Part shown: positions 1 to 64,000 of the stretch, in pieces | Layout of the letters: the number at the start of each line of letters is the position of its first letter | Numbering within the stretch: position 1 is the stretch's first letter | DNA from: Stentor roeselii | Lineage: Eukaryota; Ciliophora; Heterotrichea; Heterotrichida; Stentoridae | DNA length: 64,000 nucleotides | Reading direction: 5' to 3' | NCBI GenBank assembly: GCA_006503475.1 | Contig: RSEH01000007.1 | Coordinates: forward strand, 1-64,000 | Made by a program: the position numbers and the translations under genes | The notes under the pieces: model-generated | What the model saw: the letters and a program-made list of their open reading frames with translations, nothing else | Told to the model about the DNA's origin: nothing | Databases searched by the model: none

Positions 1-331
1 AACATATTTTCATTTAACCTGAACTCAGAGGGGTTAATTCTTATGATTTAATTGAATTATTACTATTTTTCGCCTGGCTATATTCGAACAAGTCAATATG
101 TTTTTTAGTATTTATATGAATTCGATTCAAGGAATTGATAACTTAAAAACTCTAAATTATCGAACGATTAAATGAACAAATACTCTAAATCCCATAATTT
201 TAAGTAATCTAATTAAAATTAAATTTTATAGTGAATATTTCGCAACATAAAAATTATCTTCAATCTTCAAATTTGCATATGATATAAATATGATGCATTA
301 TTAGATTTTTTGATAAAATTAAGTCTATAAA
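1..331. other. intergenic DNA upstream of first WWE gene
   Basis: AT-rich, no coding frame seen. Roughly the first 80 bases recur, diverged, near 4199-4280, and the stretch near 188-265 recurs near 5067-5150 upstream of the third WWE gene. The last 50 bases are a conserved start-proximal block listed separately. The duplications therefore carried flanking DNA together with the genes. Confidence 0.6.
279..331 (+). promoter_or_regulatory. conserved start-proximal block, copy 1
   Basis: About 50 bases directly before the ATG are nearly the same in all three WWE paralogs (also 2139-2193 and 5160-5211). The order is a GATATA-type stretch, ATGATGC, TTAGATTT, TTGATA, AATTAAG, then TCTATAAA touching the start codon. 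The TATA-like element next to the ATG implies a very short 5' leader or a combined core promoter and start context. The promoter role is inferred from conservation and position only. Confidence 0.5.
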
Positions 332-1726
332 ATGAACTTTAACAATGGAAATTTCCCTCAAGGAACGAGTAACATTCCGATTCCTATTACTAAGCCTCCC
401 GGACCTCTAGGACCTCCAGGACCTCCAGGACCTTTAGGGCCTCCAGGATTTTCAATGCCTAATCAAGGACCTGCAGGATTTCCTCCAGGACCTCCAGGAC
501 TAAATACAGGATATCCTCTTGGACCTCCAGTACTACCTCCAGGACCTCCAGGACTAAATACAGGATATCCTCTTGGACCTCCAGTACTACCTCCAGGGTT
601 GCCTACGAATATTCCTGCTTTTCCACAAGGGCTCCCAGGAAATACTCAGAAGATCCCTCTTCCACCTAGCAATATTCCACAATCGAACATGCCTCCAGCT
701 CCAACTTATTTTATACCTGCAAATATTCCAGTACCGAGCAATCCTCCACCATTAGGTTCGAATCAGTATTACCCTCCTTCAGTGCCACAAAATCCGCCAA
801 ACATTCCTCCTTTTCCAAATCACCCGCAACCTGGGATGACAGGCACAATGATTCCTCCTTCAAATCCACCACCTTTTAGTGGTCCAGGTCTTACTGCTGG
901 ATCAGGGCTTCCAGGTCCCTTACCAGTATCTGGCTTTCAACAATCTCCATTCATCCCTTCAAGCACTATATCAAAATCGATACCTATTAACAATCCAGTT
1001 ACAAGTAAGAGGCAGTTTCAAGCTGAGTATGATCAAATCAACATAATATTCGCCAATAATTTGCATAGAGAGATTGAAAATAGGTACAGAGGAAAAATCG
1101 AAAATAGAGGAACAACTATTATTATTTCTCATGAAAATGAAAATACTGCTGCTCAAATGCAAAGGGAACTTGAGGAACTTATCAAAAAATATTCTTTCGA
1201 TGAAAATGCGAGATGGGCTTTCTTGGAAAATGATGGAAGCTATCATTTGTATGATCAAGAAACAAATTACATGATTGAGTCTAGGTACAGAGAGGTTTAT
1301 TATCAGTTAAGTCAGGACAACTATCAGCATTATTCTCTTAATATTGATATCAATTCTGGAGGAGCGAGCTACATGATTGAATTCGCACAAATTGGAGGAG
1401 TTCATCGACAGAAGAGAAAAAATGTGCAAAAAGATACAATCAGAGCTGTTAAACGGCAAGCAGCTGGTGAAGATCTTAATCAACACTTTGTAAGGAACTA
1501 CAGATGGCTGTGGAAACATGAAACTGGACAATTTAGGGAATATGAACCTGATGCAACATTCCTTATCGAAATTTCATGGCAAGAGTTCATTAAAAACAGG
1601 GCCAATTCAATAGCACTTATCCAAGGATGCAATGGAAATACTTACCAAATCGACTTTGAAAAACAATGCCAGTTCAATGAAAAAACGAACTTCAAAAGAC
1701 CGATCAAAAGAGAAGATATTAATTAG
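332..1726 (+). CDS. proline-rich collagen-like protein with two C-terminal WWE domains, paralog 1
   Basis: The protein has 464 residues. Roughly residues 17-215 are a low-complexity region rich in PPG, GPP and NIP motifs, including an exact 18-residue duplication. The C-terminal 200 residues look like two tandem WWE domains: the first near 290-376, with Trp295, a Tyr-rich core and an R-x-V-K-R end; the second near 389-461, with Trp392 and Trp394, an IE-x-S-W core, Y-x-I-D-F, then Q-F-N-x-x-T and R-P-I-K-R. WWE domains bind iso-ADP-ribose in poly-ADP-ribose chains and are found in PARPs and Deltex/RNF146-type E3 ligases. No PARP or RING domain is present, so this would be a reader or adaptor. 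The TATA-like block abuts the ATG. Its cellular role is unknown. WWE assignment rests on motif reading alone. Confidence 0.75.
   Translation: MNFNNGNFPQGTSNIPIPITKPPGPLGPPGPPGPLGPPGFSMPNQGPAGFPPGPPGLNTGYPLGPPVLPPGPPGLNTGYPLGPPVLPPGLPTNIPAFPQGLPGNTQKIPLPPSNIPQSNMPPAPTYFIPANIPVPSNPPPLGSNQYYPPSVPQNPPNIPPFPNHPQPGMTGTMIPPSNPPPFSGPGLTAGSGLPGPLPVSGFQQSPFIPSSTISKSIPINNPVTSKRQFQAEYDQINIIFANNLHREIENRYRGKIENRGTTIIISHENENTAAQMQRELEELIKKYSFDENARWAFLENDGSYHLYDQETNYMIESRYREVYYQLSQDNYQHYSLNIDINSGGASYMIEFAQIGGVHRQKRKNVQKDTIRAVKRQAAGEDLNQHFVRNYRWLWKHETGQFREYEPDATFLIEISWQEFIKNRANSIALIQGCNGNTYQIDFEKQCQFNEKTNFKRPIKREDIN
482..589 (+). repeat. 54-bp exact tandem duplication inside WWE paralog 1
   Basis: Two copies, 482-535 and 536-589, appear identical and each encodes 18 residues (PPGPPGLNTGYPLGPPVL). 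The shared reading frame and identity suggest recent unequal exchange or slippage in the collagen-like region. The other two paralogs lack it. Confidence 0.85.
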
Positions 1727-2193
1727 TTAGATAGTTTTTTTTCAAATATTTCTTCACTGACTTGTAGTATCTCAATGTTTTATTTTCAAATCTTAATTTC
1801 AAAACATCAAATAAACCATATCCAATAAGTGAATTTGTTTTCTTAGACACTTCTCTTCTAATCAAGAAATGAATTTTAAAAAATCCATTATGTTGTTATC
1901 GTAGAAGATATTCAGGCTTATTGACTGAAACAATATCATATAAGATTTACTCCTCAATCTCATGAAAGCATAATTTCACAAGATAGATCAAAAGAAAAAT
2001 AATTATTTTTTTATTAATCTTATATGATTCCCAAAGTACTATTTTATCAACGGGCTATTTAAGTTTATCAACAGTAATCCTAGCTTCAGCTTTCGAATTG
2101 TTAAACTTCAAGAATTCAGAAGTCGTAATGAAATTAACATTTGATATACAAATGATGCTTTATTAGATTTATTGATACAATTAAGTCTATAAA
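1727..2193. other. intergenic DNA between WWE paralogs 1 and 2
   Basis: AT-rich and without a coding frame. The part near 1955-2135 recurs with changes near 4010-4350, so it is a duplicated upstream region. The last 55 bases are the conserved start-proximal block of the second paralog, ending TCTATAAA-ATG. Confidence 0.55.
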
Positions 2194-3600
2194 ATGAACT
2201 ATAATAATGGAAATTTCCCTCAAGGAACGAGTAACATCCCGATTCCTGTTACTAAGCCTCCAGGACCTCCTTTAAAACCTCCAGGATTTCCTCAAGGACC
2301 TCCAGGATTTACTCCAGCACCTCCAGGATATCCTCCAGGATATCCTCCCGTACCTCCAGGTCTTCCTCCAGTACCCCCAGGGCTTCCTTCAGTAACACAA
2401 ATTAACAATATCGGATATCCTCCAGGCAACACAGGGAATGCTCCCAATTACCCTCCTCCTTTGAATATTCCTGGTTTTCCAACAGCAATCCAAGGAAATA
2501 CTCAGAAGACCCCTCTACCACCTGGCATTATTCCACAGTCAAATCAACTTCCAGCTCAAACTGATATCCTACTAACTAGTAATATTCCAGCACCGAGCAA
2601 TCCTCCATTAATTTCGAATCAGTATAACCCTTCTTCAGTACCACAAAATGCGCCTAGTATTCCTCCTCCTTTTCAAAATTACCCGCAACCAGGAATGATA
2701 GGCACAACGATTCCTCCTTCAAATCCACCACCTCAGAATAGTTCAGGTATTGCTATTGCACCGGGATTCGGGATGGGGCCTCCAGATCCCTCACCATGGC
2801 TTGGCTATCAACAACCTCAAGTGATCAATCCAAGCACTATATCAAAATCGATACCTATTGAACAACCAGTTAAAATGAAGAGGCAGTTTCAAGCTGACTA
2901 TGATCAAGTCAACATAATATTCGCCAATAATTTGCATAGAGAGATTGAAAATAAGTACAGAGGAACTATCGAAAATGGAAGAACAACTATTATTATTTCT
3001 CATGAAAATGAAAATACTGCTGCTCAAATGCAAAGGGAACTTGAGGAACTTATCAAAAAATATTCTTTTGATGAAAATGCGAGATGGGCTTTCTTGGAAA
3101 ATGATGGACGCTATCAATTGTATGAACAAGAAGCCAATTTCATCATTGAATCTAGGTACAGAGATGCTTATTATCAGTTAAGTCAGGACAACTATCAGCA
3201 TTATTCTCTTAATGTTGAAATCAGTTTTGGAGGAGCAAACTATATCATTGAATTCGCACAAATTGGGGGAGTCCATCGACAGAAGAGGAAAAATATGCAA
3301 AAAGATACAATCAGAGCTGTTAAACGACAAGCAGCTGGTGAAGATCTTAATCAAAACTTTGTAATGAACTACAGATGGCTATGGAAACATGAAACTGGAC
3401 AATATAGGGAATATGAACCTGATGCAACATTCCTTATCGAAATTTCATGGCAAGAGTTCATTAAAAACAGGGCCAATTCAATAGCACTTATCCAAGGATG
3501 CAATGGAAATACTTACCAAATCGACTTTGAAAAACAATGCCAGTTCAATGAAATAACGAAATTTAAAAGACCGATCAAAAGAGAAGTTATTAATAGTTAG
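2194..3600 (+). CDS. proline-rich collagen-like protein with two C-terminal WWE domains, paralog 2
   Basis: The protein has 468 residues and is the closest relative of the gene at 332-1726. The two C-terminal WWE domains differ by only scattered substitutions, while the proline/glycine-rich N-terminal half (about residues 17-220) has diverged in repeat order. Domain order is the same: low-complexity PPG region, a linker, WWE1 starting at the A-R-W-A-F motif, WWE2 starting at Y-R-W-L-W and ending R-P-I-K-R. The start is supported by the identical N-terminal sequence and upstream block shared with the other two paralogs. Strong conservation of the C-terminal half against rapid change of the N-terminal half suggests that ADP-ribose binding is the selected function; that is an inference. 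Confidence 0.75.
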   Translation: MNYNNGNFPQGTSNIPIPVTKPPGPPLKPPGFPQGPPGFTPAPPGYPPGYPPVPPGLPPVPPGLPSVTQINNIGYPPGNTGNAPNYPPPLNIPGFPTAIQGNTQKTPLPPGIIPQSNQLPAQTDILLTSNIPAPSNPPLISNQYNPSSVPQNAPSIPPPFQNYPQPGMIGTTIPPSNPPPQNSSGIAIAPGFGMGPPDPSPWLGYQQPQVINPSTISKSIPIEQPVKMKRQFQADYDQVNIIFANNLHREIENKYRGTIENGRTTIIISHENENTAAQMQRELEELIKKYSFDENARWAFLENDGRYQLYEQEANFIIESRYRDAYYQLSQDNYQHYSLNVEISFGGANYIIEFAQIGGVHRQKRKNMQKDTIRAVKRQAAGEDLNQNFVMNYRWLWKHETGQYREYEPDATFLIEISWQEFIKNRANSIALIQGCNGNTYQIDFEKQCQFNEITKFKRPIKREVINS

Positions 3601-5211
3601 ATAGCATTAAATTGAACAGTCATCCTAGAGTCATCTTAAAAATTACTATATCAGAGTTCAAATATTTTAAAAAAAAATTCTGAATCTTGGCTTTGGTTAT
3701 TTAGTGTTATCAGTATTACTTTAAATTGAAGCCATTATTGAAAACTAATTGTTGAAAAGTTTCAAATTTTTAATAAGCCTAATAGGACATGAAATACCTT
3801 AGAAAACCAAAAAGGATTAATGATATAAGTTTAATATTTTAAGCAAATACAATTTTACATTACCTCGGTGGAAGCTCTAAACAGATTATTACCTTAAGAA
3901 CCAGTAGAAGATTCTCATCTAATAAAGAAAAGACTTGATAAAACATCCACGTTTTTGTAATCTTAATTTATTCAAAGTTAAGATTGAAACAATATTATAT
4001 TGGATTGCTCGTCAATCTCAGAAAGGCATAATTTAAGAAGATCAATCAAAACAGAAAAATAATTATTTGTTATAAATTTTTATGATTCTCAAACTTCATC
4101 AAATTAACTCTAATAAATAATAAAAAGTCTCAATGCTATTAGGATAAGAAATAGCAGACAATATATCCTTTTCGATTTCTTGGGTCAAAATTAAAAAAAA
4201 TATTTTCATTTGATCTCAACTCAGAGGTTATAGTTCTTATGATTTAATTGAATTATTACTATTTTTTCCCCGGCTATTAAAGTATAATAAACAGTTATCT
4301 TAGCTTCAGTCTTCAAATCGTTTAACTTCAAGAACCCAGAAGTCGTAAAGAAATTGATGATGAAAAGTTAGCTGAGGTTTATATAGAGTACTATAAGAGC
4401 CTTCAATTTTATTATATCGTTGACATTCATCTGAACCTTGAACGGGACAATAAATGTTAAAAAATTCAATGATCTTATAAAATATATAAATAGTTTCATT
4501 ATTAGAGAGATAGAGTTGCTGAAATAAGTAATTTGGGAAGCTTTATGATAAAAAATAATACTTAATTTATGTTCTAATTATATATTTTCTTTTATGTTTA
4601 TCCATGTATCTAAATTTCTAAAATTATTTCCGAAAGTTCATCGATAATTACTCGGCCTGAAGCCGAGCCGTCAAAAAATCAGAACCAATATATTCAGAAT
4701 TTTTTATATAAACTTGGATCATTTTGAACCCTTAGATGATTGAGAAGGGTTAGGAGGGTCGGAGTATTTGTATAGAAAGATCATTTTCATGATCATGAAA
4801 CTTTATGATTCGACCATTAATTTTTTAATATAAATTATTTGTTACAAGTAGTTTTCCTCTTTTTATTTCTATAGTTTTAGACCGATTTAAATTAAGAATT
4901 TCCTTTAATCTCTCTATTGGTTTCCATGTATTTTATGATAATAACTGGCCGAATGGGTAATAATAAATTTCGATATTTTTAAATGAAGAACAGTTTTAAA
5001 TATATATAATAGAGAATGCTTAATAGAGACTTAAACACGCCAAATTATATGCACGATTAATTGAAGAAATGCTCTAAATCACATAATTTTAAGTCATATA
5101 ATTTAACATTAGATTTATATTGAATATTTTGTAAAATAAAAATTATCTACAATATAAACATTTGATATAGATATGATGCTTTTAGATTTTTGATAAAATT
5201 AAGTCTATAAA
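3601..5211. other. 1.6-kb gene-free stretch with duplicated upstream remnants and a small structured island
   Basis: No convincing coding frame on either strand. The region near 4010-4350 resembles the upstream DNA of paralog 2 and of paralog 1, but no WWE gene follows, so it may be a leftover promoter from a lost copy. Near 4640-4800 lies a cluster of inverted repeats with a locally higher GC content. The last 50 bases are the conserved block before the third paralog. Confidence 0.5.
4651..4800. other. cluster of inverted repeats, possible structured RNA
   Basis: Three elements lie close together: a 6-bp GC-rich hairpin with a 5-base loop (4651-4667, arms CTCGGC and GCCGAG), a 7-bp inverted repeat AACCCTT/AAGGGTT with an 11-base loop (4727-4751), and a perfect 16-base palindrome TTTCATGATCATGAAA (4785-4800). 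The surroundings are strongly AT-rich. No known RNA family was recognised; it could be a small RNA gene, a protein-binding site or chance. Confidence 0.3.
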
Positions 5212-6407
5212 ATGAACTATAACAATGGAAATTTACCTCAAGGAACGAGCAAAATTCCGATTCCTGTTAGTGAGCCTCAAGGACATCAAGAACCTCCAGG
5301 AACTTCAGGACCTCTAGCATCTCCATTACCTTCAATGCCTAATCAAGTACCTCCAGCTTTACATACAGGATTTCCTCAAAGACCTCCAGGATTTCCTCCA
5401 GGACTTCCAGTACCCCCTGTGAATAATTCTTTTTTTTTCAACCAGGAATCTCAGGAAACACTCAAAAAATTCCTAATCCTCCTTTTCAATATTACCCGCT
5501 ACCTGGAATGATTGGCACAATGATTTCTCCTTTGAATCCACCACCTATAATAAATACAGGTAATAGTATTTTCCCAGGATTGAAAATGGGGCCTCGAGTT
5601 CCGATACCAAGGCCTGAGTTTCCACAACATCGAGTCATCTATAAAAAAATTATATCACCACCGATACCTATTGAAATTCCAGTCGAAAATTATTTTCAGT
5701 TTCAAGGGTACTATGATCAAGTCAAAATAATATTCTCCAATAATTTGCATAGAGATATCGAAAATAAATACAGAGGAACTATCGAAAATAGAGGATATCT
5801 TATTTCGATTTTTCATGAAGATGAAAATACTGCTGCACAAATGCAAATAGAACTTGAGGAACTTATGAAAAAATATTCATTTGATGATAATGCTAGATGG
5901 GCTTACTTGGAAAATGATGGATGCTATCATTTTTATGATAAAGAAACAAATTTCATCATTGAGTCTAGGTACAGAGAGGTTTATTATCAGTTAAGTCAGG
6001 AGAACTACCAGCATTATTCTCTTAATGTTGAAATCAGTTATTTTGGAGCAAGCTACATCATCGAATTCGCACAACTTGGAGGAGTTCATCGACAGAAGAG
6101 AAAAAATGTGCAAAAAGATACAATCAGAGATGTTAAACGACTAGCAGTTGGTGAGCATCTTAACAAACAATATGTAAGGAGTTACAATTGGCTCTGGGAA
6201 AATCGTAATGGAGAATTTAAGGAATATAATCCTGATGCAGCATTTAGAATAGAAATTTCATGGCAAGAGTACTTGAAAAACGAGGGCAATTCAATTATAA
6301 TTGTTCAGGGACCCAATGGATATGCTTATGAAATAAACTTAGAAACTCAAGTCCAGGTCACTGAAAGGACAAATTTCAAGAGACGAATAAAAAGAGTAAC
6401 AATCTAA
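5212..6407 (+). CDS. proline-rich tandem WWE protein, paralog 3, with a frame break
   Basis: The N-terminal part (5212-5511) shares the start and first residues of paralogs 1 and 2 and reads PPG-rich sequence. The rest, including both WWE domains (A-R-W-A-Y near 5893, Y-N-W-L-W near 6184, R-R-I-K-R at the end), lies in the next frame and is open to a TAA at 6405-6407. The two frames can be matched to the paralogs on either side of a nine-T run at 5430-5438, so a one-base length change there is the likely cause. No GT-AG segment of 15 or 16 nt fits. The copy is shorter (about 400 residues) and more diverged. It could be a young pseudogene, a sequencing error in the homopolymer, or slippage-tolerant. 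Confidence 0.6.
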
Positions 6408-6499
6408 TAGTTACTAAAATTCTCCTATTTCAAAAAATCTTCATTTTTATATAACTATCTCCCAACATCTTCCAAAAATAATTAAGTCTATCGAGTAAG

Positions 6500-7312
6500 T
6501 TAAAGAATAATGAATATCTTCTTGTTAACCTTCTTAGGATCAATGAGAACAACCTTTTCATAAACTCCTTTGCAATTGATCTCAACCCAGAGGTCATAAA
6601 TCAAGAAGGGATGACTGCAAAAGTACTTCTGGTCACTCCAAGGCATAGTCTTATAATGCACAGTCATCCTAGCATCAGAATCAACATCACACATTTTCAA
6701 GAATCCAGTAGTTGTATTGCAATCGACATTGAAAAACTTAGCCATTGAACTTTTCGAGTACTCCGGGAATTGCTCGATGTTGAAACTGTCGTACTCTTGT
6801 CCTGCATCAATCACATATGAACTCAAGTCGTTGAAGTACTTTTTGATTGTTTCATTTGCGTAAAGATGGTCCTTGATTTCTAGCTCGTCTACTTCTGGAT
6901 GAGAACATTTTTCTCTCACTCTGTAGTACCAGGCAAGAGCGGAAATGCCTGAGTAAACCCAGAAAGGCTTGAAAAAGGTCAGAGATAACAGGTAGAAAGT
7001 AGCACAGGAAGCTGGCAGTACGCCCATGGTTGCAACATCCATAGCTCTAAGATACCTGTACTTGAAGAACTCCCACTGGCCAACAATATTGATTTTAAAC
7101 CAGAAGTTAAAAGTATGCCAAGGTCTATGAATCTTATAATCAGCTGCGGTCTGAGTCTGTGAATGTTCTTTTCCATCCAAGCCATAAGTTTGATGCTGAG
7201 AAAAATAGTCCTTGTACCTCGCATTGTATTTATGTCCTCCTCCAATATAAAAGTTCCTGTTAGGAAACAACTCGCCCCAACCGGCAAATCGCTTCAAGTT
7301 CCTCGACAGCAT
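6500..7312 (-). CDS. unknown membrane protein, possibly mitochondrial
   Basis: The protein has 270 residues and I do not recognise the family. The N-terminus (MLSRNLKRF) is basic with no acidic residue in the first dozen positions, as in mitochondrial presequences. One or two hydrophobic segments lie near residues 92-128, with small and aromatic residues. The remainder is soluble, aromatic-rich and contains several Cys. Ciliate respiratory complexes carry many lineage-specific subunits of this size and shape, which is one possible identity, but that is conjecture. It is convergent with the third WWE gene and is followed upstream, after 61 bases, by the 3' end of a large coiled-coil gene on the same strand. 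Confidence 0.6.
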   Translation of the reverse strand: MLSRNLKRFAGWGELFPNRNFYIGGGHKYNARYKDYFSQHQTYGLDGKEHSQTQTAADYKIHRPWHTFNFWFKINIVGQWEFFKYRYLRAMDVATMGVLPASCATFYLLSLTFFKPFWVYSGISALAWYYRVREKCSHPEVDELEIKDHLYANETIKKYFNDLSSYVIDAGQEYDSFNIEQFPEYSKSSMAKFFNVDCNTTTGFLKMCDVDSDARMTVHYKTMPWSDQKYFCSHPFLIYDLWVEINCKGVYEKVVLIDPKKVNKKIFIIL

Positions 7313-7373
7313 TTTTTATGGCGTATATTTTTCAAAGAAACGTTTTCACTAAGAAGATGAAAGATTAGCCTTA

Positions 7374-10300
7374 CTAATTAAAACCTTTTTTCACTACTTT
7401 CTTTTTGAGCTTTTTCTTATGAATCATCACTAGGGACTCAGAAGTCATCGATTTTTGATCCTTGAGGAACTTTTCAGGATTTTTCATCTCTTCTGAAGGG
7501 AAGTCGATTGAAAAAAAGTCAACTTTTGCATTTTCCAAGGCAGTGACCAGGCCGTTTATAGAGACTTTTGAGTAGTCTTCACTTTCTTTCATTGCAAGTA
7601 AAAAGTACTTCTCAAGGTCGTCTTGGGAACTATCAGGTTTAAAGACTTGAAAGACCTGGTCAAACTTTTCTTTATTAAGCAAGTCCTCCGAGCAGTATTG
7701 CAAAATTTTCACAGTTTTCAAATTTCTCCACTTTAAAAGCCCTTCACAAATTCCAAGCAAGAAATCAACTCCAGTCATTTCACTGACACTAGTATCGAAA
7801 CCAGTTAAAATAACATCTAAAACCTGAGAATCACAAAAGACACTTTTAATGATATCAAAGCCCTGACTGTTCTGCACAGTTCCAAGAGTTTCAATCATCT
7901 CATCGCGACCTTCAAAGTCCTCCAACAGTCCGAGGAAGGTTTCCATTTTCATCATGACCCTCAAGACGATGAAGTCATCTGAAGGACTGACAGGTGTCGG
8001 GTCCAGGTACTTGAGCAGCTTGCAGATAAGAATAGCGAAAGGGACTTTTTCTTGATAAAGGTAAAAAAGAGAAGGAAGGAACTCAGAAAGGTACTTCGCT
8101 GAAACTGCTACTGTTCCAAACTGATGACGTATGGTTTGAAGGTAATCATAAGGAATCGATGATTTTCTTTGAAGTTTCAAGTCTTTTTCAGCTTTTTCTA
8201 GGAAAAAAGAGTAAATGTATTTGAATAAGGTTAACTTTGGAAGACGGTCACATTTCATTGGTGCTTTTTTGTATTGGTTTTTAAATACGTTGTTGATTAG
8301 GCTGGTTTGAAGAAGTTTTTCTAGATGAGGGAGTGATTGAGGGTCGCAGAAGGAAGGAAGTGAAACTGGGTGGTCTGCGGTGTAGAGACTTACGAGGTCT
8401 GAGTCTTCGGGTTTTAGGTCTTCTGGGATCTCTGTTGCGGATTTCCATTGACTGAAGCGGTAGTAACTCTTAATCCTTCCTATCATCAGGATCTTGAAAA
8501 AAACGTTTTTCATTCTTACTGAACGAAGTAATGAAATTGAATGGTTTAAGTTGCTCTTTAAGACTTCATTTAGTTCTTCATTTAATATCTTGCTTCTTGT
8601 CGATTCATTTATAGAAAAAGATATTTTTTCTATTGTTTCTTGGAATTCTGGGCTTTTTGAGTCCCCAGATTCTAAAATTTCTAGTTTTTTCTTAAGGAAA
8701 GTGACTTCTGAAGTCATTTGAAGCCACTCTTCTTTATATTTATCTAGAAGTCGGTTTTCATGGATAAGTTTTTGAATAGTTTCTTGATTTTCAGTGATTT
8801 TTTGCTTGAGTTTCTTTTCATTTGACCGAAGTTCTTCAGTTGATTCTTTGTTAAACTCATTTTCATCGAACATTCCTGAGTAAAGTCTTCGATGATTCAA
8901 GGCAGGTTTCATTTGTCTTAGAAGTAAATCGTTTTCTTTTTCATATTCCTTAAGTTTCTGCAGGACTTTCGAAATTTCTTCATCATTTCGATCAACTCCA
9001 AGTCTGTTTTTTTCTTCAAGTTCATGCAAGTTGCTTTCAGTCATCATGACCTTCGCCTTGACAGAGCCAAGGGTTTCTTTAAGTTCATTTTCACTGAGCT
9101 TTAACTTTTCTATTTCATGTTGTTGAAGGATTTTGTCTCTTTTTAAGATTTTACAGTCTTCTTCTTTTTGGTCTAATAGTTGAGATAATTTTAACAGATC
9201 GTCATTTAATCTGGCTATTTCCTTTTTCGCTTGGACTAGATCCTCGTTGTTTACTATTGTTGTTGATGTTGACTGTAATTCAGAGATTTTTTCTTCTAGG
9301 TTGAGAATTTCAGATGATTTTTCTTTTAATTGTTTTTGATTTGCTCTTATTTTTTGCTTTAGGTCGGAAATTTCGTCGGAATTCTGCAAAAGTTCAGAGT
9401 TTTTGGATTCTAGTTCTTGAAGTAAGGAGTTTTTGTCATTGTTTAGACTTGTTATTGATAGGTCTTTTTCTAGAAGGTCTTTTGAGGATTTTTCGCAGAA
9501 GGATTTTGAGTCGTTTAGCATGGATTCGGTTAAGGATAGTTTGTCTTTTAGGGTTTTTTTTTCTTGCTCGAATTCTAGGGAGATACCTTCTAGTTCACTA
9601 GTTTTAGCGGATAGGTCTGCCTCAAGTTTTTTTATATTTTTCTTCATTTCATCTGATTGTTTCCTAAGTATATTTTGAATTTTCCCCAATTGTACAAGTG
9701 CCAAAGCAATATGATTATTTTTTTCATGCACGTTCGGGTAAGATTTTTCACTATATTCCTCAAAATCCTGTTTTAAACTTTCCACTTCATTTCTAACCCG
9801 TTCATTCTGCGCCATATTCACATCCTTAAAACTTTTCCTAACAGCCTCATCAACAACTTCCTCATTTTCAGCAACAAGACTAATCAACTCTTCTTGTTTC
9901 AAACTAATTTCTTTAATTTTCTTCTCATTTTTCTCTAAAAATATTTCAAAGCTTTCAAGATCTTCTAAAAATTGTTGCAAAACTTTATTATTTTCACTTT
10001 TCGATAAACTAAACGAGAGACTTTTCAAGAAACTTTTATCCAAGTCTTTTCCAACGATTTTGATATAAAAAAGCCAAAATTGTTCAAAAAACGAAGAGTT
10101 TTTATTGAGTAAATCTCGAAGTAAGTCAACCGCCTTAAGCCACTGTTGACTTTGATCAAATTTAACAATTTCTTCCTGTTTGATCCTTTCAAGTTCTTTA
10201 ATTTTTTGACAAAAAGAAGGAATTTTTTCACCCAGTCCTGCAAGTTCATAATCAAAAGAATTTTCTTTAATCAAAGCAAGTCTTTCAGATTCAACAAGTC

Positions 10301-13300
10301 CTCTTAAAGTATCTAAAGAAGCCTTTGTTGCTTCATTAATAAAAGGTAAAAACTTTTCATCATCCAAGTTTTTCCCCCCAACAACCAAAACTTCATTTAA
10401 AACTTTCACCATTTCTCTTTCAACTCCAAGTTTCACTCTAGAATTCCTCAAAACATGAAAAACACTCTGATCTTCTCCAACCCTACATTTTTCATAACTT
10501 TCTTTCATAACCCTCAAAACATCTAAAATTTCTTTATTTTCACTTCTTTCAATCTCCTGAATTTCCTGCATGACTATTTTTTCCCGTTCTTCTTCAAGTT
10601 CCCTGATTTCCTGAAAGACTTTCACAAATTCTTTAGAAAAAGTACTGAACCTATTTTGAACAATATCATAAAAAGTCACTTCTTCAATTTCTTCTGATTT
10701 TTCTGAAAGAGGTTCCAGTTGCATAGCTTTAAGAAGTTCATTAAAAGAAGACCTGATAACTTCTAAAAAGTTTTTAAAAGACGTCTGAGGTGCGACAGTT
10801 GGACGTCCAGATCTGAGATTTTTCTTATTTTTCATGGAAAGGTTATTTTTTCCACTTTTTGCCAGATTTTCCATGTCTTGCCCGGCGTTGAGATGAGAAG
10901 CTCCAGCAAGTCTTGAAGACTGTTCTCCGTTGGCAGTTTCGTATTTATCCATTAAATCAAGTAACTCAAACAGGTCACTTTCATTAGGAACATTAGCCGA
11001 CTGTTGTTTTATCAGTTCCTCGAACTGGTCTTGAAGCCGGTCCATGCGATTTTTTAGTTTAGTGTCAGGAAGAATTTCTATTAAAGTGTCGCCGACATAG
11101 TCAGTTTTAAGAAGAATTCCTCCAATTTTTTGGATAAGGTTTTTGAAGACGTCGTCGTAGTACTGCTTTAAAGGGACTTCACTATGTGGCTCTTCTGAGG
11201 AGGACTTGGAGGACTTGGAAGATTTGGAAGATTTGGAGGAATGGGAAGAATCTTTTCTTTGGTGCTTTGGTAACTCGATTGTAAGTTCTGTGATGATTTT
11301 GTTGAGTTTTTCGTTTTCTGATAGAAGGTTCGCTAGTTCACATGAGGAACTTTTAAGGTCTTCTTTTAATTGTGATACTTGAAAGGTGAGGTCTAAGATT
11401 TGGTTTGAGTTTTCTGAGGAGTCTTTACGGGAAGACTCTAGATCTTTCTGTCTTTTGAGGTCTTGTTGAGGGTTTAAGATAGTTGAATTAATCTTGATTG
11501 TTTTCGCCTCGTTGTCGGCTTTGAGTGCGTTGATGTCTTCTGAGAGCTTTTGATGACTGAGCTCGGATTGATGAAGAAGAGATGATAAGGAAGTTATTTC
11601 GTTTTTTTGCTGGGAATTTTCGTTTTCAAGGTTTTTTATCAGGTTTTCGAAACTAAGCTGTTGGTCTTCTAGAGACTTTTGATTATTTAGTAAGTCTTGT
11701 TCAGTTTTTTTTAACTTGAATAAGGTTTTTTCATGGGTTTCAAGAAGCTTGTCTTTTTCTTCTTGAATGCAACGCATGTCTTGCAAGAGTTGATTTAAAG
11801 CTCGTTCTTGCTGTACCTGGGCGTTTTCAAGGATAATCTCTTTGTTTTTGTTGTTTTTTTCTAGATTTTCAATCATTTCTCTGATATTTCTAAGGTTTTC
11901 TCCTTGTTTTTTTAACATTTTCATGCATCCAGGAAGTCCAATTCCATCTTCCTGAAATTTTTCAGCTTCTTTAAAGATTTCTTCCTCCTGACCTCCACAA
12001 CCTTCAAGAACTTTTTGACTAAACAGAAGATTTTTCGCTATTTCCAAAAAAATCTCTTTAATATCTTCAACATCCGCAACAGGCAAAGGCCTAAACCTAA
12101 GCATCTGAGGCTTTTCATCATCACTTTGCAAATCCTTCTCTTCCTGATCCCCAGCTAGAAAATCAGTAAATTCTTCTAAAACTAAATTCAATTCATTAGC
12201 ACTTTCAACTAAATCTTCAAGATTACTTTGAAATTCAAGATCAGAAGGGTTAGAATCACGAATTTTTCTTAAGTTCTGAGCCCTAGCCTTTGATATTTTC
12301 GCTAATTTTCCTCCAAGTTCTTCCATTTTTTCCTCATCTGGGCAGATTTCAATGAGTCTTTGAATATTTTTCTGTGATCGAAAAAGGTTTTTCGATTGTT
12401 TGGTCCAAGTTTGTCTTACTGAAGAAAGGTCTAGTTCGTCTTCAAGGACTTTTCGCTTTACTTGCTCGAGATGGGTGCCGATGTGGGCTACTCTTTGGAG
12501 GTAGTCCAGGATCCACTCCCATTTATCTGAAAGATTTCGCTCAGACTGCAGAAAGAATTTCGGAATTTCAGAATTTTCTACCATTTGACGATAAATTTCA
12601 CCTTTTTTGTAGAATTTTATTAAAATGTCGATTGTTTGGTTGGATTCTCTCATTAATGAACTTATTGAGGATAATTCAGTTGTGCTTGGTAAGGACTTGG
12701 GAAGGTTTTCTTGAAGATGGAATAAGGATTCGGATATGATTGAAAGGCAGGAATTGAGCTGGTTGATTTTAGATGATGGGTCTAAGGGATGGGTGGATAA
12801 GGATGAACTTAGCGAGGAGAGGAGTGATGAGAGTGATTCGTCTATTGGGGCGATGTAGGACTTTAGAGATTTTAAAGATTTGGATATCTTTTCGAGCTCG
12901 GTAGTTGAACGGGTAAGGCTCATCGAAAGTTCCCTGAAACAATTAAACTCAAGTGAATCCCTAAGCAAATCCAAAACATTTTTCTCCAAATTCAAAACTT
13001 CCTCAAAATTTCTAGGTCTGACATCAAATCCATTAAAATCATATTCCGGTCTAATCTGGCTAAAAAAATGTTTTTCAATACTAATCTTCTCACAACAAAC
13101 CAACAAAACCTCTGATTCAATTTTCTTAAAATTTTTAAAAGGTTCAAGAATCTCTTGTTTTTTCATCTCTTGTTTATTAATAAGAATCAAAAGTCTTTTA
13201 ATCATTTCAAGATCATCCTGTACATTTCTACATTCCTTCTGCAAAATAACATCTCTTTCATCCTGTAACAATAGAAAGTCCTTATTGCAGATCCTTCCAA

Positions 13301-14324
13301 ATTCAACAAGTCTCTCTTCAGAAAGTTTTGATGTTTCAATGACCATTCTAAGAACTTCCTGCAATTCAAGGCTGGACTTAAACTCTTCTCTTAAAACAAA
13401 TTCTCTTGTTTCTTTCTCCAGCTGTTGCAGTTTCGAATGCATGTCTTTGAAACTTCTGACTTCCTTCGAAAGGTCCTGTCGTTGATTCCACAAAGTAGAC
13501 CTTTTTGAAAGAGGTTCTGAGCAATTTTCTAAAGTTCTTTTAAAATTTTGAACGACTTCTAAGGTTTTTTGAAGAGTTTTTTCGATGTCTTTTACTTCTC
13601 TTTCTTGAAGATATTCTAGACTTCCTGATAACTCACTTTGGAAAAAGTCGAGATTTTCTAAGGATTCTTTGATTTCTGTTATTTTTGAGTTGATAGCTTC
13701 ACAAGTTTCAGTTTTTTCATAAATTTTAAGATTTTTTTCTTTTCTTTCGCTTTTTTTCTTTGAAAACTCTTGAAACCTGTCCTGATTTCCTAAGACTGAA
13801 TCAATGATTCTTAAATTTTTCTCAGATTTTTCCATCAAAAAGTTGATTTTTTCAGTGATTTTGAAGAGGTTTTTAAGGTATTCATTGAAGTTAAATGGAG
13901 AAATGTGTGAGGCTTCAGGGTCGATTCCTAAAACTCTTAATTTTGACTCTAAATCGATGATTTTTTCTTTGTGAGACTGAAGTTTTCCCTCGAGTTTCGC
14001 GATTGTAGACTCGTTGTACCTGGCCTTGAGCCTTGCAAGTTCGATTTCTTCAATCCAGAGCTCAAAGTTAGTGTTTGACTCATTGTGCAGCTTTTCACAG
14101 AGCAAGGAAATCTTCTCTAAAAGACTCGCTTTTTCTGGTTCGTATTCTGTCGACATCTGGTTGATTTTCGAGTTTTTTACTTGGATTTCTTGTTTTAGTT
14201 TAGAAATTTCAACTTCCAGGGCTTTTTGACGTTGGATGTACTTTGATATCTGCGTTTCACGGCTTGAGGAAGGGTCAGAAAAGTCTTTGGGAATCCATTC
14301 GGAGAGATTACCAATTTTAGCCAT
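7374..14324 (-). CDS. giant coiled-coil protein of 2316 residues
   Basis: A single uninterrupted frame of 2316 codons with a clear ATG. It begins with a short non-coiled segment, then long heptad-rich Glu/Lys/Leu coiled coil over most of the length (about 25-1900) with a few breaks. One break near residues 1025-1050 is a Ser-Lys tandem run. The last 330 residues look globular and helical, with several hydrophobic helices and a D-F-D/E-F-like acidic patch; no named domain is recognised there. The design resembles golgins, centrosomal or cortical fibre proteins of ciliates, which cannot be told apart by composition. No motor, kinase or Ca-binding signature was seen. 15-nt introns without an in-frame stop could be hidden inside the frame. 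Confidence 0.8.
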   Translation of the reverse strand: MAKIGNLSEWIPKDFSDPSSSRETQISKYIQRQKALEVEISKLKQEIQVKNSKINQMSTEYEPEKASLLEKISLLCEKLHNESNTNFELWIEEIELARLKARYNESTIAKLEGKLQSHKEKIIDLESKLRVLGIDPEASHISPFNFNEYLKNLFKITEKINFLMEKSEKNLRIIDSVLGNQDRFQEFSKKKSERKEKNLKIYEKTETCEAINSKITEIKESLENLDFFQSELSGSLEYLQEREVKDIEKTLQKTLEVVQNFKRTLENCSEPLSKRSTLWNQRQDLSKEVRSFKDMHSKLQQLEKETREFVLREEFKSSLELQEVLRMVIETSKLSEERLVEFGRICNKDFLLLQDERDVILQKECRNVQDDLEMIKRLLILINKQEMKKQEILEPFKNFKKIESEVLLVCCEKISIEKHFFSQIRPEYDFNGFDVRPRNFEEVLNLEKNVLDLLRDSLEFNCFRELSMSLTRSTTELEKISKSLKSLKSYIAPIDESLSSLLSSLSSSLSTHPLDPSSKINQLNSCLSIISESLFHLQENLPKSLPSTTELSSISSLMRESNQTIDILIKFYKKGEIYRQMVENSEIPKFFLQSERNLSDKWEWILDYLQRVAHIGTHLEQVKRKVLEDELDLSSVRQTWTKQSKNLFRSQKNIQRLIEICPDEEKMEELGGKLAKISKARAQNLRKIRDSNPSDLEFQSNLEDLVESANELNLVLEEFTDFLAGDQEEKDLQSDDEKPQMLRFRPLPVADVEDIKEIFLEIAKNLLFSQKVLEGCGGQEEEIFKEAEKFQEDGIGLPGCMKMLKKQGENLRNIREMIENLEKNNKNKEIILENAQVQQERALNQLLQDMRCIQEEKDKLLETHEKTLFKLKKTEQDLLNNQKSLEDQQLSFENLIKNLENENSQQKNEITSLSSLLHQSELSHQKLSEDINALKADNEAKTIKINSTILNPQQDLKRQKDLESSRKDSSENSNQILDLTFQVSQLKEDLKSSSCELANLLSENEKLNKIITELTIELPKHQRKDSSHSSKSSKSSKSSKSSSEEPHSEVPLKQYYDDVFKNLIQKIGGILLKTDYVGDTLIEILPDTKLKNRMDRLQDQFEELIKQQSANVPNESDLFELLDLMDKYETANGEQSSRLAGASHLNAGQDMENLAKSGKNNLSMKNKKNLRSGRPTVAPQTSFKNFLEVIRSSFNELLKAMQLEPLSEKSEEIEEVTFYDIVQNRFSTFSKEFVKVFQEIRELEEEREKIVMQEIQEIERSENKEILDVLRVMKESYEKCRVGEDQSVFHVLRNSRVKLGVEREMVKVLNEVLVVGGKNLDDEKFLPFINEATKASLDTLRGLVESERLALIKENSFDYELAGLGEKIPSFCQKIKELERIKQEEIVKFDQSQQWLKAVDLLRDLLNKNSSFFEQFWLFYIKIVGKDLDKSFLKSLSFSLSKSENNKVLQQFLEDLESFEIFLEKNEKKIKEISLKQEELISLVAENEEVVDEAVRKSFKDVNMAQNERVRNEVESLKQDFEEYSEKSYPNVHEKNNHIALALVQLGKIQNILRKQSDEMKKNIKKLEADLSAKTSELEGISLEFEQEKKTLKDKLSLTESMLNDSKSFCEKSSKDLLEKDLSITSLNNDKNSLLQELESKNSELLQNSDEISDLKQKIRANQKQLKEKSSEILNLEEKISELQSTSTTIVNNEDLVQAKKEIARLNDDLLKLSQLLDQKEEDCKILKRDKILQQHEIEKLKLSENELKETLGSVKAKVMMTESNLHELEEKNRLGVDRNDEEISKVLQKLKEYEKENDLLLRQMKPALNHRRLYSGMFDENEFNKESTEELRSNEKKLKQKITENQETIQKLIHENRLLDKYKEEWLQMTSEVTFLKKKLEILESGDSKSPEFQETIEKISFSINESTRSKILNEELNEVLKSNLNHSISLLRSVRMKNVFFKILMIGRIKSYYRFSQWKSATEIPEDLKPEDSDLVSLYTADHPVSLPSFCDPQSLPHLEKLLQTSLINNVFKNQYKKAPMKCDRLPKLTLFKYIYSFFLEKAEKDLKLQRKSSIPYDYLQTIRHQFGTVAVSAKYLSEFLPSLFYLYQEKVPFAILICKLLKYLDPTPVSPSDDFIVLRVMMKMETFLGLLEDFEGRDEMIETLGTVQNSQGFDIIKSVFCDSQVLDVILTGFDTSVSEMTGVDFLLGICEGLLKWRNLKTVKILQYCSEDLLNKEKFDQVFQVFKPDSSQDDLEKYFLLAMKESEDYSKVSINGLVTALENAKVDFFSIDFPSEEMKNPEKFLKDQKSMTSESLVMIHKKKLKKKVVKKGFN

Positions 14325-14743
14325 TTATTGTTTGAGTTTTTTGCATGATCTTAGAGGAGTGTATATGCTATTTTGAGAGATTGTGGAGGGGCAGTAGAGG
14401 AAGGATCATAAGGTAGAAGTAAAGGCTTTGGAGGAGATTTGGATTTTAAGGGAGGTTTAGAAACTTTCGATAATTTTAAAGAAGAGTTTTTGGGAAGGAT
14501 CAAATTTTAGAGAAGCTTGTTATTAAAGAATGGTCTTTTAATAGATAAGGATTAAAATATTTTTATTAGAATATATTTGAGATTATTATTTCATCTTTTT
14601 CACAATCAACAATTAAGGCAATCAAGTTCTCTTAATTTGACTTAGGAGTACATTAATATATTTATCAATTGCCTTAGGAGTACATTAATATATTTATCAA
14701 TTGCCTTAGGAGTACATTAATATATTTTACGCTTTAATTTAAA
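14325..14743. other. intergenic DNA with short tandem repeat
   Basis: AT-rich region between the start of the giant coiled-coil gene and the 3' end of the next minus-strand gene. The only structure seen is the 32-bp tandem repeat at 14641-14727. No coding frame. Confidence 0.6.
14641..14727. repeat. 32-bp tandem repeat, about 2.7 copies
   Basis: Copies begin at 14641, 14673 and 14705, each starting CTTAGGAGTACATTAATATA; the first two are identical over 32 bases and the third is cut off after 23. It lies just downstream of the stop codon of the minus-strand gene ending at 14744, so it would be in or next to that gene's 3' end. Confidence 0.9.
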
Positions 14744-15517
14744 TTAACCAAAATAAATCTCATCAATTTCTTCAAACATTCCAAAACTTTCATCATCTCC
14801 ATTTCCATAATCCTGTAAAATCCTTTTAATCTCAACAGAGTCCTTTCCAGTCAACTCATTCATAAAAAATCTCTAAATAACCTCTACAATTTTCCTGAAA
14901 TCTTCATCAATCAACAGACTTTTCCCTAATTTCAAAGGAGACAAAGGTGGTTTACTAAACCCTTTAACAACATCAATCAAATCATTTTTTTTTCCATTAT
15001 CTTTCCCAATTTTTTCCTTTTCCTTAATAATCCCAACCTTATCCTTAATAAGTCTAATAGTATTTCTAGCACGTTTAACAATATCTCTACAAATATTTAA
15101 ATCATCAGAGCACTTTCTAATAATTCCATCATTTTTTTCTTCTTTTTGCATTTCCCAATTTTTTTCATCAAATTTTTGAGCATTGATAGAATTATGTCTT
15201 TTATGAATCAAGTCAATTGAATCCCCTGAGACCAGCTTTGGTCCTTCCAAGTCTTCAACAACAGTAAAAGCTCTTTGATGTAGTCTTGTTCTTTCTGGGC
15301 CTGTTATCGAGTTGATTGAAGAAGGGACCTGGTGTTGAAACTCTTCCATTAGCTCAGCTTTTCTTTTTTGCAATGCGAGGCGAGTGGTTTGAAGATAGTC
15401 TTCCATCGACGACGTGAGTGAACCAGTTTCGCTGAGTTGTTTGTAAAAGAAAGAGATTTGGTTTTCTTGTTTGGAGATTTCGTTCATGAGAGTCTCCAGT
15501 TTTGCATTGATTTCCAT
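14744..15517 (-). CDS. small coiled-coil protein of unknown function, one intron
   Basis: The frame from ATG at 15517 stops at 14873, inside a 15-nt intron (14873-14887). With the intron removed, the frame continues for 42 more codons to a TAA at 14744-14746, giving 252 residues. The first 60 residues are coiled coil with a Lys/Glu/Gln pattern, the middle contains an I-H-K-R-H-N-S segment, and the new C-terminal exon is acidic, ending in aromatic and acidic residues. I do not recognise the family. It lies 25 bases downstream of the neighbouring minus-strand gene. Confidence 0.7.
14873..14887 (-). other. 15-nt intron
   Basis: On the coding strand it reads GTAGAGGTTATTTAG: GTA start, A at position 10, AG end. 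Retention would end the protein inside the intron. Removal joins an open downstream frame. Confidence 0.85.
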
Positions 15518-15542
15518 TAGACTAATAATTAGAGATTTTTTG

Positions 15543-16046
15543 TTATATCGTGAATTTTAGTGATTTATTGCTATTTTCGGAGTCTTTTATCACGTATTTA
15601 GAGAAGTTTCTTATTTTTATGCTTTCTGACCTTCTGAAAAGCTGGAAAAAAGATACAGGATTAGAAATCATCCAAAGTTGTCCTTGTTTTTTCAGGTGGA
15701 AGTTATTCCATGAAGAATTTTTCAAGTTTTCCAGATTTTCTTCTATTCTTTTCCCATTCAGCAAATAAGTGATGATTCCCTCTCTGATATTTTCAATTTG
15801 AATCAAATTCTCATCATTCTGAAAAACATCTCCATTCGCTAAGTTAATTTCTTTAACCTTCATTCTAAAATTCTGAAATTCCTCTGAAGTTTCTTCCTGA
15901 ACAATCAAACATTTCTCAACAACAGAAAGTCTCAACCTAAACTTAAACCCTAAAACAAAGTCCATCTCTAAAACTTCAGAAGTCTCTAAATTTTTCCTAA
16001 TCTTCACATTATTCCCAATGAAAATAAAAACCTGTTCATTTTTCAT
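15543..16046 (-). CDS. unknown 167-residue protein
   Basis: The frame has an ATG start and a TAA stop, lies 14 bases downstream of the GTPase gene and 25 bases upstream of the next. The sequence alternates beta-like hydrophobic stretches (for instance F-I-F-I-G, F-K-F-R-L-R-L) with charged loops, and contains two W residues in its last third. A small beta-rich fold such as a PH- or FHA-like domain is possible, but no defining motif was found. No membrane segment or signal peptide is seen. Confidence 0.6.
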   Translation of the reverse strand: MKNEQVFIFIGNNVKIRKNLETSEVLEMDFVLGFKFRLRLSVVEKCLIVQEETSEEFQNFRMKVKEINLANGDVFQNDENLIQIENIREGIITYLLNGKRIEENLENLKNSSWNNFHLKKQGQLWMISNPVSFFQLFRRSESIKIRNFSKYVIKDSENSNKSLKFTI

Positions 16047-16060
16047 AATAATCTATCTAC

Positions 16061-18775
16061 CTATGCATTTTCATCAGGGAAGTGCTGATCAGCTCCAATA
16101 AACTTCTTAAAAAACTGAGAGTTTTTAATGCAGTTCACATTAGCAACTCCAGTCAAATAGTCCTGACTTGCCCTTCTCCTGTCTTCAAGACTGAGAGCTG
16201 GCTTGCTATTGAACAGTCCTCCTGACTGTGAAGGGAACAAGTTGCTCGCTTCAGGTACTTCAAGACTAGGAAATTCTCTTTGAATTGCTGAATGTAAAAG
16301 TGCGAAATTCTTAAAACGTCGCATGACAGTCCAATTCCTGCTTTTATAACTAATGCAAATCTCGTATTCCGTGAAAGGCTTCTGGTCAGCTACATCATCA
16401 CGAACAACTATTTGTTTAACAATAATTGAATAATTTCCAGCTTCTGTTGTTTTTTCATAGTTCTCCTGGCAAGACGTGACATGTCCTGAAAAAACTCCTG
16501 AAGCGAAATTTTTTCCACACATTTTACATTGAATCGACGCAGAAGCTTTCACCATTTTTTGGTATCTTTTTAATTTCACGATCTTGGCTTCTAGTTGTCT
16601 GCATCTTTCTTCAGTTTTTTCTAAAGCCATTGACAAGTGCTTTGCCGGGTCCTTTGAATCTGAACGAGAAGAGTCTTGTTGACGGGTTTGAAGTGCTGCG
16701 ACGAGAGCTTCTTGAACAGATTTGTTGTCGTCCAGTTGAGCTTTTAAAGTGTCCACCTGGCTTTTTAAGAAGTTTTTTTCCATTTGCCAGTCAGCAGGAG
16801 GTTCTTGTGGCTTTGGGGCAGCTTTTAGTTGTTTAATGGTCTCGTCTCGTGAGTCGATGTCGTTTTTCATGGCTTTTATGTTGACTTTCAAGTCTCTGAT
16901 TTCAGCTTCGAGTTCTTCTTTTCTTGTTTTAAGCTCGTTTGTTTCTCTTGTTTTCCATTCAAGTTCTTGTCGGGCTAAAGCGAGGTCTTTTTGAAGAGAG
17001 TTTATTTCTGAGTTGTACTTTTGGAGAAGGTCTTGATATAACTTGTTGGTTTCTTCGTATTTTTCTTTGTACTCAGTGTATTTTACTGATAAGTCGTCTT
17101 TCATGGTGGTCATTCTTTGGAGATGATGAGAGTTAAGCCGTTCTTTTTCATTTTTTTGGTCCTCAAGTTTCATTTCAAGACTAGCGACCTGTGCTTTAAG
17201 CTGATAATTTTCAGTTTCTAGTTCTTTTATGCGATTTTTATAATAGTCCTTTTCTTTGTTGAACTCATCTTTTTTTGACTCAAGAGCACCTCGATGGAAC
17301 TCCAGCTGTTGAGTTAATTTACGATTATTGTTCTGTTCCTGCAACATCGCATTGCGCATGATGTACTCAGCAGCTTCTATCATAAGATTCGCTTCAAGTT
17401 CTTTAAGTTTCAATTCAGTCGCATCACCTTTCGGCATTTTTTTCTTAAGTTCCGCAGCTTTTTTCTCATAGTCTCTTTTAAACACTTGAAAATCAGTATA
17501 ATCCCCAGCTCTAAGTTTATCCTGCATTTCTTGCATGAGACTTTGGCATTGTTCTTCACATTTTTCCAGAAGTTTTCTTTCATTTTGAGCTCTTACAAAT
17601 TCAAATCTTTCCCCAAGTCTTTTTTTAAGAGCTTCAATGTAAGGTGCAAGGTCTTCTCCAACAGCTTTTTCTTTAAAGTCTTTTTCAGCTTGAGTCTTAA
17701 GGTCCTTGTGAAGTTGTTTTAAAGAGTCTTGGCTAAGAGGGTCTTTTCCGACGTGACTTTTAAGTTTTTTGTCATATTCGCCGGTGATGAGGTCGATTTG
17801 CTTGTTGCACTCTGCACTGCAGACTGACTGCCAAGCGCCTTCAATGGTTGGAACGGCTCCTTTATTGATGGCTTCGACGTAACTTAAAGCGATGCCTGCA
17901 AGCATTTTTCCGTTTAAGGCTTTTCCGTTTAAGTTCTTGACTTTGACTTTTTTATAGATGAGTTTTTTTAACTGCGCCGTCATTTTCACGAACTCAGGAC
18001 GTAAGGCGGAAGCTGGAGCTTCTTGTAAGTGTTGAAGGGTGTTCTCGTCTTCGGAAGGACGAACTAAGGCGAAACAGTCCCGATCTCTGAAAAAATGTTT
18101 TAAAAGCTTTCGGACTCGGTTTTTTGCTTCGACTGCGTCGCTTGTCCCTTTTTGGGGTTGAAGAGCGTTTTCTAGATATTCTTTTGTAGTTATTGAGTTT
18201 CCGGTTGAGTCTACTAGCTGAAGGCTGAAGTCTCGTAACACCCAGAGAAGGGATGGGAAGTAATTTGCTAATTCTTCTACGTCCATTTCGGAATCGCTTG
18301 CACGGATTTGAAGGTTTTTTGTTAAGTTGATTATTAGGCTCATGTTGTTTAGAGCGTTCTCGTCTATTGAACCTACGGAGTTGTAAATGAAAAAGGAACT
18401 GAGAAGGACAGCCAACATAAAAATCCTGGTATCATGGTTCGCATCTTCATCAAAAGCTCCAAGTCCTTCACTATCTAAAATCAACAACGCGATATCATCT
18501 CCGTCACTTGTCTTGATATCAATTGGCTTCTCATAAATCCAAATGCCTTTAGTGCAGGGGTTAATCGTAGGTCCGACTCCAAATCCCTTACTCTTGATAT
18601 CTAGAATGATCTTATTTAACAAGTAGCTTTTCCCAGTTCGATACTTCCCAGCAACTGAAATGACTCCGACTTTCTTATCAATTGAATTCAATAAATTAAG
18701 TCCTTCAGGAGTGATACGAAAACCTTCTCTCTCATAATGCAAAATGAGCGGAATAGCAGAGCCTTCGATTTCCAT
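16061..18775 (-). CDS. GB1/RHD3-type GTPase (guanylate-binding protein family) with coiled coil, C2HC finger and PX domain
   Basis: The protein has 904 residues. The N-terminal domain has the large-GTPase signatures: P-loop GKYRTGKS at 43-50, DSEG at 101-104, and the RD motif of guanylate-binding proteins at 181-182 in L-L-W-V-L-R-D-F. A helical GBP-type middle follows, then a long coiled coil to about residue 740. A finger C750-x2-C753-x11-H765-x3-C769 comes next. From 782 to about 893 there is a PX domain, with R-R-F at 819-821 and a typical proline-containing loop before the final helices. PX domains bind phosphatidylinositol 3-phosphate, so the enzyme likely acts on endosomal or phagosomal membranes, where GBPs hydrolyse GTP and assemble. 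The combination with PX is unusual. Start ATG is preceded by AT-rich DNA shared head-to-head with the phosphodiesterase gene. Confidence 0.9.
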   Translation of the reverse strand: MEIEGSAIPLILHYEREGFRITPEGLNLLNSIDKKVGVISVAGKYRTGKSYLLNKIILDIKSKGFGVGPTINPCTKGIWIYEKPIDIKTSDGDDIALLILDSEGLGAFDEDANHDTRIFMLAVLLSSFFIYNSVGSIDENALNNMSLIINLTKNLQIRASDSEMDVEELANYFPSLLWVLRDFSLQLVDSTGNSITTKEYLENALQPQKGTSDAVEAKNRVRKLLKHFFRDRDCFALVRPSEDENTLQHLQEAPASALRPEFVKMTAQLKKLIYKKVKVKNLNGKALNGKMLAGIALSYVEAINKGAVPTIEGAWQSVCSAECNKQIDLITGEYDKKLKSHVGKDPLSQDSLKQLHKDLKTQAEKDFKEKAVGEDLAPYIEALKKRLGERFEFVRAQNERKLLEKCEEQCQSLMQEMQDKLRAGDYTDFQVFKRDYEKKAAELKKKMPKGDATELKLKELEANLMIEAAEYIMRNAMLQEQNNNRKLTQQLEFHRGALESKKDEFNKEKDYYKNRIKELETENYQLKAQVASLEMKLEDQKNEKERLNSHHLQRMTTMKDDLSVKYTEYKEKYEETNKLYQDLLQKYNSEINSLQKDLALARQELEWKTRETNELKTRKEELEAEIRDLKVNIKAMKNDIDSRDETIKQLKAAPKPQEPPADWQMEKNFLKSQVDTLKAQLDDNKSVQEALVAALQTRQQDSSRSDSKDPAKHLSMALEKTEERCRQLEAKIVKLKRYQKMVKASASIQCKMCGKNFASGVFSGHVTSCQENYEKTTEAGNYSIIVKQIVVRDDVADQKPFTEYEICISYKSRNWTVMRRFKNFALLHSAIQREFPSLEVPEASNLFPSQSGGLFNSKPALSLEDRRRASQDYLTGVANVNCIKNSQFFKKFIGADQHFPDENA

Positions 18776-18834
18776 TTATTCTTAAAAGCTGCTTATTTGA
18801 AAAATCAGGTTTTTGATTGTTTTTATATTAATTA

Positions 18835-20787
18835 ATGATTAAGGTCACGGTCTTTGATGAAGGAAAATATGAGCCTTCTAATGAATTTCAGTTTAGGGTC
18901 AAAGAGTTCAAGGAAAAAAATTGGATTGAAAAAGGTATCAAGGGCGCTAAAGGTATTGCTAAGACTCTTAGGATAAGTGTTTCGGACTGTCCTGAGACGT
19001 ATGGGGTTTATTTGTTTTTGCCTTTCTACATGGTACTTTTGGGGATTTTTCATAAAGAAGTTACAATTACAGCACTTATTTTATCATTTCTCAGCTTCTT
19101 AGCAACTCTACTAAGTTTTAACAGACGTATTGGAAAAGAGTCAAGCAGAATGTTATTTAAACTTTCTCTACTACTACTGGCGACATCTCACTACATCTCT
19201 CACCTAAGACCCCTTACCCTATCTTACATATTTCCAATTCTTTACATCTATAAAACCCATGAAAACGGTAACCGTGAGCTAAACATTTACATTTTCTCTC
19301 TAATCCTATTATTTTACTCAGCCTTCTTCGAAGATCCAGCAACAGTTCTATTCTCCATCATTCTAACCCTAATATTTTTCAAAGCTCCATCAATTCCACC
19401 AATCAAATCAATATCAAACCAAAATCTTCCTCAAGAACTCTCAACAATAAGTTCAGAAGACCAAAAATCAAGTCCTCTAATAAACATCCTAACCTGTCTA
19501 AACAACTCAATCACCCTGTTAAACTCATCAGAGCCATCAGAATCAATAAAAAAATCAACAGAATCCTTAAAAAAAGCTTTAAAAATCCTAACAAAAAACT
19601 CAAACATCTACTCTCCAGACCTAAAAAAATTCACTAAAAACCTCGACATCGAAGATAAAATTTTCATAGAAGAAAATACCTTAACATCTAAATTCGGATT
19701 TTCAAACACTTCTCCAGCGACTCCTCATCAAAGCGAGTTGATTTACGGAGTAAGTGAACTTGCAGGGATTCTCAAGCAGATAGGAAAAGACTGGAATTTT
19801 AACACGATTTTCGTATCTAGCTTAACAGGTAATTTTCCACTTTTTACCTGTGGTGAGTACATTTTCGCTTATTACAACTTTTACCAGGTCTTCACGATCC
19901 ACCCTGACACGGCAAGAGCATTTTTAAGGAAAGTTGAAGGAAAGTACAATTTTAACCCTTACCACAATTCATGTCATGCCGCTGATGTGATGAACTCTTT
20001 TTTATTTTTGATTAACTCGATTATTGGAAAAATTCCTTCTGTTGAGTTATTTTCTTGCATTTTGGCTTGTTTAGGACATGACATCGGCCACCCAGGGACC
20101 AACAATCGCTTCATGGTCCAGACGAAGCATGACCTTGCAGTTCATTACAACGACATCTCAGTCCTCGAAAACATGCACGCCAGGGACTTGTTTATGACGA
20201 TGAACGACACAAGTTGCAATATAATCTCAGGAGTTAAAGACTATTGGCTTCTTCGAAAAGTCATCGTCGAGTTGATTCTTTCAACAGACATGGCAAAGCA
20301 CTTTGAGTTTCTCGCATCTGGAAAAAGTAGTAAAAGTATTCAAGAAAAACTTGAAAGTTTCAATGATCGACTTGAAATTTATAAACTTGGAATAAAGTCT
20401 TCAGATATTTCTCATACTGCTAAGACTTTAGAGGTTCATAAACAATGGTGCAAGTTGTTGATTCAGGAGTTTTTTAGTCAAGGAGATAAGGAAAAAGAAC
20501 TTGGATTACCGGTTTCTATGTATTGTGATAGGAAAAATACTGATGTTCATAAGTCACAAGCTGGATTTCTTGCGAATATCGCTTTGCCCTTGTTTGTGAA
20601 GATGCAGAGCACTATGCAAAGTGAAGAGATTGAGATTAATTGTGTTTCGCAAATGAGAAGAAATATTTTGTATTGGCAGAAAAGGAAGGATAATGGACGT
20701 AATAGCACTTTGACTATCAGTGATGTTGAAATGCTTAGGCCTGAGTTTAGAAGGACTACTCTTACTAGGCCGTTGAAGCCGGTTTAG
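18835..20787 (+). CDS. membrane-bound class I cyclic nucleotide phosphodiesterase
   Basis: The protein has 650 residues. The N-terminal third holds several hydrophobic segments (roughly residues 62-175), so it is a multi-pass membrane protein. After a Ser-rich linker comes the PDEase_I catalytic domain (about 300-620). Metal and catalytic motifs are present: H377-N-x-x-H381-A-A-D-V and G-H415-D416-I-G-H419-P-G-T-N-N, and later the S-T-D-M Asp. It would hydrolyse cAMP or cGMP at a membrane; the sequence does not tell which. Two guanylyl-cyclase-type genes lie 25-40 kb away, so cGMP turnover is plausible. The gene is divergent from the GTPase with 59 bases between starts, and convergent with the HSF-like gene with 18 bases between stops. 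Confidence 0.92.
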   Translation: MIKVTVFDEGKYEPSNEFQFRVKEFKEKNWIEKGIKGAKGIAKTLRISVSDCPETYGVYLFLPFYMVLLGIFHKEVTITALILSFLSFLATLLSFNRRIGKESSRMLFKLSLLLLATSHYISHLRPLTLSYIFPILYIYKTHENGNRELNIYIFSLILLFYSAFFEDPATVLFSIILTLIFFKAPSIPPIKSISNQNLPQELSTISSEDQKSSPLINILTCLNNSITLLNSSEPSESIKKSTESLKKALKILTKNSNIYSPDLKKFTKNLDIEDKIFIEENTLTSKFGFSNTSPATPHQSELIYGVSELAGILKQIGKDWNFNTIFVSSLTGNFPLFTCGEYIFAYYNFYQVFTIHPDTARAFLRKVEGKYNFNPYHNSCHAADVMNSFLFLINSIIGKIPSVELFSCILACLGHDIGHPGTNNRFMVQTKHDLAVHYNDISVLENMHARDLFMTMNDTSCNIISGVKDYWLLRKVIVELILSTDMAKHFEFLASGKSSKSIQEKLESFNDRLEIYKLGIKSSDISHTAKTLEVHKQWCKLLIQEFFSQGDKEKELGLPVSMYCDRKNTDVHKSQAGFLANIALPLFVKMQSTMQSEEIEINCVSQMRRNILYWQKRKDNGRNSTLTISDVEMLRPEFRRTTLTRPLKPV

Positions 20788-20805
20788 GTTAAGGTAATTT
20801 AATTA

Positions 20806-21543
20806 TTAAAATTGGATGACGTCATCTGTGTAAATCCTCTCCTGCCATAAAGAGTCTTCGAAACTTTCTTCTGCTTTTCCTGATGTGCTTGTTTCTAACT
20901 CGTCTTTTAAGTATTTTAGAGAGATTCCTTTCATTGGAAATAGCTTTTCTTGGAGTTTTAGGTATTCGATCCAGTTTGGATTATTTTTTATCCATTCGAC
21001 TATGTAGGTGATTATGTCGTTTGCTCTTTCTATCTTGGGGGTTTCAGTCTCGCTTTCATATGCTATTCTTAAGTGTTCTTCACCTATTTTATCCAGCGCG
21101 CGTGACAAAATACTCAATTTTTGATCAATACCTTCACTTCTACTCCAGACATCTTCAGCAACAACCAAAGACTGATTAACATCCACAGCATGAAAGTCAA
21201 TATGAGGTTGTTCCTCGCTTTGAACAATATCATGAGAAGGCGCTTTCTTATGGATTTGTTCTAAAAGCTCAGGACGATTTCGCTTAAACTTGGGATGATA
21301 AAAAACCTTTTCAGTCTTGTTGTTCTTGTCACGAGTGAAGCCATAAAGATTGAGCTGTCGATGAAAACTTGAAAAATTTTTATGCTTGAAAAATTCCGGA
21401 AGAACTTCAGCAGTGAACTTGAGGACATCGTGAATGATAAACGAGGTGCCTTCAGGAAGCCAGCTGATGGAATCGTTGTACTTTTCCTCGTTGAGAATGA
21501 AGATCAGGGTATCCAAAAAGATACTTTTGTTTTCGGTTAACAT
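20806..21543 (-). CDS. heat-shock-factor-type DNA-binding protein
   Basis: The protein has 245 residues. Residues about 6-100 match the HSF winged-helix DNA-binding domain: an F-x-x-x-L helix near the start, I-S-W-L-P-E-G-T-S-F, then the recognition region F-K-H-K-N-F-S-S-F-H-R-Q-L-N-L-Y-G-F, and F-Y-H-P-K-F-K-R at the end of the fold. The remainder is short, acidic and lacks a clear long heptad-repeat trimerisation domain. HSF family proteins control transcription in the nucleus, but a protein with this short tail may be a small paralog or not stress-responsive. TATATAA directly precedes the ATG. Convergent with the phosphodiesterase gene. Confidence 0.9.
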   Translation of the reverse strand: MLTENKSIFLDTLIFILNEEKYNDSISWLPEGTSFIIHDVLKFTAEVLPEFFKHKNFSSFHRQLNLYGFTRDKNNKTEKVFYHPKFKRNRPELLEQIHKKAPSHDIVQSEEQPHIDFHAVDVNQSLVVAEDVWSRSEGIDQKLSILSRALDKIGEEHLRIAYESETETPKIERANDIITYIVEWIKNNPNWIEYLKLQEKLFPMKGISLKYLKDELETSTSGKAEESFEDSLWQERIYTDDVIQF

Positions 21544-21645
21544 TTATATAGAACATTCGGGAATATGGAAGTTTCATAAGATCGGAAAAGAAAAAATTTA
21601 GATTTTTTAAAGAAATTAATTTTTTTAGGTTTTTTTGATTTTTTA

Positions 21646-22896
21646 TTAGTTTTCAAGGTTGTTCTCTATTTTAAAGGAATCTAGTCTTTTATCTTTTATG
21701 TCAAGTGATTTTATTAATAATTCAGTGGATTTACATTCGTTTAGTAGGTCTTTGTAAGAACTCACTAAAAATTTCAACTGGCTCTGCAAGTCTTCAGCCT
21801 TTTGAAGTGTTTTTTCTTTCAGTTGAGATGTGAAAAACTTTAAAACTTTAGAAATTTTTTCAGAGGTTTTGATGAGTTTTTCTTCTTTTTTTTGAAAAAT
21901 TTCAGAAAAATTTTGAGAAATTTGATTGAGTTCGTTTTCAAGAAGGTCTTGTTTTTTTAGTTCATGATATTTGTTTAGTTGTGAAAAGGGTTCTAGGAGG
22001 TTGCATCGTTCATTGATGCAGAATCTTTGAAGTTCTTTGAATTCTTGGATCTGGGTTTTGATTTCTTCTATTTCTTCCTGAAAGTTTATGTAAAACTTGC
22101 TGTCTTGGTTGATCCATTCTGACTGTTGATGGATTTTTTCAGTGATTTTAGGTTTTTTTAGTGCTTCTAAGAGTTTTTTGTTTTCATTTATGAGTTTTTC
22201 TTTCTGTTCCCTCAAAGAAGTAGCATTTTGACTGAGTTCGTCTTTAAATTTGTTCTTCTCCTGAAGGGTTTTTTCATATTTTCCAACAATTTCAAGGATT
22301 TCCCGGTCACAATTCAAAGTATTTTCTCTGATAATAGCATCTTCAGGATAACTTTCTCTATCAATTCTCGTTGATTTTACCTGATCCAGCAATAAAATCG
22401 CTTTATTTTCAATGATTTCTTTCTTTTTTTGCTGAATTTTTATCTTCAATTCTCCGATTTCGTCTTGAACTTTGATTTGATTTTCTTGTTTTTGAAGAAT
22501 TTTCAATACAAGACTTTTCCTTAGTTCGAGTTTTTCTTGCAAATCTTTTAACTTTTGTTCTGTTTCTGAAAGATTTTGGACTGTTACATCTTCACTCATC
22601 TTGTAAAGCAATTGCTGATCTTGCACCTTTTCTTTGATTTTAACTCGATAGTAGTCTAAAGTAGACAAGGCTGAAGAGGACTGGTTGATTTTTTTTAGTG
22701 TTTCAAATAATTGAGATCTGATATTTATGAGACTTTTCTGGGTGTTAAAAGAAGGAATTGAAACTTTGAGGGAGTTTTCATCGTTTTCTAAGGGAAAAGT
22801 AATTCTTTGGGTGAAATAATCGCTGATGTCTTCAGTTCTTTCTGAGTCTTTTTCAGAGGATTGAGAAAAAGGACAGCTTTTATAGGATTTATTCAT
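21646..22896 (-). CDS. coiled-coil protein of unknown function
   Basis: The protein has 416 residues from the ATG at 22894-22896; the longer frame to 22920 has no ATG start and would overlap the divergent gene. It is almost entirely coiled coil (about residues 60-410) with Lys/Glu/Gln-rich heptads and a short Ser-rich head. No family is recognised. It shares an 8-base intergenic gap with the divergent multi-RING gene, so their start regions overlap functionally. Confidence 0.7.
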   Translation of the reverse strand: MNKSYKSCPFSQSSEKDSERTEDISDYFTQRITFPLENDENSLKVSIPSFNTQKSLINIRSQLFETLKKINQSSSALSTLDYYRVKIKEKVQDQQLLYKMSEDVTVQNLSETEQKLKDLQEKLELRKSLVLKILQKQENQIKVQDEIGELKIKIQQKKKEIIENKAILLLDQVKSTRIDRESYPEDAIIRENTLNCDREILEIVGKYEKTLQEKNKFKDELSQNATSLREQKEKLINENKKLLEALKKPKITEKIHQQSEWINQDSKFYINFQEEIEEIKTQIQEFKELQRFCINERCNLLEPFSQLNKYHELKKQDLLENELNQISQNFSEIFQKKEEKLIKTSEKISKVLKFFTSQLKEKTLQKAEDLQSQLKFLVSSYKDLLNECKSTELLIKSLDIKDKRLDSFKIENNLEN

Positions 22897-22904
22897 TGTA
22901 TATA
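22897..22904. promoter_or_regulatory. 8-bp gap between divergent start codons
   Basis: Only TGTATATA separates the two divergent ATG codons. It contains a TATA-like core readable on both strands. If both starts are right, transcription of each gene must begin within a few bases or inside the other coding region. Confidence 0.45.
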
Positions 22905-23714
22905 ATGGAGATAAACACAATTCCCAATATTCTTACTAATAATGAAAGATTGGAGCATCTCAAGCAGCTTATCGAAATCCTAGCAATTTGCCAGCAACAC
23001 TCAAAAGAAACCTCTGCCGAACTCACATCTTCCGAAACAGAATCCCATCAATCTCTTCTAAAACTTAAAAAAAAAATCCAATCAAACTGTTATCTCTGCT
23101 CATCATCTTCATCCTTATTTTACTGTGAATGCGGTTTAAAATACTGTTACAAATGTTTAAAACCTCTTCTCATGAACTCCAAGCCCTGTCAAGACTGTGA
23201 ATCTCCTTTTTCCACAAGGACAAAATCCGAGTTTTCACTTTTCCTTTCCAGAGACAAGACTCCTTTCACAGTTTTATGTGAAAATTGCAAGTTCGGGAAA
23301 ATCTCTAAATTTTACAAAGACTCCTGCAACCATCTGTGCATGTCTTGTGTTCAGAAGTCGCTTGAATCACTTGAGACTTACTGCCCTGTCTGTTTTATGG
23401 ACTTAGCAAAAGTGTCTGATTACCACAAGATCTTCGATATCTGTCAAGGATGTGGAAATATAAAGTACTTTATTCGAGACTCCATCAAAAAGCTAAGCTG
23501 CGGTCATAGTCTCTGCATAAGCTGCATCCGATTTTCGATGAAGACACGACAATGCAAACTTTGTGCTTCAAATTTAAATGAAATAGAAGTTTTAAGACTT
23601 TTAAATGAAATAACAGACCATTGTTTGATTTGTAAGCAAAATTATTACTTACCTGGCATGACTTTTGATAGAGAAAAAGGGATCTGCTGTGATAATTGCA
23701 GTGATTTGGAATAG
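22905..23714 (+). CDS. multi-RING-like zinc-finger protein
   Basis: The protein has 269 residues from the ATG at 22905, preceded by TATATA. After about 60 residues the sequence holds four Cys-rich units: C-x2-C with C-x-C and C-x2-C near 65-103; a RING-like unit C-x2-C ... C-N-H-L-C-x2-C ... C-P-V-C near 126-168; another C-x2-C ... C-G-H-x-L-C-x2-C ... C-x2-C near 183-228; and a closing C-x2-C ... C-C-D-N-C. The central two fit the RING cross-brace spacing, so an E3 ubiquitin ligase role is likely but not proven. The order does not match the classical RBR arrangement clearly. It is followed after 16 bases by the next plus-strand gene. Confidence 0.75.
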   Translation: MEINTIPNILTNNERLEHLKQLIEILAICQQHSKETSAELTSSETESHQSLLKLKKKIQSNCYLCSSSSSLFYCECGLKYCYKCLKPLLMNSKPCQDCESPFSTRTKSEFSLFLSRDKTPFTVLCENCKFGKISKFYKDSCNHLCMSCVQKSLESLETYCPVCFMDLAKVSDYHKIFDICQGCGNIKYFIRDSIKKLSCGHSLCISCIRFSMKTRQCKLCASNLNEIEVLRLLNEITDHCLICKQNYYLPGMTFDREKGICCDNCSDLE

Positions 23715-23730
23715 TTTAAATAATCTTATC

Positions 23731-24765
23731 ATGGGATGTTCGGATTCAAAAGAAGTGGCTCTTCAGGAGCTCAGGGCTATTGTGGACCATTTGGCAACTG
23801 AAACTTCTCAGCTAAATAACGATCTTGAAAAAATCACTTCAACCAATCGACAGGGTGCAAAAATCGAAAAGCCTCCGACAGTCCAACTGATTAAATCCAT
23901 GCTTGTTTCATATGAAAACAACTTAAAAGAAATCAACTCAATCGGGGAGAAGTTCTTAAATCTCTCTAAAGAAAGAGCCTCATCAAACACTGTCCAGGTT
24001 CAGGAAGTCCTGGAGTACTCTGAAGAACTCTTTAAAAAAGTTCATAAAATCGAGGAAATGCTTCAAGAAAAAGAAAACCTTAAAGTCGAAGAGGAGGACC
24101 TTGAATGCAAGATAAAAAATCTAGAAAAATCTATAAAAGACCTTGAAAACACTTACTTTTCTAATGAAGAACTTAGAGACCAACATCATCGTCTTCATGA
24201 AGAAGTCTCAGAACTGCTCTTGAGACGTGATCAATGCGGTCAAGAAGTTGAAGATCTTGAAATCGCCTTGGAAAGTCTTAATCAAGAAATCAAGAACTCA
24301 GGACTTGACGACAAAGCAAGCAACAATGACTTGACAAACTACGAAGTCCTTCTTAGAATGACTGAACTTGAAGTCAACCTCGAGTCAAAAAAAATCGACT
24401 CTGAACTTGAGCAACTTGCAGAAGAAATGAAAAATTTGAAGATTAGGGAAAATGAACTTCAAGCACTTGAAAACAATTTTAATAGTCGAGCTGCCAGCAG
24501 GACTAGCGAATATGAAAACCTTCCTTTTCAGATGAAGAAAAGTAAAGATAGAATCGATTTACTTGATAGTGAACAGGCAAGGATCAAAGATGAAATTTCA
24601 CTTGTCAAGAAGTCTTCACTTAATAATGATCGAGGTGATATGCTCAGGGAGTTCGCGATTAGAAGGAAGAGCAAAGAAGAAGGAAGTAAAAATCTTGATG
24701 AAAAAATCAAAGCTGGCTTTCAAGCGTCTTTGAATAGAATTTCAGGGAAGTTTAAAGGGTCTTAA
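23731..24765 (+). CDS. coiled-coil protein with N-terminal myristoylation/palmitoylation motif
   Basis: The protein has 344 residues from the ATG at 23731. An upstream extension of the frame overlaps the preceding gene and has no ATG of its own before this. It begins MGCSDSKE: Gly2 with Ser5/Ser7 fits N-myristoylation and Cys3 a palmitoylation site, so membrane attachment is expected. Nearly the whole remainder is coiled coil with Glu/Leu/Lys heptads and a basic tail (K-A-G-F-Q-A-S ... S-G-K-F-K-G-S). No enzymatic domain. A cortical or vesicle-tethering scaffold is possible, but unproven. Confidence 0.75.
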   Translation: MGCSDSKEVALQELRAIVDHLATETSQLNNDLEKITSTNRQGAKIEKPPTVQLIKSMLVSYENNLKEINSIGEKFLNLSKERASSNTVQVQEVLEYSEELFKKVHKIEEMLQEKENLKVEEEDLECKIKNLEKSIKDLENTYFSNEELRDQHHRLHEEVSELLLRRDQCGQEVEDLEIALESLNQEIKNSGLDDKASNNDLTNYEVLLRMTELEVNLESKKIDSELEQLAEEMKNLKIRENELQALENNFNSRAASRTSEYENLPFQMKKSKDRIDLLDSEQARIKDEISLVKKSSLNNDRGDMLREFAIRRKSKEEGSKNLDEKIKAGFQASLNRISGKFKGS

Positions 24766-25205
24766 GTTTCGCTTTTAATGGAAGATTTGATTTAAGAGTT
24801 TTTCTGGAATAAAGGTTTCAGGTTCTTGAGAGGTAATTATATAGAACAGGGCAGGTTTGTATTAATAAAATTTTATTATTTTTCTTTGATTACAAGAAAA
24901 TAAACCTTTTGATAGTTTAAGTTCAAGTTATCCCGAATTTCCATTTCTTTATCTCATGAACTACTGTCCCACCACTTATCCAATGATAATTTTTTCTTAA
25001 TCATAACATTCAATTCAGCACTTCTCTCAAAGTAATTATTTGACTTCCCTCTCTTCAAGAGCCCGCCAGTATTCCAGAATCAAGTCTCCATGAAAATTTC
25101 AATGAAAAAGAAGAGGATTTTTATTCATTTCGAGTTTTTAAAAAAATTAATAAATCCAAGTCTTTCCCGATAGCGATCTGACATTTATATATTGAGAAGA
25201 ACTAT
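24766..25205. other. intergenic DNA upstream of F-box gene
   Basis: AT-rich, with only very short open frames; no intron-joined coding frame was found. It separates two plus-strand genes. Confidence 0.6.
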
Positions 25206-26796
25206 ATGAATTGCAGTAACACTCTCTACATCATAGCAAGTTTTCTTGATCTTTACACTTTAACGACACTTTCATCAGTAAACAAGCAATTTTACAAAAT
25301 CTGTCAAAAATCAGCTCAATGGAAAGCCTTATTATTGATGGGATATTTTCAGGACTATGATTCGTTCGGGTAATAATAAAACAGCGACATTTCTCGGGGG
25401 GTTTTTTGGAGAAAACCATTACGACATGACTCAAATTGGAAAGTCTTGCTAAAAAAAAGGGTGAAATTATGTAAATTTGATTCAAGGCTGCCAATTGAGC
25501 CACCATTGCAAGACACTCTCAACAAGTTGATCGCTTTCATATCAGATGCTTTTGCTCATCCCCAAATTCCTCTTCCGGATATGGATCGAGAGTTGCCAGC
25601 ATTGCCGACCTTGTTTCAAAATCTTTTAGCTCGATGTGAAATTTCAAGTGGATCGAGTTCTCAGAGATTGTATGGGTCTGAGCTGGAAGAACTACTTGAA
25701 AAACTTCCTCTTGATTTTCAATTCAATCTTGACGAGTTTAATGTTTCACTCAGACTTTCTCCTGAAGATACCCGACGACTGACTCTCCAAGTCAATGACT
25801 GCGATGCTAACCGGTTTGGCCTTGGTTTATCAGTATCAGGGTATCTCGGCAATCATCTGCGAAAAATGATTCTTCATCATAGTTCAGTGACTTTGAGCTA
25901 TTTAGAAGAGCTTGAAGAAGGAGAAGAGCTTCTAAGCGAGTACCTTACCAGAGTAATTCCTAATCAGTGGCAAGCTTTTTCCGCGACAATGATGTCAATG
26001 TGGGATTTCTTAACATATCTCTCAAGGTCAAAAAGTCCAGAACAACAATTCTCCTCAATAGTTTCAATTTCCGCGAGTATATGTTTCATGAGAGACTGCT
26101 GGAAAAGTCTGATCTTCAATCACCTGGAATGTGAAATAAATGAAATTATACTGAATTTATTTCAAAAACAACGGAAAACAATAGGACACCTGCTGATATC
26201 ATCTGATAAGAACTCGCATTCAGACAAGACTCCCGACGTCATCTTGCAATTGTAAATAATAGCTCAGGGCTGTCTTGTCGCTTGCAGATCTCGGACTAGC
26301 CTCAGAAAATTTCATTTTTCTTCAGCATTCGAAGTGGATTCCCCCTGTTTACGCGATTTTACATCAGAAAGTGCTGGAAAATATGAAAGACTTCTACAAA
26401 GGTCTTCAAAATATCGAATTTTCTCAGGTTTTGAAGGAAATGATTGAGGAAAAAAATATGAGTGAGTCGATTTGGCTTCCTTGCACTCAAAGAAAACTTG
26501 ATGAAATAAGAAAAGAAGCTAAAAAAGAGTTATTTAAAATGTGCGATGAGACAAAAGACCTGAAAAACAGAGAATTTCAGATAAAAAATCAGTCAGAGGT
26601 TTGTAGAGGCTTTTCAATAGGCAGAAATCCTGAGTGGTTAGGAGAAACCAGGAAATTTGTTAAAAAAGATGAGAAATCGTTTCAAGAATTAGAGGTAAAG
26701 ACTACCTAGGCAGGAAGAGGCGACAAGTGGCAGCTGCAGGACCTGGAGATCGAATATTCAGGGAAGAAGATAGGTTTAACATTTGACTACAGGTAA
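25206..26796 (+). CDS. F-box protein with a region resembling the dynein heavy chain C-terminus, three introns
   Basis: Four exons (25206-25369, 25385-26251, 26268-26694, 26710-26796) join in frame into 514 residues. Residues about 5-45 look like an F-box (L-x-x-I-A-S-F-L-D-L-x-x-L ... V-N-K-x-F-Y ... W-K-A-L-L). Residues about 155-260 follow the pattern of the dynein heavy chain C-terminal domain: S-S-G ... L-P-x-D-F, then a hydrophobic helix ending near N-R-F, and L-x-x-x-L-T-R-V-I-P-N-Q-W followed by a W-D-F-L motif. The match is by pattern only and no AAA motor is present. F-box proteins serve as substrate receptors of SCF ubiquitin ligases. The stop codon touches that of the convergent MORN gene. 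Fold assignment of the middle is uncertain; the exon structure is firm. Confidence 0.7.
25370..25384 (+). other. 15-nt intron
   Basis: GTAATAATAAAACAG, with A at position 10. It carries an in-frame stop if retained; removal links the F-box exon to the long second exon. Confidence 0.9.
26252..26267 (+). other. 16-nt intron
   Basis: GTAAATAATAGCTCAG, with A at position 10. Its length of 16 changes the frame, and the two flanking open frames are in fact offset by one base, so this is strong support for real splicing. Confidence 0.9.
26695..26709 (+). other. 15-nt intron
   Basis: GTAAAGACTACCTAG, with A at position 10. Removal adds a last exon of 28 codons ending in the TAA at 26794-26796. Confidence 0.9.
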
Positions 26797-28047
26797 TTAT
26801 TTTTTTTTTAATAGCTTGCCTTTACTCCACATGTCACTATGACTGGCACCCGTGCTTGAGAAGCTGATACCGATGCCGTCTTTTTTATTGTGTTTCCAGT
26901 AACCTTCATAACGCCGGCCGTCAGGCCAGACGAACATGCCAAAACCGTGCATTAGGCCCTGGTTCCACTCTCCTAGGTACTCCCTTTGATCAGCGAAGAC
27001 GTATTTGCCAATCCCATGCATTTTATTCTCACTCCACTCCCCAATATACTGAGTCTTATCCTCCCACAGGTAATCCCCAAGCCCTTGTTTAACTCCATCA
27101 CGATAAACTCCAAAGAACTCAGACCCATCAACCCAAAAATTCTTCCCCCATCCATTTTGCTGATCATCTTCCCACATCCCTTCATAAACATCTCCAATTT
27201 CCCAGATATTCCTTCCAAACCCATGTCTTTTCCCATCCTTCATCTCTCCCTGGTACTTGCACCCAGGCTGGACTTCTAAAAAATTAAGTTTTTTAATTTC
27301 AGTCATTTTCGCCAAGATTTTTTTTTTCGGTTCAGTCAAATTTCTCAAATTCAAATTATGCTTTGAAATTATCTCAGAAGTAACTTTTTTATGAGTTTCT
27401 TCGAAATTGCTGTAAAACTCATGTTTTTGAGCAAGCCATGAAAAACCATCTGAATTTATTGATGGCTGTAGAGGGTAGGGGTTAATCCAGAGGCCTTCAT
27501 AGAAATCCCCGTCTAAATAGGAAAATTTTCCTTTGCCACTTGGAAGGCCGAATTCCCAGGCGCCTTGATAGAAGCAAGAGTCAGGCCATTTCATTGTTCC
27601 GATGCCGTGACGGAATCCTCGAAGCCATTGACCTGAATAAACAGCGCCTGAAGGATAAGTGTAACTTTTTACTGAAAGTTCTTCTGTGATTGGAAGAGTT
27701 ATTATTTTTTGGCCTAGGGTCAGCATCAAGTCATTTTTGGAAAAATAAGGAAATTTGTTCATTCGTAAAGAACGTAAGAAGTAAAATTGCTTTCGTTCTA
27801 AATGACCTCGGCATAAGGCTTGAAGCTTTAGAACTGAAGAGAGTTTATGAGAGTTTTGTCTTTGGGATGATGGGTGAATTGGGTTGAAAACTGTACTTGG
27901 AAGCTTCATTTTTATGTCGGGGTCTGTTGTGTTGTGGTAGTGGTCTGGGTAACAGGGAGCCTATGTGAAGGGTACTTCTTTTATCAGGTCTACTTCGTTC
28001 TTAAAAAGTTCACCTTTGCAACATTTCGAGCAATTTGAATTTCCCAT
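26797..28047 (-). CDS. MORN-repeat protein with IQ motif and N-terminal acylation motif, one intron
   Basis: The ATG at 28047 opens an exon of 24 codons that joins after a 15-nt intron to the long frame, giving 411 residues. It begins MGNSNCSKCCKGE, a myristoylation signal with nearby Cys for palmitoylation. An IQ-like motif (L-Q-A-L-C-R-G-H-L-E-R-K) lies near residues 69-82, a possible calmodulin site. Nine or so MORN units follow from about 132: YSGQW, YQGAW, YEGLW, a linker, then YQGEM, YEGMW, a weak FGVY, YIGEW, YLGEW, YEGYW. MORN arrays bind membranes or act as scaffolds in ciliate cortex and cilia. Taking the first Met of the long frame (27909) would miss the acylated N-terminus. Confidence 0.88.
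27961..27975 (-). other. 15-nt intron
   Basis: Coding strand GTACCCTTCACATAG, A at position 10. Retention gives an immediate TAG; removal joins the acylation-motif exon to the MORN frame. Confidence 0.9.
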
Positions 28048-28228
28048 TAATTTTATTGAAATTAAATAGGATAGTATGAGTTGTTGCAGATATTAATTGA
28101 TTGTTGTCAAATAATTATTGATATGTTCAAGTGATTTACTATTGATTTTGCCTTATTATGAAAATTCTTTAAAAACTTGAAGAAAACCTTACTTCACTAT
28201 CCTCATATTTAAAAATTTACCCATCTTA

Positions 28229-30652
28229 TTACTTTTTAGCAAGTCCAACTCTTATCCCAGAAGCCGTGCAAGGTCTTTGTTTTCCAGTAGCAGGTCGAGA
28301 GCTGATCTGTTCAGTGATAAAAGTATATTTATCCATAAGTCTTTTCTGCGAGTCAATCACCACTTTACTCTCAATCTTATTTTTCATAAGCACAGCATAA
28401 AAGTCCTTATGTCTATCACGATCAGCAACAATTTTCTTCAACTCAGTTTCCAAATCCGCGACCTTAACCTGAAAATTTTCATTATTTCCTTTAATCGCTT
28501 TATTTTTTTTCATCTTTTCATTAACCTCCTTCTGCATCTGAGTAGCAGTCGTTCTTAAAGTAAACATTTTTTCAAAGTCCTCATCTTGTTCCTGGTCTTT
28601 TTCCGTGTCTTGCTTGTCAATTTCCTTATTTTTTTCCTGTCCCTGAGGAAAACTGAGTTGAAAAGTTGACCTGACCTTGTTAAAGTTCTTTTGAGTGCCT
28701 TGCACGTACTTTTTAGTGAATAAATTATTTGAAATCTTGATGAAATTGTTGTCTTTCTGTGAAGTCAAAATTCCATTTTCCTTTAAAGCCTTGAAAAGAC
28801 TGTTTAGACCTTACAAAGGGAATTTTTCTCTCATTGGATGTTTCGGCATATCATGAACTGTCATGTAAACCGGCTTGATCCCTGAATGAAAAGCGCCTGA
28901 CTCAGTATCTTTAATGATTTTATCGATATTCTGAAATAAAGCGTAAATTTGAATGATTTCATTTTGAATACCTGCAACTTTTTCCTGTTTTTCACGAATA
29001 TAACTGTTACACTCTAACTCGAATCGTCGAGCTTCCTGGTCTAGTTGTTTTAAAGAGTTTTCATTTTCTTGGAATATTTTTGAAAGGCTTTTCTTGTGAG
29101 TCTCTTCACACAAGTCGAACTTCTGGACTAGCTCCTGCTCCAGCTCTGACTTGCCCAGGTCTTTGTAGTCAGTCATCGCGCGCATGTCTGAAGCGATTGA
29201 CTGAAGTGTGAAAGGCAAGTTATGGATAACAGCAGCTTTTTCTTCTAGCTCCAAATGATTCGCAAGTAAAATCTGTTGAAACTCTTCAGCTTTAGTCGAG
29301 GTTTTTTTTCTGATATTCTCAGAAATTTTCTCATTTAATTCAATGATCTGGATTTTTACTGCTCGGATTTGATCTTCTAAGTTTTTTATTTGATTCTGAA
29401 ATTTTTCCTTGTTTTTCATTTCAAATTTTTGGATTTCTTCGAAGATTTTCGTGTTTTTCATAAGTTTTACCTCAAGTCGTTTGTTTCTGTTGTGGACTTC
29501 ATCTAGAATAAGGACAGAGTCAAGATGAGTTTCAATGATTTTCCTTTCTTTACTTGAAGGGTTGGTGGTGACTGACTCGACATCAATATTAAATCCGATG
29601 ATTTCTCCGAAGCTTCTTAATTTGAGTTCATGATGTTCCTGGCTTTTATCAATAGAATGTTTCAAGTCCCTGATTTCATCCTGCAACTTTTTCATTCGAT
29701 TTGTTTGTTGATGACTTTTAAACACAAGGTTTTCAGCAGTGGTGTTATTTGTATGAAGATAACACAAGTTCGCATAAGCCAGACTTTCAGTTGTCTGACG
29801 TAATTGTCCAGGGTGGACATTGAAAAGAACTGAAGTCAGACAATGATGCTTCAAGTTATTCGACAAGATTTTACTTAAAGTACTTTCATCACTCGAAGCA
29901 TGATGACCTTGCTGCAAGTCAACAAGTAAATTTTTTATCGAAGCTAAAGTTTTCTCAATGTTTTCCTGCCCTGAGTCACTATCAGCCAGGTCAACAAGTG
30001 TAAGGACTCCTGACTTGGTCATATTCATTTCTTTTTGAGACACCGTGATTTTGAAGACCGTGTGAATGTGAGACAGGTTCTCGCCATTTAAACTTTGAGA
30101 CCTTTTCAGTCGTTTCCCTTCTTGGATCATCTGCTGGGCTTCCTGCAAAGTTTCAATCTGAGTGACAGTCAAGTTGTCGATGTAAACATTTCCATGATGT
30201 TCTCGGATTTCTAAACTTTCTTCACCAAATCGTTGTTTTCCATCAGATAAGACTTTTGCCAGGTCTTTAATTCTGTCATTGCAGATTTCAAAGCAACTTA
30301 AAATAATCGCGATGCTTTTTTTCGACTTTAAAATTTTCACTCTTCCGAAGATGTCTTCTAACAACCTTGGAATAAGCCCTTCATGGCCGGTATCGCCAAG
30401 AAGACTGTAAGATTTTCCAGAACCTGATGTTCCATAAACTAGAAGAATCCCGTTTATGCCTCTTAACAAGTTGTCTGTTAACGGTTTGCCGATTTCTTCA
30501 TAAATCTCTTGTTGAGATGAGTCTTTTGGGAAAATTTTGTGAAATGTGACTGACTCTGAGTTGTACTCGATTGAAGAGTTTGAGATTTGGTAAGGGTGAA
30601 ATTCTTTTGAATTACGGATTCGCAGGTAAAGCTTGACGACTTGTGAAGCCAT
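28229..30652 (-). CDS. divergent kinesin-like protein, one intron
   Basis: Two exons (30652-28815 and 28799-28229) encode 802 residues. The motor domain fills about the first 310 residues: P-loop GTSGSGKS at 74-81, and a recognisable L-V-D-L-A switch II. The switch II Gly and following residues are altered (DLADSD instead of DLAGSE), and switch I reads N-G-E-N-L-S-H-I-H in place of N-x-x-S-S-R-S-H. ATP hydrolysis may therefore be weak or lost. A long coiled coil follows, and the second exon adds a charged coiled-coil tail of about 190 residues with a Lys-rich end. It could be an inactive or microtubule-binding kinesin. The kinesin subfamily cannot be set from sequence reading. Confidence 0.85.
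28800..28814 (-). other. 15-nt intron
   Basis: Coding strand GTAAGGTCTAAACAG, A at position 10. It contains the apparent stop of the motor frame; removal joins the kinesin to a 189-codon coiled-coil tail that would otherwise look like a separate gene without an ATG. Confidence 0.9.
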
Positions 30653-30709
30653 GATAATTATTTTGAAATAGGAAATGAATTTCAGGAACTAGAGGAAATG
30701 AGATAATAA

Positions 30710-31681
30710 ATGGAAGCTCTTGATTGCTTTTTATGCTCGGAACCGTACAATACTACGAATAAAACTCCGAGATTTCTGCAGTGTGGACATACTTACTGCT
30801 CAGAGTGCTGTCAGATCATTTTAGACAACAAGCCAAGTGAATGTCCAGAAGACTCAACTCCGATCACTTACTCAACAATTGAGTCCATTCCTAAGAACCA
30901 GGCTCTTTTGAAGCTTTTAGGTAACTCAAAAATTTGTCCTATTCATAAAAACAAGCAGGAATATGTCTGTATCAATTGCAAAACTCAGATTTGCTCCAGA
31001 TGTGCATTAATGGGTTCTCATCGTGATCATGAAATTAAAAGAATGGAAGAGGTTAAACAAGAAGTTTTCATGCAAGCTTCACTTCTAGTTGATATGCTTG
31101 AAATTATTGACAAGACTGAAAATGAACTTAGCGGGACTATCATGGTGAAACTAGAGGAAACTGCAGAGGTTTATGAGAAAAGACGAGAAGAAGTGGAAAA
31201 AATGGTGAAAAATGAGTTTGTTTTGATGAGAAATCAAATTGACTTACTGGAAAAAAATATTTTGAGGGACTTGGAAAAGCATTTTGATGATATTGAAAAT
31301 GTTATTGCAAGTTCTCGAGAGTTTCCTAAAGTTATTTATAAACAAGCTGGAGAATGGAAAGATATGGCTCGGAACTTGCTGGAGACTATTGATGCTAATA
31401 ATCAGGATCCTAGCAGTATCTTATTTAAAATGCTTGCTTCTGGGAATGTGGAATTGTTTCAGGCTGGCGAAAAATTACTTACTGACTTGGAAGGGATTAA
31501 AGATATAAAAATTGAGAAAATTCTTGATGATATTCAGGCTCTTGGGGTTGAATTCGTTAAAGGAACTATTCCGAGTCTTGCCAAGGTCGTCAAGAAACCT
31601 GTTAAGAAGTTTAATGACTCGTATGAAGTTGGACAGTCGAATATTTTTGATAGCTTTGAAAGTAATAAAAATATTGATTAG
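30710..31681 (+). CDS. RING and B-box (TRIM-like) protein
   Basis: The protein has 323 residues. A RING finger occupies about 6-52: C-F-L-C, then C-G-H-T-Y-C-x2-C, and C-P-E-D. A B-box follows near 80-115: C-P-I-H ... C-x2-C ... C-x2-C ... H-R-D-H. A coiled-coil region runs to about 230, and the C-terminal 90 residues have no clear domain. TRIM proteins are E3 ubiquitin ligases that dimerise through the coiled coil; no SPRY or other substrate domain is seen. Divergent from the kinesin gene with 57 bases between starts. Confidence 0.9.
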   Translation: MEALDCFLCSEPYNTTNKTPRFLQCGHTYCSECCQIILDNKPSECPEDSTPITYSTIESIPKNQALLKLLGNSKICPIHKNKQEYVCINCKTQICSRCALMGSHRDHEIKRMEEVKQEVFMQASLLVDMLEIIDKTENELSGTIMVKLEETAEVYEKRREEVEKMVKNEFVLMRNQIDLLEKNILRDLEKHFDDIENVIASSREFPKVIYKQAGEWKDMARNLLETIDANNQDPSSILFKMLASGNVELFQAGEKLLTDLEGIKDIKIEKILDDIQALGVEFVKGTIPSLAKVVKKPVKKFNDSYEVGQSNIFDSFESNKNID

Positions 31682-31981
31682 GGGTTTTTGTGATTTATAG
31701 AGAGAAATTTAGTAGATAGTTCAACAAGTCTATATAATGAAAGAACAAAAGCAATTTATTTTTAATGAGTAAGGGTCAGAATTCATTTGTGTAGTAGAGA
31801 AATTCTTGATTTAACGATAGATTAAATGAAATCAAAAATCGTTCTCGAGATTCTTTTAAACTTTAAAGATTCCTGATTATATCTTAACTTTTAGCTTCTA
31901 CTTTCTAATTACACTTCAAAACAGTTAAAAAATTAACTATAGCATCCAAAATCTACATCCATTTTAGTTGTCGGTGAATAA
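31682..31981. other. intergenic DNA, 300 bases
   Basis: AT-rich; no coding frame, repeat or RNA-like structure seen. Confidence 0.6.
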
Positions 31982-33127
31982 ATGGGTCAATGCCAAAAGT
32001 CTTATCATAGATCCCAAACTGAAAAGGCTTATTTCTCAAGTAAAAGATCTCAAATTTCAAAGCATTTTTTCCGATCTCAAACCTTTTTAGAAAACTCTTC
32101 AGAATGGGTGGTTTTATTTAAAACTCACTTCTCAAAATACTCTAACCAAATCTGGAGTAGACCAATTTTAAACATCTTGTCATCCTGGGAAAATTTTCAC
32201 GATTCTAACACAAGAGTCACGTTTGTTTGGAATTCTTTGAAATCATCAGCCAATGTTCCTAAAGTGGACCAGTCCCGGGCGTGTGATTGGCCTCAAAGTT
32301 TGACAAGTCTTCAAACTTTTTCTTATGAAGTCGAGTCTGACCCTGCTAAAAAGACTTTAGACGCTTTGATCCAGTATAACAAGAATTGCACTATCCAGAA
32401 AATTATAAAATCATTCAAATACAGCCTTTTTGATTATTTCTGTGAATTTGTTGATGGAACTGTTATGGTTAAACAAAGGTTTTTGGAGGAATTAAGTGAA
32501 AATTTTGAATATATTGATAAGGTGGTTCTAGATTTTATTGAGATTATTGTGAAAGTTATTCCGAAGTTCTTCATTGACTTCCCTGGGCACCTACGAGACA
32601 TCGAAGAAATCGTCAGAAATGCCGTAGTTTCCGACGAATTACTAGAAATGTTATTAGTGATTCGTAAAGAATCATTTCACGAAGAACAGAAAGGATACTT
32701 GCAAGGTTTGATGGAGTTCGACGACCAGAAGTTTTCCTGCCCAATAACCGAGAAGTTAGAAAAAGACATGAATGGAAGTTACGAAAAAGCAATAAAGAGT
32801 TTACTTCAAATAACAACATGCAAGTCAATAGGTCAAGTTCATGATTCAGTAGCGATGTTGATGAACTACATCAACATGGGTTTATATGAAGAAGGAAACT
32901 CAAACAACATGCTTGAAGAAGACGAAATCATTCAAGCTTTTTTGTTAGTGATCGGCAAGAGTTCAGTAGTCGAGTTGCCAGTTTATATCGATATTTTAAA
33001 CACTTTTTTAGATAACAGCACTTTGAACATAAAAAGTGTCGGACAGGGCATAGTGAAGTTGACTTACATTGTAGAGAACTCGAAATCATGGAGTTCTTTC
33101 ATGAGTCATATTGATACACATAATTAA
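31982..33127 (+). CDS. VPS9-domain-like protein with N-terminal acylation motif
   Basis: The protein has 381 residues and begins MGQCQKS, where Gly2 and Cys4 fit myristoylation and palmitoylation. After a basic and Ser-rich N-terminus comes a helical region, and residues about 280-372 resemble a VPS9 domain: D-E-I-I-Q-A-F-L-L-V-I-G-K-S, then a Y-I-D-I-L helix, and G-Q-G-I-V-K-L-T-Y-I-V-E. VPS9 domains are guanine nucleotide exchange factors for Rab5-type GTPases on early endosomes. The match is moderate, and the essential Asp/Tyr pair could not be fixed with certainty. Convergent with the DUF229-like gene, with four bases between stops. Confidence 0.65.
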   Translation: MGQCQKSYHRSQTEKAYFSSKRSQISKHFFRSQTFLENSSEWVVLFKTHFSKYSNQIWSRPILNILSSWENFHDSNTRVTFVWNSLKSSANVPKVDQSRACDWPQSLTSLQTFSYEVESDPAKKTLDALIQYNKNCTIQKIIKSFKYSLFDYFCEFVDGTVMVKQRFLEELSENFEYIDKVVLDFIEIIVKVIPKFFIDFPGHLRDIEEIVRNAVVSDELLEMLLVIRKESFHEEQKGYLQGLMEFDDQKFSCPITEKLEKDMNGSYEKAIKSLLQITTCKSIGQVHDSVAMLMNYINMGLYEEGNSNNMLEEDEIIQAFLLVIGKSSVVELPVYIDILNTFLDNSTLNIKSVGQGIVKLTYIVENSKSWSSFMSHIDTHN

Positions 33128-33131
33128 TAAA

Positions 33132-35369
33132 CTATTCCTCACATACACAGAGTTCGGAGTTTTCTCTTGTTTGAACTGAATCACAGTGAAAGCCGTCAGT
33201 TCTTTTAGCTTTTTGTAACTGCGCCATGTGCTTGTCGAGAGTTTCTGCAGAGGATGAAGTGATGTTCACTATTATTCTATGAAAATCAGGCTTTTGGATA
33301 TCGTAGGCACTTGATTGAAGTATGTAGTAAGTAAACTCGAATTCGGCTTTAAGGCTTTCTTTCACTGAGAATTTAAAGAATATTTGATGATTCCCTCCTT
33401 TTGAGTCACTTTTTAGCTGAAGTTTTCGAGCTGAGATTGGTTTTGATATTGAAAGTTTTTTGCAGGTGGTTCCGTCGAAGTCTTCGTTTATGTGGTTCAG
33501 ATATGCTTGGGTTAGTCTCATCAGGGTATTTTGGACAAGGTCACTGTTGATGTCGATTTCTTTTTTTGAGTTGCAGAAGCAGAAGTCTTCAGTTATTGAA
33601 ATGTCTTTGCAGGATCTTTTGTTTGGAATTTTTTCGAGGAATAGAGAAACTGATGAAGGGGAATCGACTGATCGCTTTAAATCTGGGTAGATACCTGTTT
33701 CTGTTGTTTTTTGGGTACCTTCGTAGGGAACTGCTGCTAAATGAAGTAAGGTGAGGTAAAGGTCGAACTTTGAGACGAGGCTTTTTGTATTGTGTTTTAA
33801 GTTTTCATGAGAATTTATTTTTGAGTTCGAGGCCAAACCTCGGCTGGTAATCAAAAAGCAAGCAGGATGTTTATTTTCAAAAACTTCCTCATATTCCCAA
33901 TCCCTAATCTTCACTTGCCTTCCAGAGTCCCCAACAACAAAAACAGCAAAATTTTCCTTACTTTCCTTATAAAACTCAATCAAATCTTGTAAACCTTCTT
34001 TGAAATCTAGATCAAAGCTATTTAAAACCATTCCAGTTTCTTCCGCAGCGACACTACTATGAGTAACAGAAAACCTGTTATGTTTTTCATAGTTTCTAGC
34101 AAACTGAGTAGTATGATCAATTAAGAACCGATGAGCATTCTTCTCTCCAAAGCATCTTTGCTTAGGAGTATAATCCGAGTACCCAAAGACCTGCTTAGCA
34201 ACAAGCCAGAACTCAACAAGTGAGTGATCAGCGAGGACCCTACTTCCGGTATATTCCTTCATCAGTCCCCACACCGAGTCAAACGCGACATAAGTGACGA
34301 ACCCGAAGTTCTCATAATGCGACCACAACGAGTAAGCCCTTTGCATGTTTTCCAAGGCTTCTTCTAAAGTTTCTCCATTCTTAGGAACTGATTTTTGTGT
34401 GAAAGTCTGAAGATCTGAACCGAAAAGAAGAGGGAGAAGATTTGATAAAGTGTCATGGTCTTGACTGTGAGCATTTTGAAAGTCGTAAATTTGGAAAGAA
34501 GGAATCAACTCTTTGTTAATATATTGAAGAGTTGAACGCATTGAACGAAAGAAATGTTCACGAGACATGGACTCTAAAAGGAACAAATGAACTCCTAAGG
34601 GTGTTGTTGAGGTGAGGTTGTTTTCTTGTAATAAGGAAAAAGTCTTTTGTTTTGACTTGATTGATGCGGTTTTTGATACTTTTAAATTCAAGTATGCAGC
34701 TTTTATCGTTGATGTGCATTTAATAAAGACGAACTCCCTGGTCACTAACTTCAAACCGATAGTCCCTGAAAAAGACGTCCAGTTCACAGGGTTCGGAAAA
34801 GGCTCTGAGTAACTGACTGTCTTCGGAAATCCTTCTGTGTAGAACCACCCAGTGTTGTATAAACATTTCACTAGAAGGGTCTCGTTTGTTATTGAAAGAA
34901 TCGGGTTGAATTTCAAGGTTTCTGAACATTTCAAATAATGCTTTTTAGGGAAAATCAGACTTGATTGGCTTCGGGGATAACCTTGATGACCTGATATGCA
35001 CGCCACTTCTTCGTTGAAAGATGGAAATTCTTCGAGAATAGGACTTAGGTGGTTTCCTTTTGGTAACTCGTCAGTAATTTGAGTTACAGAAAAGAGTTTA
35101 TTGAAATCATCTGGATTCTCGAGTAGAAGGGTACTGTTTTGAATGACTGAATCATCAAAAACTATTGTTTTAACCTCAGAAACATGACTTGAGTTTTCTT
35201 GGATTGATTGAGTTGGTATATGCAAATTTAAAAACTCTTTTTGGCTTAGTCCAACTCCGAAATCGTTTGAGGAAGCCTCAGGTAAGTTCAATAAAATGCA
35301 GAAGGTGAAAAATAAAATGATGGCCAATCCAAGGAAAATCATGAAAAAGTATTTCTTGATAGGCATCAT
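33132..35369 (-). CDS. type II membrane protein of DUF229 (sulfatase-like) family, catalytic motifs degraded
   Basis: The protein has 745 residues with one membrane segment near 7-29 and a large outer domain. The DUF229 signature L-E-S-M-S-R-E-H-F-F-R is present where the family usually has an Asp before Ser-Met, followed by an H-D-T-L-S-N-L-L-P-type region. The later metal site reads V-V-G-D-S-G-R instead of the usual S-D-H-G, so the metal-binding His is missing. It therefore looks like a pseudo-enzyme of the alkaline-phosphatase/sulfatase superfamily. DUF229 members are often secretory-pathway or surface proteins. N-x-S/T sites and Cys pairs agree with lumenal exposure. Confidence 0.8.
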   Translation of the reverse strand: MMPIKKYFFMIFLGLAIILFFTFCILLNLPEASSNDFGVGLSQKEFLNLHIPTQSIQENSSHVSEVKTIVFDDSVIQNSTLLLENPDDFNKLFSVTQITDELPKGNHLSPILEEFPSFNEEVACISGHQGYPRSQSSLIFPKKHYLKCSETLKFNPILSITNETLLVKCLYNTGWFYTEGFPKTVSYSEPFPNPVNWTSFSGTIGLKLVTREFVFIKCTSTIKAAYLNLKVSKTASIKSKQKTFSLLQENNLTSTTPLGVHLFLLESMSREHFFRSMRSTLQYINKELIPSFQIYDFQNAHSQDHDTLSNLLPLLFGSDLQTFTQKSVPKNGETLEEALENMQRAYSLWSHYENFGFVTYVAFDSVWGLMKEYTGSRVLADHSLVEFWLVAKQVFGYSDYTPKQRCFGEKNAHRFLIDHTTQFARNYEKHNRFSVTHSSVAAEETGMVLNSFDLDFKEGLQDLIEFYKESKENFAVFVVGDSGRQVKIRDWEYEEVFENKHPACFLITSRGLASNSKINSHENLKHNTKSLVSKFDLYLTLLHLAAVPYEGTQKTTETGIYPDLKRSVDSPSSVSLFLEKIPNKRSCKDISITEDFCFCNSKKEIDINSDLVQNTLMRLTQAYLNHINEDFDGTTCKKLSISKPISARKLQLKSDSKGGNHQIFFKFSVKESLKAEFEFTYYILQSSAYDIQKPDFHRIIVNITSSSAETLDKHMAQLQKAKRTDGFHCDSVQTRENSELCVCEE

Positions 35370-35422
35370 ATTAATAATGAAATTCTTTCTTATTCCAATT
35401 CATCCTTTTTCAAATATATTCA

Positions 35423-36490
35423 ATGTCTAAACAAATAATGATTGCTGACAGGCCAGGAGACAGTGCAGTAAAGCAAAGCATCGGTAACTACAAAGGAGTA
35501 ATGCTCTGCAACAGGCCAAACGACCCATCAGACAAGCCACAAAGAGAAGGTCCTACGCCATTCATCTCGCGAGTAACTGTCAAAGAACAGCTAGGCCTGA
35601 ACCCAGCAACGAAACAAGCTCAAGTTCTAGTCCGTCCAAAGAAAACCCTAGAAATTCTAAACAGGCACAAGCAGTGGCTTTTCCAGCTTCAAAAGCAAAA
35701 AGACGACAACTTGCAAAAAGAACTCGAAAGAACCAAGATCCAAGAAGTAAAAATCCAAAAGATGAAAAAAAAGTACTCAACAAGCAAGAAACCAGAAGAA
35801 TCCTCAGACCCTTCAAAAGAGTCCCCAGATCAAATAAAAGAACCTTCAAAACCATCAAAATCTGAAAAGTTGACCGAAAAAAACCTAAAAACCCTTGAAA
35901 AAGAAGCGAAACCAAAATGGGCTCTTACCCAAGAACAAGCTGAAGAATTAGAAGAACTAGAAGTCGACGACTTGCTTCAATACGTAAACGACTTGGACTA
36001 CGACAAGTTCATCGAAGATCTGGAAGTTCGTCAAGCTTTAGAAATCGTGAAAGAACGAGTTGAAGAAATCAAGAAAGACAAAGAATGGAAAACAAAAATC
36101 GCTGAAAAGTTCAACGAAGATGAAAAAAGTGTGAACAGTCGAGGTTCAATGAAAAGTTATGAATCGAAAGCCAGGTCTCAGATCTCTCGAAATGAAAAAG
36201 CACAGGACTGGGACCGATCAGTAAGTTAAAAATAGACACGTCCTGACCGGGTCTCAATCACTGAAGAAGAAAGAGTAGCCAAGCTTGTTGCTGACCAGGT
36301 CCTGGCGAACTATCCAGTAAGAACCACTTAGAACTTAAAGTCAGTGCATTCAAATGCCTCTGTGAGGAAAATGCTTGAACGAGAAGCGAAAAATGCCTTG
36401 ACCGGCCCAGTGATTTCTACAATAAAAGATGAACCGGTAAAGCCGGATCCGAGTAACTTGCCTTATTTACATAGAAATCCAGCGGTTTAA
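35423..36490 (+). CDS. charged coiled-coil protein, two introns
   Basis: Exons 35423-36220, 36236-36316 and 36332-36490 join in frame into 345 residues. The N-terminus is not charged-biased, then Lys/Glu-rich helix, a Ser/Pro/Lys linker near 130-150, and a second charged helix with an L-E-E-L-E-V-D-D-L motif. The last exon ends D-P-S-N-L-P-Y-L-H-R-N-P-A-V. Many ciliate and flagellar axonemal or basal body proteins look like this, but no domain is recognised. Convergent with the large Ser-rich gene; the end of the coding region lies inside a 31-bp tandem duplication. Confidence 0.75.
36221..36235 (+). other. 15-nt intron
   Basis: GTAAGTTAAAAATAG, A at position 10; starts at a codon boundary and contains in-frame stops. 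Confidence 0.9.
36317..36331 (+). other. 15-nt intron
   Basis: GTAAGAACCACTTAG, A at position 10; its removal connects to a 52-codon last exon. Confidence 0.9.
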
Positions 36491-36536
36491 ACTAATTATT
36501 ACTTAAAATCCAGCGGTTTAAACTAATTATTACTTA
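36475..36536. repeat. 31-bp tandem duplication at the convergent gene ends
   Basis: Two copies, 36475-36505 and 36506-36536. The first contains the last codons and the stop of the plus-strand gene; the second contains the stop codon and last codons of the minus-strand gene. Before the duplication the two stop codons would have been one base apart. Confidence 0.85.
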
Positions 36537-39500
36537 AAAATGAATTGAATTCTACGGAGAGGTAAGTCAAAATGTAGTCTTCCAGCTCGGACATTAAACG
36601 CACCTCGAAATTTTCGTTGTTCATCCATGCGCTTTGCTCTTCTTCTAGCTCCTCGTTTACTACTTCTCGTAGGTTTAGGTCGTTTTGCTTTGATATTTGC
36701 TTTTTTTCTTCTTGGGTTAAACAGGATTTTGTTGAACCTAGCTTTCGGTTTAACCATTTTGAGATCTTTTGTTTTACCTCGGGAAGAGAGTGCTTGGGTT
36801 TTACTGGCTTGAATAAGGATAATTCGAAATCTTGGATTAGAAGGTTTGTTGAGTCTTTTATTGCTTTGTGGACTGATCTGAAACCTGCGTTATAGTCACT
36901 CGGAATCGAAAAAGGAATCCCTGAATTCAAATCAAAACTTTCAATCCTCAACTCTCCCCCCTTATACTTTTCAAGTATCTCCAAATATCCAGGAGGTTTA
37001 ACAACTTCAGGAGCACTTCCAACAATTCTATCCAAAGTCTTTTCAAGATACTCTGGATTATTAACATAAATCTTCCGACTAGGAACCAACCTAAGAGAGT
37101 CATCAATAATACTCCTACACAAAAACTCAACAATATCATTAACTTCCCTTCCATCAATCAATGAAAGTGCATCATCCTGAATAATCTCAAAAATAAACTC
37201 AACAATTTGATCAGCAATTTCAACTTCATCACTTTTTTCCTCCCTTTTCGCCTCTTCAGTTTCACGTTGACTTCCAGTGATTTCCTGAGAAGAGCTTTCT
37301 TCAGGAGACTCTTCCCTAATAGGAACCCTTAACCCTTTAAGCACTCGACCTTCACTTTGACTAACACTTTCAAAGTCAGAAGAATAAGAATGTCCAGGTT
37401 TAAAACTACGACTTTCCGATTCAAAGTCTTCAGAATATTGAATACTTTCGCCAACACTTTCCAGATTTTTCGATGCTTTCGAGTCATGCAAAGAAGCCGA
37501 TCTTCGAAGAGAGGTTTCAAAGTTAACAGACTGTTTAGAAAAAGAGTCATACATGTCCAAATCTTCTGAAATTGAAGAAGTCGAACTTCTCAGTTCTGGA
37601 CTTTTTCTTGAGACCCGCCCTGAAAGTTTTGGAGGAGAATTCGGCGAAAGTGACTCGGCTGGAAACTTTGTGTTGAAGTTGGATGGGTTTTTATGGTAAC
37701 TTGAACCTTTTGAACGCTGTGACTGGCTCAGAGACTTACGCTCTGATCGCTCACTTTCGAAGTCGTCTGAATAGATTGATTCTGCTATGTCGTCTTGCAT
37801 TGACTCGGAGTAATCTGAAGACTTGTGTTGACTGAAACGAGATTCTGGGTCTGAAGGTTTTGGAGGAAGAAGAAGCTTTGGAATCTTTTCTGATGAGTCT
37901 TCTGGGGAAAGGTTGGAAAGTTTTTCAGGACTTTCTTTGGAAAATTCGAAGTTTTCTGAATGGTTTGAAGATTTTTTTAAACTGGTTTGGTCACTTGAAG
38001 CGTCGTTTATGTAGATTGCTGAGATGTTCTTTTGAGGAGATTTTAACTGAGATGATGATTCACTTTTATGTGATTCGGAGTAGATACTTTCTTTGATGTT
38101 GTCTGAAGAGTTTTCTGAGGTGGTTTCTTTGACGATTGGTTTTATTCCTAGGAGTTGGTTGGACTGGCTGATTGAATCAAAGTCTTCACTGTAAGATTCG
38201 AAAGGTTTTGATTCGCTTGATTTTTTTGATTCGCTTGATTTTTTTGAGTCTTTTGACTTGCCAAAGTCTTTTTTTAGACTTGCTTGACTTAAATCTTTAG
38301 GACTTATGTGACTGTTCGACTCAAAGTCATCACTGTACTTGATACTCTCACCAATGCTTTCTAGTATCTTGACTTGCTTTCCACTGTCATTAAAGCCAAA
38401 AGGTTTCTTCATCGAACTTTCAAGTCCAACTGAAGACTTGATGCTTTCTTCAATGTCTTCTGAAATAGAAGGACTTGAAGTTTTCCTATCACTTCCCTTG
38501 CCACCAGAAGGATGAATCCCTTTAACGACTTTGCTGTTTCTATCTGAAGACCTTTGAGATATCTGCCTTTTTTCAGAGACTTCACTTTCAAAATCATCAG
38601 AATAATGAATACTTTCATCGATGTCGTCTTTTATCGATTCTGTGAATTCTGATGACTGATGCTGAGAAAAACGAATTTCTGGGTCTTCAGACTTTAAAGG
38701 AAGTCTTGGAACTCGAGAAGAGTTTTGAGAGGACTGCTTTTTAAAGCTTTTCGATGAAAAACTTTCGAAATCGTCGTCATATTTTTCAGAGACTTTTGAA
38801 TTCGTTGCTTTTTCCAGGTCTTCACTTATTTCATTGCGAGAAGAACTGGTCTTGTTGAAACTTTTCGAGTCTTCTGAGCTAGACTTGAAAGGACGGCTTG
38901 AATCACTTGAGTCGCTTGAATGGACTTTAAGACCTGTGACTTTGATAGAAGGAGAAAAAGATGAGCTGGAGTCTTTGTTTTGAATTGAATCTTGAATTGA
39001 CTCTGAGACTTCACTGTTGTTTTGATCTGAACGACGCCCTGTTTGTGGAATTGACTCGGGAATGGACTCTGAGATTGAACTTGAACGACGGTTGAAGTCT
39101 TCCTCGTTGGACTCAGGGATTGATTCAGTGATTTTTCGGAATTTGAAAGACTCTCGGAATGATGAAGAATCTGCTGAATCTTTTGCTGAATTTTTTATGT
39201 TTTTTATGTTTTTTTGAGGATTTATTGACTTACTGGTTTCCTGGGAAAATTCAAATGATTCTTTTATTGAACTTGAAGAATTTTTAGAGAATTCTTTTCC
39301 ATCAAGTGACTCTTGAATTGAGTACTTTTCGGATTTTTCAGTTGAATTTATTCTATGGGACTTCATTTCGATTGATTCTTTTATAGAGTCACTGAATCCT
39401 GAGGAAGATTGATTTTTATGTGAAGTGCCGAAGGATTCTTTTATAGAAGATGAGGGTTTTGAATGTGTCACCTGGACTGAGTGCTCAAAAGACTCTTTTA

Positions 39501-42500
39501 TAGATTTTGATCCTTGTTCACGTGATGAAAAGTCTTGAATCGATTCCTCAATAGAATATTTTTCAATATCCTTAAGTTGTTTCACAGCAAGTTCCTGAGC
39601 ACGTGCAAAAATCACTCCAACATCTTCAGGTTCTGACTCAAATTCATCAGAATAAATTTCACTCGACCTTACACTGGGAGCTTTAGCAGACGCTTCTGAA
39701 TCAATATGAAAATATTCCTTGACAAGTACTTTGATAAGGTTATATTCATCTTTTTCTTTAAATATCGGGTTGATGAAAGTTTCCATCTTAGCTACTTCAT
39801 CAGGTCCAGTGGCTTTATCGCTGACTTCCTTGCGATTGCCAAATGCAAAAGCAGCAGACTGGGAATAAGAAATACTTTCACTGATCCCCCCGTCTTCAAA
39901 CCGGCCAGGGACATAAGCTTCAGGGTAATACTTTAACAAAATCTTGTGAATATCGTTTTTCATTTCCTTGTCAGTCGGTACTCCCAACTTCACTCGAAAC
40001 AAGTTCTTCCTTACAAGGAATCCTCGAATCCAAGCCTGAATCTTGCTGGCGGCTTGAAAGATTTGGACTTGATCGTAAATTCTTCTTAATTCATGAGTTT
40101 CTTGCATGTTAGAAATTCCGGGAATTTTAAACATCTTCACTTCTAGGTCGTCTTCGATTATTGCTTTTGTTTCTGAAGGTTTTTTAGAGGGATTATTGGT
40201 TTTGGATACTTTTGAATCGATTTTCTTCTCGATGTCTGCGAGACGAGTACGAAGATTCTCTTTTGCGTCGGGCACTGAGCCCAGGAATAGGTCTCGAGGG
40301 GGACTTGTTGGAAAGGAAAGATTTGTTGGACGGGATGAAGGGTCTGCTTTGGGATGTAGAAGGTAACGAGTGAAACCAGGGAGTACTTCGTTGTTCCCTG
40401 GGTAGAGGGGAGGTGAGGAGTGGTCTACTTTTGAAGAAGGGTTTGCTTGGGGTTCTGGGTTTTGAGGTTTGGATGGTTTTAATGGCTTTGATGGCTTTGA
40501 TATATTTGAAAAGTCTGGTTTTGGTTCTGGTTTTTGAGTGGGCTTTTTGGATTCGGCTTTTAAGGGAGGATGTGAATCGGGAGAACTAGAATATGGGTCA
40601 GACCTTTCATGAAATCTCTCAGATTCTTCCTCATTTGAGTCATCTTCCTGTCCATACTGCTGATAATTTTCCTCACTAAGATCTTCTTGATTTTCTGTAT
40701 ATTCTTCATCCTGGCTTCCAGATTCATCATCACTCTGATACTCTTCTTGCTGATCATAGCTCTCCTCATCCAATTCAATATTTTTTTTGAAATTTTGTTT
40801 ATTGCTAACCCTTTGATTCCTGATTTCTTGACTATCATCTTCAAAATCCTGACTATCACCTTCATTATCTTCACTATCACCTTCATTATCTTGACTATAA
40901 CCCTCACTATCTTGACTCTCATATAAATCAACTTTGCCTTTAATCTTAATCTGCTTCTTTTCTTCTACTCGATGCTTATTAATAACCTCTTCCTTCATAA
41001 TATGCCCATTAACACCCTTTCCCTGACTCTTTGGCTGCTGATTCCTAATCTGAAGTTTTTCTGCTGATTCTTTAGATAAAGTTTCACTTTCAAACTCTTC
41101 ATCTTGATAATCTTCTGAGTAATTCGAAGGTTCTCTGCTATTCCTGCTAATCTTTTCTGAATCAAAACTTTCAATCCTGAGTTTTTTCTTATTTTTCATC
41201 TCACGTGAGTTGTTTTTGTCTTTATTCAAAGGAGAAAGGTTGAACTGTTCACTATCAACAACATAACTGATGCTCGAATTTGACTGTCCTTCAAGTCCTG
41301 GTGTTTTTTTTCCTTGTTTTTCTTTTTTTCCTAGTTCTGAGACACGTTTGTTGATTTTTTCTTTGATTTCTTGAATGGGAGTGACAGGTCTTGTAAACTT
41401 CTGAGGTTTTGCAAGCATTTCAAGCTCTTTTAATGTCTGTATTTTTTTTCTGATCTTTTCATGCTCTAGAAGTTCCAGATGCTGTTTTTGCTCTTTTTCT
41501 CTCTGCTTTTTTTCCTTCATCCACTGCTGGATCTGAGGATTTTGAGCCTTTTTAGGCGATTTTTCTTCTGGCTCTGAGCATGTTCGCTTTTTTTCAAGAA
41601 GATTCGGGTAAAGGTCGATGATTTCCAGGCCGATTCTTGCTCTTCCTGCTTTTTTTACTTTTGCTCGGTAGTTTTTTTTGTTTTCTTCTGAGATTTTCTT
41701 CATTTTTTCTTGTTCTACAGAAGTTTTTCGCCCTTTTTCAGTGAAATTTCTCTCATCGACTCCCCATTTTCCAGAAGGCTGATAAGGGACAAGCTGGGTA
41801 TTTTTAATTATTTCTTTGGCTTCTTCCACCACTTTTTCCATCATTTCTTGCTTGGATCTGAGTGACTCTGTCTCTGGAGCTAGTTTCTGTTGAAGTTTTT
41901 TATGCTTTTTAATGTTTTCCTTAACTAACACCTGAAGTTTTCTTAGTTTTTCCTCGTTTTCCTCTTGATTCTTGACTTTTTCTTCAAGAAGTGTAGGTTT
42001 TTCTATTTTCTTTCCTGTTTTTTCCAAGTTTTTCTGAGAACTTGAGAATTTTTTAGTTTTTGCTTGATTTTCTTCTGATATTTTCTCATTTTCAAGTCTT
42101 TCCTTCGACCTGGTATAGTTTTTTTCTTCTATTCTCTGAATATCATCGATTTTTTTCTCACTTTCCCTGCGAATTTTATTCCTTTCAGTGACTTTCTGGA
42201 CAAAAATTTGCTTTTTAGACATTCTTTCCCTTCTTTCCTCGAAACCATTCAATCCTTTTTTATGATTCATGACTTTAGCGGTTTGAGGTCTTGTGACAGT
42301 GACTCCAACACTGAAGTTCCTATTGTTGGTCTTTTTAAGAGTGACAGTTGTTGCTTGAATATCTGAGTCTTTAATGATTACAGCTTCTGGTTCAGCGGGT
42401 TTACAAATGATTCTGTCGTCTTTTGGTTTGTGATTGAAGGACACGAGGACTTTTTCCTGGTCGATGAGACTTTGAAACGGGTTTCTATTTTTTCATTACC

Positions 42501-42564
42501 TTGAAACTGCAGCAGTGATGGTCTTGACGACCTGCCCAGTGGGCAAGTGTAGGATTTCGGTCAT
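36523..42564 (-). CDS. giant serine-rich IQ-motif protein, possibly centrosomal/basal body
   Basis: An ATG at 42564 opens an exon that joins after a 15-nt intron to the long frame, giving 2008 residues. N-terminal third: basic and charged coiled coil with R/K/E-rich runs. Around the middle (near residues 830-850) there is an IQ motif, I-Q-A-W-I-R-G-F-L-V-R. A long region after it repeats S-x-S-I, E-S-I-x-x-S and Y-S-D-D-F-E-S units dozens of times, each with Ser-rich, acidic context suited to phosphorylation. The C-terminal 230 residues are helical and include an E-x-x-W ... E-L-E-D-Y-I-L segment similar to DUF4378-type ends found in CEP350-like proteins. That similarity is weak. The long frame alone has no ATG before the intron. 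Confidence 0.8.
42485..42499 (-). other. 15-nt intron
   Basis: Coding strand GTAATGAAAAAATAG, A at position 10. It links a 22-codon first exon (M-T-E-I-L-H-L-P) to the large frame and holds in-frame stops. Confidence 0.9.
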
Positions 42565-42633
42565 TTAAATATAAGGAAATAATTAATGCTGGTAAGGAGA
42601 AGACTGATGAAAGTGGATTAGGTCTTTTGCTAG

Positions 42634-44508
42634 CTAAACAACTTTTATGTCCTTTATTAGCATTTCCTTTAGCCATTCTAGTTTCTCGCATATCGGCTTT
42701 TTGAAATCGTCAAATCTTTGTTTTTGCTCGTTTATTTCTTTTTTGATCTCAGCGATTTCGAGTTCTTTTAACTCTATTCCTTTCAGACGCTCTTGAAGGT
42801 CGGACTTGTCTCTTTCAAGATGCTCTCTTAACTTGAAGTTTTCATCTCTTTTGCGTCGGTATTCACTGATTTCCATCTGGAGTCTTTGGACTAATCGGGA
42901 ATCTTCTAAGTTTTCTAACCACATTTCTTGGATTTTTTTTTCTTCGGCTTCTAGCTCTTCTTCTTTTTCTTTTAGAAGAACTTCAAGAACGCGAATGTTT
43001 CCTGATATTGCAGAAGCTCCTGACCTGGGAGACTCACTGGTTAAGGTTTTAACCTTTCCCCTAGTAGGAGTTCTAACTTCATTAAAATTAAACTTGGTCT
43101 GTGGAACATCCAATTTCCTCAAAGGACTCATTCGAATCGCCGCAGGTAAAGGATGTTGTGGTAATTTTTTAACAGCCTTAAAAGAAGACTCAGAGCCACT
43201 AGACATAAACGAATTTTTATTAGCAGCAGGCATCTCAATCGAGTTGTCCATCTGTTTTTCAATACGACTCATATTATTCCTAAGAGCACTTGAAGTCCTT
43301 TCAGTTTTCTGCAAAGCCTGAATAGACTTATAATTCAATATACTGCTTTTAATTCTCGTGATTTTCGTCTGAAGTGCTTCTAAACTTTCAGGGTGTTTGC
43401 TATTTCGAAATTCAAACTCCAAGTCCTTTAGTTGTTTTTCCAGTGCTTGAATTTCATCATTCATGACCTTTGGAGACCTTGCAACTTCAATCATGATATC
43501 ATGAGGAGAAGACGCGATTTCGAACCTGCATTCTTGAAGCATATCAAGAGTTTCATTAATGCACTCGACTTTATAGTTAAAAAGCCTTTCATTACTAATT
43601 CTTTGCTCCTCACACAATTCAAGCTCTTCTTCAAGACATTGTCGTTCTTTCGCGTTTTTTAAGGTGTCTTTTCGCACGGTTTGTGAAAATTTTGAAAGCT
43701 CCTGCTCGCGAGCAGCGAGTTTCTTCAGCTGGTCGTTGTAAACCGATTTTTTTATGTTGACTGTCATGATTTGCCATTCAAGTTCTCTTAACTTGGTATC
43801 TTCTTCTGCTTTATAAACATTAAACAGTTTATTTTCAACTTCATTCACAAACTTCAACTTCTTTTCTCCCTTATTTTCATTAGACTTGACAAAGACCATA
43901 TCAAAACTATTCGCATTTTCGTACATTCTTTCTTGAAGTTCCATGAAAAAGTTATGGAAAAAGTCGAAATCCTTACTTTTTGAATTCACTTCAAAAGGTT
44001 CTTTTTCTTCTGTCAAGGTATTCACGATTTTCGCCTTGTTAATCATCGGCGAGTCCCTTTGTTTTACTTTCAACTCAAGATTAAGTTTTCCCAGTGAAAG
44101 ATTCGCGACATGGAAAAAGTCGCTTTCGACTTTTTGAATGACTTTTTCGATGTCATCTTTAAACTGGTACAACTCACTAAGTCGACATTCAAGGGTCATA
44201 AAAGCTGGCTTCAGCGGGTCGATCACTTTAAAAACTGAAGACTTCTGCGTCAAGGCCTTTTCCCGTTTTCTCAAAAATGAACTAGACGAAAGCACAGCCA
44301 GGTGTTCTTCGAGCTTCATTGAAAGTCTTTCGATTTTAAGCATCGCTGCTTCGAGACTGTCGTAGTTTTCAGGATGGTTCAAAAGTTCGAAGTCGGTGTA
44401 CTTGTGGCCTTCGTTGAAGTGATATGAAGAGTCAATTGAAATAAAGGAATCGCCTCCACGACTTATACAAGGCAAGTCAAGAGTATTCGACATATCTAGA
44501 TGAGACAT
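42634..44508 (-). CDS. coiled-coil protein, 624 residues
   Basis: A single frame with ATG at 44508, preceded by CTATAA. Long heptad-rich helices with short gaps run from about residue 45 to the end; a Ser/Thr/Pro-rich, basic linker occurs near residues 410-490. No known domain was seen. It starts only 15 bases after the stop codon of the larger guanylyl cyclase gene on the same strand, and its own end is 69 bases upstream of the giant Ser-rich gene. Cytoskeletal role likely but unproven. Confidence 0.75.
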   Translation of the reverse strand: MSHLDMSNTLDLPCISRGGDSFISIDSSYHFNEGHKYTDFELLNHPENYDSLEAAMLKIERLSMKLEEHLAVLSSSSFLRKREKALTQKSSVFKVIDPLKPAFMTLECRLSELYQFKDDIEKVIQKVESDFFHVANLSLGKLNLELKVKQRDSPMINKAKIVNTLTEEKEPFEVNSKSKDFDFFHNFFMELQERMYENANSFDMVFVKSNENKGEKKLKFVNEVENKLFNVYKAEEDTKLRELEWQIMTVNIKKSVYNDQLKKLAAREQELSKFSQTVRKDTLKNAKERQCLEEELELCEEQRISNERLFNYKVECINETLDMLQECRFEIASSPHDIMIEVARSPKVMNDEIQALEKQLKDLEFEFRNSKHPESLEALQTKITRIKSSILNYKSIQALQKTERTSSALRNNMSRIEKQMDNSIEMPAANKNSFMSSGSESSFKAVKKLPQHPLPAAIRMSPLRKLDVPQTKFNFNEVRTPTRGKVKTLTSESPRSGASAISGNIRVLEVLLKEKEEELEAEEKKIQEMWLENLEDSRLVQRLQMEISEYRRKRDENFKLREHLERDKSDLQERLKGIELKELEIAEIKKEINEQKQRFDDFKKPICEKLEWLKEMLIKDIKVV

Positions 44509-44523
44509 TTATAGCTAATCTTA

Positions 44524-47500
44524 TTATTCTTCTACTTCTTGTGTGCACTGTTCAGAGAAGAAAAGAATGATCGGCTTCGAGTCGACAGTCACTTCTTTTG
44601 CTTGTTGGAAAAGGAAAAGGCCAGGTTTATAACTTTCAATAAGTTCTTTCGTGCTTTCACTTACTGCCACCCTGCCTGCTTCTCCGCTGCTTTCCATTTT
44701 GTTAGCGATCTGGACATGAAGTCCATAAATATCATATCGAACGATTTTAGTCCCAGTGATTCCTCCAGTGATTTCTCCAGTATGCATTCCAATTCTCATT
44801 CCAAGTTGAATTCCACATTTTTCATTAGTTTCTGCAATGATTCCAATAAGACTATTAGCGAATTCCAGCATATTCACAGCTTCTTTCGCAGGGTTTCTGT
44901 TTTTATCATCGACGTATCCCATTGCGACGTAGCAGTCTCCGATAGTATGAACTTTATACACATTATGCTCGACACATTTCTTATCAAATCGCGTGAAAAG
45001 CTCTGAAAGCATTCCGACCACCTCCCTTGGCGACCTGACGGATGACCAGGCAGTGAACCCGACAATGTCCGCGTACATCACTGTCACTTGCGCAAGACGG
45101 TCCATCACTTGCCGGCCTTCTTCGAGGTTGGCCAGGGCGTTAGGAGGCATCATATGTGTTAAAAGTTGCTGGGTTTTCGCTATTTCTTTATCAGCGACGA
45201 GTTTCAGTAATGTGTTCGCACGAAGACGACGCTCATCTGAAAAAATTGAATGAAGGACTATTGATATGAAGGTGAATGTGTAGGTCACTGATGGAAGTGA
45301 AGGGTCGGTTGTGAATGTATCTGCAAGCCAAATTGATACTGTTACTAAGTTGAAGTAAAGGTTCTTTGAGAAAAATGTTCCGGAAAAGAAGTTGAGAAGG
45401 ATGAACTTGTAGGCGAAGTACATGTAAAGAATGTTTATGCTTTTTTCGGAGAAGTACTCACAGATAAATATACCGATGAACTCTGCTGTGTAAAGAGAAC
45501 TCAAGGCTAAGGCGTACATGATTTGGCTTGAGTATCTGGACTTTAAAACTATCAGAACTATCATAAAAATCTCACCGACAAAGATAATCACGAGTCTTGC
45601 AAGACTTGCATGTTCTAAACTCAGCAGGTAATACAAAAGTTCAGCAATAATCAAGAAAAAGTCACAAGTCGCTGAAACTAAAAGTCCAATTTTCTGTGTA
45701 GTTGAAATCTCTTGAATATAAGTAAGTCTTAATTTTTTCTCAGTTTCTGTCTCTTTACATAAAAAGTTGAAAATTCCTTGAACTTTTTGAGTAGTCTGTT
45801 TACTTATAAGTTCTTGTGTGTTATTCACGCCAAGATTTTCTAAAATTGAAGACCTTCTGTTACTTTTTTTATTCAATGTAGAAGTCTCACTGCCCCTCGG
45901 TTGAATCGTGGTGAAGGTAGGACTTGACTTCGAAGACTTAAGCGAATTGATGAGATTTACTTGAACAGAGCTAAGATCTTCACTATTGTCATCAGAAGCT
46001 TGTTCAATAAAAGAGACTATCTTAGTGTCCATGTTTCCTTTTCCCTTTACTTCTCGGATGCAGTCAACGAATTTCAGGCCATGGGTACTGCCGAGGAGGT
46101 CAAAGGTTTGAAGTGAAATTTGAACTGAATCTGGCTCTTTTAGAGTGGAAGCCATTCGACTAGCTGTGTTGACTGTGTCGCCTACAAGGGAAAATTGAGG
46201 CTTGTGGAAACCTACGACTCCTGCTGTCACTGGGCCGCTGTTTACTCCGATTTTAAATTTTAGTTTTTCACCGTTTTTAAGGATTATTTTTTCTGATTCT
46301 TTTAGGATCGCTAATGCAAGCTCCACTGCTCGACGAGCGTGACTGTTTTTTAGTATTTGGGTGTCGAAGTTCAACTCGCTGTCTTTTAAACCTGCACAGG
46401 CCAAGTAGGTCTTACCGACTGTCTCGATTTTAGCTACTCCAAAATATTCACAAATTAGATCAATTCTCCCGAAAAGGTCATTCAAGAGAAAAGTCAATTC
46501 TTGTGGGGAGTACAAATTCAAAATATTATCAAAATCATATATATCACAAAAAACAATAGAAACCGTTCCCTTATCTTCACTAATATACCTCGCTCCGTCT
46601 TTAACTCTTCTCCTTACAAATTCAGGTAGAAGGTATCCAAGAATAGTGGCAGATTTATCAACCTCAATTTCAGCTTGTTTAATAAAAGTGTACTGTATTC
46701 TTTTATTTTTTTCCTGCTGGAAGTTTACAAGCAGGATTAAAAGCAGTATAAAAAACATTATAACACACCAATGAGAAGTATGAACAGCTAGGCCTCCACG
46801 ATCTTTTATATAAGTCTCATATACCAGGCTAGCGATTGATACAAAGTAAATAGCAACGAATTTAAAAATTGATAAAATCCAACTACTAGAAATAAGAACT
46901 GAATACAATAATGAAAAAATCGGATATCTAGGAATCGTCCAAGAAGTTGTATTTACGAAGGTCTCAACCAATGAAAAGATCAACAAACCTGCGAGACTCA
47001 AAACTTCTATCAATAAAAACCTTTGTGAGTTCAGTAAAAAGAAGCCTGCAAAAGCTAAAAAAATTGAAAAACAAGTGATGATCACTGTGTAGATGTTCAA
47101 GTCAAGAAAGCTTTTCAAACCAACTTCAACAAAGATATTGTTCAAGACAGCCAATATGAGAAGAATCACAAAGTTCCATTTCATGAAGAAAATTGACTGC
47201 TTATACAAGTACGTAAGGTATTCCTTTTCTCTGTACTGGTCTTTAAATTTCAATGTCTTCGAATCCATTTCAAATTCTGTCCTTTCTTGAACTACTCTCC
47301 ATCGAAAATGATCACAAAAGACTTTGTCCAGTTCTTGATACTTCAGAAGTCTTTCCTTCCCTCGCCGGGTCCAAATCGAAGAAGCGACATGAAAGGTCTT
47401 CGCGATGATAAAACCAAGAAACGGGTAAAAAACAATCAGCATCCAAATGATCGGCTTTTCAGTGAAGGACTGATTTGAAGTAAACCCGATCCAGTTCTCA

Positions 47501-50500
47501 GAGTTGCAAGCGAAGGCCACATCTATTACAAATAAAGCAAAACAACCCAAAAATACTCGAATGAATGTTTTGAGATTGTGAGATACGACAAGACCATGAG
47601 CGAATAACACAAAATTCACCAGAATAAATGCCGTGATTCCTAAAGTTTCACTGTCTTCGGTTAGACCTTCACTGCTGCTTACTTTAGGAATTCCGAATGT
47701 AATAAAAATCATTAGAAGTCCTCCTTGAAGCACCCCGTGAAGTAGTTGTAACAGCAGGTCTAGGATTTTCTGGTCACCTCTTAAAAAGTTTTGTTTGAAG
47801 AAGGTAATTTTGCTATTGGAGCTCTCAGCTTTGAAGGTTAAACTGAGGATTAACACGAATAGAAAACTTGCCATTAGTTCCCATATCACGAGTAAGTCGG
47901 CTTGGATTACTTGACATGCTGAAAAAGAACATCTGGACTGGTAGAGAAAGAATAGAGTTGCAATCATTCCTTCTTTGAACATGAATAGTTGTGAGATTAG
48001 ATGCATTCCATGATGAGCGTTGTGGCCAGTATCAAGTAAAACTTTTTCTAATTGTCTAAACTCTTCAATCTGAATATCACAAATAAAACTATTCGAAATC
48101 GAAGAGTCAACCCTAACTCCAACACTAGCTTCATTGATCATTTTAAAGCACTTTTCCCCAGCTCCAACTGCCATTACAACAGGTTTAAACTCAAAGTTTT
48201 CCTTAACCATCCTGACAAGGTCAACTTTAAGTTCCGGATTAACCGAATTGACAAGTACAGACCTAGCCGTAAACATAAGAATCATAAGATTTTTCATCAG
48301 TTCCCTGGACTTAAGTGCTAAACTCATTAAATCCGCATCAAAAGAAACAGCGAAATTAAGGTCAATATCCCTCAAAGACTTTATCGGTCTTCCAAGGATA
48401 GACCCGAATCCCATATCAGCAAAGATGGCTTTGACATCAGATTTTCTTTCAGCTGCTTTATTCAAATTTCTTTTCGAGTTTCTTCTAGTTTTTTCTCTTT
48501 CGCTTTTTTCTACTTCATGCTTTGCCAAGTCGTTTTTGTAAATAACGTGTTCTTTCAATGCCAGGTTGACCAAGTCTATTGCTTGACTGACTGAGTGAAG
48601 ATCATGGAACTGAACGATGCTGGTATCAGCGTCTAGTAATTTCAAGTGATAAGCAGTGGCGACGACACTTTCCTCGCAAGAACTTGAAGCGATCCACATT
48701 TTCACCCCTGCTTGGACCAGGCTTTCAACTGCTTCAACAGTTTTACTGGAAACTGAGTTTTCGAAGCCGACAAGGCCGAGAAACTTCATTTGTGTCTTAT
48801 AAGAGTCGAAAACAGAAGAAATTCTTAGTTTTCTGTTAACTCTGCATTGAAGAGCTTCGTTATACTCTTTGAAGATCTTTTTTATTTCGTGTTTTTGAAG
48901 CTTTTTAAACAAAAAGATGATTTTTCGGTACTTTTTCAAATCAAATGAATCTAAAGTTTCCTGGGCATTTGAGTAGTCGTCTTCAAGTTCACTTGGCTCG
49001 ATAGTTGGACTTTGCGTTTTAAACACCAGGAAGACTTCATTCGTTGTGTAGTCCTTTATCGTCGCTTTAAAGTGAAAGTCTTTGTTGGAAGTGCGTGAAA
49101 GCGAGTTGATTGAAAACTTGTAAACGTTTGAATTAAATTCAAGCTCGACTTTATTTTTCAATCTTTTGAGAATAATGATTCCAAGACTTTCAGCAAAGTT
49201 CAGAAAAGCTGAGTCGACTTCATTTGTAGTGTCGAGGCTGCTTTCAGTGGTAAAAGTATTGCAAAGTGCCAAGCAAAATGCGAAGAATCGTTTTTCAAAA
49301 GGGCAGTTTTCAGTGATTATTTCATTTTTTAACGCTTCAAATGAAGAGGTTTCAAATTGATTCTGAGACTTGCTGGTGATGCTGACTTCTTCATTCGCTT
49401 CTGAGTCGCTTGGGATGTCTTCACAGACTTCTTGAGTTTCAAGTTGATACAAGCAGTTGTTGAATAAGCAAGCTTGAATAGTGATGGTTTGGTCAGTGAG
49501 TACTCCAGTTCTTTCACTGATGATATATTCTACTTTACCCAGGTCGTCCAAGACGTTAGCATTAACTATCTTGGGGTTATTTTTTAAGTCTGTTATCATT
49601 AAAGCGATCGCCTGGCACGACTTAAAAATATGAAGAGCCAGGTAAAGAGTTACTGGAACAAGACTCGCATACAACACAATCGAGTAAAAAGCCAGATCTA
49701 TCGAATCATCATCGAAAAGCAACTCGTCCCAATAGACTCCTAAGAAACAATTGACAAGGACCATGAAAAGAACCAGTGCGAAGCTGAATAACAAGGAATA
49801 ATTCAAATCTCTGTCTAATTTTGAAACTCTATTTATTTGGATTTGTCGGAAGTTGATCCATTTTTTACTCTCAAAGCCGACATAAACAATCAGACACAAA
49901 ATCCATTCACAGTCAACTACTTCTGACCCTCCCATCACAAAGTTATCTAAAGTTGTTCTGATTACTCGAGGATTGTTTTTTACCTTTATTTTCGCTTCAA
50001 CCTTCTCGTAAAAAGGATTCGGTTGGACTACTTTAATCGATTCGATGTGTCTTTTCGCTTCAGAAACACTCATTCCATCTTCAGTTATAAAAATTTGTGT
50101 TTCTTTGATAGCTTTTTTCTTTTCAATTCCAGAATTTTCATCAAAATTGCAGTTTCGAATGAAAAATTCATTAATTTCGCTGTCCGCTGCTATGATCAAA
50201 GAATCGGCAGGGATTTCTTGATTCGCTTTGACTAAAACAATGTCGCCTTCAACGATTTCTCCAGATTGGATCGCGACGAACCCAGGGTCTTGGTAGACAG
50301 CGAAAAGCTTGGAATTGATTTTTTTGTCGTGAAGATGCTGGGATCTGAGAAGAAGACAGTTTTTTAGAAAGTTTTTCAAGAAAATAATTGATAATGGAAG
50401 AATAACGCTCAGCTTCAAACTCAGTTCTTTGATGTGTGGAGTATATTCTAAGGATATTACGAAGAGAAACCACAGGAATGCTGGAAGTTGAACTAACTCT

Positions 50501-50649
50501 AAGACTGTCTTGGGCAGGAGAGAAAGGAGGGTAAATGATTGGGTTGATATTTTGTTGGTTTTGGAAGTCTCTGATGAGTCTAGATCAATTTTTTTAAAAC
50601 TTGACTCTTTGTCGGCTTTGGACTTGCCTGTTATTCTTCTAATATTCAT
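44524..50649 (-). CDS. P4-ATPase-like/guanylyl cyclase fusion, paralog 1
   Basis: The protein has 2041 residues. N-terminal half: P-type ATPase fold of the P4 kind with many membrane segments, keeping the actuator stretch G-D-I-V-L-V-K-A-N-Q-E-I-P-A-D-S, but the phosphorylation loop DKTGTLT is ERTGVLT (Glu379 for Asp), so it cannot form the usual phospho-enzyme. C-terminal half: two six-helix membrane units, each followed by a class III cyclase domain. The first (about 1363-1480) has Asp1369, guanine-selecting-type Glu1409, Lys1413 at the second metal position, and N-T-A-S-R. The second (about 1855-1985) holds both metal Asp (1861 and 1905) but lacks N-x-x-x-R. This inverted split between halves is known for ciliate guanylyl cyclases. 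It makes cGMP at membranes. Confidence 0.92.
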   Translation of the reverse strand: MNIRRITGKSKADKESSFKKIDLDSSETSKTNKISTQSFTLLSLLPKTVLELVQLPAFLWFLFVISLEYTPHIKELSLKLSVILPLSIIFLKNFLKNCLLLRSQHLHDKKINSKLFAVYQDPGFVAIQSGEIVEGDIVLVKANQEIPADSLIIAADSEINEFFIRNCNFDENSGIEKKKAIKETQIFITEDGMSVSEAKRHIESIKVVQPNPFYEKVEAKIKVKNNPRVIRTTLDNFVMGGSEVVDCEWILCLIVYVGFESKKWINFRQIQINRVSKLDRDLNYSLLFSFALVLFMVLVNCFLGVYWDELLFDDDSIDLAFYSIVLYASLVPVTLYLALHIFKSCQAIALMITDLKNNPKIVNANVLDDLGKVEYIISERTGVLTDQTITIQACLFNNCLYQLETQEVCEDIPSDSEANEEVSITSKSQNQFETSSFEALKNEIITENCPFEKRFFAFCLALCNTFTTESSLDTTNEVDSAFLNFAESLGIIILKRLKNKVELEFNSNVYKFSINSLSRTSNKDFHFKATIKDYTTNEVFLVFKTQSPTIEPSELEDDYSNAQETLDSFDLKKYRKIIFLFKKLQKHEIKKIFKEYNEALQCRVNRKLRISSVFDSYKTQMKFLGLVGFENSVSSKTVEAVESLVQAGVKMWIASSSCEESVVATAYHLKLLDADTSIVQFHDLHSVSQAIDLVNLALKEHVIYKNDLAKHEVEKSEREKTRRNSKRNLNKAAERKSDVKAIFADMGFGSILGRPIKSLRDIDLNFAVSFDADLMSLALKSRELMKNLMILMFTARSVLVNSVNPELKVDLVRMVKENFEFKPVVMAVGAGEKCFKMINEASVGVRVDSSISNSFICDIQIEEFRQLEKVLLDTGHNAHHGMHLISQLFMFKEGMIATLFFLYQSRCSFSACQVIQADLLVIWELMASFLFVLILSLTFKAESSNSKITFFKQNFLRGDQKILDLLLQLLHGVLQGGLLMIFITFGIPKVSSSEGLTEDSETLGITAFILVNFVLFAHGLVVSHNLKTFIRVFLGCFALFVIDVAFACNSENWIGFTSNQSFTEKPIIWMLIVFYPFLGFIIAKTFHVASSIWTRRGKERLLKYQELDKVFCDHFRWRVVQERTEFEMDSKTLKFKDQYREKEYLTYLYKQSIFFMKWNFVILLILAVLNNIFVEVGLKSFLDLNIYTVIITCFSIFLAFAGFFLLNSQRFLLIEVLSLAGLLIFSLVETFVNTTSWTIPRYPIFSLLYSVLISSSWILSIFKFVAIYFVSIASLVYETYIKDRGGLAVHTSHWCVIMFFILLLILLVNFQQEKNKRIQYTFIKQAEIEVDKSATILGYLLPEFVRRRVKDGARYISEDKGTVSIVFCDIYDFDNILNLYSPQELTFLLNDLFGRIDLICEYFGVAKIETVGKTYLACAGLKDSELNFDTQILKNSHARRAVELALAILKESEKIILKNGEKLKFKIGVNSGPVTAGVVGFHKPQFSLVGDTVNTASRMASTLKEPDSVQISLQTFDLLGSTHGLKFVDCIREVKGKGNMDTKIVSFIEQASDDNSEDLSSVQVNLINSLKSSKSSPTFTTIQPRGSETSTLNKKSNRRSSILENLGVNNTQELISKQTTQKVQGIFNFLCKETETEKKLRLTYIQEISTTQKIGLLVSATCDFFLIIAELLYYLLSLEHASLARLVIIFVGEIFMIVLIVLKSRYSSQIMYALALSSLYTAEFIGIFICEYFSEKSINILYMYFAYKFILLNFFSGTFFSKNLYFNLVTVSIWLADTFTTDPSLPSVTYTFTFISIVLHSIFSDERRLRANTLLKLVADKEIAKTQQLLTHMMPPNALANLEEGRQVMDRLAQVTVMYADIVGFTAWSSVRSPREVVGMLSELFTRFDKKCVEHNVYKVHTIGDCYVAMGYVDDKNRNPAKEAVNMLEFANSLIGIIAETNEKCGIQLGMRIGMHTGEITGGITGTKIVRYDIYGLHVQIANKMESSGEAGRVAVSESTKELIESYKPGLFLFQQAKEVTVDSKPIILFFSEQCTQEVEE

Positions 50650-51428
50650 TTATTATATTGAAGGTTGTCTAAATTTAATGTTTTACTTAAAGAAGATGTG
50701 AATTAATTTTATCTTAAAGAAAATCTGAAGAATTATTTGATGATGAAGAGAGTATGGAGGGAAGAGAGTGAATATGCTGAAATTTTTTATATAGAATATT
50801 TTAGTGTGTAAAAAAATTTAAAGTTTTAGGAAAATTGAATGTCGATTCTGGAATAAATTTAAAAAAGGTTATGGAAACAGGAAATTCATTATTTGTAAAG
50901 ATATTCTTAAAAAATATTGGGTTTCATGTCTCAATGGTCTCATCATAAGGATTTGTATATATTTGAGAAAATTGTGAATTTATTAGATGTTCTTATGAAT
51001 CTGAATTATATATATGCTTGAACTTCACTTTTATTTGAGTAGCTTGAAATTAAAATTGTTTATAAATTTTTTATTTTTCAAAGAATTGATTGGAATGAAT
51101 CTAGACTCTAATATAAAATGCAATATATATATTCCTAATTTCCAAAATGAGAATATGTCTACTTGAATATAAATTGTTATAATTAATCTTGATTAATTTA
51201 ATAGATTAACTAATATTTCGAATTAATCTAAACAGAAAACCAATTTTTCACCATGTATTTAATATTTAACCTTTAAATTCAATATTTTTACTAAAAACCT
51301 TCAAAACTTACAACTCTAAACTTTCATCAGTAATTCGATTCAATAATCCAATCCGCCTTCAAATAAATTCTTTCGCTCTAAAAACATTCAAACATAAAAT
51401 CCTAAATTTCTTACAAAGAATCCTAATC
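50650..51428. other. 779-bp gap upstream of first cyclase gene
   Basis: AT-rich, with TATATA runs and no coding frame longer than a few dozen codons. It is long for this compact region and separates two minus-strand genes. No repeat, tRNA-like box or RNA fold was seen. Confidence 0.6.
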
Positions 51429-54254
51429 CTACCTATTCCCTCTGACTGAAATTTCATCAATTTGAATCTGAAGTTCCCTAATCCAAAAAGCCAATGCCAA
51501 AATGACAACAATCTGCAAGAAATGCATCCAAAAGTTCCAATTAACTCCATCCTTCTTCTCCTCAACCACAACAGGCAATGCAAGACTAACCCTAGCAGGT
51601 TTTCCTTGAACCTCATCAATTTTCTGCAGAACTTTAGGAATCCAAACACCAGCCATGGACCTTTTCGACTGCGCAACTCCAGAGTCTTCAATTTTGCTTC
51701 TAAAAACAGTGCTTTTCAGAAACTTGACTCCATACCTGATATCAACAGTGGCCTCTTCATCTCCCTTGATCCAATACTGAAGAAAAGCAGTGAAGCAGTC
51801 ACTGAGAGGGACTCCAGAAACATTAATTTGATGATCAACAACGATTTCACTTCTGCTCAGAAAATGAACTGTGTGGGTCTCGCTGCAATTGCAATATTTC
51901 GGCATAAAAGGCAACCGGTCCTTTACAGGGTGTTGAAATTTCGCTGTTCTGACACAGGAACCTTTTTCTCCTTCACCAGTTCCTAAAAAGAACTCAGGGA
52001 TTGCTGGAGTCCAACTTGAAAGCTTTGGCTCAAGATTACCTTGAACTAGAAGATAATCAACTAAAAACCCTTGAGCTTCGTCGGAAAAGAATAGCTCAAA
52101 AAATTTTGAAGGAGAAATCGGGACTTTTAAAGGACTTTCTAGGATATTGTGATTCAGGATTGAATTTGGAGTGATTTCGTAAGATTCAAAGCAGGAACTT
52201 TGAAGAGCTGAACGAATTTCTAAACGCATTTTGCGAGTTTCAATGAAGATTTCACAGCTTTTGTCTTGGGTTAGGATTAGAGGGTTGTTTAGTTTAAGAA
52301 GGTTTTCTAATGTTGCGTAAGCCTGTTCTCTGTAAAGCAAACTTTTGAATAAAAAACTACCGGACTTGGTGACTAGGCATAAAGAGTTCTCGAAAAATAG
52401 AACTGAACGTTTTTCTATCCGAGTGATATCAGGCAAGGGGATCGAAATAACTGTCTCCCTTCCAAAAATCGTTGAAGAGTTGAAGTAAGAATGGAAGCAA
52501 ATATGAGAAGTAGTGATATAAAGTCGTCCTTGCAACAGCAACTTTTGAGACAAGGCACAAGAAAAGCTTTCTATTATAATAGTTCCTGCTTTTAAACCAA
52601 ACTTCTGGGGAAGGTCGTCATTCGAGACTTCTTCTTCATTTTCAAAGCTCTCACTGGTGAGACTTACCTCTCCGAAAGAGTTCATTTGAGGAAGGTCTTT
52701 TTTTGTATAGACTTTCGCGTCTTTGAAGTCCTCAGCGACGTTTACCTCTGAGATTGTTTTTTCAGAGAACTCGATGACAGTCCAAAGGTTGGAGTTGAAG
52801 TTGTCTTCAGCGGCGTAAAGCGAGATGAGAGTCACTTTAAGGATCTGGAAATGACTTGACTCAATGTTGGAGTTATCAGTGAGACAGGTTAGGACCAGGT
52901 TTTCAGTATTTTGAGTTGATGAAAGCATTTTTTCCTTGATTTCAAGAGCTTTTTTCTGCAGAGAAGTGACTTCACTGTTTCTTTTTAACCTTTCGTATTC
53001 TTTTAAACACTCTTCATGGGTTAAAGCATGGTCTTTTATTATCTTTTGTACTGTGTTTTGAAGGTTTCTTGCCAGGTTAGTTTGAGAAGAGACCAGGTTT
53101 CCCAGAGGTTCCAGTGTTTTTTTCGTGATTTCTTTACTTTCTTCTAAGTGAAACTTCGAAACTTCATTTAAACTAACAGAAAATCCCTGCCAGGCACTTT
53201 TTATCATAAGTTTCGCTTCAAAATACTCAGGTAGGACAAAGTTACTCATTGACTTCTCAATCATTTTCGCTAAAGACTCTTCAAGTCCAACCAAGTCAGC
53301 GATAAAAGACTTGAAAGTCTTCATGACCTTCAGCCTGTCTTCACATGAAGCGACGCGAGCGTCAAGTTTAAGACTCAAAAATTCTAAAGTATTGTTGTTA
53401 CTTTCACTTTCCTTCCCCCCTACCATGTCTAAAGTGATATTTGCCAGTTGAGAAAGTTGTTCTTGTTTGATACTCGCCTGTTCTTTCCGCAAGGCGACGA
53501 TATCAGCGAACATTTGAACTAAAAGTCTTAAAATATCAAGAATCAATTCAGCAGTTTCCTTTTCAAAGCCAATTGTGTGAGAGTTGATGTTGAACAAAAC
53601 GTTTTCCACAGCTGAAGACTTGCTGTGAATGGCCCCGACGTGATCGTTCAGGCCTTTTAACATTGAGTTGACTTCTTTTTTACCTGCTTTCGTTTTTTCC
53701 TTTGCTCGTTGAAGCAGTGCAGGCTGATAACAACTGGAAGGGTCTTCGTTTAATTTGTTAAGTTGGACTAGGGCTTGCTCGTATTCTTTTTTGGCTTTTT
53801 CGTATTTGACCTTTACTTTCAAATGATTTGTTTTGGCCTGTCCGAGTTCTTTCAGGGCTGATGAGGTGTCTTCTGAAATACGCTTTTTTAACTCGGTAGC
53901 TGTTTCAGATACTTTTGAAATTCTTTGAGAGATCGTGAACCAAAGGGCTGAGGCACTTTTACTGTAGACTCCACCTAGAACTTCGGAGTAGGACCCACAA
54001 GCACGAAGGCATTCGGATAAGTGCTTGCTGTTTGAGGTTATTTGTTTTGATAGCGTACTCACTAGGCTACGACCTTGCTTTTGAAGCTGTTTTCCGTAGG
54101 TGTCGAATGCTGTTGTTAGTTCTTGGAAAAAGCTTTGGAGATATTTTATATTTTTCTTGAATGTGTCAAGGAATATTGTCCAGGTATCGATTGTTTGTTG
54201 TTGTTCGGGAAACTCGGATTTTGTTGGACTGAATAGGTCATTAAAGACTTTCAT
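51429..54254 (-). CDS. BAR-type coiled coil, GRAM and VASt domain membrane protein (Lam/Ysp1-like)
   Basis: The protein has 941 residues. The first 260 residues form a BAR/F-BAR-type helical domain (F-x-x-E-L-T-T-A-F-D-x-Y-G-K-x-L followed by Y-E-K-A-K-K-E-Y-E). A GRAM domain lies near 560-660 (L-L-L-Q-G-R-L-Y-I-T-T-S-H-I-C-F-H-S). A VASt (START-like) domain lies near 700-870, with the typical ending V-S-G-V-P-L-S-D and a W-I-K-G-D region. One membrane helix sits near 903-925 and a short tail follows. The order fits yeast Ysp1/Sip3, sterol transfer proteins at membrane contact sites. It probably moves sterol or other lipid between membranes while anchored in the ER. It lies between two P4-ATPase-like cyclases. 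Confidence 0.82.
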   Translation of the reverse strand: MKVFNDLFSPTKSEFPEQQQTIDTWTIFLDTFKKNIKYLQSFFQELTTAFDTYGKQLQKQGRSLVSTLSKQITSNSKHLSECLRACGSYSEVLGGVYSKSASALWFTISQRISKVSETATELKKRISEDTSSALKELGQAKTNHLKVKVKYEKAKKEYEQALVQLNKLNEDPSSCYQPALLQRAKEKTKAGKKEVNSMLKGLNDHVGAIHSKSSAVENVLFNINSHTIGFEKETAELILDILRLLVQMFADIVALRKEQASIKQEQLSQLANITLDMVGGKESESNNNTLEFLSLKLDARVASCEDRLKVMKTFKSFIADLVGLEESLAKMIEKSMSNFVLPEYFEAKLMIKSAWQGFSVSLNEVSKFHLEESKEITKKTLEPLGNLVSSQTNLARNLQNTVQKIIKDHALTHEECLKEYERLKRNSEVTSLQKKALEIKEKMLSSTQNTENLVLTCLTDNSNIESSHFQILKVTLISLYAAEDNFNSNLWTVIEFSEKTISEVNVAEDFKDAKVYTKKDLPQMNSFGEVSLTSESFENEEEVSNDDLPQKFGLKAGTIIIESFSCALSQKLLLQGRLYITTSHICFHSYFNSSTIFGRETVISIPLPDITRIEKRSVLFFENSLCLVTKSGSFLFKSLLYREQAYATLENLLKLNNPLILTQDKSCEIFIETRKMRLEIRSALQSSCFESYEITPNSILNHNILESPLKVPISPSKFFELFFSDEAQGFLVDYLLVQGNLEPKLSSWTPAIPEFFLGTGEGEKGSCVRTAKFQHPVKDRLPFMPKYCNCSETHTVHFLSRSEIVVDHQINVSGVPLSDCFTAFLQYWIKGDEEATVDIRYGVKFLKSTVFRSKIEDSGVAQSKRSMAGVWIPKVLQKIDEVQGKPARVSLALPVVVEEKKDGVNWNFWMHFLQIVVILALAFWIRELQIQIDEISVRGNR

Positions 54255-54640
54255 TTAAATTTAAATTTCGACAGAAAAACATGAGTATTCAGAAACAAAC
54301 AATCCTAAAAGATATTCAAAAGTGACTGTTTATATTAGGTAAATATTTAATTGTGAATTATAAGTTATCAAGTGGTAGATAATGAGCAGATTATAGTTGA
54401 ATTTATTATAAAGTTTTTGCAGATAATTATCATTTGTGTATCTAATTAACCTGGCAAGATAATATAGCTTAAAGAAGCAGAGTTCTCATAATGAAGTAGC
54501 CTATCCTATTTCGATATTGATCAAAATAAACTTTCTTTGTGTTTGAATTTCAGCTTTAGATTCTGATTAATTTTGAAATAAAATTTCAAAGTCAAACAAT
54601 ACATTTTTTAATATCTAGAGGGACCTTACTCATAATTTAT
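54255..54640. other. intergenic DNA upstream of BAR-GRAM-VASt gene
   Basis: AT-rich with no coding frame. A TTTAAATTTAAA-like stretch precedes the ATG. Nothing else is recognised. Confidence 0.6.
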
Positions 54641-57600
54641 CTAAAAATCCCCTTCATAGAAATAAATCTCCATTTCTTCAACTCTTCCTGGTACCTCAAT
54701 ACTCTTGGCAAATGAAAATTTAAACTCTCCTTGAGCAAAATCTTCAATCAATTCCTTTGTAGTTTCACTTAAAGCAATTTTTCCTGACATTCCGTTGCTT
54801 TCCATTTTATTAGCGATTTGCACATCAACTCCATAAATATCGTATCTGATGATTTTAGTTCCAATGATGCCTCCAGTGATCTCTCCAGTATGCATCCCGA
54901 TTCTCATCCCCAGTTGAATTCCGCATTTTTCATTAGTCTCATTGATTAATTGAATGAGTCTACAGGCGAAATGCAGCATGTTGGTCGCTTCTTTAGCTGG
55001 ATTTCGGTTTTTATCATCGAGATATCCCATCGCCACGTAGCAGTCTCCGATTGTATGAACCTTATAAACATTGCACTCGACACTAGTTTTATCAAAACGG
55101 GTAAACATCTCAGAAAGCATGTTTACAACTTCTTTCGGTCTTCTTATTGATGACCAGGCTGTAAAGCCGACGATATCAGCGAACATGACAGTTACATGTT
55201 TCAGCTTATCCATAACCTGCTTACCCTGCTCGAGCGAACGAAGTGCATTTAAAGGCATCATATGTGTTAAAAGTTGTTCAGTCTTATCCACCTCTTTCTG
55301 TGCAATATTTTTAAGAACTGTATTGATTCTCATCCGATTTTCATTAAGATAGACAGTAAGAAGAGCAATAATCATAAAACTTATGCTGTACAAGACTGAA
55401 GGATACGTAAAAGGAGGCGTAAAGGTAGAAGTTGTCCATAAAGAAACTGCAACTAAATTGAAAAAAATATTCTTAGAAAAAAGTGTCCCTGAGTAGAAAT
55501 TAAGCATGATGAACTTATAAGAAAAGTACATGAATGTGATAAGATCTACTCGGTCTCTCAAGTTTTCACTGATAAAAACTCCAACGAATTCTAAGGTAAA
55601 CAAGCCACTCAATACTAATGAAAACCTGATACTTGTAAAGTGCCTAGTTCGTATAGAAATCATAAATCCAATAAAAACAGCGCTTAGAATCGAAACTAAC
55701 ATTCTGGGAAGACTCCTATTTTTCAATTCCAAAACAAATAAAATCACCTCAACAGTAATCAAAGAACAATCACAAAGTAAAGACAACAAAAGTCCTAATT
55801 GATTCCCTTTCGAAACGATCTGGAGATAATTAAGTCTAAAGTTTTTCTCAGCTTCAGTTTCCTTACAGAAAAGATCAAGGACAGTATTAACCCTCCGAGC
55901 AGTTTGTTTTTTAAACAATTCCCCAACAGTAGTAGCTCCTAGATTATTAAGCAAAGAAGCCCTATCTCTACTTGCTTTTTTCCCATCTTTCTGTGAAATT
56001 TCTTCAAGTCTAGGTGTTGAAATAACACTAAAAATAGAAGACCGTCTATTGAAATAATCACTTGTATCATCCCCAGAGTTTCCATCCTTAGCATATTGAA
56101 CCAGTTTAGTTTCCATAAAGCCTTTTCCTTTAACTTCCCTCTGCCTGTCCTCAAAGCAAAGCGCACTTCGATCCTCAAGCAATTTAAAAGTTTCCTCAGA
56201 GATCTGCACAGAGTTAATTTCTTTAAGAGTTGAAGCCATGCGACTCGCAGTATTCACAGTATCCCCCACAAGTGAAAATTGCGGTTTATGAAACCCGACA
56301 ACTCCAGCAGTGACAGCTCCACTATTAACTCCGATTTTAAACTGAAGTTTTTTTTCTTCTTTTAAAGTTATCGATTCAGTGAGTTTAACGATGGCTAAAG
56401 CGAATTCAATTGCTCTCCTCGTGTGATGGTTTTTTAAGATCTTTGAAGGAACCCCGACCTCGCTGTCCTTGAGTCCAGCACAAGCGAGATAAGTCTTTCC
56501 AACAGTTTCAATTTTGGTGATTCCGTAATTTTCACAGAGAAGGTCGATTCTTGAGAATAAATTATTCAAAAAGTCAGTCAACTCGGCAGGGTTGTAACTT
56601 TCGATGATGCTTTCAAAATCGTAAATATCGCAAAATATGACGGAAACTGTTCCTTTGTCTTCAGCGATATAACGGACACCGTCTTGGACTCTTCTTCTGA
56701 CGAAATCAGGTAAAAGATAAGCGATGATTGTTTGAGTCTTTTCGAATTGAAGTTCTGATTGTTTGATGAAGATGTGCTCATGTCTTTGAACTTTCTGAGC
56801 TTGGTAAGTCGTGATTTGGATGAGAAGGGTTAGGAAAAACATCAGGATGAGCCAGATTGGAAGGAAGGAGGATAAAGAATTTAAGTCTTGGTAATAGGTT
56901 TCATAGACTGTTACTAGAATAGAAAAGAGGTAAATTAGAAAAGACTGGAATAATGACTGAGACCATTCTGTGTTTAGAATAAGAAGATAAATCACCAGGA
57001 ATACTGGGTAACGAGGACTTGAAGAGTGAGTGTTACTCAGGAAGGTTTCAATCAAGGACATCACTAGAACTGAAATAAAAATAAAGGAAACTAACATATA
57101 AGTGTGCTTTGCTTTAAAGCACCAGAATACTAAGATAACTGTTAGCAAGCAAAGCGAGGTCAAAATAACAGTCAACCTTTTTATATCTAGTACCCCGACC
57201 TGGTCAACTTCTATGATGATGTTGTTGATAGTTGCAATTACTAGAAGAACTACCATAAGAATCTTCACCCTTCTAAAAATAGTCGGCTTTTTCACTTCCA
57301 GGTAATCTAGTTCCATGCTTTTTTCTTTGAACCGCATCCAGAAACTATCCAGGTCGAAGTCAGTCTGTCCGGGTGACGTGATCAGACTTATAAGGCTTGA
57401 AAACATGTCCTCAATATTTTTGAACTCTTTCAGGCGGTTGACTTTTTTATAAACAAAGGGATAGACAAAGAGCAGAAGCAGGTAAAAGAGTAAAGAACTG
57501 AGCGATAAGATAATAAAAAGAAGAAGCCAGATCCAAGGCCGAACCATGAATTCTTGAAGGCTTAAATAAGTGACTTCAAACTTCGAGTTAAACACGCAGA

Positions 57601-60600
57601 TCAAGATAATGATCATCAAGCAAAAGTAAACTGAAGCCAGAATCAAGCTTCTTTTCGACCCTTTCATTAAAATCACTCCTTCAATCAGAAGTTTAGAAGT
57701 CACAACTAAAAATGTTAGGATTTGAACTGATTCTAAGTCTTCTGTCAGGCCTTCTGTTGTGTTGATAGGCTGGGCGGAGAGAGAAATAAAAAAAATCATC
57801 AGAACTCCTTGAACTAGACCTAGCCCTACAAATTTCGCTAAAACTAGAAGTAACTTTGATAAATCAAGATTTTTTCTGAGATATTTTGAACTTTGAATGT
57901 TGATTCCTTCACAATTTTCACTTTTTTCTATGTAAAACCCGATAAAAAAGATGTAAAAAAACGAAATTCCCATTTCATACATGACGAGAAGGTCATATCC
58001 TAAAAAGGGACAAGCCGAGAACAGACATTTACTTTGATAAATGAAAAGCATGACGACAAGGCTAACTTCTTTCAGTAGAAACAAGCTGCAAGTAGTGATC
58101 AAAGATTGAAACATATTATCGCCGATAGAAAAAAGTACTTGTTTCAAAGGAGAAAAGCTGGAAATAGACACATCATTTAAAAACCAGTTCGAATAGATAT
58201 CAGAAGAAACCTTAACTCGAACATCAGCTTCAGTCATCATTCCAAAAGCATCATCTTCAGTTCCAACAGCCATAGTCATAGGCTTGTATTTAAGACCTTT
58301 CTTCAGAACTTTCAAGACATTCATCTTGTCTGCCGAGGAAAAAGAATGCATCACGACGGAATCTGCTGAAACCATCAGAAGGACTAAACCTTTCAACAAA
58401 TATTTTGAATTTAAACAAATGTTGAAAAATCTCGAGTCGAGGACTAAAGTAAAGCTCTCAACTTCTCCTAAGGGCATTTTTCCGTATTTTGACTCTTCCT
58501 TTTTCAGAACAAGTTCAGAGTAGTTTGGACGATTCTCAAACTTCCTTCGGGTCATCAACTCGTTGTGATTGGTGAAAAGATGCTCTGAGTATTTCGTTGA
58601 AGAGACTTTTTCGTCCTGGCCAGATGGCATATGAGAGGATGAAGGATAAAATAAACTTTGAATAGCAGAGTCAATTCGATCTTGGACTTGATTTTTAGAT
58701 GCACAACAGTTAAAAAATAAAACTTTTGAGTCTTTTTCAAGTAAAGTCGATATCTGGGCGCAGTTTAAAGCTAAACTTTCATCTTCTGTTGTGGCAATCC
58801 AAACTTTAACACCTGAACTTTGGATCTCTTTCAAAGACCTGATTGTTTCTTGTGGAACTACAAGCTTCAGACCGATCTGGCCAAGAACTTTCATATCTCC
58901 GAGGTAAGAGTTAAAGATAGCGTTGCTGGCATACTTTAAATTAACTCTTGATTGAAAAATCGACTTGTAATCATTTTTCACCTTTTCCATATCTGTGGAA
59001 TCAAGCGGTTTATACAAAAAAAGCACTCTTTGAAGTGTTTCGAATTCAGGAATTTCATTTTCTGCATAAGCTTCATCTTCTTCCACAAGTTCATCGACAT
59101 CTAGATCTGCAAAACTCAACTTGTGAACCAAGTAAATCTTTCCATTGTGATGATTTTTTATTATCATTTTTACCTGCGAGTCTCTTGGGTCGGGTTTAAA
59201 AGAAGGAATAACTGAAAAAGTAGAAGTTTTTGAATCGAATTCTAAAACAAAAGTCTTTCCAGTCTTTTCACGAATTTTCACTCCAAGTGAAGCAGCGAGT
59301 TGTATGAGGACAGAATCCGAGTTTTTTGAAGGAGTTGAACTACTTTCTGATATAAACTCATTACAAATAGCTAGACAATAGACAAAAAGCATCTTTTCCT
59401 CATCAACAGGTTCAGAAAATATTTCATCTTTCAGGTCTTTAAAGGTTTTTTCGTTGGTTTCTGTTGGATTTCTTGACAAGCTCTGAGATTCTGAATTGTT
59501 TTCATATTCTTCTGATTCTGATATACTGACTTGGCTGTTTGAATAAAGAGTATTTTTTAAGAAGATAGCCTCAGCTCTTAGGTCTTTTTCAGCAAGGACT
59601 CCAAAAATCTCTGTTAATATAAACTCAATTTTTCCAAGATTTGAGAGAATTCGAGGGTTGTTGACCTGGATGCAAGGAAATCGATGATTCAGAACCAAGA
59701 TGCTGAAGACTCTTTGAGTGAAAATTATGAGATATAAGTTGTTCGGCAGAATTCCTGCATAAAGAGTAAGAATGTAAAAAGCGAGACTGATTTTATTCTC
59801 ATCATTATCAATCTGATCATAAACCGGACCAGTAAAAAAAATCACCAGAAAGAAAAAAACATAAAAAATAAGAGCAAAACCAGCCAAAACATGAATCAAG
59901 ACATCAAAATCAGTAGTTTTCTTTTTTCTTACTTTTTCAACATTTTCTCTTTTTTTCTGCTCATCTCCAACAAAAACAGAAAGCAGTAAAATCCACTCAC
60001 ATTCAACTAAAACACTTCCACTTTCAACGAAATTATCACCATCAGTATAGACAATAACAGGGTTGTCCCTAAACTTGATTTTGCAGTACTCAGCAGAGGA
60101 CAAGCTGCTAGTTTTCCTAACTTTTACATATTGGACCAGGTTTTTCATTTGGTCTAAGCTGATTCCATTATGAGAAATCAAGTTTTGCGACTCTCTTATC
60201 GATTTTTTCTTCAACAAGCAGGAACTTTGACTGTTTTCTGACAATTTAAAAAAAATCGAACTCGCCTCAGCATCCGATGCGAGGATCAAAGAATCTGCAG
60301 GGACTTCCTGCCCGGCTCTTAGAAGGACCAGGTCTCCCTCGCAGATATTTTTTGATTCGAGGAGCTGAAAGTTGTTTTCCTTGTAAATTGCGATAATTTT
60401 TTCATTTTGATCGAAGTCGTAGTTTTCTTGAGATTTTGACAAGGAAAGGTTTTCGAGAAGCTTTAAAATTGATAAGATGCTGAAAGGAATTATTGTGCTT
60501 AGCTTTAGACTGGTTTCTTGGATGTACCCACTTAGTTGGATTATGATCAGGAAGATGTAGAGATAGGTCACTGGAAGACTCAAAAGCTCAAGACACGTTT

Positions 60601-60739
60601 TTAAGAGAAGGGTGGAAACTTTGCAGTATTTGGTGGAGATCTGGTTGGTTTTGCTCAGGTCTTGGTCGAGAAGGTTGATTGTTTTAAAGGATTTTTCATC
60701 AGGTCTCACTGATGAGTTGAAACTCTTACGTCTCTTCAT
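54641..60739 (-). CDS. P4-ATPase-like/guanylyl cyclase fusion, paralog 2
   Basis: The protein has 2032 residues and is collinear with the gene at 44524-50649. The phosphorylation loop is degraded further (E-I-F-G-V-L-A at 377-383 where DKTGTLT belongs), so the ATPase part is catalytically dead in both paralogs. The actuator P-A-D-S-L-I-L stretch remains. The first cyclase domain has Asp1371, Glu1411 and Lys1415; the second has Asp1855 and Asp1899. The residue pattern again places nucleotide binding in the first half and metal binding in the second. The catalytic domains are the most alike between the two genes, the ATPase parts least. Tandem duplication with one gene between them is the likely origin. 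Guanylyl rather than adenylyl specificity is inferred from the Glu. Confidence 0.92.
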   Translation of the reverse strand: MKRRKSFNSSVRPDEKSFKTINLLDQDLSKTNQISTKYCKVSTLLLKTCLELLSLPVTYLYIFLIIIQLSGYIQETSLKLSTIIPFSILSILKLLENLSLSKSQENYDFDQNEKIIAIYKENNFQLLESKNICEGDLVLLRAGQEVPADSLILASDAEASSIFFKLSENSQSSCLLKKKSIRESQNLISHNGISLDQMKNLVQYVKVRKTSSLSSAEYCKIKFRDNPVIVYTDGDNFVESGSVLVECEWILLLSVFVGDEQKKRENVEKVRKKKTTDFDVLIHVLAGFALIFYVFFFLVIFFTGPVYDQIDNDENKISLAFYILTLYAGILPNNLYLIIFTQRVFSILVLNHRFPCIQVNNPRILSNLGKIEFILTEIFGVLAEKDLRAEAIFLKNTLYSNSQVSISESEEYENNSESQSLSRNPTETNEKTFKDLKDEIFSEPVDEEKMLFVYCLAICNEFISESSSTPSKNSDSVLIQLAASLGVKIREKTGKTFVLEFDSKTSTFSVIPSFKPDPRDSQVKMIIKNHHNGKIYLVHKLSFADLDVDELVEEDEAYAENEIPEFETLQRVLFLYKPLDSTDMEKVKNDYKSIFQSRVNLKYASNAIFNSYLGDMKVLGQIGLKLVVPQETIRSLKEIQSSGVKVWIATTEDESLALNCAQISTLLEKDSKVLFFNCCASKNQVQDRIDSAIQSLFYPSSSHMPSGQDEKVSSTKYSEHLFTNHNELMTRRKFENRPNYSELVLKKEESKYGKMPLGEVESFTLVLDSRFFNICLNSKYLLKGLVLLMVSADSVVMHSFSSADKMNVLKVLKKGLKYKPMTMAVGTEDDAFGMMTEADVRVKVSSDIYSNWFLNDVSISSFSPLKQVLFSIGDNMFQSLITTCSLFLLKEVSLVVMLFIYQSKCLFSACPFLGYDLLVMYEMGISFFYIFFIGFYIEKSENCEGINIQSSKYLRKNLDLSKLLLVLAKFVGLGLVQGVLMIFFISLSAQPINTTEGLTEDLESVQILTFLVVTSKLLIEGVILMKGSKRSLILASVYFCLMIIILICVFNSKFEVTYLSLQEFMVRPWIWLLLFIILSLSSLLFYLLLLFVYPFVYKKVNRLKEFKNIEDMFSSLISLITSPGQTDFDLDSFWMRFKEKSMELDYLEVKKPTIFRRVKILMVVLLVIATINNIIIEVDQVGVLDIKRLTVILTSLCLLTVILVFWCFKAKHTYMLVSFIFISVLVMSLIETFLSNTHSSSPRYPVFLVIYLLILNTEWSQSLFQSFLIYLFSILVTVYETYYQDLNSLSSFLPIWLILMFFLTLLIQITTYQAQKVQRHEHIFIKQSELQFEKTQTIIAYLLPDFVRRRVQDGVRYIAEDKGTVSVIFCDIYDFESIIESYNPAELTDFLNNLFSRIDLLCENYGITKIETVGKTYLACAGLKDSEVGVPSKILKNHHTRRAIEFALAIVKLTESITLKEEKKLQFKIGVNSGAVTAGVVGFHKPQFSLVGDTVNTASRMASTLKEINSVQISEETFKLLEDRSALCFEDRQREVKGKGFMETKLVQYAKDGNSGDDTSDYFNRRSSIFSVISTPRLEEISQKDGKKASRDRASLLNNLGATTVGELFKKQTARRVNTVLDLFCKETEAEKNFRLNYLQIVSKGNQLGLLLSLLCDCSLITVEVILFVLELKNRSLPRMLVSILSAVFIGFMISIRTRHFTSIRFSLVLSGLFTLEFVGVFISENLRDRVDLITFMYFSYKFIMLNFYSGTLFSKNIFFNLVAVSLWTTSTFTPPFTYPSVLYSISFMIIALLTVYLNENRMRINTVLKNIAQKEVDKTEQLLTHMMPLNALRSLEQGKQVMDKLKHVTVMFADIVGFTAWSSIRRPKEVVNMLSEMFTRFDKTSVECNVYKVHTIGDCYVAMGYLDDKNRNPAKEATNMLHFACRLIQLINETNEKCGIQLGMRIGMHTGEITGGIIGTKIIRYDIYGVDVQIANKMESNGMSGKIALSETTKELIEDFAQGEFKFSFAKSIEVPGRVEEMEIYFYEGDF

Positions 60740-61139
60740 TTTTATATTGGATAAGATTTGATCTATATAAGACTAATTAATTTCTCAAAGAAGTACAATG
60801 AGAAAAAAATTTAAATAGAGAAGTTTAGGATTTTGTTTACTTTATGTTTTCTTAAAGGTGAAAATTTAAATAACGTGATTTTCTTTCAAGTTTAATATTA
60901 TCAAAACTGAAAAAATAACTAAAATGGTTTTAAATTATTCCTTCGCTCAAATTCTCTTCAATCCTGATTATTCTCCAATCCATCTCTGATGTAAGGTCAT
61001 TTAATAAATTCAAAATTTCTATCATCTTAAACACAACCCTTTTTCTACGTTAGTTCAAGATGGAAACCTTTCCAAATCCTTTAATAATGACTCAAGTCCA
61101 AAAAATTCTTGAATATAATAAAATAATTTAAAGTTAATC
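60740..61139. other. intergenic DNA upstream of second cyclase gene
   Basis: AT-rich with no coding frame; the ATG of the cyclase is preceded by an AATATAAAA element. Nothing further is recognised. Confidence 0.6.
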
Positions 61140-61565
61140 TTACTGTACGTTGCAAAAATTATAAACCCAAGGACACTGAAGATCACTAGTCTTCATCGGT
61201 CTACTAATATACTTTACTTTATTTTCTTCAACCAGGTTCAAATCCTGGAGCTTTTTAATCAAAAAAAGCTGCAGCCTAATCGAAAGGTCTTCAATTTTAA
61301 GTAAAATCGATTCGATGATCTCAGAATTCATAGGCCTATGATGGAGCTGCAGTCTTAAAATAATGATTTTCCCAACGATTTCAACTTCTCCTATAGTATA
61401 GCAATCTTTTTCAAAGTCAAGTGAAACTTCATTGAGTTCCTTCCAGTTCTGTTCAGAGTAGGCTTGAACCAAGTTCTTGACATGAGTTTCAAGTCCGATC
61501 TCGCAAAGCGACTTGATCAGATCAATCCGAGAAGAATTTTGTGAATCGTTTGAATTAGTGGACAT
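61140..61565 (-). CDS. small helical protein, weakly resembling an HPt domain
   Basis: The protein has 141 residues with an ATG start and TAA stop. It is predicted to be all helix. The segment S-L-D-F-E-K-D-C-Y-T-I-G resembles the helix of histidine phosphotransfer (HPt) domains, in which a His would lie nine residues before the Ile; here the position is Leu, so a phosphate relay role is unlikely even if the fold is right. The end, C-P-W-V-Y-N-F-C, is unusual. No other family is recognised. Confidence 0.5.
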   Translation of the reverse strand: MSTNSNDSQNSSRIDLIKSLCEIGLETHVKNLVQAYSEQNWKELNEVSLDFEKDCYTIGEVEIVGKIIILRLQLHHRPMNSEIIESILLKIEDLSIRLQLFLIKKLQDLNLVEENKVKYISRPMKTSDLQCPWVYNFCNVQ

Positions 61566-62324
61566 GATTTTTCAAAAGTATTAGGATTTCGAGTGGTAGA
61601 AAAAGCATTTCGTGGTTATTTTGACTCAAGTTTATATGAAAGGGGTCAAGAAAAGGCTGAGGAAGGCTTTTGAGGTTTAGATTTTTTTTAGTTTGATTTG
61701 ATTGAGTCTTTTGAGTTGGATGAATAAAATAAGAAATTCAGGAAAACCTTTCTGATTGGATTTTAGAGGTTTTAAGCCATGGATTTTGTGAGAATTGAAA
61801 GAAGTTCTAGAGATTATATACAGGTTGGTAGGAATTTCTTGATTGGATTCGTTCGGGATAGATTTGTTTGTGGAAGTAATGATTAGATTGACTTTGAAAA
61901 ATTTTATTTTTCAAAATTCGGAGGAACTAATCATTATTCAACTTTAAGCAATTTTAAGTATTGTTTGCATGCAGATCAAGAACTTACAAGAGAATTGAAC
62001 TTACCAAGGAATTCAAGATTTTTCAAAAAATTGATTGATTTCTTCAGAATTTTCTGCCAGAATCAACAAGATTCTTGATTAAATTTTGCAACCTTGCAAG
62101 TAATCCCTAAAAAGAAATTTCCTGATTACTAATAATTCATTCTTGAAGTTAATTTAAAAGTTATTTAGTTTAACTTACTATTTCAATAATGTTTTGATCA
62201 TGATGAGCAGGATTTTTTCAAAATAAAACTTTTCCTATCAACTTCCAAAATTATCTCAAGCCATAACCTAAATTCTAAACCTAAAATCCATAAGCCCTAA
62301 ACATTCACTAAATGTCTATAAATC
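61566..62324. other. 759-bp gap without recognised gene
   Basis: AT-rich. A 35-codon frame at 61779-61886 is the longest plausible one and has no support. No tRNA or repeat was identified. Confidence 0.55.
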
Positions 62325-63581
62325 ATGTCAGTCCAAGATCTTCCAAGCGAGTTATCCAACTTAAGAAATGAAGGAATTGAATCCTGCATAAATATCCCTC
62401 ATTTAAAACTAGGAAAATCAATCCTGTTAGCAATATTTTACCTGAAATCCTTCATCCCAAGTTATTCCTACATCTGCCAGATGCTAAAAACCAAGTAATT
62501 CCAAATCAGGTTCATATTAACAAAGAAAAAAAACGATTCTTTCAATAATTTCTACAGTCAAGACCTCTCAGTCCTGGAAGATCCGTCATTTTTATCTTTT
62601 TTGAGCGAATTTGGCGATGCCCTGATAAATGTATCAGATGTTTCACAAGAACCTATAAAGTTAGAAACTTTGAGTCGAGACCTGAACATAAAGCTTCGGA
62701 TTTACAATGATGGAGTTTTGATCCTTGAAACCTCTTCATACGAGTTCAGTCCTCCAGTCCCAGTTTATTTGAACATGGTCATCACCAAAGACAGTCAACA
62801 AGTAAATTATATTCTTTTGTCTAACGAAATCAACATCAATAAATTCAATGTAAGTCAAGTTGCTCAAAACCTCGAACCTCTTAAATCTTTCTCAAAAAGT
62901 CTCTCAAGTCTCTTTAATACCAACCCCGCTAGTAAAGGGCTGAAAGACTGGGCAGAAAAGATTTTAAATGACTTCGGAGAAGAAGCGAACAAGTTTGACC
63001 TTATAAAAAGTATTCAAAATGCTAAAAAAGTAATAAAAATCACTGGACATCTTAAAACTTCTAATCGGTCTTTTCATGAACTACAAAATCTTGGATATGC
63101 TAAAATTGATGAGTCTAGATTTTTCAAGAAATTCGCACCGCTCCCGGTAGGCGACCCTCTGAAGGACCTGGAACCGACTGAAGAAGAGTCAGACACTGAC
63201 AGTGAAAGTGATGATGAAGAGAGTATTAAAAGAAAAACTGTTATTTGCACTGAACCTACCAATGAACCGATTCAGTTTGATAAGGATTCACCGCCTTGGG
63301 ACCCGAGAAATTTGGAGAATGTTAATTTTTCTGAAACTGGAGATATGCCGGCTTCTTCAGAGTCTCATGTGCCTCAGATGACTTCAGGAACTAGTTCTAA
63401 TGAACCGCATTGTGATAAATGCAGAAATAACCCGATTGATTTAGAAATTTTTCTTGAATGCAGATGCAAGCTTTCATATGAATGCTTTCAGGAAAGTCTG
63501 GTTACGAGAATTTGTCTTAAATGCAATAAGCAAGTTTCAGAACAAAAGTATTCGGAGCTCAAGCTTTATTTTGATATTTAA
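62325..63581 (+). CDS. unknown protein with Cys-rich C-terminus, one intron
   Basis: An ATG at 62325, just after TATAAAT, opens an exon that joins after a 15-nt intron (62495-62509) to the longer frame, giving 413 residues. The N-terminal 150 residues are hydrophobic and helical, with some resemblance in pattern to the OTU/otubain fold but without its Cys-His catalytic motifs. The middle is acidic and Ser-rich. The last 56 residues hold Cys358, 361, 374, 376, 382, 392 and 395, a C-x2-C ... C-x-C ... C-x2-C zinc-binding arrangement akin to a partial RING. A ubiquitin-related role is possible but not shown. The long frame alone lacks an ATG at its start. Confidence 0.65.
62495..62509 (+). other. 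15-nt intron
   Basis: GTAATTCCAAATCAG, A at position 10. It contains an in-frame TAA; removal joins 56 codons of first exon to the main frame. Confidence 0.9.
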
Positions 63582-63612
63582 ATTAGACTAGAATTATGAA
63601 TAATAATTAACT

Positions 63613-64000
63613 ATGGGAGTTTGTTTCTCGAACCCTACGCTTAAAACTATACCTGTGAGGCAGAACAATATTCCTGAGTCTTTTATATCCAAGTCTATGA
63701 AACTCATAAGTATTCACTAGGTAGATGTTCATGATGATTACAAGTTTATTAAGGTACTTGGACATGGACAGTTTGGTACTGTTCGAGAAGCTATTAAACT
63801 TAATGCTCAGAACTCGTGTTTAGAAAAAAACTATGCAATTAAATCAATCCCAAAAAAAAAGATGAACGTTACTCTTCTAAGGCGTGAACTAGAGATTATG
63901 AGTCAACTTGACCATCCAAACCTTGTGAAATTATACGAAACCTACGAAGACGAACAGTCTGTACATCTTGTGATGGAATTCTGTTCAGGAGGCGACGTAT
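63613..64000 (+). CDS. calcium-dependent protein kinase (CDPK-like), 5' part, cut by window end
   Basis: Only the first 124 or so codons are present. An ATG at 63613 gives MGVCFSNP, a myristoylation and palmitoylation motif typical of CDPKs. A 15-nt intron (63710-63724) removes an in-frame stop. After it the kinase N-lobe is clear: glycine loop G-H-G-Q-F-G-T-V, Y-A-I-K-S with the ATP-binding Lys, R-R-E-L-E-I-M with the helix C Glu, D-H-P-N-L-V-K-L-Y-E-T-Y, and hinge V-M-E-F-C-S-G-G-D. These match plant/protist CDPKs and related CaM-kinase types. The catalytic loop and the EF-hands lie past the window, so calcium regulation cannot be verified here. Confidence 0.9.
63710..63724 (+). other. 15-nt intron
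   Basis: GTATTCACTAGGTAG, A at position 10. It carries an in-frame TAG; removal joins the acylated N-terminus to the kinase domain. Confidence 0.85.

Follow-up and report, generated by a model that had tools for sequence, protein, structure and literature searches.

Predicted spliceosomal introns, predominantly of 15 nucleotides with an adenine at position 10, in a heterotrich-like ciliate

The closest described counterparts of the elements considered here are the introns of Stentor coeruleus. In the consulted part of the report on that species (PMC9505925), introns of 15 nt with an adenine at position 10 (A10) account for 8005 of 8806, a further 7.2% (633/8806) are 16 nt long and mostly carry the adenine at position 11 (A11), and Slu7 was not found by BLAST. 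The present elements share with these the 15-nt length, GT-AG ends, A10, the standard code, and normal U1, U2, and U6 boxes, but differ in showing no 16-nt excess in the sub-motif that we counted and in the genome having a match to the Slu7 family (on C310). The excerpted accounts of Blepharisma stoltei likewise describe mostly 15-nt introns and a gene-dense somatic genome (PMC9942806; PMC11441545); however, UGA encodes tryptophan in Blepharisma (PMC9942806), whereas in-frame TGA is rare in coding frames here. Paramecium and other ciliates, in the part of the survey consulted (PMC5014332), also have short introns in which in-frame stops guard against the retention of introns with lengths divisible by three (3n), but their introns are of greater length (around 25 bp in Paramecium), with 3n lengths under-represented, whereas the main length here, 15, is itself 3n. 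The elements are thus a well-supported further example of the published Stentor/Blepharisma tiny-intron kind; the details we add, without claiming their absence from print, are the lack of a 16-nt excess in the sub-motif and probable stop-free introns.

In the window, i.e., the whole 64,000-nucleotide stretch of DNA analyzed, each of the 11 coordinates in the original prediction marks a GT...AG element with GTA at positions 1-3 and A at position 10; 10 of these are 15 nt long and one, at 26252, is 16 nt long (Table 1). The length formula that accompanied them has to be amended, as five bases including the AG follow A10 in the 15-nt form and six in the 16-nt form, rather than four or five, and the logo GTA.......A....AG describes a 17-nt element with A at position 11, which mismatches the sites listed with it. 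Nor is the motif known only from the present sequence, A10 having already been published for S. coeruleus (PMC9505925, in the part consulted). Four sites, namely 14873, 27961, 28800, and 42485, lie on the minus strand, which the prediction had left out. The Pfam F-box matches of the gene with intron 25370 are weak and below the cut-off, and the junction of intron 63710 falls just outside the Pfam match to the protein-kinase domain. From the evidence below, we regard the sites, with high confidence, as U2-type spliceosomal introns from a heterotrich-like ciliate in which exactly 15 nt is the predominant intron length, with the form GTA(A/C)NNNYYANNYAG.

Table 1. Predicted and candidate introns in the window
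Element	Sequence	Coordinates	Strand	Phase	Context
15-nt intron	GTAGAGGTTATTTAG	14873..14887	-	0	spliced frame of 265 codons
15-nt intron	GTAATAATAAAACAG	25370..25384	+	2	possible F-box gene
candidate stop-free 15-nt intron	GTAATTCCTAATCAG	25953..25967	+	0	gene of 25370; not in the earlier list
possible 16-nt intron (A10), or indel/other junction	GTAAATAATAGCTCAG	26252..26267	+		reading frame changes here
15-nt intron	GTAAAGACTACCTAG	26695..26709	+	0	same gene as 25370
15-nt intron	GTACCCTTCACATAG	27961..27975	-	0	near start of MORN-repeat/IQ gene
15-nt intron	GTAAGGTCTAAACAG	28800..28814	-	2	kinesin gene, 3' of motor domain
15-nt intron	GTAAGTTAAAAATAG	36221..36235	+	0	gene without Pfam match
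15-nt intron	GTAAGAACCACTTAG	36317..36331	+	0	gene shared with 36221
15-nt intron	GTAATGAAAAAATAG	42485..42499	-	2	near start of 2008-codon gene
15-nt intron	GTAATTCCAAATCAG	62495..62509	+	2	gene without Pfam match
15-nt intron	GTATTCACTAGGTAG	63710..63724	+	1	directly before protein-kinase domain

The genetic code is the standard nuclear one, with TAA, TAG, and TGA all serving as stops. The 82 frames of 300 or more codons (270 kb) end in TAA (45), TAG (32), or TGA (5), and in-frame TGA is rare in coding frames, with 6, 10, or 11 occurrences across 323 kb depending on the flank length; two of these TGA codons occupy the position of the catalytic Cys/Sec in glutathione peroxidase. In-frame stops that introns leave unexplained number 4-11 for TAA and 2-4 for TAG in the same 323 kb. 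The window also contains two fused P4-ATPase/guanylyl-cyclase frames, of 2041 and 2043 codons, a fusion that is an alveolate trait. The genome measures 44.4 Mb, which is smaller than that of S. coeruleus.

As the sites had been chosen by their motif and GT-AG pairs are common, they might be chance pairs beside stop codons, assembly indels, or pseudogene breaks that were picked out by eye. A motif-free scan of 323 kb used GT-AG and coding sequence on both flanks, at four flank lengths, and left A3 and A10 unused. This gave 18, 18, 18, and 17 matches at 15 nt, as against 0-5 at the other 3n lengths; six other end pairs, tried at 15 nt, yielded 0-4. A10 was present in every 15-nt match (18/18, 18/18, 18/18, and 17/17) and GTA in nearly all (17/18, 17/18, 17/18, and 16/17). 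Lengths that are not 3n, for which no stop is required, are noisier, with 7-18 matches at the shortest flank, where some reach the 15-nt count, and 0-6 at the longest. A looser union scan recovered all 10 of the earlier-listed 15-nt sites among its 14 window matches and returned 50 matches at 15 nt versus 26-28 at lengths 12, 18, and 21; roughly 27/50 are chance matches, and A3 and A10 occur together in 31 of the 50. An initial scan that included dinucleotide controls returned 11 GT-AG matches at 15 nt alone versus a control mean of 1.15 and maximum of 7, but with 15 and 16 nt pooled three control pairs lay above GT-AG and others equaled it. A motif-using scan, at its strictest setting, found 22 matches at length 15 and 1-3 at lengths 13, 14, 17, 19, and 20. 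Absolute thresholds on the coding score were too high and returned nothing, and uncalibrated frame-difference or margin rules either admitted noise or lost real introns; the calibrated motif-free rule was used in their stead.

Across the genome, the 15-nt form GTAAGNNNTANNTAG occurs in 643 copies, against a background, taken as the same motif at other lengths, of about 44-52 per length (175/4, or 43.75, for both series counted at 17-20 nt; 155/3 at 12-14 nt). A reversed-pattern control (643 versus 168 at 15 nt; 39 versus 163 and 33 versus 253 at 16 nt) is unfair because the forward motif holds stop trinucleotides and the reversed motif none. The coding flanks become continuous once the 15 nt are taken out, and the spliced proteins point the same way: the phosphodiesterase (L007), OST48 (L024), Sec63 (L022), and PRL phosphatase (L024) each show a gapless alignment through the junction with their best solved homolog, i.e., 4/4 introns tested inside conserved domains, chosen from 31. 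For the phosphodiesterase, splicing adds 23 score units relative to an intronless paralog in the window, and deleting any 5 residues up to 30 residues away does not improve on the spliced form in that comparison. At L017:2897, one local homolog comparison prefers retention (-12, at 28% identity). Taken with the excess at 15 nt and the constancy of A10 in the motif-free scan, these counts and alignments render chance pairing exceedingly improbable.

Ciliates eliminate short DNA segments, and the 15-nt elements could in principle be internal eliminated sequences that persist in the somatic copy, or be bypassed by the ribosome, and hence unspliced. This is very improbable in light of their GT-AG polarity on the coding strand, the internal A at a fixed place, the published intron class that is built alike (PMC9505925, in the part consulted), and a canonical set of spliceosomal RNAs. 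U1 with ACUUACCUGG, U2 with GUAGUA, and U6 with ACAGAGA each have one match above the Rfam cut-off, with their pairing boxes intact; the window itself contains no Rfam match at gathering score and no tRNA. The proposal of Stentor-type tiny introns with A10 is supported by the motif-free scan, the genome-wide counts, the homolog alignments, and these RNAs.

Judged solely by its conservation, A10 is the probable branch point. The adjacent A11 appears less favored as the branch base, being far from invariant: it is present in 58% of the 31-intron set, a figure inflated by the stop requirement, and in 37 of the first 100 of the 643 genome-wide matches. We propose that the 5' end of U1, and later the ACAGAGA box of U6, would pair with GTAAG, while GUAGUA of U2 would pair around positions 5-11 and bulge out A10 as the branch nucleotide, with a predicted lariat loop of 10 nt and a tail of 5 nt. 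The 5' site, branch, and 3' site would then form one rigid unit that sets the intron length. The idea, drawn from yeast work, that a short distance from branch to 3' site led to the loss of Slu7 was rejected, Slu7 being present.

The original prediction had two length classes sharing A10, and a related alternative holds that 15- and 16-nt classes coexist as in published heterotrichs, with 26252 an ordinary 16-nt member. In its favor, 16-nt introns are on record for S. coeruleus (633/8806; PMC9505925) and at about 5% in heterotrichs (PMC11441545), in the parts of these sources consulted, and the frame shifts by one at 26252, where a 16-nt junction joins open frames. However, a rival GT-AG junction at 26238 (25 nt, the one found) joins the same frames, and 26252 is the only 16-nt match of the motif scan at its strictest setting, which is the background level. 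Genome-wide, the minor class, which makes up 5-7% of introns in published heterotrichs, is not in excess for the GTAAG..TA..TAG sub-motif, with 39 copies for A11 and 33 for A10 versus the 43.75 background at 17-20 nt. The S. coeruleus 16-nt ratio would predict about 77 A11 copies (P about 1e-6 for the observed 39), and a 5% share of both 16-nt forms is also disfavored (P about 2e-6), although any 16-nt introns whose ends are weaker than those of the sub-motif, as in 26252 itself, would escape these counts. Moreover, A11 is found in 442/633 of the S. coeruleus 16-nt introns (PMC9505925, in the part consulted). A second class is hence unlikely, and, with 16-nt forms at background in the counted sub-motif, the intron at 26252 is unproven.

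As 15 is divisible by three, only a stop codon in the intron's own phase halts a retained intron. The motif could provide one in every phase, viz., TAA at 2-4, TAA or TAG at 9-11, and TAG at 13-15, and own-phase stops are present in many introns and are probably lacking in some. Their count, 27/37 versus 21.6 with permuted phases (P 0.02), is only suggestive of an excess, as detection bias and false positives remain. As a tentative reading, which we give somewhat less than even chances, the intron may be a rigid 15-nt unit, with fixed spacing both from 5' site to branch (10) and from branch to 3' site (5) and no 16-nt class, and loss of own-phase stops may have yielded silent stop-free introns, each adding five codons if retained and seen as paralog pairs with a stop-containing and a stop-free copy. 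The stop-free part is the less sure because of the antisense control and the paralog scores. In frames of 300 or more codons, stop-free GTA-A10-AG elements show no excess (30 sense versus 35 antisense), and those with a weight-matrix score of at least 12 number three sense, one antisense, and three reversed. In a wider coding set, sense, antisense, reversed, and codon-shuffled counts are 9, 4, 5, and 3.85 for scores of at least 12 and 4, 2, 2, and 0.45 for at least 14, and at 15 or above one sense site compares with 2 and 0 in controls. The best hidden-intron candidate in the window, 25953, has the top score (15.4) among stop-free sense-strand sites, but the antisense control also gives two sites scoring at least 15; it has no homolog in the sampled loci.

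In the two paralog pairs, alignments with both elements retained score slightly above those with both spliced (721 to 714; 190 to 185) and mixed ones are lowest (699 and 699; 175 and 171), which establishes the correspondence of the elements but not splicing of the stop-free copy. For the kinase at L022:2731, splicing changes the score by -4, +8, +6, +1, and -10 in five comparisons, and its retained form requires a net 4-residue gap there in MST-kinase alignments; at L007:2741, splicing gains 11. The expectation of stop-free introns hidden in open frames therefore probably holds for a minority of introns, given the small weight-matrix excess and the two paralog pairs.

The lower size limit of a spliceosome substrate can be probed with introns close to the physical minimum: with the putative branch and the 5' site ten bases apart, the pairings of U2 and of U1/U6 must abut or overlap. 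One dominant length, together with paralog pairs of stop-containing and stop-free copies, would make it easier to tell a length ruler apart from selection against intron retention. For genome annotation, stop-free 15-nt introns would pass as exon.

All eleven tiny-intron sites of the original prediction are present in the window, on the forward strand in seven cases and the reverse in four, and each has a GTA start, an A at base 10 (A10) and a terminal AG. Ten are 15 nt long and one is 16 nt. The accompanying length formula, which allowed four or five bases after A10, is wrong, a 15-nt intron having five such bases with the AG included; the proposed logo is likewise in error, being 17 nt long with its A at position 11. 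Because sites fitting the motif could have been picked, 323 kb of the genome (the window, 25 more stretches of at most 10 kb each and three snRNA loci) were scanned without regard to A3 and A10. A match was any stretch of 9-30 nt with GT and AG ends that, once cut out, leaves the coding sequence on its two sides in one reading frame; only at lengths divisible by three did the excised piece also have to contain an in-frame stop. The scan recovered 18, 18, 18 and 17 matches of 15 nt at four flank lengths, against 0-5 at other lengths divisible by three and 0-4 for six alternative end-dinucleotide pairs at 15 nt; where the length is not a multiple of three, and a stop was not demanded, match counts were 7-18 with the shortest flank and 0-6 with the longest. 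All the 15-nt matches carry A10, and all except one carry GTA. A looser union scan yielded 50 matches at 15 nt versus 26-28 at 12, 18 and 21 nt, recovering all ten of the predicted 15-nt sites, with A3 and A10 together in 31 of the 50.

Across 44.4 Mb (522 contigs), one strong sub-motif, GTAAGNNNTANNTAG, occurs 643 times at 15 nt, versus 155 copies (51.7 per length) at 12-14 nt and 175 (43.75 per length, equal for left or right stretching) at 17-20 nt; with nearby lengths as background, there are thus about 600 excess copies of this sub-motif. In four of four introns tested within conserved domains, picked from 31 high-confidence introns (cyclic-nucleotide phosphodiesterase, OST48, Sec63 and PRL phosphatase), the spliced protein runs gapless through the junction against its best solved structure; the junction of the window kinase intron at 63710 falls just outside the domain. 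Against homologues in sampled loci the spliced form scores higher in five of six comparisons (four of five introns), most clearly for the phosphodiesterase against an intronless paralogue in the window (+23), while the one for the intron L017:2897 favours retention (-12).

The 16-nt forms number 39 with A11 and 33 with A10 genome-wide, so that for the counted sub-motif this class is not above the nearby-length background. If 16-nt introns use that sub-motif as often as 15-nt introns do, the S. coeruleus ratio predicts about 33 additional A11 copies (P about 1e-6; about 3e-9 for both forms jointly, about 2e-6 at a 5% share). The local scan also places 16 nt at background level. At 26252 the reading frame shifts by one and a 16-nt GT-AG joins the open frames, as does a rival 25-nt GT-AG; an assembly indel could also account for the shift, and a 16-nt intron here is unproven.

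In the set of 31 high-confidence introns, the stop is the TAG at 13-15 in 15/15 of phase 0, lies at 9-11 in 5/5 of phase 1 and at 2-4 in 10/11 of phase 2, a pattern largely built in because detection demanded a stop. When nine hidden candidates are added, 27 of 37 have an own-phase stop, where permuted phases give 21.6 (P 0.02), a surplus that is only suggestive and fits the selection on introns divisible by three described for other ciliates (PMC5014332).

A 15-nt intron without a stop does not interrupt the reading frame. The coding segments (277 kb) contain nine stop-free motif sites scoring at least 12, with four antisense sites, five reversed ones and 3.85 for codon shuffles as controls; at 14 or more the count is four, against two, two and 0.45; frames of 300+ codons taken alone show no excess. 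The top sense-strand site lies in a gene with three of the predicted introns; two antisense control sites also score 15 or more, and it has no homologue in the sampled loci. In two paralogue pairs the members share a 15-nt element in matching position and phase, only one of the two copies containing an in-frame stop (in the pair within L002 a TAG, the other copy reading V-I-I-I-K and scoring only 10.8). Alignment scores are 721 and 190 with both retained, 714 and 185 with both spliced, and 699/699 and 175/171 when mixed; these show correspondence of the elements, not splicing of the stop-free copy. Given the small excess and these pairs, the caution that introns hide in long frames is probably right for a minority.

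Coordinates of introns, candidate elements and genes (L-numbers, sampled stretches; C-numbers, contigs of the searched assembly G000)
Feature	Location	Strand	Remark
15-nt introns	window 14873, 25370, 26695, 27961, 28800, 36221, 36317, 42485, 62495, 63710
16-nt candidate	window 26252
Rival junction	window 26238		25 nt
Top stop-free site	window 25953-25967
Paralogue pair	L002:1702/L002:6266	+	one 10-kb stretch; proteins about half identical
Paralogue pair	L013:7471/L002:3594		one copy stop-free
Slu7-family protein	G000 C310:121408-121986	-
P4-ATPase-type/guanylyl-cyclase frames	window 44527-50649, 54644-60772	-	~2,040 codons each
Glutathione-peroxidase-like genes	L004 (G000:C15:20001-30000), about 8776-9297, 9466-9987	+	adjoining
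WWE frames	window 323-1723, 2185-3597, 5427-6404	+	C-terminal WWE
GBP + GBP_C GTPase	window 16064-18775	-	C-terminal PX

The genetic code is standard, and 277 of the 323 kb sampled are coding by model. TGA closes only 5 of 82 stop-to-stop frames of 300+ codons (first 270 kb sample), even though TAA and TAG are both less common as trinucleotides; the rarity of TGA at frame ends is partly due to stops (TAA/TAG) within introns. The window also encodes two long open frames that fuse guanylyl-cyclase to P4-ATPase-type domains, an arrangement typical of alveolates. Together, the coding share, standard code, fusion frames and 15-nt introns point to a heterotrich-like ciliate that is not Blepharisma-like in code. 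Two glutathione-peroxidase-like genes carry an in-frame TGA within NVACK/NIACK-TGA-QLAGK, which in the first gene aligns with the active-site Cys of an enzyme of known structure, and are therefore probable selenoproteins in a standard-code ciliate; the L004 stretch searched gave no SECIS match. Three adjacent WWE-domain frames are probably a local gene family, and a guanylate-binding-protein GTPase ends in a PX domain, an uncommon combination.

U1, U2 and U6 have a single match each, with the ACUUACCUGG, GUAGUA and ACAGAGA boxes kept. A survey of S. coeruleus reports that Slu7 was not found by BLAST (PMC9505925), whereas a Slu7-family match exists here, which speaks against simple loss of this 3' splice-site factor. 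The spacing suggests that the 5' site, the A10 branch and the 3' AG would form one rigid unit, with a 10-nt lariat loop and a 5-nt tail, a mechanism that follows the account in print for S. coeruleus (PMC9505925).
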